Shown piece after piece: positions 1 to 64,000 of a stretch of DNA of 64,000 nucleotides. The first letter of the stretch is position 1. Every line of letters begins with the position of its first letter. The position numbers and the translations under genes were made by a program. The notes beneath the pieces are model-generated. The model made no database searches, was not told where the DNA came from, and worked only from the letters and a program-made list of their open reading frames with translations. The stretch is from positions 62,001-126,000 of the forward strand of contig NW_025940676.1 of NCBI RefSeq assembly GCF_000764305.2. The letters are read 5' to 3'. Source of the stretch: Hyalella azteca (lineage: Eukaryota > Arthropoda > Malacostraca > Amphipoda > Hyalellidae).

Positions 1-1470
1 GAAGTGTGACCATTGCTGTCACGGATGACGAAATTGCACCGTGTAAATATTTTACCAAACGGTACATCTCATCGAACTAAAAACACGTTTTCAGCGTGCA
101 ATGCATTGGATAGAAAAGGATGTCAATATTGTTTGTAACAAAGAAGCCCATTAAAATGCATCTCAGGCTACCAATCAAGGTTAATTTCTTGCTCTGCAGG
201 TTAGCTGCTCTTGTCGCATTGCATATCACTAAATGATTACTGATAATGTTGTCATGTCAAGAAAGACTCGCCGGAGTTAATGTCATTGTCGACAATTAGC
301 CACTAAATTCGACGCCGGTAAGGGGATGAAAAGTAAACGATACAAGTTGGCTAAAAAAAGCATGTCGCGTTTATTGAAACACAAGTTAAGGACCAGCATT
401 AAAATTTGGAAATGAATTCCCAAGGATAATGTCGAGAGTATGACTATACTTCAAGTATAAATTATCTAAACTATATCTGAACTTAGTTAATTACAGCGTA
501 AACTAATTCAGAGATTGCATCAGAAGGTTCTTCTCACGTGCCAGTCAGCAGACTCTTCTCTGTTAGGCATTAGACTCACTAAATAAAGTTGCAAGTGGCT
601 GAATGGTTTTATGATTACAATAATAATAATTTTAATAAAGTACCAAGTGTTAGCTGAATAGTGTTTACAATAATAATAATTATAAATAAGTAGCAAGTGC
701 GGACTGAATAGTTTTATAATAAATTTTTATCTATAACAAAAGCTTAAACAACCAAATAATCGAAAATTATTCCATGCAGTTCATAATGTTCTAATGATGA
801 ATGTGAATACATTAGCTTATTCACCTGGTTATATCTAACAACAAGCGATAAGGTCGCAATCAATCAGAAACCGTAGTGACGCGAGGGCTGCGAGAATGCA
901 TGGTTAAGATCGTAACGAAAACCACGACATCGATACACTATATCAGTTTATACTGGGTGGCTATGAATATTATTAATACTGTTGTTTGTTGATACTATGA
1001 ATATTGCAAGTGTTGACAACTCAGTGGAAAAGATTTGCATATAAATTACTCTGGGAGTGATCATAAAGCAACGAGTTATCGGTAGTAAGCTTAATTTAAA
1101 TTGTAATCCTAGAGCACCAAAGGCTCTCTCATATCTGTTCAGATTGAGAGTTTAGACGGAAATTCTTCAAATTGATCAGATCTTCAGGTACTACAATCGA
1201 GTATTGATACTTGAAGTATATAGTTAAGATTTACATCACTATTAATAACTCAGACTGAAACTAAGTTTCGGTTTCGCAAATTTCTGCTCGTAACGGTGAG
1301 CATTTTTCAAAATTTTATTTGACAATTCCTCTATCATACATTAACTATTAATTTACAGGCTAATGACCGATGAGTCATATGTACTTTTACAAAAATAACT
1401 ATTCCCAAACACCCTTACTTAATTAAATTTTCCTCTCTAATGAGCATGGCAGTTCTCAACCAGGCATGCT
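1..1470. other. AT-rich flank without recognised gene
   Basis: No coding exon or transposon protein is recognised. A short direct repeat containing AATAATAATTTTAATAAAGTA-like sequence occurs twice around 610-710. The segment lies 3' of the ACOX gene. Confidence 0.4.
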
Positions 1471-2060
1471 TCGATTCATGTCTTCTTTGCCTGGTCTTGC
1501 AAACTTGAGAAACTTTCACTATATTAAGACTGGCAAGACTTGCTTTAACATGTCATTTGCCTAGTCCTGCAGACATGAGAAACTTCCACTATATGAAGAC
1601 TGACAAGACTTGCTTTAACATGTTCTTTGCCTATAATCTTGCAGACTCGCGAAACTTCCACTATATAAAGACTGGCAAGACTGGCTTTAACATGTTATTT
1701 GCCTGGTGTTGCAGACTTGGGAAACTTCCACTATATAAAGACTGACAAGACTGGCTTTAACATGTTATTTGCCTGGTCTTGCAGACTTGGGAAACTTCCA
1801 CTATATAAAGACTGACAAGACTTGCTTTAACCTGCTCTTTCTCTGGTCTTGCAAACTTCCAGTACATAAAGACTGGCAAGACTTGCTTTAACACGTCATT
1901 TGCCTGGTCTTACAGACTTGAGAGACTACAGCGCTAGCGTTACTCAGAGTTCGCCCTGGTTGTCGGTGACGTTGTAGGCGACCTACATAAAGACCGGCAA
2001 GACTTGCTTTAACATGTTCTTCGCCTAGTCTTACAGACGTGAGAGACTACAACCCTAACG
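1470..2060. repeat. About 80-bp tandem repeat 3' of ACOX
   Basis: Roughly seven units each contain GCCTGGTCTTGCAGACTTG and ACTATATAAAGACTG. Two right-hand units incorporate the terminal codons and stop of the ACOX gene, so the array has captured exon sequence. Confidence 0.85.
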
Positions 2061-2065
2061 TTTGC

Positions 2066-2218
2066 TCAGAGTTCGCCCTGGTTGTCGGTGACGTTGTAGG
2101 CGACCCAGTCGCGCGCGATGGGGGCGCTCAGCATAGAGTCCGGGATGGCGAAGGCCTCGGTGAGCGGCAGCGCTTGAGCTGACAGCTCGGCGCACAGAGA
2201 CCGAGACCCCTCCACCAA
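2066..2218 (-). CDS. ACOX: ACOX coding exon 13 (residues 583-632) and stop
   Basis: Encodes [20 protein letters not shown] then [14 protein letters not shown] and TGA. The last 40 or so coding bases with the stop codon are repeated downstream at about 1946-1983, inside the tandem array that occupies the 3' flank. No typical peroxisomal tripeptide ends the protein. Confidence 0.92.
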   Translation of the reverse strand: MVEGSRSLCAELSAQALPLTEAFAIPDSMLSAPIARDWVAYNVTDNQGEL

Positions 2219-5200
2219 CTGCAGCAATAATACCAATAAAGTTAATCATAAATTGTAGTACTTTTACAAATAAATGATTTTTAATACTTTTATTTATAGT
2301 CAAAATTGTGATAATTTGTAATACCAAAATTTAAATATTATGTCAAAATTGTAATACCAATATAGTCAAAATTGTCGTACCAATATAGTAAAAATTGTAA
2401 TACTTTTAAATTTAAATGACAAGTTAATGTCTAATAAAGTTCGCGAGAAAGTATTCATTTATTGGACAATCGGCTGCTGATAGGGCCACCATGAAATGGC
2501 CCATACAATATTAGTTCTTGTTGCCGCAGATAATTTCGGTGAGAGCGCAGGTATGAGGCACGAATTTAACAATAACAAGCCAGCCATGAAATTATAATGT
2601 TAACTACAATCCAGACCAAAGAGCTGTCACACTGACCTGCTGGTACTGCTCTGCACTGAGCAGTCCGCTGCAGAGGAAGAAGGCAGGGTCCTGCTCGAGG
2701 AAGTTGATGGCGTAGAGGCGGTAGAGCTGAGGCAGTACCGCCGCTAGAGACGGTTCACTTTTCTGCGTCACTGAGAAGAACTGCGAGACGCAATGAACTT
2801 CTTACTATTGGGTTAAATATTTTTTATTTCTTGTCTCTTTAGGAAACTCAAATATCGGTTTTATTTGTTGTCTCTTTAGGAAACTCAAATATCGGTTAGG
2901 TTCGCGAGGGTTCACTTTTCTGCGTCACTGAGAAGAACTGCGAGACGCAATGAGCTTCTTACTATTGGGTTAAATATTTTTTTATTTGTTCTCTCTTTGG
3001 GAAACTCAAACTAAGGTTAGGTTCAAAAGTCTGGTATGTGGCCAGAGAAATAATTTCTCCGACAGATGTTAATCGAATTTTTTCCCGCAAATAGATACAA
3101 CAGTCCAACTCATATAGACCCAAAACATAACCACGAGCTCGTTCCCTACTCAGTTACTGGATATGTTAACGTATTTATACAGTAGCCTGCAGAGCTGACC
3201 TGCTCAGCGACGGTTACCTACTCAGTTACTGGATAAGTTAACGTATTTATACAGTAGCCTGCAGAGCTGACCTGCTCAGCGACGGTTACCAACTCAGTTA
3301 CTGGATATGTTAACGTATTTATACAGTAGCCTGCAGGGCTGACCTGCTCAGCGACGGTTACCTACTCAGTTACTGGATAAGTTAACGTATTTATACAGTA
3401 GCCTGCAGAGCTGACCTGCTCAGCGACGGTTACCAACTCAGTTACTGGATATGTTAACGTATTTATACAGTAGCCTGCAGGGCTGACCTGCTCAGCGACG
3501 GTTACCAACTCAGTTACTGGATAAGTTAGCGTATTTATACATTAGCCTGCAGGCTGACCTGCTCAGCGACGGTTACCAACTCAGTTACTGGATAAGTTAG
3601 CGTATTTATACATTAGCCTGCAGGGCTGACCTGCTCAGCGACGAGGCGCTCAGCGTAGGCCCTGGCAGCGGCCTGCACGAGGTCGCTCTCCCGCAGCATC
3701 CACGTCTCGAAGACGCCGCTCTTGCCCGCTGCTGCCATCTTCTTGCCAAGCTCCTGATGGAGGGATATTTTTATAATTTTAGATACTTTATTTTATTTTA
3801 ATATTTTAAAACTTCTTGCCAAGCTCATGATGGGGCGGGATATTTTTATAATTTTTAATATTTTATATAATTTTTTATTTTATTTTAATATTTTAAAACT
3901 TCTTGCCAAGCTGCCAAGCTCCTGGCGGCATGGCGGGGCAAACGAACGTTAAAGCTCTATAGAGACAAGCGTGCTTATAAGCCATCAATGGTCGACAGAA
4001 GTATTTCAAAGTCAAGCAAGGAATTATAAAATATACTATTAATATATTTATTATTATCATAGTATACTATTATGGGAATTATTATAAGCCATCAATGGTC
4101 GACAGAAGTATTTCAAAGTCAAGCAAGCAATTATATAATATAACATTAATATATTTATTGTCATCGTACTATACTATTATAGTTATTATTATATACTATT
4201 TCAGTTAATTGATGGTAATCAAGGGATAAAGGATGAGGCTTATCCAAAAATAATGTATCTAGGAAAGAACAATTGTTCATCGGGTTAACGAAGTCATGCG
4301 ATCAGCTGAGATCTTCAATATCAGAGGCTCTCACTGGTAAAGTCAGTAAGTGGAGTAAACCAATAATATTAGGTAGACTTCAGTAAATCCGAAACGCCAT
4401 CAGGTGGCACGTAGACACTTCAACTTTTTTCAGCAAAAATTGACACAATTATTTATTAATGAAGATTTTCAGCTGAGTAGAGATCTATTTTAAAGACTAA
4501 AAAGTTGTGAATTTATAGTAAATATAGTTGCGCTTAAGTTTTTATTGCGCAAGACTAAAAATTTGCGCTTTTATAGTAACTATAGTTGTACGTAAGTTTA
4601 TACGGCGTCTCAGGAAGAGCTAGGTTACCATAATCATGATAATATCCATGATGATATCCTAATCCATAATAATCACGCCGCTCTACAGACTATTGGTACA
4701 ACTGCCTCATGATTAAAGTTGTGCGTTTACGGTACGTAAATATACCAGTTGTACGTAAGTTGATATCGCATCTCAGGGCAGACCATGGGCTAATCCATAA
4801 TAATCATGCCGCTCTACAGGCATGATAATTCCATTATCCGTTGGCACAATTGCCTAGGAAGGTCGTACCGTGAAGAGTTTGTTTAACGCTCTACAGACAG
4901 ACATGAACGCTCTACAGACAGACATGAACGCTCTACAGACTGAATACTGAACGCTCTACAGACATGAACGCTCTACAGACATGATTATTCCATTATCCAT
5001 TGGCACAATTGCCTAGGAAGACCGTACCGTGAAGAGTTTGTTTAACGCTCTACAGACAGACATGAAGGCTCTATAGACTGAATACTGAACGCTCTACAGA
5101 CATGATAATTCCATTATCCATTGGCACAATTGCCTAGGAAGACCGTACCGTGAAGAGTTTGTTCTCGCGCTGTGCGAGGAGGTCCAACAGACCGCATCCC

Positions 5201-8200
5201 GTGTCCGTGGCCGCCGGTCTGAACGCGGCCAGTCGCTCCTTGGCCACCTTCTGCATGAGGACCGAGCTGTCGCCCTCAGCGGTCACGCCCGCGTGGGCCA
5301 GCCCGATGAACGTGCCAAATCTGAGGGGAGATCAAGATAAGATAATGAGAATAATATGTTTGCATTATAATATATATTATACAGCGAATTATGCAAGTAT
5401 ATGTATTATACATATAGATATGTGTAATACATATATGTATATGTATTATACATATGATATGAATATGTATTATACATATACATATTATATAATATGTATA
5501 TGTGATATATCATATATAATATACATTTATTCTAAAAATATATTATAATAAATTATAAGATGCTATAATAAGAACTTTGCAAGCAAAACGCCCGCCTTAA
5601 TTCGCCAAGACTGATTTGCATATTATTGTGGTTCACGATCAAGAATTAAAATGGGAGGAGAAGCGAGAATGTCGCAGTGCGTATTAATTAAGTGAGGCGC
5701 AGAATGCTCATTCAAATTCAATCTCTTCAGATCGGAAATAAGATTTTGCAATACAATATTGAAATTAGAAGCAACAAATGATTAAAAGCCAGTCGCCAAG
5801 AATGATTGCTTAGTGAGATATGACACTTGATCCATTTATTTATAGAATGTAGGCATACAAAAACTTGCCTATATGGAGATACTCGAGGTCACGCAGAAGT
5901 TCGTCTTTCCTTCAATTTTATCATGAAAATTTTAAATGGAAATTAATTAATTAGCAACAAAGAGCGGACACGTATTAGACATCGGATGCATTGCAGCATG
6001 TAAAAAAGTCTGGTGGAATTTAATTCAATTAGTTTATTTTTCATTAATTTTTAATATTCTCCCCTTCTGGCCGGTCTCAAGTCAAACCTAAAGAAGAATA
6101 ATTGATGAAAAATCTCCAGATTTTCCTCCACTATTCTTACCGCAGGAAGCTCTCACTCTCTGGAACTTACATTCTACTGGTCTACCGCCACAGCAGCTAA
6201 GTAGATCTGGCCGCAGCCATGTTCTCATCCGTACTGGTCTTCATGGTGGCTCGACGAGAGAATTTTTTACTTACCTGAAGCTTTGACGTACGTTCTTTCA
6301 TGGTTGAACTATATAAGGTTGAACAGTTCTCCCATGGTTGAACTATACAAGATTGACCCACGAGAAGTTCCGTCTTTCAGTTCAGCTCTCTTGTTACGTC
6401 ACTGAGATCGAGAAACGTAAACAATCCCGTCATTCCCATGACGGATTGGTTGACTGGTTTGATCGCATTTCGGTGATTGGTTAATGCCCATGACGTCACT
6501 GAGATTGGTGACGTCGTCACAGGCGAACAACAAACTACATCCGCAAAAATTAGCTTCTCATGGGTCAACCGGTCAACCTTATTCTAGTTCAACCATGGGT
6601 TATCCTGCGCCACAGCTGCGGCATGAGGTTGTGATCCCCCGCACCAAGTCCGGGAGACGTCAGATGTATGGCTTGTTTCTGGCCAGAGATTTGCTAGCCT
6701 CGTTCCCAGCCAAATTTTTAATCTGGAACATCCTTCAGGACTGAACCGTTTATTATTCTTGAATTCCACCGATTTTTTCCTTTTACTGTTGTTTACTTGA
6801 TATCATTATTCTAAGATTTCTATGATAATTGATATTGCATTTTAAGTTTGGTTTGCCTGCAGGTTGGATGTTTGAGATGCCATGGATGAGCGAGCCAGCC
6901 ATGATATTCTCCTTACATTGATCCCATGCCCCTAAGGGGATCAGGCGAGTCCCTTCTTATAACGCTCCTCCTCAAATGAAGCAGAGGGAGGAGGGATTCT
7001 CCTTGGAGCTTGAAATAAAGTATGTTCAGGTTTTTCGTAGTTAATCCTTTCGTATTTTCCTCGAACGTTGATTTAGTATGGGAATTTACTATAGGCGGAG
7101 ATTCGCAGTGTCATCTTCATTATGAATTCAATTCAGCTTTTTCTAAACAGCACGACCAATTTTGGATGCTGCATTGGTACAGAAATATTTACTGAAAGTA
7201 GTTCACATTGATGAGAGGCCGTCACCTCAGAAGGGCAAACTGGCCACCACGCACCTGTTGCAGGAGAGGAAGCCCTGGCCACCACGCACCTGTTGCAGGA
7301 GAGGAAGCCCTGGCCGCCGCTGCGTTCCCTGCAGACGGTGGCAGTGCGCTCGAGGTGCCACGCCGCCAGAGGTTTGATGGCACAGCACTTCGTGACCACA
7401 GACGCGTGCTCGCTGCCGTCGCTAGGCTGCTCCGCCCAACACCGCTGACCGGCAGGGGTGGTAATGGTGGTTAATAGATTTAATGGTGGGTAATACATTT
7501 ATGGTCTGATCCTCAACAACTGATGTTGGGAAATTAATGGCATTGTTCTGAACTTTTTTGTTGAATATTCGATGTATCAACTCTATAATTAAAAGTTGTT
7601 GAGAAAAATTCGGCACGGGCAACATAATATGAAGCTGCAATACCAAGAAGCGGGACCTCATATTAGACCTCAGTCTATTCTATTATAGAATACTTTCAAT
7701 GAATTATATTTCTCTTTGCCGTCTTGATTCTTATACTCGAACTGAGCTCCTAACAAGTTCCCTTTACGCTGCCAATATCAATTTATACACATACGTACTG
7801 TATCATAATGGCGCTGAGATAAACTTGTTATTCAAACCCTATAAATCACTTTCTCTCTCTCTCTAATCAGCAAATGATATTCGTGTTGCTAAGTATTCGA
7901 GAACGAGTGATGACTTGCCCCATACTAGACCATCACTTGCCCCCACACATCACCTTATGACCTTATGATGAGTTCGGGACTTCCTTGTCCCCGGTCTAGC
8001 TGATGCTCCGCCTCCGTCTCCGAGACGTCGCTAGGCAGGTCACCCCGCCCTCGGGTCCCGGATGTAACGTTGGACGTGTTCCGTCTATTTGCCCTCCTTT
8101 GGGCCAGCTGATGCAAGATGCTGTTGCTTGTTACTTGCTGAGGGTAGTTTCCCATTACTGGACAGTCTGGGATCTTTCTCAACCACTTGTCCAGTTGTCT

Positions 8201-11200
8201 CTTGAATGTTGCAAGGGTAAACTCCCCTCCTCTCAGCGCTTTTGGCAAGGCATTAAAGAGCCTCGGTCCTACCACGGACAGTGATCCCTCACGGAGAGTC
8301 TGTACTCTGGCCGCGGCTTAGTTATTAAATGGGGGAATCCTGCACAGTCTCCCGCTCCTCTCGTTGTAATATGTCACTATTTTGGAGATCTCACTTACAA
8401 AGTTGGGAGCCAGTCCGGTTCATCTTCCAAGTGTACAGTATGATATGCCTTTCTCTTCTGTTCTCCAATGAGTACACTCAGTACAGTCCCAGTTGTTTCA
8501 GCTTTTCCCAGTAGTTCAGGTACAGCTCCCTCATGCCGCTGATCCTGTACGTGAAGGTCCGCTGCACTGCCTCCAGTTTTCGCACCGCACCCGCCTTGAG
8601 TGACGACCAAAGCTGGCAGCAATACTCAAGATTGGGGAGCACGAGGGCTCTGAAGAGTCTAATCATTGGTGCTGCTTCTCTCGTTCGAAATGTCCGCCAT
8701 ATCCACCCCATTCGTTGCCGGCTGCGCGCGACTATTTCCTCGAAATGGGCATCGAACATGGCTTCAGTACTCATCAATACTCCGAGATCTCGAACTAGTT
8801 GCTTCACCTCAATTTCTGTGCCATCTGATGCCAAGTAGCGATGTGGCATCCCGATCTCTGCGCGGTCTCTGTATCTCATTACTTCGAACTTGGTGCCGTT
8901 GAACTGCATATTGTTCACTAGGGCCCAATCGGAGATTGTCGACAAATCATCCGGTAACCTCTCGCAGTCTAGGTACTGGTTCCACATTAGACCCTTGACT
9001 TGTCGTCCCACATTAGACCCCCTGACTTGTCCCGCACTAGACCCCCTGACTTGTCCCACAAAAGACCCCCTGACTTGTCCCGCACTAGACCCCCTGACTT
9101 GTCCCGCACTAGACACCCTGACTTGTCCCGCACTAGACACCCTGACTTGTCCCACAAAAGACCCCCAACTTGTCCCGCACTAGACCCCCTTGACGTGTCC
9201 CACAAAAGACCCCCTGACTTGTCCCACAAAGACCCCCTGACTTGTGGGACAAGTCAGGGGGTCTTTTGTTGGGTCTTATCCCAGACCCCCTGACTAGGCC
9301 TCCCTGCAATGCTATTCATTGCAGCAGAAGCAGACATGCTGTGCTATTTATTGTACTAAATGCAAACATTGCACTTAATGCGGCAAGACTGCGCACTCGT
9401 GCCTTACCTTGACGTAGTCCAGGCCGATGTTGATGGCGTAGGTGCGGGCGGCAAGACTGCGCACTCGTGCCCTACCTTGACGTAGTCCACACCGATGTTG
9501 ATGGCGTAGGTGCGGGCGGCAAGACTGCGCACTCATGCCCTACCTTGACGTAGTCCAGGCCGATGTTGATGGCGTAGGTGCGGGCGAGGAGCGGCAGGAG
9601 GGCGCGCTGCTGCAACTGGTACTGCAGGATCGCGGTGTCCGAGCGGCCGGTCGCCCCTGCAAATAGCTATAGTTATATGAGACCGTCCAGTCCACACGAG
9701 ACCGTCCCGTCCACACGAGACCGTCACGTCCACACGAGACCTTCACGTTCACACGAGACCGTCCCGTCCACACGAGACTACCTGTACTCTTCACTCACAA
9801 AACTATACCTTTAGTCTATCGACGCCTACTGAAGTGTTATCAAGACATTGGAGACGAATAACATTGACGGCCAGGATCAGCAGTGGACAGAGGACCCAGC
9901 AGAAGTGACAAACTGATTTCATTCAGTGTGATAAGTAAGGCTTATGACAAGTTGGGCTGATCAATTTAGTAGGGCAAGAATTTAGATGTCTTTCTCTTGG
10001 AAAGGAAGCATGGCTAAGGTATTACTATACACGTTCAAGAATACACGTTTCAAAGGAAATACGTTAGTACACGTTTATAAAACAAATTAGTACACGTTTA
10101 CATAGATAATACACGTTTCAAGATCCTATGATCTTTGTTGAGCGTTTCATTTGGACATTTACTATATTTAGATGGAAGCAACCATGCCGTTATTTGTCTT
10201 CTCAACCGATTTTTTTATGTTATAATTAAGTGGACTGAAAATTTTAGAACTTCCCGAACATCTTCTTGATGCAACTGCATGAGGTTTCGAGAAGCAACGT
10301 TCACAAACAGGTAACAAGAAATTAAATTTGCCAGCGTCGAGTTGTAGGGTTAGACTCCACAGTTTATCTCGCAGAATATTCGTGTTAAAAGGATTCTATT
10401 TGCCGATGACGAAAGCCACTTCGAATAAATTTACACACATAAAACTTTTGATCACAACTACGTAATCGGAAAAGAATGTGTTAGAAGATCAAAGAAATTT
10501 TAGCTGCACACTCGAGCAAAGTCAGAAAATACGTCAAATTTGATAATATTAAATAATTTTGACATCTGGAAAGAACACATCGAACTGAGTTGGAAACATT
10601 TGCAGGTTACATACGAGAAAATACATCGAATATAATTGTAGCAAAATAAATATTAATATAAAAGGGTGATTTATTCGAAAGTAATGGCTCAGGAAGAAGC
10701 TTAGAAAGTAATGGCTCATGAAGAAGTTAAGAAAGTAATGACTCAGGATGAAGTTTAGAAAGTAATAGTGTGCAGAAAGGAAGAAAATGTAGTAAAAGTA
10801 ATAGTGTGCAGAAAGGAAGAAAGGAAGTGTGCAGAAACGTACCGACAGTGAGCCTGGTGGCGGCGTAGCGGACGGCGATGGCGAGGCAGGCTTTGCTGCC
10901 GCCCACCGCCATGCTCGAGATGCAGATGCGGCCCGACAGCAGCTGGTCCGCCACGCTCAGGAAGCGACCGCGGGCGCTGTGATAATCTCAATTCAAATAT
11001 ACAGTTCAAAGTATCGCACTTCTAGCCAGCATTAAGTCAATATAAGAGCTAAATTATTTATAAGGTAACTCCATTTTAATTCGTAACTTCATTTAAGAAA
11101 CGATTTTAATAAACAAGATGGAACAGAAACAAGATTCCATGCAATGCGGCGCCAATATTCAAGTTGGTTTTTCTGTACCACAGATTATTTTCCACCGCTA

Positions 11201-14200
11201 TCACGAAGGCAAATCCCATTAGAAATGAACGAAAATAAACTACGTCATTTTTAATGCATTTTTTGAAGTCAGCGACAAACTGAACGCAAATGAAATGTCC
11301 TCGACTCTGCCGAAGAAAAATGATAGGAGCCGCGGTTCAAGTGGAGGTCTAATGTACAGACGCTACGTTTTGATCTGCGCGGTCTGAAGACGGAATGAAA
11401 AGGTTGCAATTTTTAGAGCGTCCTAACGGTGCAGAGATATCTGTATATTTCGCTCGGTTTTGTGTGATATCATCATGGAGGAGATGCCAAGAATATTATT
11501 ACAGCGATCTACAGCGTGGAACAAGAGGCCAGATTTTGAATTAATAAGGCTATCGTGGTAAGAGATCAATTCAGAGAGTACCTCAACAATCAAAGGTAAA
11601 TCCTCGGTGAGATAAATTTATACCTTTTATCAATTAATGTTGTAATTAAATAAATTAATAAGGTGATTACATATAGGAAATTACTTTTTCTTAACTCTTC
11701 TGGTGGTTCGTTAACTGCAGACTTTCATTTTCGTCCATGCTATTTCTATACTCGCTTAGTGTCTCCTTATAATCTATAAATGTAGTAACAAATCAAAATA
11801 CCAGAAAGATGGCTAGTAAATTTTGCTTTCTCTGGCCCCAGATCGAATCGATGCAGTAATTGTAATTTTTGTCTATTCTTCACGGAAAACTCTTCTCTAG
11901 GAATCGACTTTTTTGCAACTACTTCACTATATACCGTTGCATTTATTTCTTTAAAAATGGAAACTAAACTCTCATAAGCCTCCCCCTTTTTATCCTTGTC
12001 ACTGCACTCCTTAGATTTGACACGCCAAATGCATGGGGAAATTTCATATAATGCAATAAGATCGGTAAGAAACTCCCGAAAACATTGCCGAAGGTCAGCC
12101 ATTGTCGCCTGACGAATGTCAGCCATTGTTGCATCTGGACCGACGCTTGTTCACCATGACCAAAAAATATAACTCAGTACTCACTGCAGTGAGTGACAGA
12201 GCGCATTTTCTCGTCGACGAAAACTTGAGGTCACGGACGGACGGACAGACGGACGGACAGACAGACAGACGGACATGGCGAGCACAATAGTGCATTTTTT
12301 CCATAAATGAGAAAATGCACTAAAAATATGGTTAAGTAACCTTAATTTCGCAAGTTAGTCAATTAAAATACTAGCAAAATAATCCTATCATGAATCAAGT
12401 ATGGCTTAAATTGAAGTTTCTGCGGTAATTACAGGCGGTGCTGACCTCTTGATTTGAGAATGGAACTGGCCGTCCTCGGTGATGTCGGAGTATCTGTTGA
12501 GGAGGTTGGTGCGAGGCACCCGCACGTTGTCGAAGAATAGCTTGGCGTTGTCGACGCCGTTGAGGCCCATCTTGTGCCCCATGTCCTCCACGCGCACACC
12601 AGCCATCACCTGCGTACAACAGCAGACATTCTCATGTCAGCAGACATTCTCATGTCAGCACATTCTCATGTCAGCACATTCTCATGTCAGTAGACATTCT
12701 CATTGACAATTCTAAACTTTAGTTTATTCAAACACAGCAAAAGAGCAAGAGAAGTGTTCACAATAGGAATGCTAGCAGAAGCTAAGTCTTTGTGTATCAT
12801 AGGCCAGGCAATTGACACTAAATATCAAACAGCATGTTGAAGCCAATTATATTTGTTAGAGTGAGACACAGGATATTGACTATTCGAATGAGCAGCAATG
12901 GGAGGAAAAAAATCATAGAAATGAATCATAAAGACACGCGCTGCCAGAAGTATCTCACGTACGCGTAATTGGTTGTCCCTGATGGGCACGAGGACCGCGT
13001 GGATGCCGCGTTCCTCGCCGCCGACGCGCAGTTGAGCAAACACGACCACGTGCTTCGCGTGCACCGCGCCGTTGGTGATCCAGTACTTCTGGGCCAGAGT
13101 GCTAGGCGTGTTCACAATCAGCTCGTCTGGCGGCAACGAACGAACGACTCGTGTATTAAAGATGCAAGACACACGGATATAAATGAACTGCATTTTAAAC
13201 AATATTCCGCGTCGAACAAGCAAGTCCAAGAGGTGGCAAACAAGCATAAGTCCAATTTAGGCGGCCAATAGAAAATTAGGACACAGTCGTGGAATCCCCA
13301 CTTGTGGACAAGTCGTACACGGCAGCGATACCCACCTGTTGACGGGTCGTACACGGCCGTGATCCCCCCCTGTAGACGGGTCGTACACGGCCGTGGTACC
13401 CACCTGTAGACGGGTTGTACACGGCCGTGGTACCCACCTGTAGACGGGTCGTATACGGACCTGTTGACGGGTCGTACACAGCCGTGGTCTCCATCTCGAC
13501 GGCGTTGTTGCCGTAGCCAAGCTCGGTGAGGCCAAAGCAGCCGACGTCGTCGAGGGAGTCGATGCCGGGCAGGAGAAGCGCGTGATGGCGCTCCGTGCCG
13601 AGCTTCAGCACCGTCCCACCAAACAGGTTGAACTGCGCCGCAGTGGTTGGTTAGGTACAGGTTGAACTGCGCCGCAGTGGTTGGTTAGGTACAGGTTGAA
13701 CTGCGCGCGGCACAGAAAGGTTAGGTACTTATAGATTAAACTGTACGCGTCAGGGATAGGATATAAAGGTAGAACTGCGCGTGGCTGGGGCAGGTTAGGC
13801 ACAGGTTAAACTGCGGCGGCAGGGGTTGATTAGGTACGGGAGGTTACGCGGCAAGGCCCAGTCTAAAATCTTGGCTGCGGCGCGCCTATAAGTACCGGCG
13901 TGGAGAGCGACAATAAGCGAGGAGCGGCAGATTTATCGATTCTCCCAAATCTCGGCGATATTGCTCTCGTGCGCTGGGATGAGACTTATGAGCCACACCG
14001 TGAGCATCGGCGAGTATAGTAATGTACACGATTATAACATGCAATGGTAATGAATTTTATAATATTGAATGTACCAAAGAAATAGTTGTGCTTTCAATTT
14101 TAATTATATATATGGCTAAGTTGCACTGTAATGCATCACACTACCGACTTCCAGTGAGACTGTAGCAAATTATAAGAATGTGCGGTTTGTAGGCATACAG

Positions 14201-17200
14201 TCACACACTAGACGTGAACGGACTACGCAAAGATATTCTATGCAAGACACTCTGCCACTGCCTGCTTACTCACTTCCAGTTCAACTGAGTTTATGGTTAA
14301 AATGGTGAACACAGGATATTTTTAAAAATATTCCACCATCGTAAGTGAAATGTCGAATGTTCCAAAACAGTTTGAGTAATTTGACATTCAAAAATACAGA
14401 ATGCCGTTTGTGAATTAAAACTTACTAAATAAAATTGCAATACTCGACATGAATTTTCTGTTTATTTCTGAACTTATGTTTGATACTGTGATGATGCATA
14501 GTATGTTATTTTTTTGTAATTCGGACAAGATGAGGATCAAAGCCATATGTAAGATTGTGTACGGCTAATAGATAATCTGAATTCATTCCTATTTGAATAG
14601 TCTAACAATAGTCTATTCATCCTTCATATTCCCAGCAAATGGTCAATGAAAAAGGTAATCCAACTTTAAATGGACAAACAATAAATTGGCTTTGTTTTTG
14701 CCATGAGTTTTGCTTCTCACATACTCGTACACATTTAAAGTTTTTACTCATTGGTGATGGTTCATCATTCAAAATGCGTTGAAGCAAACTTACAGAGAAC
14801 ACTAATACTTCTGACAGCTCCATGATAGTTAGAATGAATGACATCGAGCAGTGATTTGGGATTGCTTTTTTGTCACACACTTGATTATCTGAATATTTCA
14901 GATAATCAAGTGTCAGTCCATCAGTGCTGAAATATAAATAATTGCCGCACGTCTTTCAGTGCTGAGATAAAGCCCTCATCTTCGTGGCTAATTACGCGTA
15001 GACCCCAACACAACGAGAGGGGGTGAAAAGGAAACTACTCCCGAACTTCGATCAACCAGGTGTGTGACGAATTAGATTAAATCATGCAATTCCTTGCCTC
15101 ATTTTTACAATAATGGTTTTTTGTTTATCCGCATGTGAAGGAAGGAAGAAGAAGAAAGGCCAGCTTGACGTTGCAATAAAAAACTCCATCATGGTAGGTA
15201 TGCTTACTTGAACAATTGGCAAGAGAGCATTTCAAATCATTTAAAACTAGCTAAATTTTAAGACCCCAAACTTTTTCTATACATAAATATAGACGGAATT
15301 CCATTATATCAAGATACAAGAAATTTCCATGCATATCCAATTTTATTGGAATTATGCATCCCCGAGGAACCAAAAATAATTTGTGTGGGAGTGTACCTTT
15401 GAGAGCGTGGAGATTCAAATATAATGTCTGATGTTGATGATTATCTTGAAGATTTTGTTCAAGAAATGTCGCAAATGCTTTGTATAGGGTTGACAATGGG
15501 TATAACGCATATTAAAGTCTGCATAAAAGCCTTTGTTTGCGACGCTCCTGCTCGTTCTGTGCTGAAGAAAATTGTTAATCATAACTCCTACCCAGTTAAA
15601 ATTTAGGGCAGGGAATAGAGCAGGCCGTCGCCGGCTGCAGAGCCGGCGTAGAGACGCGACAGAGCAGCGATAGAGCAGAATATCGTGCTATGCGAATGAA
15701 CTAGATGGAGGATGAAGTTCATTCTCTCGTCACTGTTTCCAACCCCTACCCCTCCTCCCTCTCTCAAAACCCCTCCATACACGGCCTGCTTGCTGCTCTG
15801 CACAGCTCCCTGCCGGACAATCCCAAGTATCAGCGCTAAAACAGCGCAGAGTTCCGGCCCTGCCGAGCTACTAGAATTTTGTCTCTGTATCTGCCATGGC
15901 GCAGCGCAGTTTTAGGGATAGATGGCCGGTTATTGTTTCACGGCTCCATCCTGCTAAAGCGCGACCAGCCCGGCTAAACCCGGCGCCGGTCTCGGCTCAA
16001 AATTCTAACTGGGTATGCAGACAGTGAACGAGTGTCCAAAAAGGTTCCTACGCAGTAAGTCATGCAGTCCTCAATAGAATGAGTGCTCCCTTGAGAAGTG
16101 ATAGGGAATTTGAGGCTCAAGTTCCGGCTCACCACACGAAAGGGCTTAAATCTATCTCCAAAGACTCGTTATTGGAATGGTTCCAAACTTTCCTCTTAAC
16201 TACATGCATCTAACTTGCCTAGGAGTTATGAAAAGAATGCTCTGCAGGTTAAAGCACTCAAAAAAATAAGAGTAATGCAATCTTGACAACACCAAGCAAA
16301 AAATTCGGGATGAAATAGATGCATTTTAATCTCATATGTATTTTCAGATTTCAACAGGAAGCTAGCTAGTGGATTTGGATCACTGGCCTACTGGAAAAGT
16401 ACTGAAATACGTTTGTTTATGTTGTATGCAGGCATTGTGGTACTCTCAGGAATTATTTTCGAATCTTTTTATCTAAATTTTTTGTATTTCAGTCTCGCCA
16501 CGAGGATTTTACCAAGTACAAATCAAACGTCAAGTGTTGAAAATGCTCGTGATCTGCTAAAAAAAGTGTGTTTCTGGGTTCCAAAGAATTATATGGCTCG
16601 AGTTTCTTGTCGCTTGTAACGTGCCCTCGAAGTTCGATGTGAACAAGACGCCACGACAATCTCTTCGTGGTATAATAATAATAATAATAATAATAATCTA
16701 GACTACCTAATACATCTTCCGGATGATTATGTGAAGTATGGTTCCCTAGACAGTGTCCTGTTTCCCATCTGAGAATAACTTAAGTGTCGCTGTAAAAATA
16801 TGGTTGTCTGGACCATTAGAACAAATAGGTAAGCACCTCAGCGTGGAAAACAAAAAAATTTCAAGTGTACAGTCTGCAGTTAAAATGGGCAGAACTAATA
16901 AATGTACCTGGGTAAATGGTTCACTCGTGTGAAAAGTGGTGTCAATGGAGACAGAGATAATTGCATCATGTTACAATCTGGGGAGATTGCAATCATCACA
17001 GCAATTGATAAAAATTTACCGACTCTTGATATTCTTCAGAAGTAATTCCTTTTTCTCAATCCAGTGGATTCACAATTGTTAGGTATTCATTGTAAGGATG
17101 TAAAATTAGGTATGTAAACTAAGTTGTAGAAGGCACTGAATGGGAGGCGACAACAGTAGTGATCGACCTCGACACGTCAGTTAAAAGCTGTTAGTTACGC

Positions 17201-20200
17201 ACTGAGCAACCCATTTAACGGCACTGTCAACTTGCTGTAGCGCATCTTAGTGACTTTAGCATAGCATAGCTGACAAGCACTGCTTTTATTGGTGAGTTAC
17301 ACCACTAATTTATACTGTGAACATAGTGAATTAAATGATTGATTATAACTGCATAAATTAGGAATTAATTAAACTGTGATTATCATTTCGTATTTAATGA
17401 ACAAAAGTAGTCAGGCTTGAAATATGATTGATTTCACGTGTAGGGTTGATGAGCTGGAGTCAGGGTGCTTCATGGGCTTTGGAAAGCGGGACGTAGACAA
17501 GGTGGAAACTTGAAGGTCGGGTTTGAACTTTTGAAGATTCCGTCTGGGGTGTTTCCTGATCAAGGAGCCCTGATCTCGTTAGAGACGGTTAAGCCGCTAC
17601 CCGTAATATGTATCTATGATGCTAAGTGCATATATTTAGTGTTCCTCTGATAAATGTTCTTTCGAATTAATGTTTAACTATTCCATTCCGTTCTGATTGA
17701 ATAAACGCTTGTTGATTGATAGGAGTGTTTTAAGGAGCATACCTCACACTTGTTAGAAATGAACCCAAGGAAGCTACCAGCTTAATTACATTCCTAAAGA
17801 ACACTCGAGCAACAAGCAGGATGTTGCAACTCTTTAGCAAATTAATTCAAAAATGATGCTTGTACCCATAAATGATAGCTACATTTCAATCAAGCTATTT
17901 CACTCTAAAAGACTGCAAATATTCATAGCTTCTGAGTAATTTCCATGCATTTAAGAATACACGGATTCTTATTTTACAAAGTGTTATTATTTGTATTTAG
18001 GATAAAAATTAACAGTATTATTTAACATCCCATTCCAGTAATAGATATTGTTGTCTGCCTAATTTTGCATAACCGAAGAATGTGGGACTTACATGTAACT
18101 TCACACAATCACAGATGAAGCCACAGATTTTGCTTTTACTGTGCATCATTTTCCTTGTAATGTGTTTAACACAATAATTGCACATTGCTTGTTTTTTCAC
18201 TGAAAGTTTTCGTCTATATATAGTGTCTTGATAGCTTTCGAACACTCTGTGAAGAATTTTTTTTCAATCCCAGTTGTGACAACTTCCAGTTTTTTTCAAG
18301 GTGCAACGTTAGAACGTCTATTTAATTATCATAATATTCAATTTCCTTGAGTTTGTATAAATTCTGCTGTATGAAAAGATTAATAAAGAAATGCCAGTCC
18401 CCATCCACCCAGAAGAAATACCCAGTCCCCATCCACCCATCACTCCTCTGTCTTTTTTATTTGATAGTATATAGTAGCTGATAGTATGCACAAGTAATGA
18501 ACCATAAGTTCAAGGTTAAGTTTCTCCAGCACAAAAAGTTTTGTTTCTAACAGGAGGAAAATACTTCCCTGGTCATCCGGCTCGGTAGGGGTTCTTAAAA
18601 ATTTCAACTACTGATTGTGTTAGTATAGACTTGAAAGCTCCATTTGATGTGCACTAATGCCTATGTTTTTATAGATTTTTAGTCATGTATAAAGTTTGTA
18701 GGCATTTTCTTTGAAGAGAATTCGTGGCAGGTAGTTCCTTCCGAATGGTTGATGAAACAGAATGAAGCTATTTATGTTTGGTGGCCTCCAGAGGGCAATG
18801 TAAATCATTTAGCTGAGCGGAAGGCGCGTGTTGGGAAACGGTGGAAACGCTTCCCAGTCAAATGCACTGCGACCATCTCAAGTAAGTCATATGTATAAAC
18901 ATCTAAGTATACATTGACAGCTTTATTTGTTCACTGATCTGTATATATAAATGATATAATAAATTAATATATGCACTTTTTTTAATTTAATGCAATTTCG
19001 TCTGTCACAAGTAAAATATTCTACAACTCTGAAGCAGCTGACATACTATATCCAGAAATAACCATGCGCTTGCAGTAAACGAGTGCCCTTCGCTATATTA
19101 CGCTTAGCATGTTGACTCCGGCGCAAAGCAAACCTGTGCACTGTGTGTAGGTGATGAATTTTGTGTGAAATTGTAAATATTGCCAACAATTCATAATACA
19201 GATTTCGTTTCGAAATTTCAATTTCGCCAAATTTTTGCTGCCCACAATACTCCTAGCTTCAAACTTGCTAAATTTCGGGTTTGGATTTTAAGCTGTCTTA
19301 CCACCAACCAATATACGGTAGACAATACTTACTCGTTTGTGGACCGCTTGAACAGTTTCAATGTTCAGGGTTTGACTATATATGGCTTCAATTGCTGTAG
19401 AAAATTTGTTTACTAACATACCCCTTTCTGAAACTATTGATATTTGCCTTAATTCTTTGTTTAAAGATGTCAATGAACTTGTCATAGGTTTGAACGCAAT
19501 TTTTTTAAATCTCTTCTTGAATTATCAGTTTCAAACTCGGTTTTGTATTTGCTGGCAAGTTTTATAGACAAATTGACGGTTTGGGCATGGGTCTTCCTCA
19601 TGGCCTTACCTTTGCCAATATTTTCATGTGCTTCCACGAGGCTACATTGGCTAGCCAATTGTCCCACTGATTTTAAGCCAATTTTCTATAACCGATATGT
19701 ATATGATACATTTTCAATTTTCCAACATCCCTCTCATGTGGGCCTTTTCTTTGATTATCTCAATCTCCAACACAAGTCCATCAAATCTACTTTGAAGCTT
19801 TCCTAAAACTAAATCTAAAATGAACTGGCATATCGCATACGTTATATTCTTGATCTGATAGACGGTAAACTTCCAGCATGCAACTGAAATCGTTTTCGCT
19901 AATGTGCGCTGAATTACACAATTATTATTTTATTTTCGATCTAATTTTTTGTTCGAACATTAGTTCGCGCGCATCCAATACGTACAGACTCTACGCCGCT
20001 GTTTCATTCATTTTATTATCGCAAATGAAATTATTTCAGACTCTCGAGTGTTAGCGTGTTTTTCTACGATTTTTTATATATAATTAAATGTCTATTTTAT
20101 TGATATGGCTAAAAAGCGACGACGCGCGTATTTACGAGTTAATGAGTTCAGGCATACGCTTGCCGACTGCAATGAACCAGAAGTATTGCCGCATAATCCT

Positions 20201-23200
20201 TCATTACTTGCTCGTGGCGTTGAACTTCCTATCTAGAATTCCGATATGTTATCTGCAGCGACCCTGACTTCTAGCATACGCGATGTTCTCGATAGTAAAT
20301 CCGATGAATTGGATGGTATCGTAGTTGTATCTGTATCGCAACCCCCAGTCGCGTCCCCACTTTTGTCGTATAACAATTTAATTGATCAGGCCCAGGCCGC
20401 AGTACCAGCTCGTGTTCAAGAATGTAGTCAACGCGGTGTTCCAGGACGCATGTGGCACACAAGGTCCTGGTTCAAAAAGCGAAAGATTGAATTGCCCGCC
20501 GATTTAGACGCAAGACCAGTCACTTCAAACGATTCACTTCCTTAATTGTTGTTGAGGTCGCGCCTCAGGTGCTTCAGTGCAGCAACTGTCATAGAATCAA
20601 CAGTGCTGACTATGAATTGGAATTTCAGCCGCTTCGTGCTGATTTGGTGGCGCGCTCTTGTGGAGATTCTGATAACTTGCGCGAAGCATGCATCGTATGA
20701 CAGTGCTGTGCCAAGTATCTAACGCCTAGCAGCAACAGGTCAAACAATTTGAAGTAGTCCATTGCTTGGTCAGCGGTTATCTTCACAATGCTAACGAAAG
20801 CATCTGCTGACTGTGGCTACATAAAATTGATTCAATTATTGCCACTTACGTTGAGAGATATATCGAATCATGAACTTTCTGCAGAGTGGAAGGTTCCACC
20901 AATTTTTTAGATTGCACCAGTCACGTACTAGAGTTCCGCCGAAATAAAATCATTTCTATTGGGAGGGCTGGTTGCTGTTATGGACAGATTTCCTTTCCCA
21001 ACGGGTATCTGTCCTCAAGTGTGCAATTTGCATCCCGAAAACGAGAAAGACAAGAATTTTATTCCAGTGTCGCAGTATCTTAGATGGATATGTCGTTCTT
21101 TTAATTCTTTAAGGCGAATCATCACTTTTTTGATGGCCGCAGGCCGGATGGGCCCATGTTAAAAAAGAATTTAGAATGGATGACAGGATCTACCTTGATT
21201 GTCGATGATGAGCAGGATCTTTCAATAATTACGTGTCCTATGAAAAAAACATTGTGACGGTCGTAAAAAGTTTCTTCATGTTCCAAAAAACCCTGTGGTA
21301 ATAACGAAGTAATTCATTGGGTGCCTCCTCATGTTCATTAGCGCCCGGTCCGTCCATCAGCCACTTTTACTCTAAAAAAGAAATACATTCGATGGGCTTC
21401 ACCCTACAAAATCAGCCGGATGTGCACAAAGCTCTCACTGATGCTGAAATACGCAATCCCGTTCTTTACAGTGACTTCGTTGAGAGTTATGAGTGCAGTA
21501 AAGACAAAGATTCCTCCGAAGAATTGTCAGTATCTTGGTAATCTGGCACATACGTAGACAGTTCAGACGCCATTTTGCAGTCAAAAGAATTCAATGAGCT
21601 AAATGCGGTAACTGCCGAGTGCAATTCGGATAGAATGGGCAAGAATCGCGTTCTGAAAATTGTCCATCTCGCTAGTGCTGCTGGTTGTCTACCTTACGAT
21701 GTGCCGTTTTTACTTTTTAGGTGATGTTAGTCCGAATCACAGCTCGGGAATAGCCGACCATGCATTCTGTTTTACACTCATTTTTGCATTCTCCTTACAT
21801 GCACAATTTGTTTCTTGAGCAAATGCAAACTGTGAAAGATGGAATTTTGCACGAAACCTTACAACTATTGCTCGAACAAGTCTGCCAGAACAAAAAACCC
21901 ATGAACCCTCATGAAGCTGAAACGTTATTAATAGAATCACTTTCAACTTCAGATGCAATACCGCGCAATGCCGACCCACTGCATGCAGCCAGTGCTATTC
22001 TGCAGGACTTGTGCCAAGTCCCTAGCTTTAACTTGCGCAGAAATTTCGGTAGATTGGAGAGACAAGCGGAAGCCAGTTCTAAAATACTCATCGTGAATTG
22101 TTGCGATGTTCTGTGCACCAATAAAGTTGTCCCACTTACCCTTTGCAATGGCAAATTGTTTCTATCTTAAGCCAGAAGGTATCATTTCGATCACAAAAGT
22201 CGTTACGTTTTTTGCTGTGGACTTCCGGTGGACTCCGGATTTAGACTGGCATCACTGTTCGGATTCTAATTCAGATAGCAGTGGTGTCATGAGGAACTTG
22301 AACTGGAATTTTCAGTGAACAGCCTTCAGTAAGCTTGATGACGAAGGAACAGTTCATTAATTTGGTTTTAGTACAATCGAAATTGAGGTGTTCTCGACAT
22401 CCATCCAAGTACATGATGAAGGAGCGTGTAAACCCTCCAGTCAAAGGAGTGGCATCTAACTTGATTTGCAGGTAAGTAGATTGTTCTTCAGCAATGGCAT
22501 AGAGGTGTTCTAGCGCTTTTGGAAGCCAGATCTATGACCGTTGTCGAACTGGGGTTTGCGCAAAGCATGCAAGCATAATCTTTAAAAGCGAGACAGGATC
22601 CGGACTTGTGCAGCATCCTCAAATCTTGTTGTATCTTTACCGAGTGATCCCGTCTTGCTTTTCGGCAAGTTGCGATCTTACTGGTACCGCTATGAATTTC
22701 AGGGAAGCGGTGCGTTAGGCAACCGACCGCATGTGCATGCTGGTTTGACAGTCAACAAAGAGCATTTGAATCCCGAAGACCATCGAACGCGTTCACAATC
22801 GCATATCTGATCTCTTCAATACATACTTATAACAAGTCGGATTGTGCCACTTTGTTGCAGGGATTCATCAACAGTCCTGATGAATATCAAGCTATCAACA
22901 GTCAAGATGAATATCGAACTAGACAATGCCATAACGCGTGACAATTGTCGGAATGCAGCGTCGCGGTGTCAAAAAATAAAATCCGATGGAACTTTTGCCT
23001 GTCGTGTTCCACGGCACGAGGGCCATCAACCGGGTTATTTTAATGAGTCGCAGTTCATTTTCGACGACGAAACTAAGGAACGACTGCACAAATTACGACT
23101 CGGCAGTAAAAATCCAAGCCATTTCGAATCGTTGGCGAAGACAGAGGAGATCACTCTACCTGAAGACCTGCGAGGGGGCCGTTACATCTAGCCGACCGAT

Positions 23201-26200
23201 CCTGAATACATACGCGTGCTCAGCAACGGTCGACTCTTTGCCGCTTTCAAAAGCATGGTAAACGTGCAACTGTGCGATAGGAGATTTCAATCCTCATATC
23301 TTGCAAAGTATGCTGCAGGTGCGGACGAAAAACGCCTTGCTTTTTATCAAATCTCGTTCTGAAAATCCAAACTATATAGAAGTGATCATGCAGGACCTTT
23401 ACCACGCCAAAATCTCAGGTGCTAGGTTTGAAAAAGATGAGCAAAACCGTCGAAATGGGAATAGAGAAGCGCTTGCTCGAGAGATCTCCTTGACAGAGGT
23501 GATTTGGTTTCTACTCGATCTGCCCTAGGTTTGCACCAATATCGAATTTAAACATTTCTCAACTCATGCACAGGAACATAAAGGTGCTATCGTGAAATCC
23601 GGCATCATATGCTGTAAAAAATTAATAGGCGCATCATTATTGCCCGTGACATTCACGATGTTGCAAATAATTGTCCTGCAAGAATACTCAGTCACGGTTT
23701 TCAGTTGATTCCACAACTTTGTTCTCTCTGAAGCCACCCAAGCTGTTGTGCATAAAATCTCCGGCGAAATATTTGCAGTGGTTCTCAGGTAAAGCCGCGA
23801 GCAAGTACAATGCATCTGCTGATTTGCGCAGGAGTCCTTTGATGGATGGTTCGTGCCGTCGCGTAAGTGTTCCTGCCACTTTCCGGGGAATGACCGCACT
23901 TCAGGTACGAACCTAAGGGTCAATATATTTCCCTCGAGAACTCACCTTACTATCATTTTAAAGGAAAAATCCTGAAGTTTTCTGTCAGTTTTCTGATCGA
24001 CTAAAAAGTTTTTCCTAGCTCATACAGGGAGTCTGGAAATTGAATTCAAAGTTTTAAAGACTTAAGTTCACGCTCTGGTGGGAAAAACAACACACTTATG
24101 TCCGAACTGAAATAAATTTTATCGCATTTGAGCTCAAAAAATTATGGAAGATGCAGCTCGGCCAGGCCCAACTTTCCATGTATCCAAAAGTTGAAAAATT
24201 TATTCTCCCTATGATTTTCAAAATGGCTCTAGCGTTCTGCATTTGATATATGTGATAGACCGTGAAAAATGATGTTGAATGATGGTGTGACCAAAGCATA
24301 TAAGCTATAATCAATTTGATTTTTCTTCGTCTGATCGGTTCCAAAAACTTCCCTCCAGAACGCACTTCCCTCCTAGGTTCGAGACCTGTCTTGACAGCTT
24401 TCCTCCAGAAGCGCCCTTATAACCTGTAATGCTGACAGGTTTTTCTGACAGGTCCCACCAGGGAATGGACCACAAAATCAATCAGCAAAGTGATTTTGAG
24501 CATTGGATTCCCCTGTAAAGCCCGATTGCACAGCTTCTACGCAGCTTCTCGGAAATTTTGTAGCGGGTTCATTTCATTTTTCTTCTTAGACCAATCATTT
24601 GGGCCAATAGCTTTCGAGTTAGGAAGTTCTACCATAGTTTTTTGGATTTTTCAGCTTTTTTGCGTTAAGATCAAAAATCTTTTAACGCAAAGCAAAAACT
24701 CGAAATTCGCCATAGGAAAGGAGTTATGAGCGTTTGAAAAATTCATTTCATTTTTCTTCTTAGACCAATCATTTGGGCCAATAGCTTTCGAGTTAGGAAG
24801 TTCTACCATAGATTTTTGGATTTTTCAGCTTTTTGGCGTTAAGATCAAAAATCATTTAATGGAAAGCAAAAACTCGAAATTCGCCATAGGAAAGGAGTTA
24901 TGAGCGTTTGAAAAATGTATGTCAAAAATTAATTATTTTGCTTTCATATTTTCGCAATTTCAAACTTATGCTTGTATTTCACGAGAATCCCCTATCTTCT
25001 CGTTTAATATCACCGTAATTAGTTGGAAATATCGTACTAAGTTAGTACTAACGAATACGGTCAGTACTAACGTACTAAGTTTGACGGTTGGGAGCGTTAG
25101 TACGAACGTACTAACTAGTAGGTACGTTAGTACTAACTTAGTACTACCGTACTCACCTGTAAACCAGTCACTTCGACAGGTTTTTTGACAGGTCCCTTCA
25201 CGGAACGACCACCACAAAATCTATCAGCAAAGTTATTTTTGAGCTTTTGAGCATGAAATACCCCTGTAAAGACCGATGTGCAGCTTCTTCTAGTGCTAAG
25301 TTAGTACGGTACTAAGGGATATTCGCTGGTGGTATCTGGCATCTCAAGTCGGAGGCAGGCGTGCGCTCAACGGCCGCAACGGCCGCACTTGTCAGTCACT
25401 CAGTTGGCCTCGGTCTTTCGTCACGTGTGCATATGTGTGTGTCGCTGCGTTCTTTGAGCCGGCATATAATGCAAATATTGTGTATTAACCTTATGAAACT
25501 TTTGTGATTGTTAGCAGTAACTAATTGTGAAGTAACAGAACACATATTTGAAGTAATTTTTAGGACTAATTAGTGGTTTTTGTGACTATTGCATCATGCT
25601 TGCAAGTGAAACGTTTGAGCAGGGAAGCCTGGCTTCCGACCGTTAACCTAGCAGTGCAGCCCGGCACGTGTGTTCGTTACAACTTTAGTTAGTCGGACTA
25701 AGAATGAACTTGTGTGATATAGATGTGTATTATTGATATATTATGTATAAATATTGATTCATGTGTATTTGTTAGACGACGACAGCGTGGATTCAGGCAA
25801 GTTAGCTATGAAATTTTTTAGCGTTTTCATTTCATTTTTATACTTAGATCAATCATTTCGGCCAATAGTTTTCGAGTTAGGAAGTTCTAACCTAGTTTTT
25901 TTTTTATTTTTCAGCTTCTTTGCGTTAAGATGAAAAATCTTTTAATGGAAAGCAAAATCTCGAAATTCGCCATAGGAAAGGAGTTATGAGCGTTTGAAAA
26001 ATTGTATATCAAAAATTAATTAATTTTTCAATATTTTCGTAATTTGAAACTCATTTATCTGGAAAACTATGACGATTAAGGAAAATTGACACGAATAATG
26101 TTTGAAAGAAGACACAAATGTGCTTCGATTGGTCCCAAGTGTTGACCTCAGGGCTATTTCGTTCCCCAGATATTGACCGTCAAATATGACACATATTAAA

Positions 26201-29200
26201 GATGACCCATCAGGTACCATAGTAGAACAGGTTCGATCCTTGTGGTAACGATTTCATATCTAATTGTGTTTTGCAGATTAATTACTGTGTATTTGTTAGA
26301 CGACAGCGTGGACCCTAGGCAAGGTAGGAGGAAATTTAATTAGGATGTACTTCTTTCTAAATAATTTCGTAATTATAAATAGTATACAAATAGGACTTCT
26401 TTCTCCAATTTCGCAATTTTTAATAGAATTACTTGGTGTTTCTTATTATCCTTGGACCCCAATTTGTTAGACGACAGCGTGGACCCTAGACAAGGTAGGA
26501 TGAAATTTAATTAGGATGTACTTCTTTCTAAACAATTTCGTAATTATAAATAGTATACAAATAGGACTTCTTTCTTCAATTTCGCAATTTTTAATAAAAT
26601 TACTTGGTGTTTCTTATCCTTGGACCCCAATTTGTTAGACGACAGCGTGGACCCTAGGCAAGGTAGGAGGAAATTTAATTAAGATGTACTTCTTTCTAAT
26701 TAATTTCAGCTATCTATATTTATGTTCTACCCGGTCGGAACCTGGTTAAACCAGGTACCGGAATTTACTCACTCGACAAAAAACAGGTATATCCAGTTAG
26801 GATTTGTTACCACAAGGATCAAACCTGTTAGTCAATGGTACCTGATGGTAGAATTTAATGGATTTTCGTATCTAATTGTGTTTTGCAGATTTCACAGATC
26901 TATCTAAATTTTTTGCGAGATTTCTTGAATGAAAACACCTTAATAATGAGCAGCTCGAACTCATCACGCTCACCTTCGCCAGAGCGGCGACTTGTAGGTA
27001 GTTTGAAGAGAAAGATTGCAGAGAACAAGAAGAAGAAAGTTGTTAAGAATGTATTCAAGAAGCGAAAGCTTGAGAAATCTAAGATTCTGCCTCCTGTCAG
27101 GCCTCTTACGCCCCGGCCTCCTCTCAGGAAGTCAATTGACGAAGTCAATGAAGCATCAACTTCTAGCGGCTACCGCCGTCCTCGGCCTAAGAAAGCAAAA
27201 GATAATTTGCTAAGCGACCGTATTCCAATGATGGATCTACTTCCTGATGAGAGATCAAAACCCGTATATTTTTTTGGTCCAGATGGGCAAAAGATCGTTG
27301 GTGCAAAGAAGAGGAAGTTGAGTTTCATGAGCAGATTTGAATTGAAAGAAAGCGTACAGCCAGAAGTCGCATCATTATTTTTGCCAGAATCTATTTCTTC
27401 TGCGAATGCTGCACCTGCAGAAAGGAGCACTCCTAAAAAGCGCAAGCAAGGAGGCACAGCTGCAGTTGAAGTAATCAATGAGCAGGTGAAACGCCACCTG
27501 GAAACGTTGCTTGGCGAAGCCTGCGGCGAGGAAGGAGGGCGGACGACGCGTGGTGAAGCTGGCGATGCTTCTCATGAAAGTGAATTATCTATGTCAATGA
27601 TGATAATGCAGTTAAATGTTGTATCTAAAATGGCTTTCGATGCTCTTTAGTTATTCTTTGTAACTCAAAATGTGTTGCTTTACTTTTTCTTAGGAGATGG
27701 CTTGCATCACGAAGACACGCACGTCGAGGAGGCAGAGGAGACTCCCGTTCAGGAGGGAGGCGAAACTTCCTGTGGCGAGGAAGGAGCGCATACGACGCGT
27801 GGTGAAGCTGGCGATGCTTCTCATGAAGGTAAATTATCTATGTCAATGATGATAAAGAAGCTTCATGTTTTATCTAAAATGTGACCCTAGTCAAAACCTG
27901 TCTTGACAGCTTCGTAACCTGTCTTTACAGGTTTCGACCCTGATGGGGTACCGAGAAGGGAACGATCACCACCAAGTGCGTTTGATGGTAAAACATGAAT
28001 CTTTCGATGCTCTTTAGCTATGCTTTGTAACTCAAAAATGTGTTGCTTTACTCTTCCTTAGGAGATGGCTCGCATGATGAAGACACGCACGTCGAGGAGG
28101 CAGAGGAGGCTTCCGCCGGCGAGGACGGAGGCGAGACTTCCGGTAGCGAGGAAGACGGGACGACGCGTGCTGAAGCTGGCGATGCTTCTACTGAAGGTAA
28201 ATTATATATGTCAATGATGATAATGCAGTTAAATGGTTTATGTAAAATGCCGTTCTATGATCTCAATTATGCTTTTGAACTCATACACAAGAAAAACCAG
28301 CATAAAAATGTAGTACCGAACGTAGAATTTATTTCTCCGAGAGATGTAAAAAGTTTGTGCTTTGATTTTCCATTGCAGACACCACTGTCCCTGAGACTGA
28401 GGAAGGTTCGCCCTACGACATCTCGTCTGGGGACGATTCATTTGTGGACCGCGCATACGTTCCGCCTGATGACTTGTCATCATCCAGTGATGACAGCGAC
28501 GAAGAGCCTCCTGCCAGAGACGTCCAACTTTCTGATAGAGCGCAAGAGAGACGAGCGAGACGGAGGAATAGGGCGATTGCAGAAGGTCGACGCTTGCGTC
28601 GTCCAAAAGGGACCATTTCCCAATTCGCCGTTCCTCTGTACAGCACGTCAGGTAAACAATTCAGCCTGAACCCCGAGGCTATAAAAAGTCGACGCCGAAG
28701 GCTTGCTTTGAAAACTCTGACTGCTGACGATTCGTCCGACTCTGCGCAACCATCATCGGGAAGGATCCGTCGCTACAAGCCAGGACAGCTGCGTCCGCCA
28801 CCTGGGGCAGTGACAGATCACGGCATCCAGATTTTCAAGAATGTATCAGCACGAGACCAGAAGCTTGGGAAACTCAATCCAGCTCCATGTAAGGCCAACC
28901 CAGTCCTTGCGGAAACCAACGACGCGGAGCTTGAGAAGCTGCTGGCAGATGCGAACGCGATGCTCCACAGAACAGAGGAGTATCTTTTCAAGATACGCGC
29001 AAGAATGACCATTGACGAGGCGTTTGCAGCGGCGAGGTTTGTATGAGTTGTCTCACAGGGAATCCTAATATGAATGTTCAATTGTTCTTGCCTTATAACA
29101 TTGGAAATAATGCAATTTTTCTTGACTGATACGCTTATTACATGCACTCGTGTATTCTCTTGGCAGGGAGAAGGTAGAAGGCGAGGGTTCAGAAGACGAC

Positions 29201-32200
29201 CCTGCAAGTGCTGGATCTGGGACATGTGCTATCAACCCGATGAAGGCCATGTTCAAGCGAACCCCCAAATGCCTGACTGATCGTAATCAGGAAGACTGTT
29301 TGATCCCTTCATGTAATGGCCGGGCTGTGATGAAATATATGCGTAGACATTATGAGTCGGCGCATAATTTCTTGCCTAATCATGCCATAACAATGCAAAG
29401 TCACCACCACAATCTTGTAGAGATAAATAAACGTAAAGAGACAACCTTGGATGCAAAATCACTAACTGCTCGATGTAATTTCGTCATTAATTCAGTAATG
29501 CCTGAAATTGATTTACGTCCTGCAAGCCAGGCGTTGAGTGAAGCACTTTTGCCATTATCTATTGTTAATGCTATTGTTGACGGCCTTGGCAAAGGCACGG
29601 TTCTAAAGGATCAGACTGCTAAGATTGTCTCAGGGCTGGTAAAGAATGCAAATGATGGAGAAGCAACGAGCAGCACTGCTAGCTCCACTGCAGACGTAGA
29701 GCTGTCGACTTGCCCCCCGCCTCAACCAGAACAAGAACCTCTCCAGCCTCAACCTCCTCAACAGTCCGCCGAAGATGAAGAATGGGACAGGCACCTACGC
29801 CCGGGCGAAAAGCCCAAGTTGCGTTTCATCACCCTCTGCCCGAGATGCCACAAGCCATTCTTGACTCGCCGTCTCAAAACTCATCTTCTAACCACAGAGA
29901 AACTCAGCGAGGAAGCCGCAGACCTGGCTTACGAGCATGCTCAAGTCCATGAGGAGCTCGTTTTGCTAGATGCTGTTCCAACAATGGGCAAGGCGGTAGC
30001 AAAAATCACTCCTCCAGAGAAGATCAAAGAATTACGACAGAAATTCACAAGAGGGCATGTCGCCCTTCTAGAGATCAAGATGATCCCTCCGAAAATAATT
30101 ATGCTGTCGCCGAAACCTGGCCGAGAGCTACTGGAGAAGAGAGTTGGTACACCGCTCGTGACACAAGCGGTGATGCATTACGAGGATATGGATATACGGT
30201 TTCAACAGGCTTTTCCAAAATTATTTGAAATTCTGACTGACTTTCACAGGAGTCTACTTAACTTGGACTCGACCTCAAAAGGTCAAACGGCGGCTGATAA
30301 AAACTTGAAGGACTTTCTTGTGGTCATTTTTTGTTACATTGCCTCGCTACCGCAGGAGGAGCGCATTGACATTGACATCAAATGGATCCTTCGAAACTGC
30401 AACCGGATGCTTCACTCTTTCCGTCAGGTCGTGGGAGGCGTACTGAGGCAAGGGACGATGATAAGACAGTTGCGGTCCGTGTCCATCTTCGCCCTCTACG
30501 TCAACAATCTGTGGATGAGCGAAGAACAGCTCGGCAATTTTTCCGTCGGTAACGTGAAAGAACTGGTGCATCAGCACAATCTTGTGATCCTTAGAGACTA
30601 CGAAACGCACAGACATTTTGAACCGATCGATGAGCGCAATTTGCGCACCATGATAACAGTCGACGCCATCAACCGGCTCTTAGATGCATCCAAAATCAAA
30701 AACTTCTGTGAACTGGCTCTAAGTTACGCCGAACATAAGAGGACCAATGCACCTATTCCGTTTGAAGAGTTCCGCACTGTCATGCCAACACGCAAAACAG
30801 CGTTATACCTGAGAGACGTCCTCATCACAGTCATCGGAATACAAACGGCAAGAAGGTCATTGGAGATGACAACTTTCAACTAAGAGTCGTTCAGACGGCC
30901 AGTGGTGGTACGCGAGGGTAAATACTGTATATACAAGGTAAGGAGGCATAAGACTGGGAGGTCTATACTTTGCCATTTAACGGTGCTCGGAATGTATGCA
31001 TCCCTCCTCTCCGCCTACGTACTCCACTATCGGTCCACTTTCACGAACGATGACTCTCCTCTGTCTCCAGTGTTCTGTACCATGACTTCCAGCCTCACTG
31101 AAGCTCGACCTTTAATGGTGAGCACGGTAGGACTGATCACCATTCACCAATAAAGTCATGGTAAACTACGCCGAAGTTACAGACCAGCCCCGGTTCACGC
31201 TGCGAAAGAATCGCAAGCTAGTGGTGTCTGTAACGAAAGACATGCCAGACCAGAGTCCCGTACTAAACAGTGAAATGGCTTTAGTTATGGGGCACACGTA
31301 TGATACTCAAAACACGTTCTACACGGTGGGTACTATGGACGGCCGTATTGACCGAGTCACGAGTCACATCTGGCAGAAGGTTTACAGTAGAGAAAGCTAT
31401 CGCACTCCATTCGAACGCTCCCACATTGTTGGCGCCAACTTAGTGCCTGGGGCAAATATACCTGCTCATGACGACACCGACGTCATAATCATGAAAGATA
31501 TTGAAGCCGCCCGAGCTGCTAGGCGTGCTAAATTAGCTTTAGCTCGCAAAGGACGCTCGAGGCCTTCCGACGCACTCTCAGAAGAAGACGAGTCAGAAGA
31601 AGAAGACGAAGAAGACGAACCTGACGCGGCTGCGCAGGCCGCGCAGAGTGAGTTAGATCTGCCAATTGACCTTCCCACGGATGAAGAAGAAGAAGATCCT
31701 GATGACCCCAATGCCTCCAGCAACTGTTCTCTCCTTGCACCGCCTCCAGCAACTGTTGGCAAAGGCAAAAGCGGGGGCAAACATAAGACTAAGAAGTCTA
31801 TGAAGAAAAAGACAGCGCCCACTGGCACCTCAACGGATCCCGCTAGGACTTCTGAACCTTCACCGGTCGTGGCTCCTGCGACTCCATCTGTGGCTCCTGC
31901 GACTCCATCTGTGAAAGGCTCTCATTTACGAAAGTGGCTCCTTACGTTTCCATCTGTGAAAGGCTCAAACATCTCAGTGGCTCCTGCGACTCCATCTGTG
32001 GAAGGCTCAAACATCTCAGTGGCTCCAGCGACTCCATCTGTGGAAGGCTCAAACATCTCAGTGGCTCCTGCGACTCCATCTGTGGAAGGCTCAAACAACA
32101 TCTCAGTGGCTCCTGCGACTCCATCTGTGGAAGGCTCAAACATCTCAGTGGCTCCTGCGACTCCATCTGTGGAAGGCTCAAACATCTCACTGGCTCCTGC

Positions 32201-35200
32201 GACTCCATCTGTGGATGGCTCTGGCTCAAACATCTCACTGGCTCCTGCGACTCCATCTGTGGAAGGCTCAATCATCTCACTGGCTCCTGCGACTCCATCT
32301 GTGGATGGATCTGGATCGATGATGTCAGTGGATTCTGCAAGTCCTTCGGACCATGGTAGAGATGGGAATGAAAGCGTCCTTGAGCCTGTGTCAACCCCAG
32401 CATCTAAAGAGGCAACCCAGAAAGAGTTGCACGTTGCCAAGAAACTATGCAACACTAACAGTAGGATACTAAGTAGACTGATGAAGACCCATAAAGAAAT
32501 TTTCATGAAAGAAGTATTCAATGCGACAACTGTTCCATTGATCTTTCCATTTCTGATGGCTCCATTTAACAGTGAAGTTGAATTCATAGTCGTGTTGGTT
32601 AAGGCTCTCCAAGATTCGGGTGCTATTAGAGTGAAATAATATGTTCCTAATGTTCCCAATGTGCCTCATGAAATAATAGTGATTCATAATAATGATCTTA
32701 TCCTTATAATGATTCATAATCCTTATAAGAATGATTCCTAATGTTCTTGTTCCAGCAGTTGTGCTAAAGGAAAATAATATGTTCCATATACTTTATTCAT
32801 GTTCTGTATCAATTTCTTGAAATAATGATTCCTAATGATTTTTCCTAATAATAATGATTCATAATGTTCTTCCAGCCGTTATTGCGAAGGGAAAGTAATA
32901 TATATGTTCTTTATACTTGATTCATGTTATGTTCATTCATTCTTGATTCATTTTATGTTCATTCATTCTTGATTCATTTCATGTTCATTCATTCTTGATT
33001 CATTTAATGTTCATTCATTCTTTTATGTTCATTCATTCGTGATTCATTTCATGTTCATTCATTCTTGATTCATTTAATGTTCATTCATTCTTTTATGTTC
33101 ATTCATTCTTTTATGTTCATTCATTTTTGATTCATTTTTTTGAAAGTTTGTAACAGGATTTATTTCGAATAAACTTTTAAAATGTACATGTTTTGTCATT
33201 AATCTCCTTAACATACTGAAGTTTGAGCTTGATTGAAGTTTAACTACTGGTTTTTCAAAAAGTTGAATGTAAAATGAACTTAACGATCTGTGGAGGGAAG
33301 CTGTTATGAAATTTATGAACATCATGGTATTCTTTCCCTACACAGTACCCTATGAGGTTCGAAACCTGTCATTACAGGTCAAAACCTGTCTTTACAGGTC
33401 TTACTTTTAATGAACCTTGATGAATAACTAAGTCATTTTTTAAGATAGAAGCATGAACTTGGTCTGGTTGGATGCGCCTCAAGCTCCCATTTCGTATATT
33501 GGCAACGGAATTTGGCTCCCCAAATTCCCCAAATATCTCCCCAGATTCTCAAATGACAACCTTGGACGCATCTTACCAGAAGAAAGTAATATTCTGCCTT
33601 TTAATGTGACTGAGCTATTCGTCCAAGTGCAAAACCTGTAATTACAGGTTTTGAACCTGTCCTTACAGGTTTCGAACCTCATTGGTTAATGTGGCGGGCA
33701 CGATGACCAACAAGTGCGTTTGAGGGGAAAGCATGAATCTTGATGAATAACTAAGTCAGTTTTAAAGATAGACGCATGAACTTGGTCTCGTTGGATGCGC
33801 CTCAAGCTCCCATTTTGTAAATTGGCAACGGGATTTGGCTAGGTGCGAAAACGAAGAAGTTATTCAATATAATGTGATTTTTCTAAATAACTTTGGAACT
33901 ATCGAAGTTTTTTGCACCAAAATTCTACCAACATGTCTTTAAATCCTAATACATAGAATTACGTGCTGCAATGCTTCATTCGAGATGAAATGATGAAAAA
34001 CATATGTCTACATCGTAACTATTTGCTAAAGTCGAAGCACGTTCCCAGATTCTCAAATGACAACCTTAGACGCATCTCACCAGAAGAAAGTAATACTCTG
34101 CCTTTTAATGCGACTGAGCTATTCGTCCAAGTGCAAAACCTGTCTTGACAGGTTCGAAAGCTATCTTTACAGGTTTCGACCCTTATGGGGTACCGAGAGG
34201 GGAACGATGACCACCAAGTGCGTTTGTTGGGAAAACATGAGTCTTGATTAATAACTCGTATGCTTTCCAGCCGATTGCTTTCAAACGTTAATATGTTATT
34301 GTCCACGTTATTCCGGTCATTTTGATACCTGACTCGTTACAGTGCAAGAATAATTGCGGTTTGGGCACACTTTTGTACCGAAGCTGAGGGTCTAGTAAAC
34401 TGATATACAACTTTACCTCATTTTTTGGACCAAGTTTGAAACCCTCGAAATATTTTTGCTGAATATCAACCCAATTTCAGTTTAACACTAAAATACAACA
34501 AAATGCTTCAAATTAAACCCATTTCAAGGGGGATTCATACCCAATATCACCCTATATCGGGCATCCCATTGATATGCACAAAATCAAATTTCATGATTTT
34601 TCGCATGTTCCCCATGATGTGCGCATGCTCTTCTCGAATACTTGACGCGTTCTAGAGTAAAATTGTTCCATAGATTCCTAAGTTATCACCTTATAGCGGC
34701 CAACAACCTGTGATGAACGCGCTCAAAAATTTCAAGCCATGTCATGTCGGTCCCGACTAAATATGAAAAAAATGGGTCAAAACTCTTTGGATACACTTAA
34801 GGAAGCTTTGAACAAGTCTATTGGTAATTATAAGGCATTTTTATGCGCTCTGGCGGCGTCAGAATTGAATAATAGTCAAAATTTGAAAAACTCCTATTTT
34901 GCTCCTAAGTATTTCATTTTGGTCCTAAAATGATCGCCATGTCAAGTTTACCAACACACTGAAGTTTGAGCTTGATTGAAGTATAACTACTAGTGTTTTC
35001 AAAAAGTTGAAAGTAAAATGAGCCTCACGATCTGTGGAGGGAACTTCCGGCTTATCGAGCGTGGCTCCCAGCCGACATCGATGTGACATAGGTTCATTCT
35101 TCCCTTCCCGTACCAGCACCAGGGTCGAAACCTGTCATCACAGGTCAAAAGCGGTGATGACAGGTCGAAAGCTGTGATGAAATTTTAGGTGCTTTGGTTC

Positions 35201-38200
35201 CCTTCTGAGATATTACCAGTCCCTCCTCAAATGAACCTCATGGTATTCTTTCCCTCCACAGTACCCCATGAGGTTCGAAACCTGTCATTACTGGTCGAAA
35301 CCTATCTTTACAGGTCTTACTTTCAATGAACCTTGTTGAATAACTAAGTCAGTTTTAAAGATAGAAGCATGAACTTGGTCTCGTTGGATGCGCCTCGAGC
35401 TGCCATTTGGTAAACTGGCAACGGGATTTGGCTACATCCACAAACAAAAAAGTTATTCAATAGAATGTCATTTATATGAATAACTTTGCAACTATTCAAG
35501 ATTTATGCACCAAAATTCTACCAACATGTCTTTAAATGCTAATAAATAGAATTATGTGCTCAAATACTGCAATTTCGGGTAAAATCATGAAAAACGGCTA
35601 TTAAACTCCTAAAATATTGCAAAAGTCCAACCCCGTTCCCAGATTCTCAAATAACAACCTCTGACGCATCTTACTATAAGAAACTGATATTCTGCCTCTA
35701 AATGTGACTGAGCTATTCGTCCAAGTGCAAAACCTGTCTTGACAGGTTCGAAAGCTGTCTTTACAGGTTTCGACCCTTATGGGGTACCGAGAAGGGAACG
35801 ATGACCACCAAGTGCGTTTGTTGGGAAAACATGAATCTTGATTAATAACTCGTGTGCTTTCAAGCCGATTGCTTTCAAACGTTAATATGTTATTGTCTAC
35901 GTTATTCCGGTCATTTTGATACCTGACTCGTTACAGTGCAAGAATAATTGCGGTTTGGGCACACTTTTGTACCGAAGCTGAGGGTCTAGTAAACTGATAT
36001 ACAACTTTACCTCATTTTTTTTGACCAAGTTTGAAACCCTCGAAATATTTTTGCTGAATGTCAACCCAATTTCAGTTTAACAATAAAATACATCAAAATG
36101 CTTCAAATTAAACCCATTTCAAGGGGATTCTTGCCAAATATCTCCCCATATTAGGCAAAACATATTTTTGCTCAATATCAAGCCAATTTCACTTTAACAC
36201 TAAAAAACATCAAAATGCTTCAAATTAAACCCATTTCAAGGGGATTCTTGCCAAATATCTCTCCATATTAGGCAAAACATATTTTTGCTCAATATCAAGT
36301 CAATTTCACTTTAAAACTAAAAAACATCAAAATGCTTCAACTTAAAACCATTTCAAGGGATATTCATGCCTAATATCACCCAAAATCAGGATAAAGGAGA
36401 TGAACTATACCTAGCTTGGACCTAACCTGCGAGGACTTTCACGCGCGCCGTGGATCGAGTCCCCTCTGTGAAAGGAGGCTAGTAATTCCCATAGACTTTT
36501 CCGGCAGTACATTTTCGGATAAGGGTGGTCTCTCTGATATGCGGCGCTGTGAGAGAACTTAGACTTAGCGGTCGCTGATATGAGCTGTGAGAGAACGTAG
36601 ACTTTCGAGCATGGATGGTCACTGACATGCGCTGTGACACACCGTACAATTCCGGTTGTCTTGCAGTGGCAGAATCTCATAATATAACGACAAGAAAATT
36701 TATATATGTTCTAGATAAATATCCAACCGAATACTATTTATCAGCCTTTAAAGTCGATTATTGATCGCCACAAGTCGATACACAAGTTGTTTCAATGATA
36801 GAAATACTTAGATACACTTTTACACATGACTCTAATATCTTCCCTTCAACTATGCACCCGGACCGCGAGGGTCATTGCTGACGGGAATATAGGTTCACAC
36901 CTGTAATGCAGACTTCCCTTCCTGCCCTTCATAGGTTCACCACCTGTCGTCACAGGTCCTATAATCTTCTCACCTATAGGGTCGAAACCTGTCTTGACAG
37001 GTCAAAATCGCCGGAGGGAATTTCCCTCCAAGGGCAAGGGAACGCTTTCTGCTAGGTGCGAAAGGTTGACTTTTAATCAACTTACAGCAAAGGGACTTAT
37101 ACCATTTGAAAGAGCTCTTCAAGACAACTACATCACGTGTCACGCACCCTCTAAATCTTTCGATTTAAAAAGTTATTAAAGATTAAACTCATAGGGTCGT
37201 CTGTGAAGGGAATTCGCAATATCCCGGCGCTATAAACCCTCAGTAAAACTCTTACCAGTGAAGAACCTTATGGACCTAGCAGAGCGCAACACTTAGGTGT
37301 AGGAAAGGTTAGATGCAGTATGACCATGCTTGACTTGAAGCAGGCTTTAGCGGTGACTGTGGACCTGGTCACCGGTTAAGTGGCCATGTGCGCAAGTGAC
37401 TTTTAAGACATTTATGCCATCTAGCGTGCCGACCAACAGAACGGTATATGAACTAAAGTGTTTAGTTGGTTAAAGTTGACCTCCGGCAGGCGCTTCACAT
37501 AAGCACAAGTAAAAGGAGGATCTGAAACCCCAGCCAGATGCCAGCACGCGATGACAGTCTTGATACAGCAGAAAAATATGATTATAAAATATATGATTCA
37601 GCAGAAAATATTCCACTTGGCCACTAATTCTGAACCGTTATTATGTCGGCCGAGCGTTTGGTCCTTGCAGGTCTGCTCTGGTAGAATAAATTAATTACTT
37701 TCTAAATGATTACTCAGTATTCGATCCCTCCCATGTTGTGTATCGCCATTCATTGTAAGGAAAAAATACTGGGATATCAGCATGAATTGAGCTTATATTT
37801 TCTTAATATTGAGTTAGGTGCTCAGTTCAGAACGTGCCTAATAGAGGAGCAAGTCGTTTATCCACAGTCTCAACTGATGATCATAGTTTGAAGCTCGTAA
37901 ATTATACGAAGTCTCGAACGAATAACTCATTCGACTAATGCCAGCAAAAAACGTTTTAATAATACATATTAAAATTGGAATTTCGATGAATTGAGATGCG
38001 CGGGTTATTCACGAATCATTTGATGGTATCCATCCCGTATGAAACGTTTTACGAAAGAACCGAAGATTTATTATTTAAAAATAAAACTTAAAGGTAACTT
38101 CATTTGACACGACTCAATATGACCCGTGTGATTAATATTATTTAATAGATTCAAAAAGGCATAAGGTTTTCTTCTTAGTGAAACTATTATTTTTTTTTTC

Positions 38201-41200
38201 AAAATTCTTCCCATCTACGATCGAATGGAATCATCGTCGCCCGATTCCTAAATAATTCAGACTATTGACATGATTGCACATATTAATAAATTCTCGTTGC
38301 GAATAAAGGGCAGTAACCGCTGAGACCACGTCCAGAAGGCCCTGTTTTTTTTAAATATACCATGTCGTCAGAAGGATGAAGAAAACACCTTGTACAATGT
38401 AAAATTGTTCTATATTTTTGTCATTTGAAGCATATCATTGATGTTTTGAATCATAGTATGCTTGGATGAGGAAAATTTACAGGATAAGAATAAGGAAAAC
38501 AAAAGGATGAAGTAGACCGGACATTCTTTGGAATTAGAGATTTATAGAAGCTTCATCGTTTGCAGGGAGCAGTTGCTTATTGACGGTTGTCAACGCATGG
38601 TAAGTCGGTGTACTCCGTTGTTTGATCGAGATGTTCTCGAAGCTCTAAAGAGGTCTATAGTATAAAATTTCCCAGCAAAGAAAACGTCTAAATACATAAC
38701 TCGAACCTAATGCCTTGTATATAAAAATAATACCATCAATCGAGTGAAGATGGAGACAAATTACGTCGTGACTTGCAATGCAATTGAACAAATTATGGTT
38801 ATTTAATTTCTCGAGAATTAATAGACATGATTTGCAAACGTGAGTGCAGCATATATACCGCTCAAAAACAAAGAAAAGTGTAATAAATAAACTTCCGTTC
38901 CCTTAAAATATTCAATAAAACTATGAAAACTAAATTCGATTAACTGATAATTGATTCAGAAACAAGAATGGCGTTTCAGATCTGAATAAATTCTACCATC
39001 TACAAATTATTTAATATTGTTCGTTACATTTACTCCGCTTGCCTCATTATATCCATCAAGATTTTTCAAAATGCTCCTTCGGGGCGTTTGACTGTTATGC
39101 AGAAGCTAGAGTTATAAAAACTTTCGAGTACAAATTGTTTCATTTCTTATGGAATTTACGGGGCGTATTTTAAGCACAAACGCTTAAATTATTACAATTT
39201 TCGCCTCTGCCTAATAAGATACGCAGAGCAGTTACGCTGTCATACTCGTAAAAGATAATACCTAATGGTCTATAATAAGATAAATGATAGGGCATATATG
39301 GCAAATGATCGAGTGACGTAGACATTAGAGTGCCGTGAACATTGTGTTCATGCAGTAACATGCAACACTTCGAACATGCAGTAACATGCAAAACTTCGAA
39401 CAATCTGATAGAATCTGAGTCACGAATAGCCTGAACTTGATATCATGTTTAAAATATTGTTTCCACTTTTAAAACGTTTCCATACTAACCTGTTTTAATA
39501 GGAAAATCATATCGACACCAACTTCATATTAACACTCCAAACCCCCCATCAAAATGAATCTAATATCCTTGGGTATTATCGAGGTGACTGAAACCTTCGA
39601 ACATCAGTCTCTTGGGAGGTTTTTGTTAACAGACACTCCGGGCGTCCTTTTGAAATTTTGCATATTGCATCGAAAGCTAAGGCGGCTACTGTGGCAGAGG
39701 TGACAACGACCTCCGAGACAGCGACAGCAAGACGACTTCGGCAGTTACGGTGGCAACGATTGGTGACTCAGTGATAACAATGGCAAAGTCAGCGATGACG
39801 TTGGAAGAGGTGATAATGAAGAGAGAGTTAAGATAATGTCGAAAACAAGCTGCGACTTGTTGTACTGCGAAGTCGGCGTAGCGACTTGTTGGAAGAAGTA
39901 ACAATGCGTTATATGTTATAAAAGAAAAGCTACATTAACAACCTTTTACAGGTATCACATTCCTTCTCGACTATTTCATCACTAGTTCCAAGATAAGTAA
40001 CTTCCCAGTTTTGACCATGCTTACCTTTGAATTGGCAAATCAATAGATTTCTATCACTTTCCCACTCAGCGATCTTTTCGAGATAATCATTTATACTACT
40101 AAATAACTTAAAATAAGTATCATGGAAGTTACATCTTCACTGGTTGGTCACAGAAAACTCAAAGAGATATTTCACTGAGATAGATCGGTCACTTATTAGT
40201 TTCCCACTATTAAAATCAAAAAGTGTTTTTAAAAATATCGAGTACGATCCCGTATTTTTGATTAATAATGTGAATATCATACATTAGCAAACGTTGTAGA
40301 AAATTTAAATTATAGAGTGTGTCAGCGATGTTCTGACGCCAGCGGAGCAGCAATAATTTCTTTCTTAGTTCAGTATGCATTCATGGCACTTCTCTTGGCA
40401 TCCGTCCTGCTCACCTGGGCATTTCTTTAAATAAATTTTGTGAGAAGCTAAAAAAGAAAACTGGCAAGTTGGAAACCCGACGTACGTCTGGGGCCATTCG
40501 TCTTCTTTCTGGCCACTCGACGCGCCAAGTATAACGTCTAATTACATCTACGTCAACCGTTTCCATTTTGTTTCAATATTTTTAAGCGTTCAATATGAAT
40601 AATTTCCAGACGAAGTGTTCCTCTCGCGTAAAATAAATCCCCTTCACAGTTATTCTGATAGCGATTATGGACTGACGAAATTCACAGAGCTTGACTAACA
40701 GTAAAGAAGAGATTGAAGACATAACATCAACCAAACATATGACTTCTGAACCTTCTTTCTTTGTCTCGAGCAACTCACTCATCACCTCCATCATCATCGC
40801 AGTCATCACCCTCATCGTCGTTCCATAAAAAATTTTTATCACGGAAACAAATAAAAATCGTAACGCAGGTATATGGAGAGTTGGTATCATATTCTTTTTA
40901 TTAATAATCTATTAATCAAATGGGAACTCCTGATCCCTCCTTAAAGCCCGCCTATTAAGTCCTGAATAATTCTTCCTATTCCCGTTCAACCCTAACCCAA
41001 CGCCGTACCTTGTCCGTGCCAATTCTCGGTCCATAAGAAATGCAACAATTCTTTTGAGTACGCTTTTATTGTTCAGAACACTACAAATGTTTAAGTGTCT
41101 TCAGAATTTTTTTATGTGCATAGTTCACCATTGCTTCAAATCTAAAGCTTTATGTTTCTATTAGGAAAAAAATACTATAGGTCATCTTGGTCACCGCGTT

Positions 41201-44200
41201 TGAATTTACACGCTCGAAATAATCATAATGATTCATGCGACTGTGGTTAAGAAGGCTACATAGTTCATACCTGCATTATTCTTTCAGCTTATGGTTTTAT
41301 CGCTACTCAAGCTGCAGCTAGTTACGATTTTCACAAGCACTTAATAAATTTGTGCACTAGATTTACAATTTAATATTAATTTCTAATTAAAAATTAGAAT
41401 TTTAACATTATCTAATTAGTAATTTTTTCGCATGTCACAAGTTGTAGAATATTCTATCTTAGCAATCAATATTGCTTGAAACAGCTAATTTCAAAAAATT
41501 TTATATCCATGATTAATCATTTTCAAAATAACTTACCAATTTCAATCTGTCATCACTGATTCATAACGGTTTCATACCAGACCATACGAATGAATGTCCT
41601 AAAGATTGTTAATAATTGCTCGGTGCTCATTTTGGCATCCTGAATCGCATTAGTTCTAACGTCGGTAGCGAAAATGAGTTGAAATACCTAATTAATTTGT
41701 ACTTTAGCAGATACATTCACATTCGCAGATACTTGGAGCGTCTATTTTCATTTTGATCATCTCCATGGCGACGATGATCGAGGCCAGGGTGCCAACGGCG
41801 GTAACGATAAAAGATGTGGATAGGACGACCAATGCAGCGGCAACAACGGTGACGACGAGAACTGAGGCAGCAGCGGCGTTGTTGATGACGGCAGCAACTA
41901 CAACGGAGGCGGCGACAAAGCTCGATGCGTCGGCGCAAATTGTTGAGAGCGAGCGTCAAACGGTGTGAAATTATTTGCAAATCATCTATCGTAATACGAA
42001 ATATAACAAAATTTAAATGAAAAATATGCAAAATAAACTTGGTAATCACTTGGATCAAATAATTTATGACCATAAATAGTCGTTATTCGGATAGCACACC
42101 ATTGAAATGTTCATCAGCAATGTTGTACGAGCAGAACGGTTTACTTAAGTAATATTGGCCTAAATTTTGTAGAAGCTCGACTGTTCGGCTTAGCGACGAA
42201 GGCAACTACCGTGTTAATAGCTTTGTCTACTGCTACCTCCACCAAGACCTGCATAGTGGGTGAGTACCGTTAACAACGCTCTCTAGCCGTCACCTCATTC
42301 AAGTCCAGCATTGTTAGTGAGTACCGCCACACCACCAGGACCTGCATTGTCGGTGCGTACTTTCACTAACGCTGTCCACCGCCACACCACCAGGACCTGC
42401 ATTGTCGGTGCGTACCTTCACTAACGCTGTCCACCGCCACACCACCAGGACCTGCATTGTCGCTGCGTACCTTCACTAACGCTGTCCACCGGCACCTTAA
42501 CAAAAACATTCATTTCAGGTGGTTTCCGCCATTAGCTTTCATAACCAAAACCTTTTTAAGTCCACATTTTTGTTATATTTGAATATATCATTTGTTAAAA
42601 ATTATAATGGTTTATAGCTACTTAGTTTCCCAAAGAACAGTTAATGCTCAGCTCATAACACAATTTCTGTTTCAATTATTTCTCGGATTGTACCATTGAA
42701 CCAAGACTCATGCATGCAGTATTACATCATCAACATTGTATTGCGGGAAGAGATTTGTCTCAGAAAATTATTACTGCACAAATATACCAAAACATCACAG
42801 ACGATTGAGTGAGGACGAAGGACAAGGGAAGTTTTTTTTGATGAGGTGAATGTTCCAATATTCTTTTCAGACTTGGAATATGAATATTCTTATTGCATAT
42901 GAACATTCATATTTAGGGACTGGGATTTTTGCATAATTTGAGTGCCGTACATGGACCATAAGCTTCTTGTCATGTGTAGGGAATTGTCAATAAGAAATTC
43001 TCTCGAGTTGTTCTTATAGTAATGAATAACTAGCAACCTAGATTTTAACCTTTATGGAAGGTATAACTTTTGAAATATCTGCAAAATTAAAGCAGAATGA
43101 CTAAATGCCTGCGGTAAACAAGTTAGAGGAAGCCAGTTATTGGAGGTTTTTATTTCCAATTTGGACTGTTGATCCACACAAGGCATAGAAACTGTTAACG
43201 ACATTTTTTTTTAATGCTAAAACAGACTCTAGTCGCAAATTTTCTCAAGTAAACGCATCCATGAATGTCGTTATACTACTCAGAATTAAAATTTTGCTCA
43301 TTTCAGTTCAAAAGAGGCTACATTTCAGGGTTTAGAGACCAGTGAATAGTGAGTTAGAGCCTAACAGTCCATTACGGTAATAATTGAATTTTTAAGGGCT
43401 ACTTTTCTGTAGTGCGAGGTCCCGGTAATTTGTGTAAACGCAAACGCCGTTACTTGGAAATTCAACGAGCTCTGCCGACTGAGGAGAAGTTTACCGGAGA
43501 CGTCGAGCTCTCCGGCTCCATGATGGACTCAAGTCGTCCGGACGAAAAAATCGCTGACAAGTCCTCCCGCGGGTTTTTGACTTTCTGGAAAGCATCCACT
43601 TCAACGTTTGTGCTGACATCCAACGTCACCAGCTTCGTTCGAATAGGGAGATTCATCCAAATCTTCATTGGTTTAGGGTGCAGAGCCACCCTCTGCATAC
43701 ACAACTAAATGCATTATGAAAAAATACATATCTATTGCACTTTAATATGTTACTCGACCCCAAATAATTGAAAGATTCCTTGATGGCTTACTTATATCGC
43801 TAAGAGAGAATGAACTTCAAGTGAAGTTCACTCTTTACCGTGCATGATCCATATTAAAGTAAATATATTCATAAAATGATTTCGGTAAGATCCTATTACC
43901 ATAGCCGAAAATGGTAACACTAAGCCAAATTAGTCATGTAAACACATAACATTTAAATTAATTGCAGAGAAATTTGAAATGAAGTTGACCAAAATATCCT
44001 CATTGCCTAATAAAGCACTTTTCAAGCTTCGTCTGTAACATCCAGACGAGTATTTTCTGTCGACGTATATCAAAAGCAATGGATTAAATGTAAATATTCG
44101 ATTATAAATAACTTCTACATCAAGCTAAGAAATACAACTATAAAAATTGATGCGATTTAACTACTGCTAGTGAAATAGTTTGACAATTAACTGAAAATCG

Positions 44201-47200
44201 CTTAAATTCCTTGGTGAATTCGAAATATGAACAATTCGTAGCCTAATGCATTGTGGAATATTAAAATTTATAAATGAATAAGCCGAGCTTTTAATTAAGA
44301 GATTCATCTATGCATATGGTAAGTTGTTGTTCTCTTCGGGAGAAAATACTTACTCTATCGTATTCAACGCTGTTTCAGTACAATAATGCATCAAACTGAG
44401 AGCAAGCTTAGCTAATACACATTGAGTGTGTCTTTCTGAGGCTCCTAAGTTTTTTCAATGTCCATCATATTCATTCATTCTACGTATAACTTCACCGAAA
44501 TGTAGAGAAGAGCACTCGTCGTGTACCTTATCTCTGACTTTAATCCGAAATTACCCGTAATCGTGTCAGGTTCAAATTTTGTTATTGCGGTGCCACCAGA
44601 AAAAAGTGGAAAAGAACGAGAGGAGGCGGGGGGTGGCCAGCGAAGAAGGTGAATTGAAGAGTACCATAGAAGATGAAAAAATAAGGCGCATTGCGCATGA
44701 TTTGGTTGGACTGCAAGTAGTTCGGACCATGGTAGAGATGGCAATGAAAGCGTCCTTGAGCCTGTGTCAACCCCAGCAACTAGAGAGGCAACCCAGAAAG
44801 AGTTGCACGTTGCCAAGAAACTATACAACACTAACAGTAGGATACTAAGTAGACTGGTGAGCACCCATAAAGAAATTTACATGAAAGGATTCAATGCGAC
44901 AACTGTTCCATTGATCTTTCCATTTCTGATGGCTCCATTTAACAGTGATGTTGAATTCATAGTCGTGTTGGTTAAGGCTCTCCAAGCTTCGGGTGCTATT
45001 AGAGTGAAATAATATGTTCCTAATGTGCCTCATGAAATAATAGTGATTCATCCTAATGATCTTATCCTTATAATGATTCATAATGTTCTTGTTCCAGCCG
45101 TTGTGCTAAAGGAAAATAATAAGTTCCATATACTTTATTCATGTTCTGTCTCAATTTCTTGAAATGATGATTCCTAATGATTTTGATTCCTAATGATTTT
45201 TTTCCTAATAATAATGATTCATAATGTTCTTCCAGCCGTTATTGCGAAGGGAAAGTAATATATATGTTTTTTATACTTGATTCATTTTATGTTCATTCAT
45301 TCTTGATTCATTTTATGTTCATTCATTCTTTTATGTTCATTCATTCTTGATTCATTTAATGTTCATTCATTCTTTTATGTTCATTCATTCATGATTCATT
45401 TAATGTTCATTCATTCTTGATTCATCTTTTAAAGTTTGTAACAGGATTTATTTCGAATAAACTTTTAAAATGTACATGTTTTGTCATTAATCTCCTTAAT
45501 AAACTGAAGTTTGAGCTTGATTGAATTTTAACTACTGGTTTTTCAAAAAGTTGAATGTAAAATGAACGTAACGATCTGTGGAGGAAAGCTGTTATGGAAT
45601 TTTATGAACCTCATGGTATTCTTTCCCTCCACAGTACCCTATGAGGTTCGAAACCTGTCATTACAGGTCGAAAGCTGTCAAGATAGGTCTTACTTTTAAT
45701 GAACCTTGATGAATAACTAAGTCATTTTTGAAGATAGAAGCATGAACTTGGTCTCGTTGGATGCGCCTCAGGCTCCCATTTCGTAAATTGGCAACGGAAT
45801 TTGGCTACATCCAAAAACGAAAAAGTTATTCAATAAAATGTCGTTTATATGAGTAACTCTAGATTATAGATTTATGCACCAAAATTCTACCAGCATGTCT
45901 TTAAATCCTAATAAATAGAATTATGTGCTGAAATACTGAAATTTCGGGTAAAATCACGAAAAACGGATATAAAACTCATAAAATATTGCAAAAGTCGAAC
46001 ACGGTTCCCAGATTCTCAAATGACAACCTTGGACGCATCTTACCAAAATAAAGTAATATTCTGCCTTTTAATGTGACTGAGCTATTCGTACAAGTGTAAA
46101 ACCTGTAATTACAGGTTTTGAACCTGTCATGACAGGTTTCGAACCTCATGGGGTAATGTGGCGGGAACGATGACCCCCAAGTGCGTTTGAGGGGAAAACA
46201 TGAATCTTGATGAATAACTAAGTCAGTTTTAAAGATAGAAGCATGAACTTGGTCTCGTTGGATGCGCCTCGAGCTCCCATTTTGTAAATTGGCAACGGGA
46301 TTTGGCTAGGTGCGAAAACGAAAAAGTTATTCAATATAATGTGATTTTTCTAAATAACTTTGTAACTATCGCAGATTTTTGCACCAAAATTCTACCAACA
46401 TGTCTTTAACTCCTAATAAATAGAATTACGTGCTGCAATGCTTCATTCGAGGTGAAATGATGAAAAACATATGTCTACATCATAACTATTTGCTAAAGTC
46501 GAAGCACGTTCCCAGATTCACAAATGACAACCTTGGTAGCATCTTACCAAAAGAAAGTAATACTCTGCCTTTTAATGCGACTGAGCTATTCGTCCAAGTG
46601 CAAAACCTGTCTTGACAGGTTCTGAACCTGTCTGTAACGAGTCTATGCACTAACTGCCCTCTGGGCACTCCACGATACCTTGATTGGGTCGTATGTTTGC
46701 TTCTATGAGCCCTGCCTGTCTGCTTAAATTCACGGTTTGAACTCATGACGTGTTCAACCAACCCGGTCCCGATTTTGCCGTCGGCACAATATCAGCCACT
46801 TCAAGACGATGTTCTGGCTTTGGAGGAGTCATCTCACATACAAGGATTTTTCATAGAAGCTCAAACTTTTCAACTGAGAAAACTTGTCACACACCGCTCG
46901 TGTGCATCCAGGCAGTGTGAAAGCTGCCACGTGCTTAATGACCTAATGATCTCTGCCCAGCACAGGCAGGAGGACGAACTAGTAGCACCTACATCCACGC
47001 CGAGGTCTTCATTCCAAAACTTGAGGCTGCGAACACTAAACAGAAATTAATGTCTTACACTAGTCAGAGCCTCGCAGAGATATTCATCCATCCTGATTCT
47101 CTCAAGGTATTAATTCTATAACGTTGCATGGATACCATCACTTTTCATAAACCTTAAATTTCTCATCTCATTTGCACACCTTCAATTACGTGTAACTTTG

Positions 47201-50200
47201 GATTTTATAGTAGAAATCCATATCGCAGCTTAAACTAATTGATTGCATCTACAACAGAGGCTGGTTTTGAGGGAAGTAGTAACCTTGTTGAAACGCTCCT
47301 TTTGAAAAAAAAAAAAACATTGTAGAGATTCTATTTTTGGATGACTCTACCGTGTATGCAATAACCTGTGCTGAAAATTATGACAGTAAAGGCTACTTGT
47401 CGGATGAGATTCAAGTTCAATCGGCTCTAAGATATTTCTCCATTGAGTGTCCAAATTTCCCTAACCAACAAATAACCTGCCTATTACATCATCTGGGATC
47501 ATTCTTTTATCATTGTGTTACCTGCAAAGGCTTTGAAGCAAGAAGGAAAACTTGATGCTTCCATGAAAAAATTCCCTCATGATAGGTATGCTTACTTAAA
47601 CGATTGGCAAGAAAGTATTTCTGCTCATTTAAAAAAAAAATTAAATTTCAGGAAACAAATATTTCCATAAATGTAAATATAGATGGGATTCCTTTATTTG
47701 AAGATTCCAGACGTTTTCATGCGTATCCCATTCTATCGCAGTTGTGCATCACGGATGCTTCAAAAATAATTTGTGTATTAGTGTACCTCTCTGAATCTGG
47801 AAATGAAAATAAAATGCCTGATATAAACAATTTTCTTGAAGATTTAGTTGAAATTTCTCAAATATTTGTGAAGGATAAGGATTGGCAATTGCTGAAATGC
47901 ACATTGAAGTTGGTATTCAAGCCTCTGTTTTTGACGCTCCAGCTCGTTGCGAATTGAAAATAATCAAGAAACATAACTCGTATGGAGGCTGTGAACGTTG
48001 CATTGAAGAAAGTTTGTATGCTGGTGGTCATGTATTACTCCCTGATATAAGTTCTCCCATAAGAATTGAGGATTTTTAGTACCCGAGTAATGCCAACCCT
48101 AGGCAAAGAACCCGAGAACAGCCAGTAACCGCGAAGCCCAGTCAAAACTGCAATTAGATTAGCACTAAAAGGTTAGTAAAATTTTGCCTCTTTCACAACT
48201 TCTTACTCGACCGCATATATAAATGTCTAATTAATCCCATCAGTGACGTCCTTATGCCTATTTAAGTCAAGCTTTACTCCTCCTAAAACATTCTGAAGCC
48301 CCCTCTCAAAAAAGTTATCCCAATTGAGAGGAGGGCACCAATGCTCACATTGTTGCCCCGAATTTAACATCAGACGAGCCTGATGGCAGGCACTCCAGGC
48401 CTTATCCGAACGGTGGCTTGCAAGAGCTCTTCGCGGGTCCACCGCATTCAACGCCTCCAGAATTGATTGTGGTTGAATCTGCTGAGGCACAGCCATGTGC
48501 TTCCGAATTTAGTGCGAGTCTACGTGAAAACTTCATTATAATTTACAAATATAACTAATTTTTTACGGATGATCATCGTATGGAAACATTGAAAAAAATT
48601 TGTAGAGTTTGATCTCACTTTGAATCAATACATATCTTATAATCAACACTAAGCTCGATTTACAATTTAAAAAATAATTCTTCAGTTTAACGAAGAATCC
48701 AAGAAAATATTGCCTGTGTCAATTGCGGATTGTCGAAGCATAGATTTTCAATTAGGTCATCATTTTTGTGAGCCTGCATTAATATCACGGCTGCTTGGAT
48801 CATGTGTTCATTTATAATATAATCCTGTGGTAATTCGCGTGATGAGGTAGAATAAACTTTAGCTTTCACGTAATGTGTAACGCTGGGCAAACTGAAAACC
48901 GGTGCACTGAATTATTATTTATCCTTTTTCTTCCGGTCGGCTTAGCCAACATAATACGGGGCTTCATCGAGCGCTTCTCGTTGAGGATTAATTCGGCATG
49001 AAAGGGTGTTTTTTCTTCATTCAAGGAAATTTTTTATAATAATGTCCTGCAATCTAGTTCACGACACATTGTTTTAAAAGCTTTTTATTATACATCATAT
49101 AGTTTTCTGAGCTTCACTTTCACACAATTGTGACCTATGTAGAACTTTTTGATTATTCATAAGCTTTTTTTCCTATGGAATTTTTTTGTGATCAAGCACT
49201 ACCTCTACTATAGTAATTACCGTTTCGACGCTAAGGGTGAAATTTCTTTACCTTTGTATTACTGCATCACTCAAAATAAGTAAGCTCCCGATTTCACCTA
49301 ACCGAAACTAAAAACTATACGTCTTCCTAATAAATGTCACGTCTGCTGTGCATTCATTTATTGTACATTGTTTAATATACGTGAAAGAAGAAAATTAATT
49401 TCCTGGATTATAGACACCCATTTCGTTTATATTCTTGTATATGCGACTACAGATCATTGAGCGGTCGAACAGTTCCTACCCGTTACCCTCTACCATACAT
49501 CCGAGACATTGCATCGTCACTCGCGGTGAGCACAATCTTCAGCAGTAGTAGTTTAATGGTTTGCTAGCGCTTCAGCTATCAAACAATTTTGCACCGGAGG
49601 ACAAAATATAACATCGTCAGCGAGGCGGAAGGTCTTAATTGTTCAAAATCTCCAATAACACCCACAAGGGGCGGGAGATCTCAGATGTCCACCCCGCTGA
49701 AGCTGGCATGAAAGAAGCAGCATTAGCATCTCAATGAGACGAAGTGACAAGGAGGGACAGGTGAAAAGCAACAGAAATTAAGACACTTACCTTCATAATA
49801 AGAAATTACGACACACGCCTTTATAATAACTAACCCCACAACTGAGACCTGCAGTCAGACACAGCGAGCTCAGCGGTGGGTCGCTCAGGAACAAACCCAC
49901 TAGGAGCGCGAAATCCCATAGGACTTCCGATGAACAAAAACACCTATCAGTAGTCTCCCTGAGGGGGCAATCTTCAGCAAAATTGATCTGCTCCGGGCAT
50001 ACAATCCAATTTACGAAGCAGACATCCCGAAGACAGCAATCACAACTCCTTGCTGCCTTTTTTGATTTGTTCGCATGCCTTTCGAACTACGCAAACAAAA
50101 TGCCGCTCTGACGTTTCAGCGCTTCCAATACCAAGTTTTAACTAATCACCTGCGACGTTTGTAGCAATTGTTACGTTGCAGGATTAGTTATTCTAAATAT

Positions 50201-53200
50201 TACTTACGGAAGTCTTTCACGTCTAAGTTTCATATGCATTGCATTTTTTAATAAAATCTACAGAAGGAAGTGGAGCCACGAATCAATTGGACTAGTGTGT
50301 ATAACTAGGGATAAAATTGCACAGGAGTGTGGGAATAGTCAACTCACCATCAGCTTTCAAAACCACCAAACAGAAACGCAGGAGCTTGCGTCGTTCGACA
50401 ACCTTAATCGTCAAAAGCCATATACTGTAATCCCTTATCAGTGAGCAATCATGAACCATTACATTACTTGCTGCACTAAGCACTTTCGTTAAGTGTTAAC
50501 ATTTAGATTGGAGTTATTTCATCAAGCGGCAGTCGCGCGTTTTCAATATGGCGGGAGAGCTCTAGTCACGCTGTTCGACAAGTAATCTATATAATCCACG
50601 CTCACGCTGGGGTGAGTTCAAACATTAGAGGTGGAAATGAATGCAGCTAATTTGCAATAAGTCAGAAATATACCAGATTAAGGCAATAATACCAGATCAA
50701 AAATATCAATACCAGACACCGTCTCAAAATACCAAATTTGTGAAATCTGGTAAGAAATAATACCAGTTGTCAACGCTGGTCTTATGTTGGACAGGTGCAC
50801 AGCTCACTGCCGCCGCGCGGAGCAGCTCACTCGGTTGTTAAAGTTTATACGTAGTTAGCTAAATGAACTACCTAGATATTATAGAGCAAAATAGCTAAAT
50901 TATTATTGATCCAACACTAAGAATGAATCTCAGGTTTAAGAGTATCTCGACAGACAAGGCTGTGAGATTTGTGGTTATTTTTTTTCCCGGAAGTTATTAG
51001 AAATCAAGGGCGTTTTCCTGCAAACCCAGCACGATTAGGATTAAGCTAGGGGCCTCCCCTGTGCTTATCCGTACCTTGACGATGTAATGACTATTGATAG
51101 GCAGTTTCAACATTCAAACTCAATATTAACACCTTGAAGCCATTTTGAACGATTCGAATAATTCAACACTTCCAACGGCCTGTCCAACACCGTTATTTGA
51201 AGTCATGAGTCATGACTGAAAGGGCCATGCAGTAAGACCCACAAACGAGAGAGCGAGTAAAAAAGTACATCGCTAATTGGACAAGCGCTTTACTCATCTA
51301 AGTGGGTAATACAGACCTGCTCGTTCGTCTCAGTGCAGCGTAATTTAGCGAACTGTCGCGCTAAAAAAAATGGACACTTCGTCGATATTACGGTGATGAT
51401 ACGCGGGCGCCCGTTCCAATCATCTGGAGATTGATCTATTTCAATGCGCCGGCAGTACGTCTTGGATTTTTGACTACAGGGTAGGTGAAGTACATGCTGA
51501 GTTGCGTGCGGCCGGAGTAGGTTAGGACCGTTAGGTACAGGTTAAAATGCGCTCGACAATGGTAGGTTAGATACAAGACAAACTGCAAGCTTCCAAGCAG
51601 GAAGCTAGGCTCAATTTGAAATGCGTACGTGGCATTTTCAGTAAAACATGACAGGCTCGAGCTGCTACAAGACAGTGAGATAGGTTAGTGATGTTCATTC
51701 TTCACCTTAAGCGCCCCCATACACTAACGCATCTGGCTCGCAAGTCCGGCTAGCTAATTCTGACTAGCGAATCTGATTCGGTGATATTCCACCACACACC
51801 TATATACTCTTTTGCTCGCAACGCTCAGTGGTGAAGATTAGTCCGGCGAGGCAAGTTGCAGCTGCTGCCATCGTGGCCATACCGTCTTGTTGAATGAGCT
51901 CCGGACAGTGAAAAAGCCACAGAGGAAAAAATCTATGTGACCTATGGCTAGTCAATGGACGAAGATGCAGTCAATATGAATTTGCTAATTCATATTGCAT
52001 AGATGCAGTCAATATGAATTTGCTAATTTGATAGTCATTTTGCAACGATAAGCAAAATGACTATCAAAATTATTCAAGGATTATTTATTTTCTTAACAAA
52101 GTAACGGTCTGCATTGGGAACTTTTTCTCGCGTAATTCGAAAGAGATATTCCCTTGCTTTATCGCTTTGTAATTTATTCGAATATTCTGCGCGACGGACC
52201 TTCCACAAGCACGGCTAATTGCGGTACTCTTCAATAAACTTGCTTCGAAAGTCGGCTCGTGAATAGCTTGGAGTCCGCCATGACTGCACACGCCCTACTA
52301 GCTTGGCGTCTGCATAGCAACTGAACTCGAGCCGTCACCCCGCCAGCCGAGCCACACAGCAAGCAGAGGGAGCCGTGGCTCAGCTGGGTCGCCAGCCGGA
52401 GACCACCACTGCCCAGGATGTAATGGACTATCATAATTCCTGTCCTCCGGAACGTAGCCTTCAACACTTCAAGCCGTCCGTATCTAAGCCGTGGGTCAAA
52501 CCAGCCCTCGGTCGAACGGCCACTCGTCGAAGGACGATAAATTTTGGAACAGAACTTTGCTATCTGAAACCTAACCTTAGATACGGTGAACGTAAAAGTA
52601 CGTAATTTAACGATGCCCGGAAGTCATATTCGATCCGCGGCCTGGTGGTGCACGGCAGGTTTTATGCCAGGCCGGAGGTGGACAAAACCTAGTGGTTCAC
52701 GGCTGATTGGTGGATGTCCGGAGAGATCCAAGGCGTTCGATTCAGGGCTCGTTGGTGCACAAAATCGGTGGTGCACGGCTGCGCTCCCGCTCAGCTCGCC
52801 TTTAGTTTGTCCATCTCGGTTCGTTCGGCGCCATACTTGGGGGGTTTTGAGGTTAGCCGAGTTAGACTCGCGAGTCGAACTCCATGGTGTAAGGGGCCCT
52901 TTAACGTCAGGGGTGATTCACTAACGTAAAATCGGCAGGCGTCGGGTATCAACAGTAAAATGCGCATAGGTGGTCATACGTTTTAAACATTGGCTAATAA
53001 AAATGCTACCCAGCGGGAACTAGTCTGTAGGACTTTTAAACATGCCAACGTCACCTAGACGTTAATTTTAATAGTTGAATTGGATGTCCAGTAAAACCAC
53101 GAAGGGGCTATATAAAAGTAAGTGGCCCACCTGCACTGTCATTTTTGTAGTCATGGCTGGGTCGATGATGGCGGCAAGCTCGTGGGCGGCGAAGATCCTA

Positions 53201-55046
53201 AGCGGATTGTTCCTGAAGTCGAGCACTGAGATGAAGCCCGCGTCGCAGATGAGCTTGAGCCTCTTCAGCGCCACCTCGCGCTCCTCCGCCAGCGGGATGT
53301 TGTAGCGCGGCTTCATCACCTCATCGCTCATGAAGCTCCTGCAGCGCAAGCCAATGTTTCCTCATCATTACTAATGTTATAAAATGATGAAAATCAATTC
53401 ACGTTGAAGGTTATGTGACGTCAAATGATATTTTGAGTTCTCATCTTACCTACAGGTTAGAATACAAGCTTGAAGGAATCAAAAGTTGGAAAGTATTCCA
53501 GTGCAACGAAATCTCGATAAACGCCGACACAGCATATCAGGATACACTTTAACCATGAAATTATGGAATTGACAGAGTAACAGCAAACGCAGCGTTATGA
53601 GTGCGCATCTTCCATTATAAAGAAAATAAAAGATTCACGGATCTTCTCTCTAGTTGAATTTAAATCAACAAGAATCCACAAGGTTCAGGGGTTGTAAGCA
53701 TGTTACTCTGACACTAAACAACTAATACAAAAGTTTATTCTTGCGAAGCAACTAAATACTTTTGGGTCAAAAAATGTTTCTTTGAATTACAATTTTGTAA
53801 CAATGTACATATATTAAAACGTTGAATAATGTAATAATTATTCAATCCGAGTGATTTTATCAAGAAGCCATCAACTACACCCTAATTGACCTTTTTCATA
53901 ATTAATATCGGTAGGTTAGACTTCAAATGGAGCAAGGTGGGTTATTATACGACTTGCTTGTAATATAACACGGGCTAGGAACAGAAGCTGAAAATTGGTC
54001 ACGACAGTCAAGGAGCGAGTGAGAGATGCGGTTTGTGACGACAGCGTCATGAAGGAAGTGAGAAGTTGCATTTGGTGAGGATCATTCACACTGAATATCG
54101 TGAAGATGATTTCAGCTCGTAAGGCACCCGCCGTGCGGCCAAATTGAGCGTACCAAGCACGTAACCGTTGAAGTCACTGGTCGTGCGATCGATGAGCTTG
54201 AATTCCATCATGCAAGTGGAGTCATCTGGCTGCTGGCAGAGACGCACCTGAATTTGTTCCTCATGTCGTGGTTGTCGTGGTCCAGCAGCCGCGTCATGGC
54301 CGCGACGTCGAACACGGCCGGCGGTAGCGCGGCTCTGATGGCGCATGGGTCCTGCTGCGCCGCAGGGACGGCACTTGAATTGTGTCGCGCGCTGTCAAGA
54401 GACACAAAAGACATGGTCAGCTGAGACACAAGAGACATGGTCAGCTAAGGCACAAGAGACATGGTCAAGACACAAGAGACATGGTCAAGACACAAGAGAC
54501 ATGGTCAAGACACGAGAGACATGGTCGTACGATTAAAGAATTGAAGTGTTCTGTACTCCGACTATCGGCATGAACACTAAGAATTCCGATATACAGACAT
54601 TATTTACAGTGAAATGTTAAATTTACTTACTGCCGTCAGGAATAGTTGCGCACTTTATTTTAGTTAATTAACTCGCAAACTTCAACATTAGTTAGAGTTT
54701 GCGAATAAATAACTGAAAGACTGTCTATATTATTTCAACACAATTAACAACCTAAAGTCTAGCAGAAAATACCAGTCACAACCAGTCATATGACCAGCTC
54801 CTCCCCAACGAGGTGCTGCAGAAGGCCTTACCTGAGGGCGACGCCCCGCACGGCTCGGGCCAGCAGNTCTATATTATTTCAACACAGTTGACAACCTAGA
54901 GTCTGGCAGAAAATACCAGTCACAACCAGTCATATGACCAGCTCCTCCCCAACGAGGTGCTGCATAGGACCTTACCTGAGGGCGGCGCCCCGCACGGCTC
55001 GGGCCAGCAGCGCCGCCGATGAGCAGCTCAGCCGTGTGCACTGCAT
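2066..55046 (-). CDS. ACOX: Acyl-CoA oxidase, 13 coding exons, complete
   Basis: Flavoenzyme expected to oxidise acyl-CoA to trans-2-enoyl-CoA with O2 as acceptor, giving H2O2, the first step of peroxisomal beta-oxidation. Exons in reading order: 55046-54976, 54391-54248, 53338-53131, 13632-13461, 13126-12963, 12609-12446, 10976-10843, 9656-9544, 7444-7290, 5320-5149, 3753-3631, 2762-2637, 2218-2066. All junctions are GT-AG, phases agree, and the total is 1899 nt (632 aa plus TGA). The FAD/substrate signature [13 protein letters not shown] is at residues 172-184. [10 protein letters not shown] (428-437) precedes [10 protein letters not shown], whose Glu457 aligns with the catalytic base of ACOX enzymes. 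The start ATG has an in-frame TGA three codons upstream. The C-terminus ends GEL, so there is no SKL-type PTS1. The Arg-rich, acid-free N-terminus looks more like a mitochondrial presequence than PTS2. Intron 3 is about 39.5 kb. Substrate chain length cannot be read from the sequence. Confidence 0.93.
2637..2762 (-). CDS. ACOX: ACOX coding exon 12 (residues 541-582)
   Basis: Forty-two codons including [20 protein letters not shown], a C-terminal helix of the family. The acceptor is GTGACGCAG and the donor GTCAGT. The acceptor with the exon head is repeated upstream at about 2909-2940. Confidence 0.9.
2750..3017. repeat. Duplicated 3' splice site and exon head of ACOX exon 12
   Basis: The segment GGTTCACTTTTCTGCGTCAC with its intron flank (about 108 bp) occurs at 2752-2860 and again at 2909-3017. 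A partial copy of the intron flank lies between them. On the minus strand each copy supplies a GACGCAG acceptor and the same first codons. Confidence 0.85.
3150..3640. repeat. 78-bp tandem array carrying ACOX exon 11 donor
   Basis: About six units contain GTTACTGGATAAGTTAACG and CTGACCTGCTCAGCGACG. The latter is the reverse complement of the exon 11 tail plus GTCAG donor. Confidence 0.9.
3631..3753 (-). CDS. ACOX: ACOX coding exon 11 (residues 500-540)
   Basis: Forty-one codons in phase 0 at both ends, including [20 protein letters not shown]. Both edges are copied. The donor side (GCTGAGCAG/GTCAGC) recurs in about six 78-bp units at 3150-3640, and the acceptor side with the first exon codons recurs in the intron at about 3811 and 3897. 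Confidence 0.9.
3741..3935. repeat. Triplicated acceptor and head of ACOX exon 11
   Basis: Three copies of CTTCTTGCCAAGCTC are followed by AT-rich spacers ending in TATTTTAAAA. The first is the real exon head and the other two lie in the intron. Confidence 0.85.
3970..4195. repeat. Two-copy intron repeat of about 115 bp
   Basis: TTATAAGCCATCAATGGTCG and the following AT-rich stretch occur twice in tandem. No exon sequence is included. Confidence 0.8.
4640..5165. repeat. Tandem repeats carrying ACOX exon 10 donor
   Basis: GGCACAATTGCCTAGGAAG followed by CCGTACCGTGAAGAGTTTG occurs three times (from about 4844, 4999 and 5121). Between them lie short runs of AACGCTCTACAGACATG. Each copy contains the exon 10 tail plus its 5' splice site. 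Confidence 0.88.
5149..5320 (-). CDS. ACOX: ACOX coding exon 10 (residues 442-499), catalytic Glu
   Basis: Encodes [20 protein letters not shown] then [14 protein letters not shown]. Glu457 in AEGD aligns with the catalytic general base in the FEGEN motif of rat ACOX1. The donor GTACGG follows TTCACG in phase 0. The exon tail plus donor recurs twice in the intron, near 5027 and 4870. Confidence 0.92.
5370..5530. repeat. TATA/CATA-rich low-complexity stretch
   Basis: Alternating ATTATACATATA and ATGTATAT motifs form many short self-complementary stretches. It lies in the intron just upstream of ACOX exon 10. Confidence 0.7.
5540..6280. other. Intron sequence without recognised feature
   Basis: AT-rich intron 9 sequence of ACOX in which I see no repeat, exon or transposon protein. 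Confidence 0.4.
6331..6599. mobile_element. Foldback/MITE-like inverted repeat
   Basis: CCCATGGTTGAACTATACAA near 6331 is mirrored by CTAGTTCAACCATGGG near 6584. The arms extend over about 38 and 47 bp through the GGGTCAA and CTTCTC blocks, with mismatches. No protein is encoded. Confidence 0.5.
7255..7324. repeat. 35-bp duplication of ACOX exon 9 tail plus donor
   Basis: Two adjacent units contain CACGCACCTGTTGCAGGAGA and GGAAGCCCTGG. Each gives the same CAACAG/GTGCGT junction on the minus strand. Confidence 0.92.
7290..7444 (-). CDS. ACOX: ACOX coding exon 9 (residues 391-441)
   Basis: Encodes [20 protein letters not shown] and [16 protein letters not shown], the Gly-rich segment close to the flavin. 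The donor at 7289 (GTGCGT) is duplicated 35 bp further in, at 7254, together with the exon tail. Using the distal donor instead would add 35 nt and shift the frame. Confidence 0.92.
7445..7954. other. Intron sequence between ACOX exons 8 and 9, left part
   Basis: AT-rich, with a short CT run near 7850-7864. No gene is recognised. Confidence 0.4.
7955..8995 (-). pseudogene. 5'-truncated non-LTR retrotransposon (LINE), RT C-terminal part
   Basis: The minus-strand reading frame includes [41 protein letters not shown] and [12 protein letters not shown]. These match the segment downstream of the polymerase core in Jockey/CR1-like LINE ORF2 proteins. A frame change near 8478 separates this from the extreme C-terminus ([32 protein letters not shown]). 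The YADD region and endonuclease are absent, so the copy is 5'-truncated and dead. It ends at 7920-7955 with TAAGGTCATAAGGTGATG on the minus strand, like a short repeated LINE tail. It lies in ACOX intron 8, in the same orientation as the gene. Confidence 0.8.
8990..9290. repeat. 24-bp tandem repeat with terminal palindrome
   Basis: About eleven units of GACCCCCTGACTTGTCCC(G/A)CA. The array runs directly into the truncated 5' end of the LINE fragment, and at its right end the unit reverses orientation. Confidence 0.92.
9381..9582. repeat. Triplicated ACOX exon 8 tail plus donor (67-bp units)
   Basis: Three units contain GGCAAGACTGCGCACTC and CTACCTTGACGTAGTCCA. Each carries about 44 bp of exon 8 and about 23 bp of intron with an identical minus-strand AAG/GTAGGG or AAG/GTAAGG junction. 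Confidence 0.93.
9544..9656 (-). CDS. ACOX: ACOX coding exon 8 (residues 353-390)
   Basis: Encodes [20 protein letters not shown] and [15 protein letters not shown] in phase 0 at donor GTAGGG. Two more copies of the last 40 or so exon bases plus this donor follow in the intron in 67-bp units (9381-9582), so three equivalent 5' splice sites exist. Confidence 0.93.
9677..9780. repeat. 20-bp tandem repeat at ACOX exon 8 acceptor side
   Basis: Five units of GAGACCGTCCCGTCCACAC with point differences. The array begins about 20 bp upstream of the exon 8 acceptor and contains no exon sequence. Confidence 0.88.
9800..10670. other. Intron sequence between ACOX exons 7 and 8
   Basis: A short repeat of TACACGTTTA occurs around 10030-10110. 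Otherwise no exon, transposon or RNA gene is recognised. Confidence 0.4.
10680..10835. repeat. Degenerate repeat of about 30 bp at ACOX exon 7 donor side
   Basis: Units of AGAAAGTAATGGCTCAGGA, then two of AGTAATAGTGTGCAGAAAGG. They adjoin the donor but do not include coding bases. Confidence 0.8.
10843..10976 (-). CDS. ACOX: ACOX coding exon 7 (residues 308-352)
   Basis: Encodes [20 protein letters not shown] and [13 protein letters not shown], the start of the C-terminal alpha-helical domain. The acceptor is TTATCACAG and the donor GTACGT. A degenerate repeat of about 30 bp (10680-10835) begins directly at the donor side. Confidence 0.93.
11000..11766. other. Intron sequence between ACOX exons 6 and 7
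   Basis: Unique-looking AT-rich sequence. No feature is recognised. Confidence 0.4.
11767..12126 (-). pseudogene. MADF-domain fragment
   Basis: The reading frame begins [20 protein letters not shown] and continues [20 protein letters not shown] then [14 protein letters not shown]. The [12 protein letters not shown]...AYxxLV pattern is the MADF (Myb/SANT-like DNA-binding) domain, common in arthropod transcription regulators and in transposon accessory proteins. Only about the first half of the domain aligns; after VVAKK the sequence diverges. It lies inside ACOX intron 6 on the gene's strand, with a GGAC/AGAC microsatellite beside it, and is most simply a captured or transposon-derived fragment. 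It could also be a separate small exon. Confidence 0.5.
12233..12276. repeat. (GGAC/AGAC)n microsatellite
   Basis: A run of GGACGGACGGACAGACGG, next to the MADF fragment. The flanks GCGCATTTTCTCG and AATGAGAAAATGCAC form a loose inverted repeat around it, suggesting a small non-autonomous element. Confidence 0.7.
12446..12609 (-). CDS. ACOX: ACOX coding exon 6 (residues 254-307)
   Basis: Encodes [20 protein letters not shown] and [19 protein letters not shown], a highly conserved family segment that closes the middle domain. The acceptor is TACGCAG and the donor GTCAGC. An 18-bp repeat (12620-12705) lies just upstream on the acceptor side but does not include exon sequence. Confidence 0.95.
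12620..12705. repeat. 18-bp tandem repeat at ACOX exon 6 acceptor
   Basis: About five units of AGACATTCTCATGTCAGC, starting 11 bp upstream of the exon 6 acceptor on the minus strand. The reverse complement contributes several CTGACATG motifs. Confidence 0.88.
12963..13126 (-). CDS. ACOX: ACOX coding exon 5 (residues 199-253)
   Basis: Encodes the beta-barrel middle domain: [20 protein letters not shown], then [20 protein letters not shown]. The acceptor is TTGCCGCCAG and the donor GTACGTGAG. This is one of the few exons here without an obvious copied edge. Confidence 0.93.
13262..13480. repeat. About 36-bp array of ACOX exon 4 tail plus donor
   Basis: At least six units of GTCGTACACGGCCGTGGTAC and CCACCTGTAGACGG. 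On the minus strand each encodes [13 protein letters not shown] residues ending at an ACAG/GTGGGT junction. One copy has GGGGGA in place of the GT. Confidence 0.92.
13461..13632 (-). CDS. ACOX: ACOX coding exon 4 (residues 142-198), FAD-binding signature
   Basis: Encodes [17 protein letters not shown] and the oxidase signature [20 protein letters not shown]. The chosen donor (GTCCGT) joins in phase to exon 5 and gives [13 protein letters not shown], as expected for the family. At least five further copies of the exon tail plus a donor lie just inside the intron (13262-13460), and copies of the acceptor lie upstream, so the splice boundary is ambiguous by design of the sequence. Confidence 0.9.
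13621..13860. repeat. Array of ACOX exon 4 acceptor plus exon head
   Basis: About five units of ACAGGTTGAACTGCGCCGCAG with GGTTGGTTAGGT. Each supplies a minus-strand GCGCAG/TTCAACCTG-like junction. A diverged set of the same motif appears far away at 51490-51600, next to the other end of the same intron. Confidence 0.85.
13865..15140. other. Left end of giant ACOX intron 3, no gene recognised
   Basis: AT-rich sequence. A 17-bp self-complementary stretch lies at about 14880-14912 (TTGATTATCTGAATATTTCAGATAATCAA). Otherwise nothing is recognised up to the CACTA-like fragment. Confidence 0.4.
15591..16013. mobile_element. 423-bp MITE with TA target duplication
   Basis: The element begins CCCAGTTAAAATTTAG and ends AAATTCTAACTGGG, imperfect terminal inverted repeats of about 14 bp. 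TA flanks both ends (15589-15590, 16014-16015), as for Tc1/mariner-type insertions. Removing the element and one TA joins HNSY to ADSERV, which aligns with [10 protein letters not shown] in the CACTA-like copy at 47.95 kb. This shows the insertion landed in a then-continuous transposase frame. No transposase of its own is encoded. Confidence 0.85.
16666..16697. repeat. (ATA)n microsatellite
   Basis: Uninterrupted ATA triplets within the decayed CACTA-like fragment. Confidence 0.9.
17110..18690. other. Intronic sequence between transposon remnants
   Basis: AT-rich. A direct repeat of CCAGTCCCCATCCACCC occurs twice near 18390-18440. No coding exon is recognised. It may belong to the same CACTA-like element as its neighbours. 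Confidence 0.35.
18690..18886 (+). pseudogene. Exon of a transposon-companion protein
   Basis: A plus-strand frame reads [20 protein letters not shown] then [16 protein letters not shown] and [15 protein letters not shown], ending at a GTAAGT donor (18880-18885). The pattern VPSxWL...WPP...W..FPVxxxxT matches the N-terminal domain of a large arthropod and cnidarian protein family that often carries DUF4806 at its C-terminus and travels with transposons. No matching downstream exon was found here, so it is listed as a remnant. It is probably part of the CACTA-like element to its left. Confidence 0.45.
19290..19870 (+). pseudogene. Penelope-like reverse transcriptase fragment
   Basis: Plus-strand pieces read [20 protein letters not shown], then a frame change, [24 protein letters not shown] residues, [20 protein letters not shown] and [16 protein letters not shown]. 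The SLFTNIP, IDGxxMGxPLGPTLANIFM, YRRYVDD and QHxxIKFTxE blocks are diagnostic of Penelope-like RTs. The catalytic YVDD reads YVYD, so an active-site aspartate is lost. Frame changes also separate the blocks. No GIY-YIG endonuclease domain is seen downstream, where a Helitron-like remnant begins. Confidence 0.78.
20105..23340 (+). pseudogene. Decayed Helitron/Helentron-like Rep protein
   Basis: From an ATG at 20105 ([20 protein letters not shown], internal TAG near 20234) the plus strand has long but broken frames. Near 22690-22750 it reads [20 protein letters not shown], matching the EFQxRGxPHxHxL block. HVH at 22727-22735 is the HUH metal-binding motif of rolling-circle Rep. [14 protein letters not shown] follows, then [20 protein letters not shown] near 23260-23320, which resembles the Rep tyrosine region. 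A Cys pair ([17 protein letters not shown]) lies near 20570. No helicase domain is seen, so only the Rep half survives. The link between the 5' frames and the Rep block is inferred from strand, spacing and continuous decay. Confidence 0.55.
23340..24370. other. Probable remainder of Helitron-like remnant
   Basis: Short plus-strand frames with many stops continue for some 600 bp after the last recognisable Rep block, followed by AT-rich sequence. No helicase motif is visible. Confidence 0.35.
24421..25290. repeat. Dispersed pair of about 125-bp repeats with ACAGGT motifs
   Basis: The block containing GACAGGTCCC, CCACAAAATC and ATCAGCAAAG occurs at 24421-24545 and again at 25158-25290. Both lie in the 5' flank of the recombinase element. 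Confidence 0.8.
24568..26001. repeat. Three copies of a 170-bp repeat
   Basis: Copies at 24568-24740, 24743-24915 and 25825-26001 share CAATCATTTGGGCCAATAG, GAGTTAGGAAGTTCTA and GCCATAGGAAAGGAGTTATG. The first two are in direct tandem. About 50 bp of flank after copies 2 and 3 also match. Confidence 0.92.
25030..25155. repeat. Cluster of GTACTAA/TTAGTAC motifs
   Basis: About ten copies of TTAGTAC or its reverse complement GTACTAA occur in both orientations, giving palindromic blocks such as TTAGTACTAA. It lies in the 5' flank of the recombinase element. A further copy is near 25295. Confidence 0.8.
25769..26705. repeat. About 165-bp direct repeats upstream of recombinase gene
   Basis: Units beginning TGTTAGACGACAGCGTGGA and containing AGGTAGGAGGAAATTTAAT and AATAGTATACAAATAGGAC start at 26290, 26466 and 26633 (the last partial). 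A fragment occurs at 25769. Each unit includes an AG/GTAGG junction, so they may be repeated splice-donor modules. Confidence 0.85.
26208..26847. repeat. 42-bp inverted repeat flanking the 165-bp units
   Basis: 26208-26249 (CCATCAGGTACCATAGTAG to TTGTGGTAAC) is the near-perfect reverse complement of 26806-26847 (GTTACCACAAGGATC to GGTACCTGATGG). A direct copy of TATCTAATTGTGTTTTGCAG follows each arm (26258, 26869), the second being the acceptor before the coding start. Confidence 0.85.
26731..26761. repeat. Palindrome ACCTGGT-TAA-ACCAGGT
   Basis: Arms ACCTGGT (26740-26746) and ACCAGGT (26750-26756) are enclosed by CCGGT and ACCGG. It lies 190 bp upstream of the recombinase start and resembles the ACCTGT/ACAGGT palindromes. 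Confidence 0.8.
26946..30883 (+). CDS. Zinc-finger tyrosine recombinase, five exons, ends at an in-frame stop
   Basis: Exons 26946-27579, 27694-27828, 28062-28196, 28379-29036 and 29167-30883 join by GT-AG in phase to 1092 codons. Residues 1-130 are basic and low complexity. Exons 2 and 3 are 45-codon duplicates. Residues about 300-400 are acidic, then Arg-rich. Exon 5 has a C2H2-like finger (CLIPSC...HYESAH) and a second CPRCHKPF...H finger, then the helical core. At the C-terminal end [14 protein letters not shown] supplies the first catalytic Arg (R1083/R1084). TAA then stops the frame, although the same frame continues with [15 protein letters not shown], which carries the beta-hairpin Lys expected next. 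Either the stop is a lesion or an unseen splice bypasses it. Expected function is DNA strand exchange for its own element. Confidence 0.65.
27527..28196 (+). repeat. Tandem duplication of an exon with its intron
   Basis: The 3' end of exon 1, exon 2 (135 bp) and exon 3 (135 bp) are homologous, sharing THVEEAEE and [14 protein letters not shown] residues. The introns after each begin with AATTATCTATGTCAATGATG. The unit is symmetrical in phase (1-1), so added copies keep the frame. All three donor sites are intact, the first as A/GTGAAT. Confidence 0.9.
27882..28000. mobile_element. 119-bp insertion carrying a palindrome pair
   Basis: Introns 1 and 2 of the recombinase gene are duplicates. Intron 1 reads TCTAAAATGGCTTTCGATGC. 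Intron 2 has TCTAAAATG, then about 119 extra bases, then CTTTCGATGC. The extra sequence holds ACCTGT-CTTG-ACAGCT (27896) and ACCTGT-CTTT-ACAGGT (27917) and the block GGGGTACCGAGAAGGGAAC. Related modules occur at 34138, 35732 and more distantly at 33634 and 46101. No clear target duplication is visible. Confidence 0.75.
30884..31153 (+). pseudogene. Recombinase catalytic segment after the stop
   Basis: The frame of exon 5 remains open for 90 codons after the TAA at 30881-30883. It reads [20 protein letters not shown] then [21 protein letters not shown] with the upstream basic residues fits the hairpin Lys region of tyrosine recombinases, and the following helix fits the segment before HxxR. 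A second stop at 31151-31153 and a change of frame separate this from the final recombinase motifs. Confidence 0.6.
31137..32639 (+). CDS. Recombinase C-terminal motifs, acidic region, repeat tail and end domain
   Basis: Open from 31137 (first ATG 31158). It begins with [13 protein letters not shown] and [16 protein letters not shown], fitting the second Arg and the H...T...Y nucleophile block of tyrosine recombinases (Tyr near 31317), so it belongs to the preceding frames. An acidic stretch follows ([13 protein letters not shown]), then a Lys-rich patch, then about nine repeats of [14 protein letters not shown] (31860-32325). The final 85 residues ([20 protein letters not shown], then [20 protein letters not shown]) are conserved in the second copy at 44.76 kb. 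That end domain resembles DUF4806 in outline (coiled helix, then FP...E...L...L), a weak call. The antisense open frame across the repeats is a by-product of their 42-bp period. Confidence 0.6.
   Translation, partial: SPFTNKVMVNYAEVTDQPRFTLRKNRKLVVSVTKDMPDQSPVLNSEMALVMGHTYDTQNTFYTVGTMDGRIDRVTSHIWQKVYSRESYRTPFERSHIVGANLVPGANIPAHDDTDVIIMKDIEAARAARRAKLALARKGRSRPSDALSEEDESEEEDEEDEPDAAAQAAQSELDLPIDLPTDEEEEDPDDPNASSNCSLLAPPPATVGKGKSGGKHKTKKSMKKKTAPTGTSTDPARTSEPSPVVAPATPSVAPATPSVKGSHLRKWLLTFPSVKGSNISVAPATPSVEGSNISVAPATPSVEGSNISVAPATPSVEGSNNISVAPATPSVEGSNISVAPATPSVEGSNISLAPATPSVDGSGSNISLAPATPSVEGSIISLAPATPSVDGSGSMMSVDSASPSDHGRDGNESVLEPVSTPASKEATQKELHVAKKLCNTNSRILSRLMKTHKEIFMKEVFNATTVPLIFPFLMAPFNSEVEFIVVLVKALQDSGAIRVK
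32925..33130. repeat. TTCATTCATTC-rich tandem repeat
   Basis: About ten units of ATGTTCATTCATTCTTGATTC directly follow the recombinase gene. The same array is present at 45290-45430 in the second copy. Confidence 0.9.
33400..36040. repeat. Long direct repeats of the 3' flank
   Basis: Blocks starting at TGAATAACTAAGTCA, containing AAGCATGAACTTGGTCTCG, TTGGCAACGG(A/G)ATTTGG and CACCAAAATTCTACCAACATG, occur from about 33425, 33745 and 35335. The segment following the 34138 palindrome pair (to about 34530) recurs after the 35732 pair (to about 36110). The copy at 33425 lacks about 190 bp present in the matching copy at 45.7 kb. Confidence 0.88.
36040..36395. repeat. About 120-bp tandem repeat
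   Basis: Three units share ATCAAAATGCTTCAA, CCCATTTCAAGGGGATTC and TATTTTTGCTCAATATCAA. A related single unit lies near 34450-34560. Confidence 0.88.
37010..42290. other. Intron 3 sequence without recognised gene
   Basis: AT-rich throughout. Short open frames near 39690 and 41750 consist of trinucleotide-biased GCGACGGCAGC-type sequence and show no protein family. A large-scale search was not possible. Confidence 0.35.
42310..42490. repeat. 55-bp tandem repeat
   Basis: Three near-identical units of CGCCACACCACCAGGACCTG and CATTGTCGGTGCGTAC with a diverged unit at the left end. Confidence 0.9.
42500..43400. other. Intron 3 sequence, nothing recognised
   Basis: AT-rich and without visible repeats or transposon proteins. 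Confidence 0.35.
43412..43708 (+). CDS. Possible terminal coding exon of unknown gene
   Basis: A 98-codon frame preceded by TTTTCTGTAG (a plausible acceptor ending at 43412) has higher GC and more coding-like codon use than its AT-rich surroundings. It reads [53 protein letters not shown] and ends [13 protein letters not shown] do not recognise the family; the end looks like a short hydrophobic, Cys-containing tail. No partner exon was found on the plus strand nearby, so it may be a retained gene fragment in the ACOX intron or a chance frame. Confidence 0.35.
   Translation: MRGPGNLCKRKRRYLEIQRALPTEEKFTGDVELSGSMMDSSRPDEKIADKSSRGFLTFWKASTSTFVLTSNVTSFVRIGRFIQIFIGLGCRATLCIHN
43710..44720. other. 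Intron 3 sequence left of second recombinase-element copy
   Basis: AT-rich up to about 44460. A short Lys/Glu-rich plus-strand stretch (44579-44720) then runs into the copy. It has no counterpart in the full element, so it is probably flank or unrelated insertion. Confidence 0.35.
44764..45012 (+). pseudogene. Conserved end domain of the recombinase-element protein
   Basis: Eighty-two codons beginning [20 protein letters not shown], then [20 protein letters not shown], are near-identical to the C-terminal 85 residues of the full copy, with a two-codon deletion (EV) and a few replacements. The reading frame is intact to the same stop. Upstream sequence is unrelated, so expression is uncertain. 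Confidence 0.65.
45653..46620. repeat. Palindromes in the second element copy
   Basis: ACCTGT-N4-ACAGGT occurs at 45653 (CATT), 46101 (AATT), 46122 (CATG) and 46605 (CTTG). The 46101/46122 pair has two perfect members. The partner of 46605 is degraded, and the homology to the full copy ends there. Confidence 0.88.
46640..47330. other. Sequence between two transposon fragments
   Basis: A plus-strand frame at 46745-47050 shows no recognised family. The rest is AT-rich, with an A-run near 47308. Confidence 0.35.
47337..48079 (+). pseudogene. Second CACTA/EnSpm-like transposase fragment
   Basis: Plus-strand frames read [38 protein letters not shown] and [18 protein letters not shown]. After a frame change near 47890 they continue [20 protein letters not shown] and [20 protein letters not shown]. 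These align block by block with the copy at 15.2-16.0 kb and with the family pattern GLPLF...FxxDAPAR...GYxxCxRC. It stops at a TAG near 48079. An upstream frame (47337-47555) may be the N-terminal part. Confidence 0.6.
48080..51470. other. Intron 3 sequence without recognised gene
   Basis: Minus-strand frames at 48227-48496 and 48687-48890 may be pieces of a transposon protein, but I recognise no family. The rest is AT-rich unique-looking sequence. Confidence 0.35.
51480..51610. repeat. Diverged copy of the ACOX exon 4 acceptor repeat
   Basis: AGGTTAGGACCGTTAGGTAC with TTGCGTGCGGCCGGAG and AATGCGCTCGAC resemble the GGTTGAACTGCG/GGTTAGGTACAG units at 13.6-13.85 kb, which lie at the opposite end of the same 39.5-kb intron. 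Confidence 0.5.
52028..52067. repeat. Perfect 16-bp hairpin
   Basis: TTGATAGTCATTTTGC, an 8-bp loop, then GCAAAATGACTATCAA. Just upstream a 40-bp unit with ATGCAGTCAATATGAATTTG is duplicated (51964, 52002). Confidence 0.9.
52080..53060. other. GC-richer intron 3 sequence near ACOX exon 3
   Basis: Several overlapping short frames on both strands are open because of base composition. None shows a recognisable family or good splice context. Confidence 0.35.
53131..53338 (-). CDS. ACOX: ACOX coding exon 3 (residues 72-141)
   Basis: Encodes the N-terminal helical domain, including [20 protein letters not shown] and [20 protein letters not shown]. It ends in phase 0 at donor GTGGGC. The next coding exon is about 39.5 kb away, across the transposon-filled intron. 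Confidence 0.9.
53345..54240. other. ACOX intron 2
   Basis: AT-rich, no repeat or exon recognised. Open frames near 54100-54240 are shadow extensions of exon 2. Confidence 0.5.
54248..54391 (-). CDS. ACOX: ACOX coding exon 2 (residues 24-71)
   Basis: Encodes the start of the mature enzyme, including [21 protein letters not shown]. The acceptor is TTGACAG and the donor GTGCGT. The upstream intron side is a tandem array of a 19-20 bp unit (54397-54525). Confidence 0.85.
54397..54525. repeat. 19-20 bp tandem repeat at ACOX exon 2 acceptor side
   Basis: About seven units of AGACACAAGAGACATGGTC. The first unit overlaps the acceptor region (TTGACAG on the minus strand), and GTC-AAGACAC junctions repeat the CTTGAC motif. 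Confidence 0.9.
54725..55009. repeat. 142-bp duplication with ACOX exon 1 tail, split by an unresolved base
   Basis: 54725-54866 and 54868-55009 are near-identical (TCTATATTATTTCAACACA to GGCTCGGGCCAGCAG). Both carry the exon 1 donor and about 34 bp of coding sequence. A single n at 54867 marks the junction, so the duplication could be real or a misassembled gap closure between two overlapping contig ends. Confidence 0.88.
54976..55046 (-). CDS. ACOX: ACOX coding exon 1 (residues 1-23)
   Basis: The exon begins [20 protein letters not shown], rich in Arg, Ser and Ala and without acidic residues, then ends two bases into a codon before the donor GTAAGG. An in-frame TGA lies at 55058-55056, so translation cannot start further upstream in this exon. 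The exon tail and donor are present a second time at about 54833-54866, immediately before the unresolved base. Confidence 0.75.
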
Positions 55047-55059
55047 GGCTCCTGGTCAC

Positions 55060-55180
55060 TGCACTGGTCCTTGCCACTGCACTGCTACTTGTCACTCCAC
55101 TGCTACTTGTCACTGCACTGGTAATTATCACTTGACACTGCACTGCAGTGGCTGGTCCTTGTCACTATTTGTCACTAGCA
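55060..55180. repeat. CACTGCACTGCTACTTGT-rich repeat upstream of ACOX start
   Basis: About seven degenerate units of TTGTCACTGCACTG lie directly 5' of the ACOX initiation codon, in the presumed 5' UTR or promoter. Confidence 0.75.
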
Positions 55181-55394
55181 CAATACACGCAGTGCAGAGA
55201 GAGCTCCTGCCACTCGGAAGCTAAAGGATGCCACTTCAAGCGAATATTATGCAATGAATATTATTTATGCCTAGAAAATGAGAAAGTTTCAAATCAAATG
55301 TCAACCATTTGAGATAAGAGAACAGAATGAGGCTTGTTGTCTACAGATAAACTCGCTTATCTCAGTGGGCGAGTAATGCGTTAGAGTGGTCTTA

Positions 55395-55618
55395 GCCTGA
55401 CCAGGCGGACGCTGCCTGTCCAGACCAGGCGGACGCTGCCTGGGCAGACCAGGAGGACGCTGCCTGGCCAGACCAGGAGGACGCTGCCTCGCCAGACCAG
55501 GAGGACGCTGCCTGGCCAGACCAGGAGGACGCTGCCTGGCCAGACCAGGAGCACGCTGCCTGGCCAGACCAGGAGGACGCTGCCTGGCCAGACCAGGAGG
55601 ACGCAGCCTGGCCAGACC
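55395..55618. repeat. 24-bp tandem repeat
   Basis: About nine units of CCAGACCAGGAGGACGCTGC. It is 350 bp upstream of the ACOX start and open in one minus-strand frame (LARQRPPG repeats) only because 24 is a multiple of three. Confidence 0.92.
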
Positions 55619-55619
55619 C

Positions 55620-57360
55620 AAGTACACTATCAAACCTAGCATCATCCTATGGACAGGAGGACTTCTATATACCAAGTCCTCTGTCCCCCGCTTGCGGCGG
55701 ACTCGCACCGCCCGGTAGCGGGACCGGGGACGGTATTTTGCTGCCCCCGTCCCCGGGCAAGACCCGCCGGTCCCCGCTTTGTTTGATTAAGTCAAGCGCA
55801 GGACATGGATTGCCTGCAGCCATGTGAATATCACGATCGTGATATTCATCGCCGTACTCTCCGACACAACACATGAGGAGACAGAATACAGAAAGGAGAA
55901 AATGAGCAAGGAAATATGACTCATTTGAACTGGCTGTCTACTGCAAAACATCACATTGCCTGTTGGATAATTCGAAGCGTATTAGTCCCCTTGAATGAAG
56001 TACGAAAGACATCGAACGGCACTAACTGACGAAGGAAATGTACGCAATTATTGGCAGGTTGGAGTTGTTCCATTTACTGGCCTCGATCACGAGCAGACGA
56101 AACACGTCATGTTAGGCACCTAACGTTGGCCTTGTGGGCATTCTTGAGAGAATGCATATAGGCAAATCAATTTATTTTTACGAAATGAATCTGGTTGGTA
56201 ACAGACTAACAGTACATTAAAACAATATTTTTTGTAACATCCTATGACTTGGTTAAAAATCGCGTGAGTTGGCAGGTTCCTTCATTTAGTCTTCCTCGAA
56301 AGAGAGGCGCAGAACATGAGGGCAGCGTGGCACGACTGCGGCCGCAAATGATAAGGATGACGAGTGCACGACGATAAAGACGTGGCTTCCGAAGCGTGCG
56401 AACTCAGATAAGGTTAAGCATCAATAATCAAAAATACGAGCGGCAGAGAGGAAGCCTACTTAATAAGCCGAATAGCAAACAGTCACAGCCGCCCGGCCTA
56501 TAGACTGAGACTAGAGGCCAAATATGAACACATCAATACCACAGCTGCGCTTGGCATCCGGCGTATGAGTGACTTATAATTTATTCAACTGCTAGTTCAA
56601 TTTCACCAAGAACTAACACAAGAACGTTACAGGCCTGAGACGACCGTCAGAGCAGATGACGGCTCAAAGTAAGGAGTGAAATAACGTCACGCACAAGGAA
56701 TCTCAACAAATATATTGACAGTTAAGAAAATATATGGTACTCTACCCAGTTCGAAATTCTCGCAGTCATTGCGGCCGTTCGCCGCAGAGACGTTCGCAAA
56801 CGCGCAAATCTAGGCCGTTGTTGCCGACTTTACCTCGCGTCCAAGCAGTCTAGCGACGATATGGCCTCATCTGCATGCCGGCCTGGTCGCTCGCGGTAGG
56901 ACAGACTGACTGCGGCAGCAGGCCCTTTCCAGGCCGAGAAGCGCTGCCACAATATTGCGCTGCTGTGGACGTTCCTGCGCTGTTGATCACCCTGGCGTTG
57001 CGCTGGGGCGAGCGTTGGCGCAGGCAAGTTCACCCGCGGCTGGCTTCCAGACTGCGGCGATTTCTGACTGGGTAGGAGCTACGTAACTCAGATGTGAACC
57101 GCGTCATTTCATAGTCTCTTCAATAAAGTAATGGAATGTATAACACAACACATTGGAAATATCTTACATAAATATTACGTCAATAATGCATGTGAGGCCT
57201 AGTACAAATATGAAGTACACGACGCCAGCGTTGCGACGAGAGCGCGGGTCACGCGTAGCAAGCCATGGCACGAGGGAAAGCAGGCGTCAGGGAAGACGGC
57301 AGCCGAGGAATATAAATGCTTTACATATAGCAAAAAAATGATTCGTTTGAGATGGCAGAA
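55620..57360. other. Intergenic DNA 5' of ACOX
   Basis: A GC-rich patch near 55680-55780 (CCCCGTCCCCGGGC) and another near 56830-57070 may be regulatory or untranslated. No exon is recognised. Confidence 0.35.
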
Positions 57361-57373
57361 TTTGCTGATTTAT

Positions 57374-57572
57374 ACGCGTACTATTAGAGACCAGAGAATT
57401 CGTTGATTAAAATTATCAGAGAGTCAGAGAATTCTTCGAATGACGTTGGTAGATCGAAATATTCAGGATCGAAATCCTGATATATGCCTTTCGATCTACC
57501 AACGTCATCTGAAGAATTGTCCTACTCTCTGATAATTTAAATTAACTAATTCTCTGGTCACTAATCTCACGC
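57374..57572. mobile_element. Foldback element
   Basis: Left arm about 57374-57462 (GAGACCAGAGAATTCGTT to GACGTTGGTAGATCGAAA) is the imperfect reverse complement of about 57488-57572 (TTCGATCTACCAACGTCATC to CTAATTCTCTGGTCACTAAT). The arms are over 75 bp with a loop of about 25 bp. No protein is encoded. Confidence 0.8.
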
Positions 57573-57574
57573 AT

Positions 57575-59315
57575 ATATATTATCTACAAATGATTCTTAT
57601 AGTATTATTATTAATGCGAGGTTTGTTGGGAAGACCGACGTTTCTGCGCAATGATTAAAGAAATGGTTCAGTAATTTTACCGCAATAAGCGTGGTCAGGG
57701 ATTCTGATAATACTGGAATGATAATAATACATGGAATTCACTGTGCGGAAAACCTGACACAAACAGCAATATAATCTATCACAAATTCACAGATATCCTC
57801 ATACTTTAAGAACAATTTTCATAATTGCATGAAAAAAAGAACACCGGTAGTTATCACGTGGGCTTTATCAACAGATATGAGTGAATGTGATACAGAACTG
57901 CAAGACTCAAATGCAACATCCAGTTAGTAAGCGCGGAAACGTGAGAGCGAGATTAAACGGTGTCATATTAACGCATATTATTGGAAACTAACAGGTTAGC
58001 TCGGCGTTGCAATTTATAGAATTTCGTATCAACGAATCCCGTAAATGATAACAAAGCTAATGAATACCTATTGAAAAAAGATCATTTCAAACCAAATCTT
58101 ACTTAGAACATATAACTCTCAGTCGACTTTTCGTTGTAAACAAAAATAAAATATCTGGCATCTCTCTAATAAAGTATATACTGCTCGTCTTTACTAGTTT
58201 AAAAATAAAACATAAATTTTTGTTGCAATCCTTCCACCCACTTTTGCAATGCCCTAATGTTCTTTCACTATATGTAAATTTTCAGGTGCAGGTAATACGC
58301 CGACACAATAAGTATCGTGGATAAGCACCTAAGAAACTATTCGTTTAAGGCGCAAGGCTTCAAATAGACAAGCTAACAAAGTTTGATAAATACACATAAG
58401 ACAAATGAAAGTGTAATGTATTGTGATTTTTGAGAGGATATCACAAGCGCATCAACGGAAGCAAGCAAATCCTAGCAATCCTGGAGGCGAACAAATACGC
58501 AGAGAATTTGTCATGAATTACTAACCTCCTCTTAACAATACAAAGTAAATAGTCGGAAAAGCACATTGACGAAAGCCAGTAACATTTACTAAGTGAAATG
58601 ATATCGCATGAATACAACCTTATCGAAGAGGGAATATACAGAGACACTCGTGTGAAGAGCTGGCATTGCCGGCCAGTGCACATCACCAACCTATATTGCA
58701 CTGAACTAGGTACATTACATAGCTCTGAGATTCCTTATTGTTAAGTAATTAGCACGTGTTATTGGCACAAGGAGTGATTGGAGCACAATATTATCAGGTC
58801 ACAGCAGCGGATGAGAGCAACAACAGCCAGAAGAGCCCCCCGGGCAGCGGCCTAGATTATCTAGATTATCCCAGCGGCCCGGCCTCATAAGGATAATCTA
58901 GTTAAATCAACAGCAGGGAAGCTCTAATTATACTCATACCGCCTAAACTAAGTCGTCTGCAAAACATCATGATGGCTACTGACTCCTGCGAGCAGTAAAA
59001 CTGAAGCAATTCTCTCTTACTAAATCACGACAAAAAAGCGTTCGTGAGGAACACTAAAAATGCTAAGCAGTTCACAGTTCTATAAGACGACGCTGAACGA
59101 CAAATTCGTTCATTCTATTAGTAAATTAAAAAGGCTATGTTAAAACAAAAAAGATGGCCTAAAATTGACTATAATAACGCAGAATACTGACTGCTTTAAG
59201 TAGAATAAAATTACTTCGTCTAATTTGAATTCATTGTTACACGACGCGAGCCATTTGGCCTTCACAACTTTAAATTTGAAGTGCAATATCATGAACTACC
59301 CAAACCTATAATGAG
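57575..59315. other. Intergenic DNA without recognised gene
   Basis: AT-rich. A small inverted repeat around CTAGATTATC and GATAATCTAG lies at 58852-58902. Nothing else is recognised. Confidence 0.35.
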
Positions 59316-59321
59316 CCAAGA

Positions 59322-59715
59322 GAAACGTTCACTGCACGAGAGAAACCTTCACTGCACGAGAGAAACCTTCACTGCACGAGTAAAACCTTCACTGCACGAG
59401 TGAAACGTTCACTGCACGAGAGAAACGTTCACTGCACGAGAGAAACGTTCACTGCACGAGAGAAACGTTCACTGCACGAGAGAAACGTTCACTGCGCGAG
59501 AGAAACGTTCACTGCACGAGAGAAACGTTCACTGCGCGAGAGAAACGTTCACTGCACGAGAGAAACGTTCACTGCACGAGAGAAACGTTCACTGCGCGAG
59601 AGAAACGTTCACTGCGCGAGAGAAACGTTCACTGCGCGAGCAAAACGTTCACTGCACGTGCAAAACGTTCACTGCACGAGCAAAACGTTCATTGCACGAG
59701 CAAAACGTTCATTGG
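59322..59715. repeat. 21-bp tandem repeat at 3' end of the polyQ gene
   Basis: About nineteen units of GAAACGTTCACTGCACGAGA. The array lies just 3' of the stop codon of the minus-strand gene at 59736, in its probable 3' UTR. Confidence 0.95.
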
Positions 59716-59735
59716 GCTCCGGCGTTCAACAAGCT

Positions 59736-62700
59736 TCAGTCAAACAAAGAAGGCTTGCCCGAGGCAGAGAGGCTGTACGGTGAGGCTACGGCAGCAGAAG
59801 CTCCTTCGTCATCGTCACTTTCACTGCTGTCACTGTCAGTGCCGTCACTGCTGCTGCGCTCAGTCGCGTTGGCAACACTTGCATCACAGTCAGCATCGTC
59901 AGACAGAGCCTCACTCTTGTTACCAAGCACTGTCAGCATGGGCAGCACCGCTTCGCTGACGTCGTAGCTGACGTCGTGCACGGCACCATGAGGCTGATGA
60001 AGCGTCACGGCAGAAGGAACAATTTGCTGCGCTTCATGTAAAGCGTCATCACGAAGCTGAGTTGCGGGCGGATGGTTCGTAGCTGCAGGCTGCGTCTTTA
60101 AGAAGACAGCAGCGGTACAATGCGTTACGAGTGCGTCTGGTTTAGGCGCGACGTCTTGAGGGACGCATGACAAAGGAACGACGTCAAGAGAAAGCGCTGA
60201 TATGTCAGGGAGAAAGCTTTCCTCCACAGGAGAGAGCGAGGCGTGTTGAGAGGCGCCCACACACAATGAAGGCGGACTTACATTGATAGAGGGTGGACTT
60301 ATGTTAGCGTGTGTCCCAGGTGGTGGCCCAGCTTGTGGGGCCTCAACTTGGGGCTGAGGCGCCTGTTGCGGCTGTAAGACTCGAATTTGGGCAGGGTACT
60401 GTTGTAGTGCTGGGCCTGCGTTCTGGCGCATTAGGTTGTGTTGATGTTTGGGCACAGCACCCGACGTATGAGCAGCGCCAGGCGGTGGCCCCTGCTGGGG
60501 ATGATGCTGATGTAATTGTTGGTGCTGCTGTTGATACAGTAGCTGTTGTTGGTGCAAGTATTGTTGTTGTTGTAGAAGCTGATGATTATGTTGTTGCTGT
60601 TCGTGTTGGTGCAGCAGTTGATGCTGCTGGTGCTGCTGCAGTTGCTGGTGCGACACTTGGTGTTGCTGTTGCTGCTGCATGAGATGTTGCTGCTGCTGCT
60701 GCATGAGATGTTGCTGCTGCTGCTGCTGCTGGAGGTAGCGCTGCTGCTGGGCCTGCAGCACCAGCTTCTGGTGGTGAGGATGATGAGGGGCGAGCTTCAT
60801 GAGGAGGCTGGGGGAGGTGGGATGGGGCGTGTGGTGCAGTAGATTGTAGCAGTCACCCCCAGCAGGAGGCCGGTATTGGGGCAGCGCGTGGTGATGATGG
60901 GGCTGCTGCTGCTGCTGGGGGAAGTAGGGGGCCCCAGAAGGCGCATAAGGCGGAGTGGAGGGCGAGAAGGAAGCGACGTAGCTGGCAGGGGAGGAGGTGA
61001 GGTTGGAGTGGTGTGGTGTGGTGTAAGGTATGGAGGGGAATGGGTTGGTTGTGTGGTGGGGAGTAGGGGGGTTGGAGGGCGACGTTGAGGGGGGCGCCAG
61101 GGAGCCGACGGTGTCGTAGCAGAAGGGGAGCTGCACGGGGGAGCAGCGGGACGACGCGAGGGACGCCATGGAGGCCTGCGACATGCCTGCGGGGCAACAC
61201 GGCGTCAGATGAAGCGTCGGAGCAAGACAATAAAGCGTCGGAGCAAGATAATAAAGCGTCGGAGCAAGACAATGAAGCGTCGGAGCAAGACAATAAAGCG
61301 TCGGAGCAAGACAATGAAGCGTCGGAGCAAGACAATGAAGCGTCGGAGCAAGACAATAAAGCGTCGGAGCAAGACAATACAGCGTCGGAGCAAGACAATG
61401 AAGCGTCGGAGCAAGACAATGAAGCGTCGGAGCAAGACAATAAAGCGTCGGAGTAAGACAATAAAGCGTCGGAGTAAGACAATAAAGCGTCGGAGCAAGA
61501 CAATAAAGCGTCGGAGTAACACAATAAAGCGTCGGAGCAAGACGAGAACAGTGAAGTGGCAGTAAGGATCAAGGCAAGGAGTGAATAATGAGAGATGGAG
61601 TAGTGCCGTCTGAGAGAACACTTCGGTGACATGCCTTCAGCTTAGAGGTCATCAGCGGAACTACCAACCTCAATCACGTCGAATTTACGGTGGCATTCAG
61701 TTCTTCATGGCTAAAATATTTAAGCTTCATGTGTGCACAAATACGATATCTAACGACTTTTCCAGCTGTACGAGGGTCAGAGCTTGCATATCAACAATTA
61801 GGTACCAACAGACATAATTACACAAGATTCATCAGTATTATTGTTCGGTAGCAGGTAAAATGTGGTCTTGGATGGCGAGCGGTCTATCGTTTGCATGCAG
61901 CCTTAAAGCACCAAGCGAATTATCGCCAATGGTCACAGTGCGGCCAGTCCATCACATCGATCTCGCGCACGGGCACAAGCAGATCAAGGCTTGGGAGAAA
62001 TGGTCAGTCTAACGAGCCGCGCCTATAACCGCCTTCCATGCCAATCAACATACGCAAAAGTCATGCAATTTAGACTGGGAGCCTGTTACCGTTTAACCGA
62101 GTCGAAGATCTGAAGCCACATGTTTTGTAAATGTAAACACGACGTGCGAAATAGCTACATAGTTGAAAACTATTCTGAAGATTTCCATCAGCTTAATGAA
62201 CTGCTTTCAGTAACAACACTTGCGAATGGTTAAAAACAATCGACTGAATTGGAAGACTGTGGCATGCGGTAATTATGATGTCTGTTAATATGAGAAATAC
62301 AAAAGAACAAAAATCAATCGATATATGCTCAAGAATTGAGCTCAGCGAGTCGACTGAAATGGACTTAATGCGCAGCAGTCAACACGAATGTGGCAGATAA
62401 ATTCGTCTATCTTCACATGAATACAACGCTTGGTGTCTCCTATAAGCGATATGAGCAAAATAAGCCTACTTTCAAGCGATCACTTAACTCTATCAGGATA
62501 GATAAGTACGGGCACACAAATATGTGGTAAGACACCATGTGCGATACAAGCCTTTACCTTAAAAGTACCTCTACACACGGAAACATTAATTAGTTGATCT
62601 TCAAAGGAGAATGTTACTGAGGAATGTTAAAGTATCCGCCAACTAATGGTTAGGATCCGGATGGTTAGGATCCGGATGGTTAGGATCAGGATAAAGCGTT

Positions 62701-63851
62701 CAAGTATGAGGCTTACGCTTGTGCTGAGCGTCGATGTCTTGCCGCGCCAGCTGCTGCAGCCTCGAGTACACGGCCGCCATGTCGGGCCTCTTCTTGGCCG
62801 CCCGCACCACGCACTCCTGCACAGGCACCGCAATCACAACTATCACAGATAAGCTAAAAATAATGATAACTTCCATTAGAAGTTTTTTTTTTGGTGTAAA
62901 TAGTTTTCTCTTTCTATCAGAAGTTTTTTTGCGTAATATTTTTTCCGATTTTTACGTAATAGTGCACACATCACACCAGCAGGGGGCAGAGGGGAGGGAT
63001 TACAACTGACGGAACACCCGTCTCGTGGGTTTACAGGGTGATTCACAGAAACTTCTTTATTTGAACACTCAATGAAAAGAACTATTATAAATATCATTAC
63101 AAGTAAAATTTTTTTGAAAAATTAATTACCTGAATTTTTGTAGCGCTTACGTTAGTTTTAAAGATGATATCGAACAAATGATCGCCCACATCGTCAATGC
63201 ATATAGTTAGTCGATTTTTGAAGTTCCGTTCAACTCAATGAAGCATATTACCGGTATATTGGCGATGGCTTGGCGTATTATTTTCCTTAAATGAGGTAGA
63301 GACTTCCGACATTCATTGTAAACAATTGATTTAAGAAAAATCACCTCATGAAAATCACACGGAGACAAATCGGGAAATCGGGCCATCCAAAGAGGTACGC
63401 CTCGACAGCAAACGCACTCGGCTCGCTTGTCCAATGCATAATGGCAACTGACTAGGCAGGACATAAAACTTCATAACTTTACCTTTCAAGTAAAATACTG
63501 TCCTCCTTTTTCCTATAATAACTGGCTGCATGGCGCGATATACAAAAGAGGAAGTTTTCGTGGATCACCCTATGTCATAAGGGCAAGAAAAGATGCGAAT
63601 ATCGCGACTGTCCATTTCTTAGTTAATTCCTTCAACGATAACATGAATCACAATCACTGCAAGAGAACATTACAGCAGATATGATTTCACTACTTTATTA
63701 TGTTCAGTTTCAGGGTTCTATCCACGCAGGGAGTAGTATTATGTCTGACCTTGCCGAGACTGAGGAGCTCAGGGAAGACCCTAGCGACGTCGTGGCCTGC
63801 CTTGTGGTCCTGCAGCGACCCTCCGTCAGTAGCGCCGCACACCAGCTCCTT
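59736..63851 (-). CDS. 3' exons of a possible Pelle/IRAK-like kinase with polyQ tail (partial)
   Basis: Three exons join in phase by GT-AG: 63851-63750 (34 codons), 62816-62717 (33 codons plus 1 nt) and 61186-59736 (483 codons plus stop). The join reads HDVARVFPELLSLGK, then ECVVRAAKKRPDMAAVYSRL and QQLARQ. The C...A.KKRPDM..V...L pattern fits the last helix of a protein-kinase domain, closest in memory to IRAK/Pelle. The long last exon is disordered: Ser/Pro/His-rich, then glutamine and QH tracts (60490-60770), then an acidic Ser/Asp end (SDSDSSESDDDEG). Earlier exons lie beyond the right edge, so the kinase call is tentative; a transcription regulator is the alternative. Confidence 0.6.
60490..60775 (-). 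repeat. CAG/CAA tract encoding polyglutamine
   Basis: Mixed CAG and CAA codons interrupted by Leu, Met and His (HLMQQQQQHLMQQQQQ pattern) within the last exon of the gene at 59736-63851. A 27-bp unit is duplicated around 60680-60715. Confidence 0.9.
61208..61545. repeat. 21-bp tandem repeat at acceptor side of the polyQ exon
   Basis: About sixteen units of GCGTCGGAGCAAGACAATAAA lie 20 bp upstream of the acceptor of the last exon on the minus strand. All six frames are open across parts of it because the period is a multiple of three. It is intronic. Confidence 0.95.
61560..62710. other. Intron between the last two exons of the polyQ gene
   Basis: AT-rich. A triple GGATCCGGATGGTTA repeat lies at 62645-62690 near the donor. 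No other feature is seen. Confidence 0.5.
63034..63577 (-). mobile_element. Mariner-like element remnant with inverted termini
   Basis: The left end CAGGGTGATTCACAGAAACT is mirrored by AGTTTTCGTGGATCACCCT at the right end. The minus-strand frame (63464-63207) reads ARFPDLSPCDFHEVIFLKSI and VYNECRKSLPHLRKIIRQAI. This matches the (S)PDLxPxDFFLxxxLK segment that follows a catalytic Asp of mariner-type transposases. The first two thirds of the transposase are missing, so it is an internally deleted copy of about 540 bp. TA occurs at the left junction (63032-63033); the exact right junction is unclear. It lies in an intron of the polyQ gene. Confidence 0.65.
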
Positions 63852-64000
63852 CTGGACACACCAGGTCGTAAACGCGGTTATAAAATCTCTCATCTATCAC
63901 ATAGAGAAATTTACTTCACCAGAAAGAGGTTACTTAATTCTATTACTTAATATAAGTAACTGACTTGACACTCGAGAACTTGTCCATATCGTAACTCATG

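What the first reader, a model, noticed from the sequence alone, without database searches (positions are those of the whole stretch)
2066..55046. Exon edges of one gene repeatedly copied in tandem into adjacent introns
In the ACOX gene the donor side of exons 1, 4, 8, 9, 10 and 11, the acceptor side of exons 4, 11 and 12, and the stop-codon end of exon 13 each recur next to themselves in 2-7 copies. Each copy contains 8-45 coding bases, the splice junction and intron flank. The repeat units are unrelated between exons, so this is not one transposon but a recurrent process that starts at exon boundaries. The gene therefore presents arrays of equivalent 5' or 3' splice sites. Possible causes are slippage at paused R-loops, repair of splice-site-proximal breaks, or selection for redundant splice sites. 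It could also be an early stage of intron expansion.
Basis: seen in the sequence. Interest (0 to 1): 0.88.

Follow-up and report, generated by a model that had tools for sequence, protein, structure and literature searches.

The report
Tandem repeats crossing an amphipod gene's exon edges
One gene of a small crustacean carries extra tandem copies of many of its exon ends inside the neighbouring introns, but the same kind of duplication litters this genome, and in the other genes sampled it hits exon ends about as often as ordinary intron sequence.

Summary
The window holds a complete 13-exon acyl-CoA oxidase gene, minus strand, of the amphipod Hyalella azteca. Nine of 24 splice edges (donors 1, 4, 8, 9, 10, 11; acceptors 4, 11, 12) have tandem copies on the intron side; so does the stop-codon end.

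That the process starts at exon boundaries is not supported. Tandem-pair footprints cover 13.3% of the window and 14.1% of 13 blind stretches of this genome. In 13 other genes 8 of 110 solved splice edges are duplicated, against 7.4 expected from their own introns; a stricter test gives 6 of 110 against 8.3. Exon interiors are depleted, 1.8% against 9.1% in introns.

Best reading: a general small-tandem-duplication process, tolerated at exon edges because one intact exon and junction survive. This gene has clearly more duplicated edges than the others (P 0.0001), but it was picked for them, and the excess over its own short introns is not significant (P 0.066). Boundary duplications are known in human and potato genes. 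The gene is a good natural test of splice-site choice.

The parts
54976..55046 (-). exon 1 of the acyl-CoA oxidase gene (from ATG)
54723..55010 (-). tandem duplication (144-base period, 2 copies) spanning exon 1 donor; single N at the junction (54867)
54248..54391 (-). exon 2; no edge duplicated (a 20-base array, 54400-54526, ends within 10 bases of its acceptor)
53131..53338 (-). exon 3; no edge duplicated
13461..13632 (-). exon 4
13623..13706 (-). 34-base array (2.5 copies) spanning exon 4 acceptor
13297..13458 (-). 34-base array (4.8 copies) of exon 4 donor in intron 4; diverged, 4 of 5 examined copies keep GT
12963..13126 (-). exon 5
12446..12609 (-). exon 6
10843..10976 (-). exon 7
9544..9656 (-). 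exon 8
9380..9586 (-). 68-base array (3 copies) spanning exon 8 donor, 43 coding bases in the unit
7290..7444 (-). exon 9
7240..7315 (-). 35-base duplication (100% matches) spanning exon 9 donor
5149..5320 (-). exon 10
4809..5163 (-). three copies of exon 10 donor (offsets 0, +121, +280)
3631..3753 (-). exon 11
3141..3643 (-). 72-base array (7 copies) of exon 11 donor; the six intronic copies all keep GT
3739..3882 (-). about 73-base duplication of exon 11 acceptor; the intronic copy has lost AG
2637..2780 (-). exon 12 (acceptor corrected by alignment)
2751..2982 (-). 157-base-spaced duplication of exon 12 acceptor, 29 coding bases
2066..2218 (-). exon 13 (to the stop codon)
1902..2095 (-). 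duplication of the stop-codon end (period 122, 90% over 73 bases)

Best explanation
This amphipod genome keeps producing small tandem duplications (tens to a few hundred bases) anywhere, and some grow into arrays. Duplications inside exons are mostly removed by selection (inferred from their depletion). Those that cross an exon edge survive about as well as those in introns, because the exon up to its edge and one complete junction stay intact and the extra copy lands in the intron. The splicing machinery then has several near-identical sites; the exon-proximal one is probably used (inferred). The acyl-CoA oxidase gene shows so many because its short introns lie in a patch rich in such arrays. 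The first duplication probably arises by repair of staggered breaks with fill-in and end joining; further copies come from slippage or unequal exchange (both inferred). Shown: the duplications, their spread in the genome sample, no edge enrichment in the other genes sampled, exon depletion. Suggested: short shared sequence at breakpoints. Inferred: repair pathway, splice choice, neutrality.
For: Tandem-pair footprints cover 13.3% of the window and 14.1% of 114,560 non-N bases in 13 blind stretches; 10.5% of the 307,546 non-N bases of window, stretches and gene regions. In 13 other genes 8 of 110 splice edges are duplicated against 7.4 expected from the same genes' noncoding sequence (4 of 70 chaperonin edges at background 5.2%; 4 of 40 others at 9.5%; P 0.47). 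Gapped word test 6 of 110 against 8.3. All exon-match ends of 14 genes 11 of 152 against 15.7. Exon interior 263 of 14,502 positions (1.8%) against introns 9,423 of 103,235 (9.1%) over this gene, 8 chaperonin and 5 exchanger genes. Three genes without arrays in their introns have none at edges (C1245, C3175, C2706); C310, C1428 and C572 have arrays in introns but none at solved edges. Breakpoints: of 82 two-copy-like duplications 24 share more than 6 bases (probably part-copy arrays); of the other 58, 20 share 0, 11 share 1 and 23 share 2-3; of 2,837 simulated ones 55% share 0 and 15% share 2-3. This would fit break fill-in with end joining (PMC8355091, abstract and introduction read).
Against: The gene itself has more duplicated edges than the sample (8 of 24 against 8 of 110, P 0.0017; 9 of 24 against 6 of 110, P 0.0001) and more than its own whole-gene intron rate (P 0.0046; P 0.0008); only the local comparisons are not significant (P 0.19; P 0.066). 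In it, intron positions 5-100 bases from donors are about 50% duplicated against 14% at 800-1500 bases; the chaperonin set hints the same way (about 0.11 at 15-100 against 0.03 at 200-400), the exchanger and molybdopterin set does not. The shared-base count is weak: real duplications were extended tolerating mismatches, simulated ones exactly, and neighbouring events of one array can count more than once. No RNA was available. Splice sites of the other genes were inferred with a matrix recalled from memory plus frame and homology spacing, and several junctions were left out.
Confidence: 0.75

Rival explanations
1. A process tied to exon ends, such as transcription pausing, R-loops or breaks near splice sites, seeds duplications at exon boundaries, at least in some genes.
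For: 9 of 24 edges in this gene against 6 of 110 elsewhere; donor-side gradient in this gene and weakly in the chaperonin genes.
Against: No excess at edges in 13 other genes or at exon-match ends in 14; no gradient in the exchanger set; no donor preference (10 donors of 16; 9 of 15, P 0.61); arrays equally common in blind stretches; the gene was chosen for the feature.
Confidence: 0.12
2. Selection favours redundant splice sites, keeping duplicated donors and acceptors.
For: 16 of 17 examined intronic donor copies keep GT; of 5 acceptor offsets examined 3 keep AG, and one of the two without it (-146 at exon 11) is not an aligned copy.
Against: Copies are similar, so retention is expected anyway; use of a donor copy would mostly shift the frame or meet a stop (only donor 4 at +57 and +159 leaves an open in-frame insertion); no excess of duplicated edges in the other genes.
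Confidence: 0.04
3. The repeats are assembly artefacts of a draft genome.
For: A single N sits exactly between the two copies at exon 1 and both flanks match across it; single Ns are frequent in this assembly (6 in the 9 stretches then held).
Against: Copies differ from each other: the edge arrays that Tandem Repeats Finder lists show 84-100% matches, and the copies at exon 11 are not all alike. Of 7 single Ns only the window's has both flanks repeated, one other has one flank repeated. The pattern recurs on other contigs.
Confidence: 0.06
4. Early intron expansion or intron gain: the arrays are the first stage of new introns or shifted junctions.
For: Known precedent: a duplication across an intron-exon boundary made a new intron in potato (PMC4974935, abstract and results read).
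Against: The spliced frame aligns with its relatives without an added exon piece, after the exon 12 correction; no transcript evidence.
Confidence: 0.03

Closest known systems
Internal tandem repeats at exon-intron boundaries of human segmental-duplication genes (PMC2812944; passages read)
   Same: Minisatellite-sized units located at exon-intron boundaries.
   Different: There the repeats vary between paralogues and have transcript evidence of altered splicing; here one gene has ten affected ends and no RNA was available.
Intron gain by tandem duplication across an intron-exon boundary in a potato RdRp gene (PMC4974935; abstract and results read)
   Same: A tandem duplication that carries intron flank, junction and part of the exon.
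   Different: There a new spliced intron resulted; here no new intron is shown and one edge has seven copies.
Small tandem duplications from fill-in at staggered breaks (PMC8355091; abstract and introduction read)
   Same: Short direct duplications.
   Different: Shown in cells at induced breaks; here only the sequence outcome is seen.
Tandem (GYRGYR/NAGNAG) splice sites and intron sliding in Drosophila (PMC2891723; abstract and one section read)
   Same: Neighbouring alternative sites of the same intron.
   Different: The intron pairs there lie less than 32 bases apart; here the copies lie 34 to 431 bases from the real edge in long duplicated units.

Membership tests
Minisatellite-type tandem repeat crossing exon-intron boundaries | Head-to-tail units of tens of bases, two or more copies | tested here: met
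Minisatellite-type tandem repeat crossing exon-intron boundaries | Unit includes the junction with coding bases | tested here: met
   10-43 coding bases per unit at 8 edges
Minisatellite-type tandem repeat crossing exon-intron boundaries | Copy number variable between alleles or paralogues | not tested
   one assembly only
Intron gain by tandem duplication | Duplication crosses an intron-exon boundary | tested here: met
Intron gain by tandem duplication | New intron spliced out of the mRNA | not testable with these tools
   no RNA held
Rogers-type AGGT exonic duplication (as described in PMC4974935) | Duplicated segment is exonic and supplies both new splice sites | tested here: not met
   the duplicated units span existing junctions and hold intron flank
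Break fill-in tandem duplication | Little shared sequence at breakpoints | tested here: inconclusive
   54 of 58 duplications with 0-6 shared bases have 0-3, but 24 of all 82 have more, and the measure tolerates mismatches
Break fill-in tandem duplication | Dependence on end joining and Pol alpha-primase | not testable with these tools
   needs genetics
   8 of 110 against 7.4 and 6 of 110 against 8.3 outside this gene; within this gene not significant locally (P 0.19; P 0.066)

The most novel reading that the evidence does not exclude
In some genes of this genome, transcription-linked breaks near splice junctions seed tandem duplications, so that genes such as this acyl-CoA oxidase accumulate arrays of near-identical donors and acceptors that the spliceosome must choose among, with exon 4 able to make in-frame insertions from stronger intronic donor copies. 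(Odds lowered from 0.08 while checking: a donor preference seen proved to be a fault of that script.)
Probability: 0.06. Interest if true: 0.75.

Novelty: new member of a known kind. Interest (0 to 1): 0.35.

Why it matters
As a claim about a process aimed at exon boundaries it does not hold up in the sample. It matters as a natural experiment: at exon 11 seven near-identical 5' splice sites follow each other at 71-72 bases, and other edges have two to six, so RNA reads could show directly how proximal and distal sites of similar strength are chosen. It also suggests that in a genome rich in tandem duplications splice edges tolerate them about as well as introns do, which bears on how intron sequence and new introns arise.

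Tried and rejected
Junctions of the chaperonin, exchanger and molybdopterin genes were solved by frame, homology spacing and a donor/acceptor matrix recalled from memory. [quoted passage not shown] one ambiguous junction (C3175) was kept. In the exchanger set gene B gave no junction, one junction of gene C had no solution, further pairs were gaps, and one junction of gene E was dropped. The test on all match ends needs no junctions and gave the same answer.

A first gapped word test (this gene 7 of 24, others 3 of 110 against 6.4, donors 9 of 10) was faulty: its best-match setting skipped inexact copies that lie upstream of the edge, so it missed acceptors. It was replaced (this gene 9 of 24, others 6 of 110 against 8.3, donors 9 of 15), and the donor preference went away. 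P values computed's counts are not used. Two other edge tests were weaker: 18-base junction words (99 of 600 random window positions positive) and a positional profile. Pfam scans of ten other open frames of the window gave no match at E 0.01. The Hyalella genome paper looked up is not held. No paper on tandem arrays at splice edges in amphipods was seen in the listings (a licence-limited library).

Full report
What the window is. The gene is a complete acyl-CoA oxidase: 13 exons on the minus strand from window 55046 to 2066, with an open spliced frame and Pfam acyl-CoA oxidase and dehydrogenase domains. Its closest listed protein is from the talitrid amphipod Trinorchestia longiramus, 78% identical. 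Alignment with six crustacean relatives gives one correction to my first model: exon 12 begins 18 bases further up, at 2780, giving 638 residues. The window lies in contig C2881 of a 519-Mb assembly of 4890 contigs. I identify it as Hyalella azteca: contig C100 is 617,110 bases long, the protein database gives that same length for the contig of two H. azteca exchanger proteins, P0130 and P0135, and P0135 maps to C100 in 11 matches, 9 of them 93-100% identical.

Check of the observation. Tandem Repeats Finder lists arrays at most of the places named, and reading the sequence shows the exon ends repeated. An ungapped tandem-pair scan finds 8 of 24 splice edges inside a duplicated unit: donors 1, 8, 9, 10, 11 and acceptors 4, 11, 12, with 10 to 43 coding bases per unit. 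A gapped word test finds the same eight and donor 4, 9 of 24. The stop-codon end recurs at +122 with 90% identity over 73 bases. Details that differ: the copy of acceptor 11 has no AG and one of five copies of donor 4 has no GT; the exon 1 duplication has the window's only N at its junction.

Is it more than chance? One block shuffle of the window gives no such pairs, the real window 225. The proper control is the genome's own background. In this gene 11.7% of intron positions, and 20.7% of those within 1.5 kb of an exon, pass the same test; 8 of 24 edges exceeds the circular-shift mean of 2.97 (P 0.02) but not local shifts (mean 5.86, P 0.19). With the gapped test 9 of 24 exceeds the gene's 11.3% (P 0.0008), and 8 of 19 edges of exons 4-13 against 24.2% gives P 0.066. 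Of 13 blind stretches of the genome, 14.1% of 114,560 bases lie in tandem-pair footprints, against 13.3% of the window: the window as a whole is ordinary for this genome, with a dense patch at its start (43% in the first 4 kb, which holds some of the edge arrays).

Other genes. Profile matches of the chaperonin family gave 61 exon matches; I fetched 8 gene regions holding 55 of them and used 35 solved junctions. 4 of 70 edges are duplicated, 3 donors and 1 acceptor; the noncoding background in the same regions is 5.2%. Four of five exchanger genes on contig C100 and one molybdopterin-enzyme gene gave 20 junctions; 4 of 40 edges are duplicated, 2 donors and 2 acceptors, background 9.5%. Together 8 of 110 against 7.4 expected (P 0.47). 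The gapped word test gives 6 of 110 against 8.3. A test on all exon-match ends, needing no solved junctions, gives 11 of 152 in 14 genes against 15.7. Exon interiors are depleted, 1.8% against 9.1% for introns. Edges therefore behave like introns, not like special targets.

Single cases elsewhere show that the pattern is not unique to this gene. By eye, an acyl-CoA ligase exon end (Pfam AMP-binding) with about 32 coding bases stands three times in a row, the exon end and two copies downstream, on blind contig C1; the end of an acyl-CoA oxidase paralogue, stop codon included, lies in a 50-base array on contig C3498. By test, a chaperonin donor on C684 has five further copies.

Results against my reading. 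This gene has more duplicated edges than the other genes together (8 of 24 against 8 of 110, P 0.0017; 9 of 24 against 6 of 110, P 0.0001). It was selected for that feature, so the P values are inflated, and its short introns are dense as well (9 of 18 edge zones against 6.0). Whether the remaining local excess (P 0.066, to 0.19) is real cannot be told from one gene. A donor-side gradient shows in this gene and weakly in the chaperonin genes but not in the exchanger set. A donor preference that I saw was a fault of that script; the repaired test has 9 donors and 6 acceptors (P 0.61).

Mechanism. A tandem duplication that starts in an exon and ends in the intron leaves the exon and its first junction intact and puts the copy in the intron; at an acceptor the last junction is the intact one. 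The copies found at splice edges lie on the intron side, as this predicts and as any surviving case would show. If an intronic donor copy were used, the frame would mostly shift or meet a stop; only copies +57 and +159 of donor 4 leave an open in-frame insertion, and the +57 copy scores higher than the real donor on a matrix recalled from memory (5.7 against 1.4). Breakpoints of two-copy duplications share 2-3 bases in 23 of 58 (82 in all, 24 with more than 6 shared bases set apart), against 15% of simulated ones. The real ones were extended with mismatches allowed and the simulated ones were not, so this is a hint. It would fit end joining after fill-in of a staggered break (PMC8355091; abstract and introduction read). 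The pathway is inferred.

Comparison with what is known. Minisatellites at exon-intron boundaries that change splicing are described for human genes (PMC2812944, passages read), and a tandem duplication across an intron-exon boundary made a new intron in potato (PMC4974935, abstract and results read). Novel intron positions by sliding and tandem duplication are known in Drosophila (PMC2891723, abstract and one section read). The Trinorchestia genome paper gives tandem repeats as the largest repeat portion, 6.18% (PMC7062882, passages read). So the kind is known; the number of affected ends in one gene is the unusual part. No paper on it was seen in the listings, which cover only a licence-limited library.

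Noticed in passing
P0001 (Trinorchestia longiramus protein), first 150 columns of alignment A1: The annotated 703-residue relative holds the sequence of exon 2 twice in tandem, so a duplicated exon or an assembly or annotation product is present in a related amphipod.
   Followed up: no
L027 (C310:26800-34700), about 727-1114 and again 2877 bases further: A chaperonin exon with flanks, 387 bases, is present twice 2.9 kb apart at 98.7% identity.
   Followed up: partly
L015 (C3498), 1368-1514: Stop-codon end of an acyl-CoA oxidase paralogue lies in a 50-base array (by eye).
   Followed up: partly
L001, 4929-5400: Acyl-CoA ligase exon end present three times in a row with a 128-base unit.
   Followed up: partly
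window 26859-32639 (+): A run of long open frames in intron 3, one with a 42-base coding repeat (31890-32305) and, by eye, a partial second copy near 44701-45012; no Pfam match for four of them.
   Followed up: partly
window 59736-61568 (-): A 610-residue glutamine-rich open frame that runs through a 21-base array (61212-61543); no Pfam match.
   Followed up: no
C2881 against P0001: The window's contig is 134,744 bases and the contig of the Trinorchestia protein is listed as 134,742 bases; with 78% protein identity I take it as a coincidence.
   Followed up: no
window 54867 and single Ns in L001, L004, L005, L006, L007: Single Ns are frequent in this assembly; only the one in the window has both flanks repeated across it, one other (L005) has one flank repeated.
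   Followed up: partly
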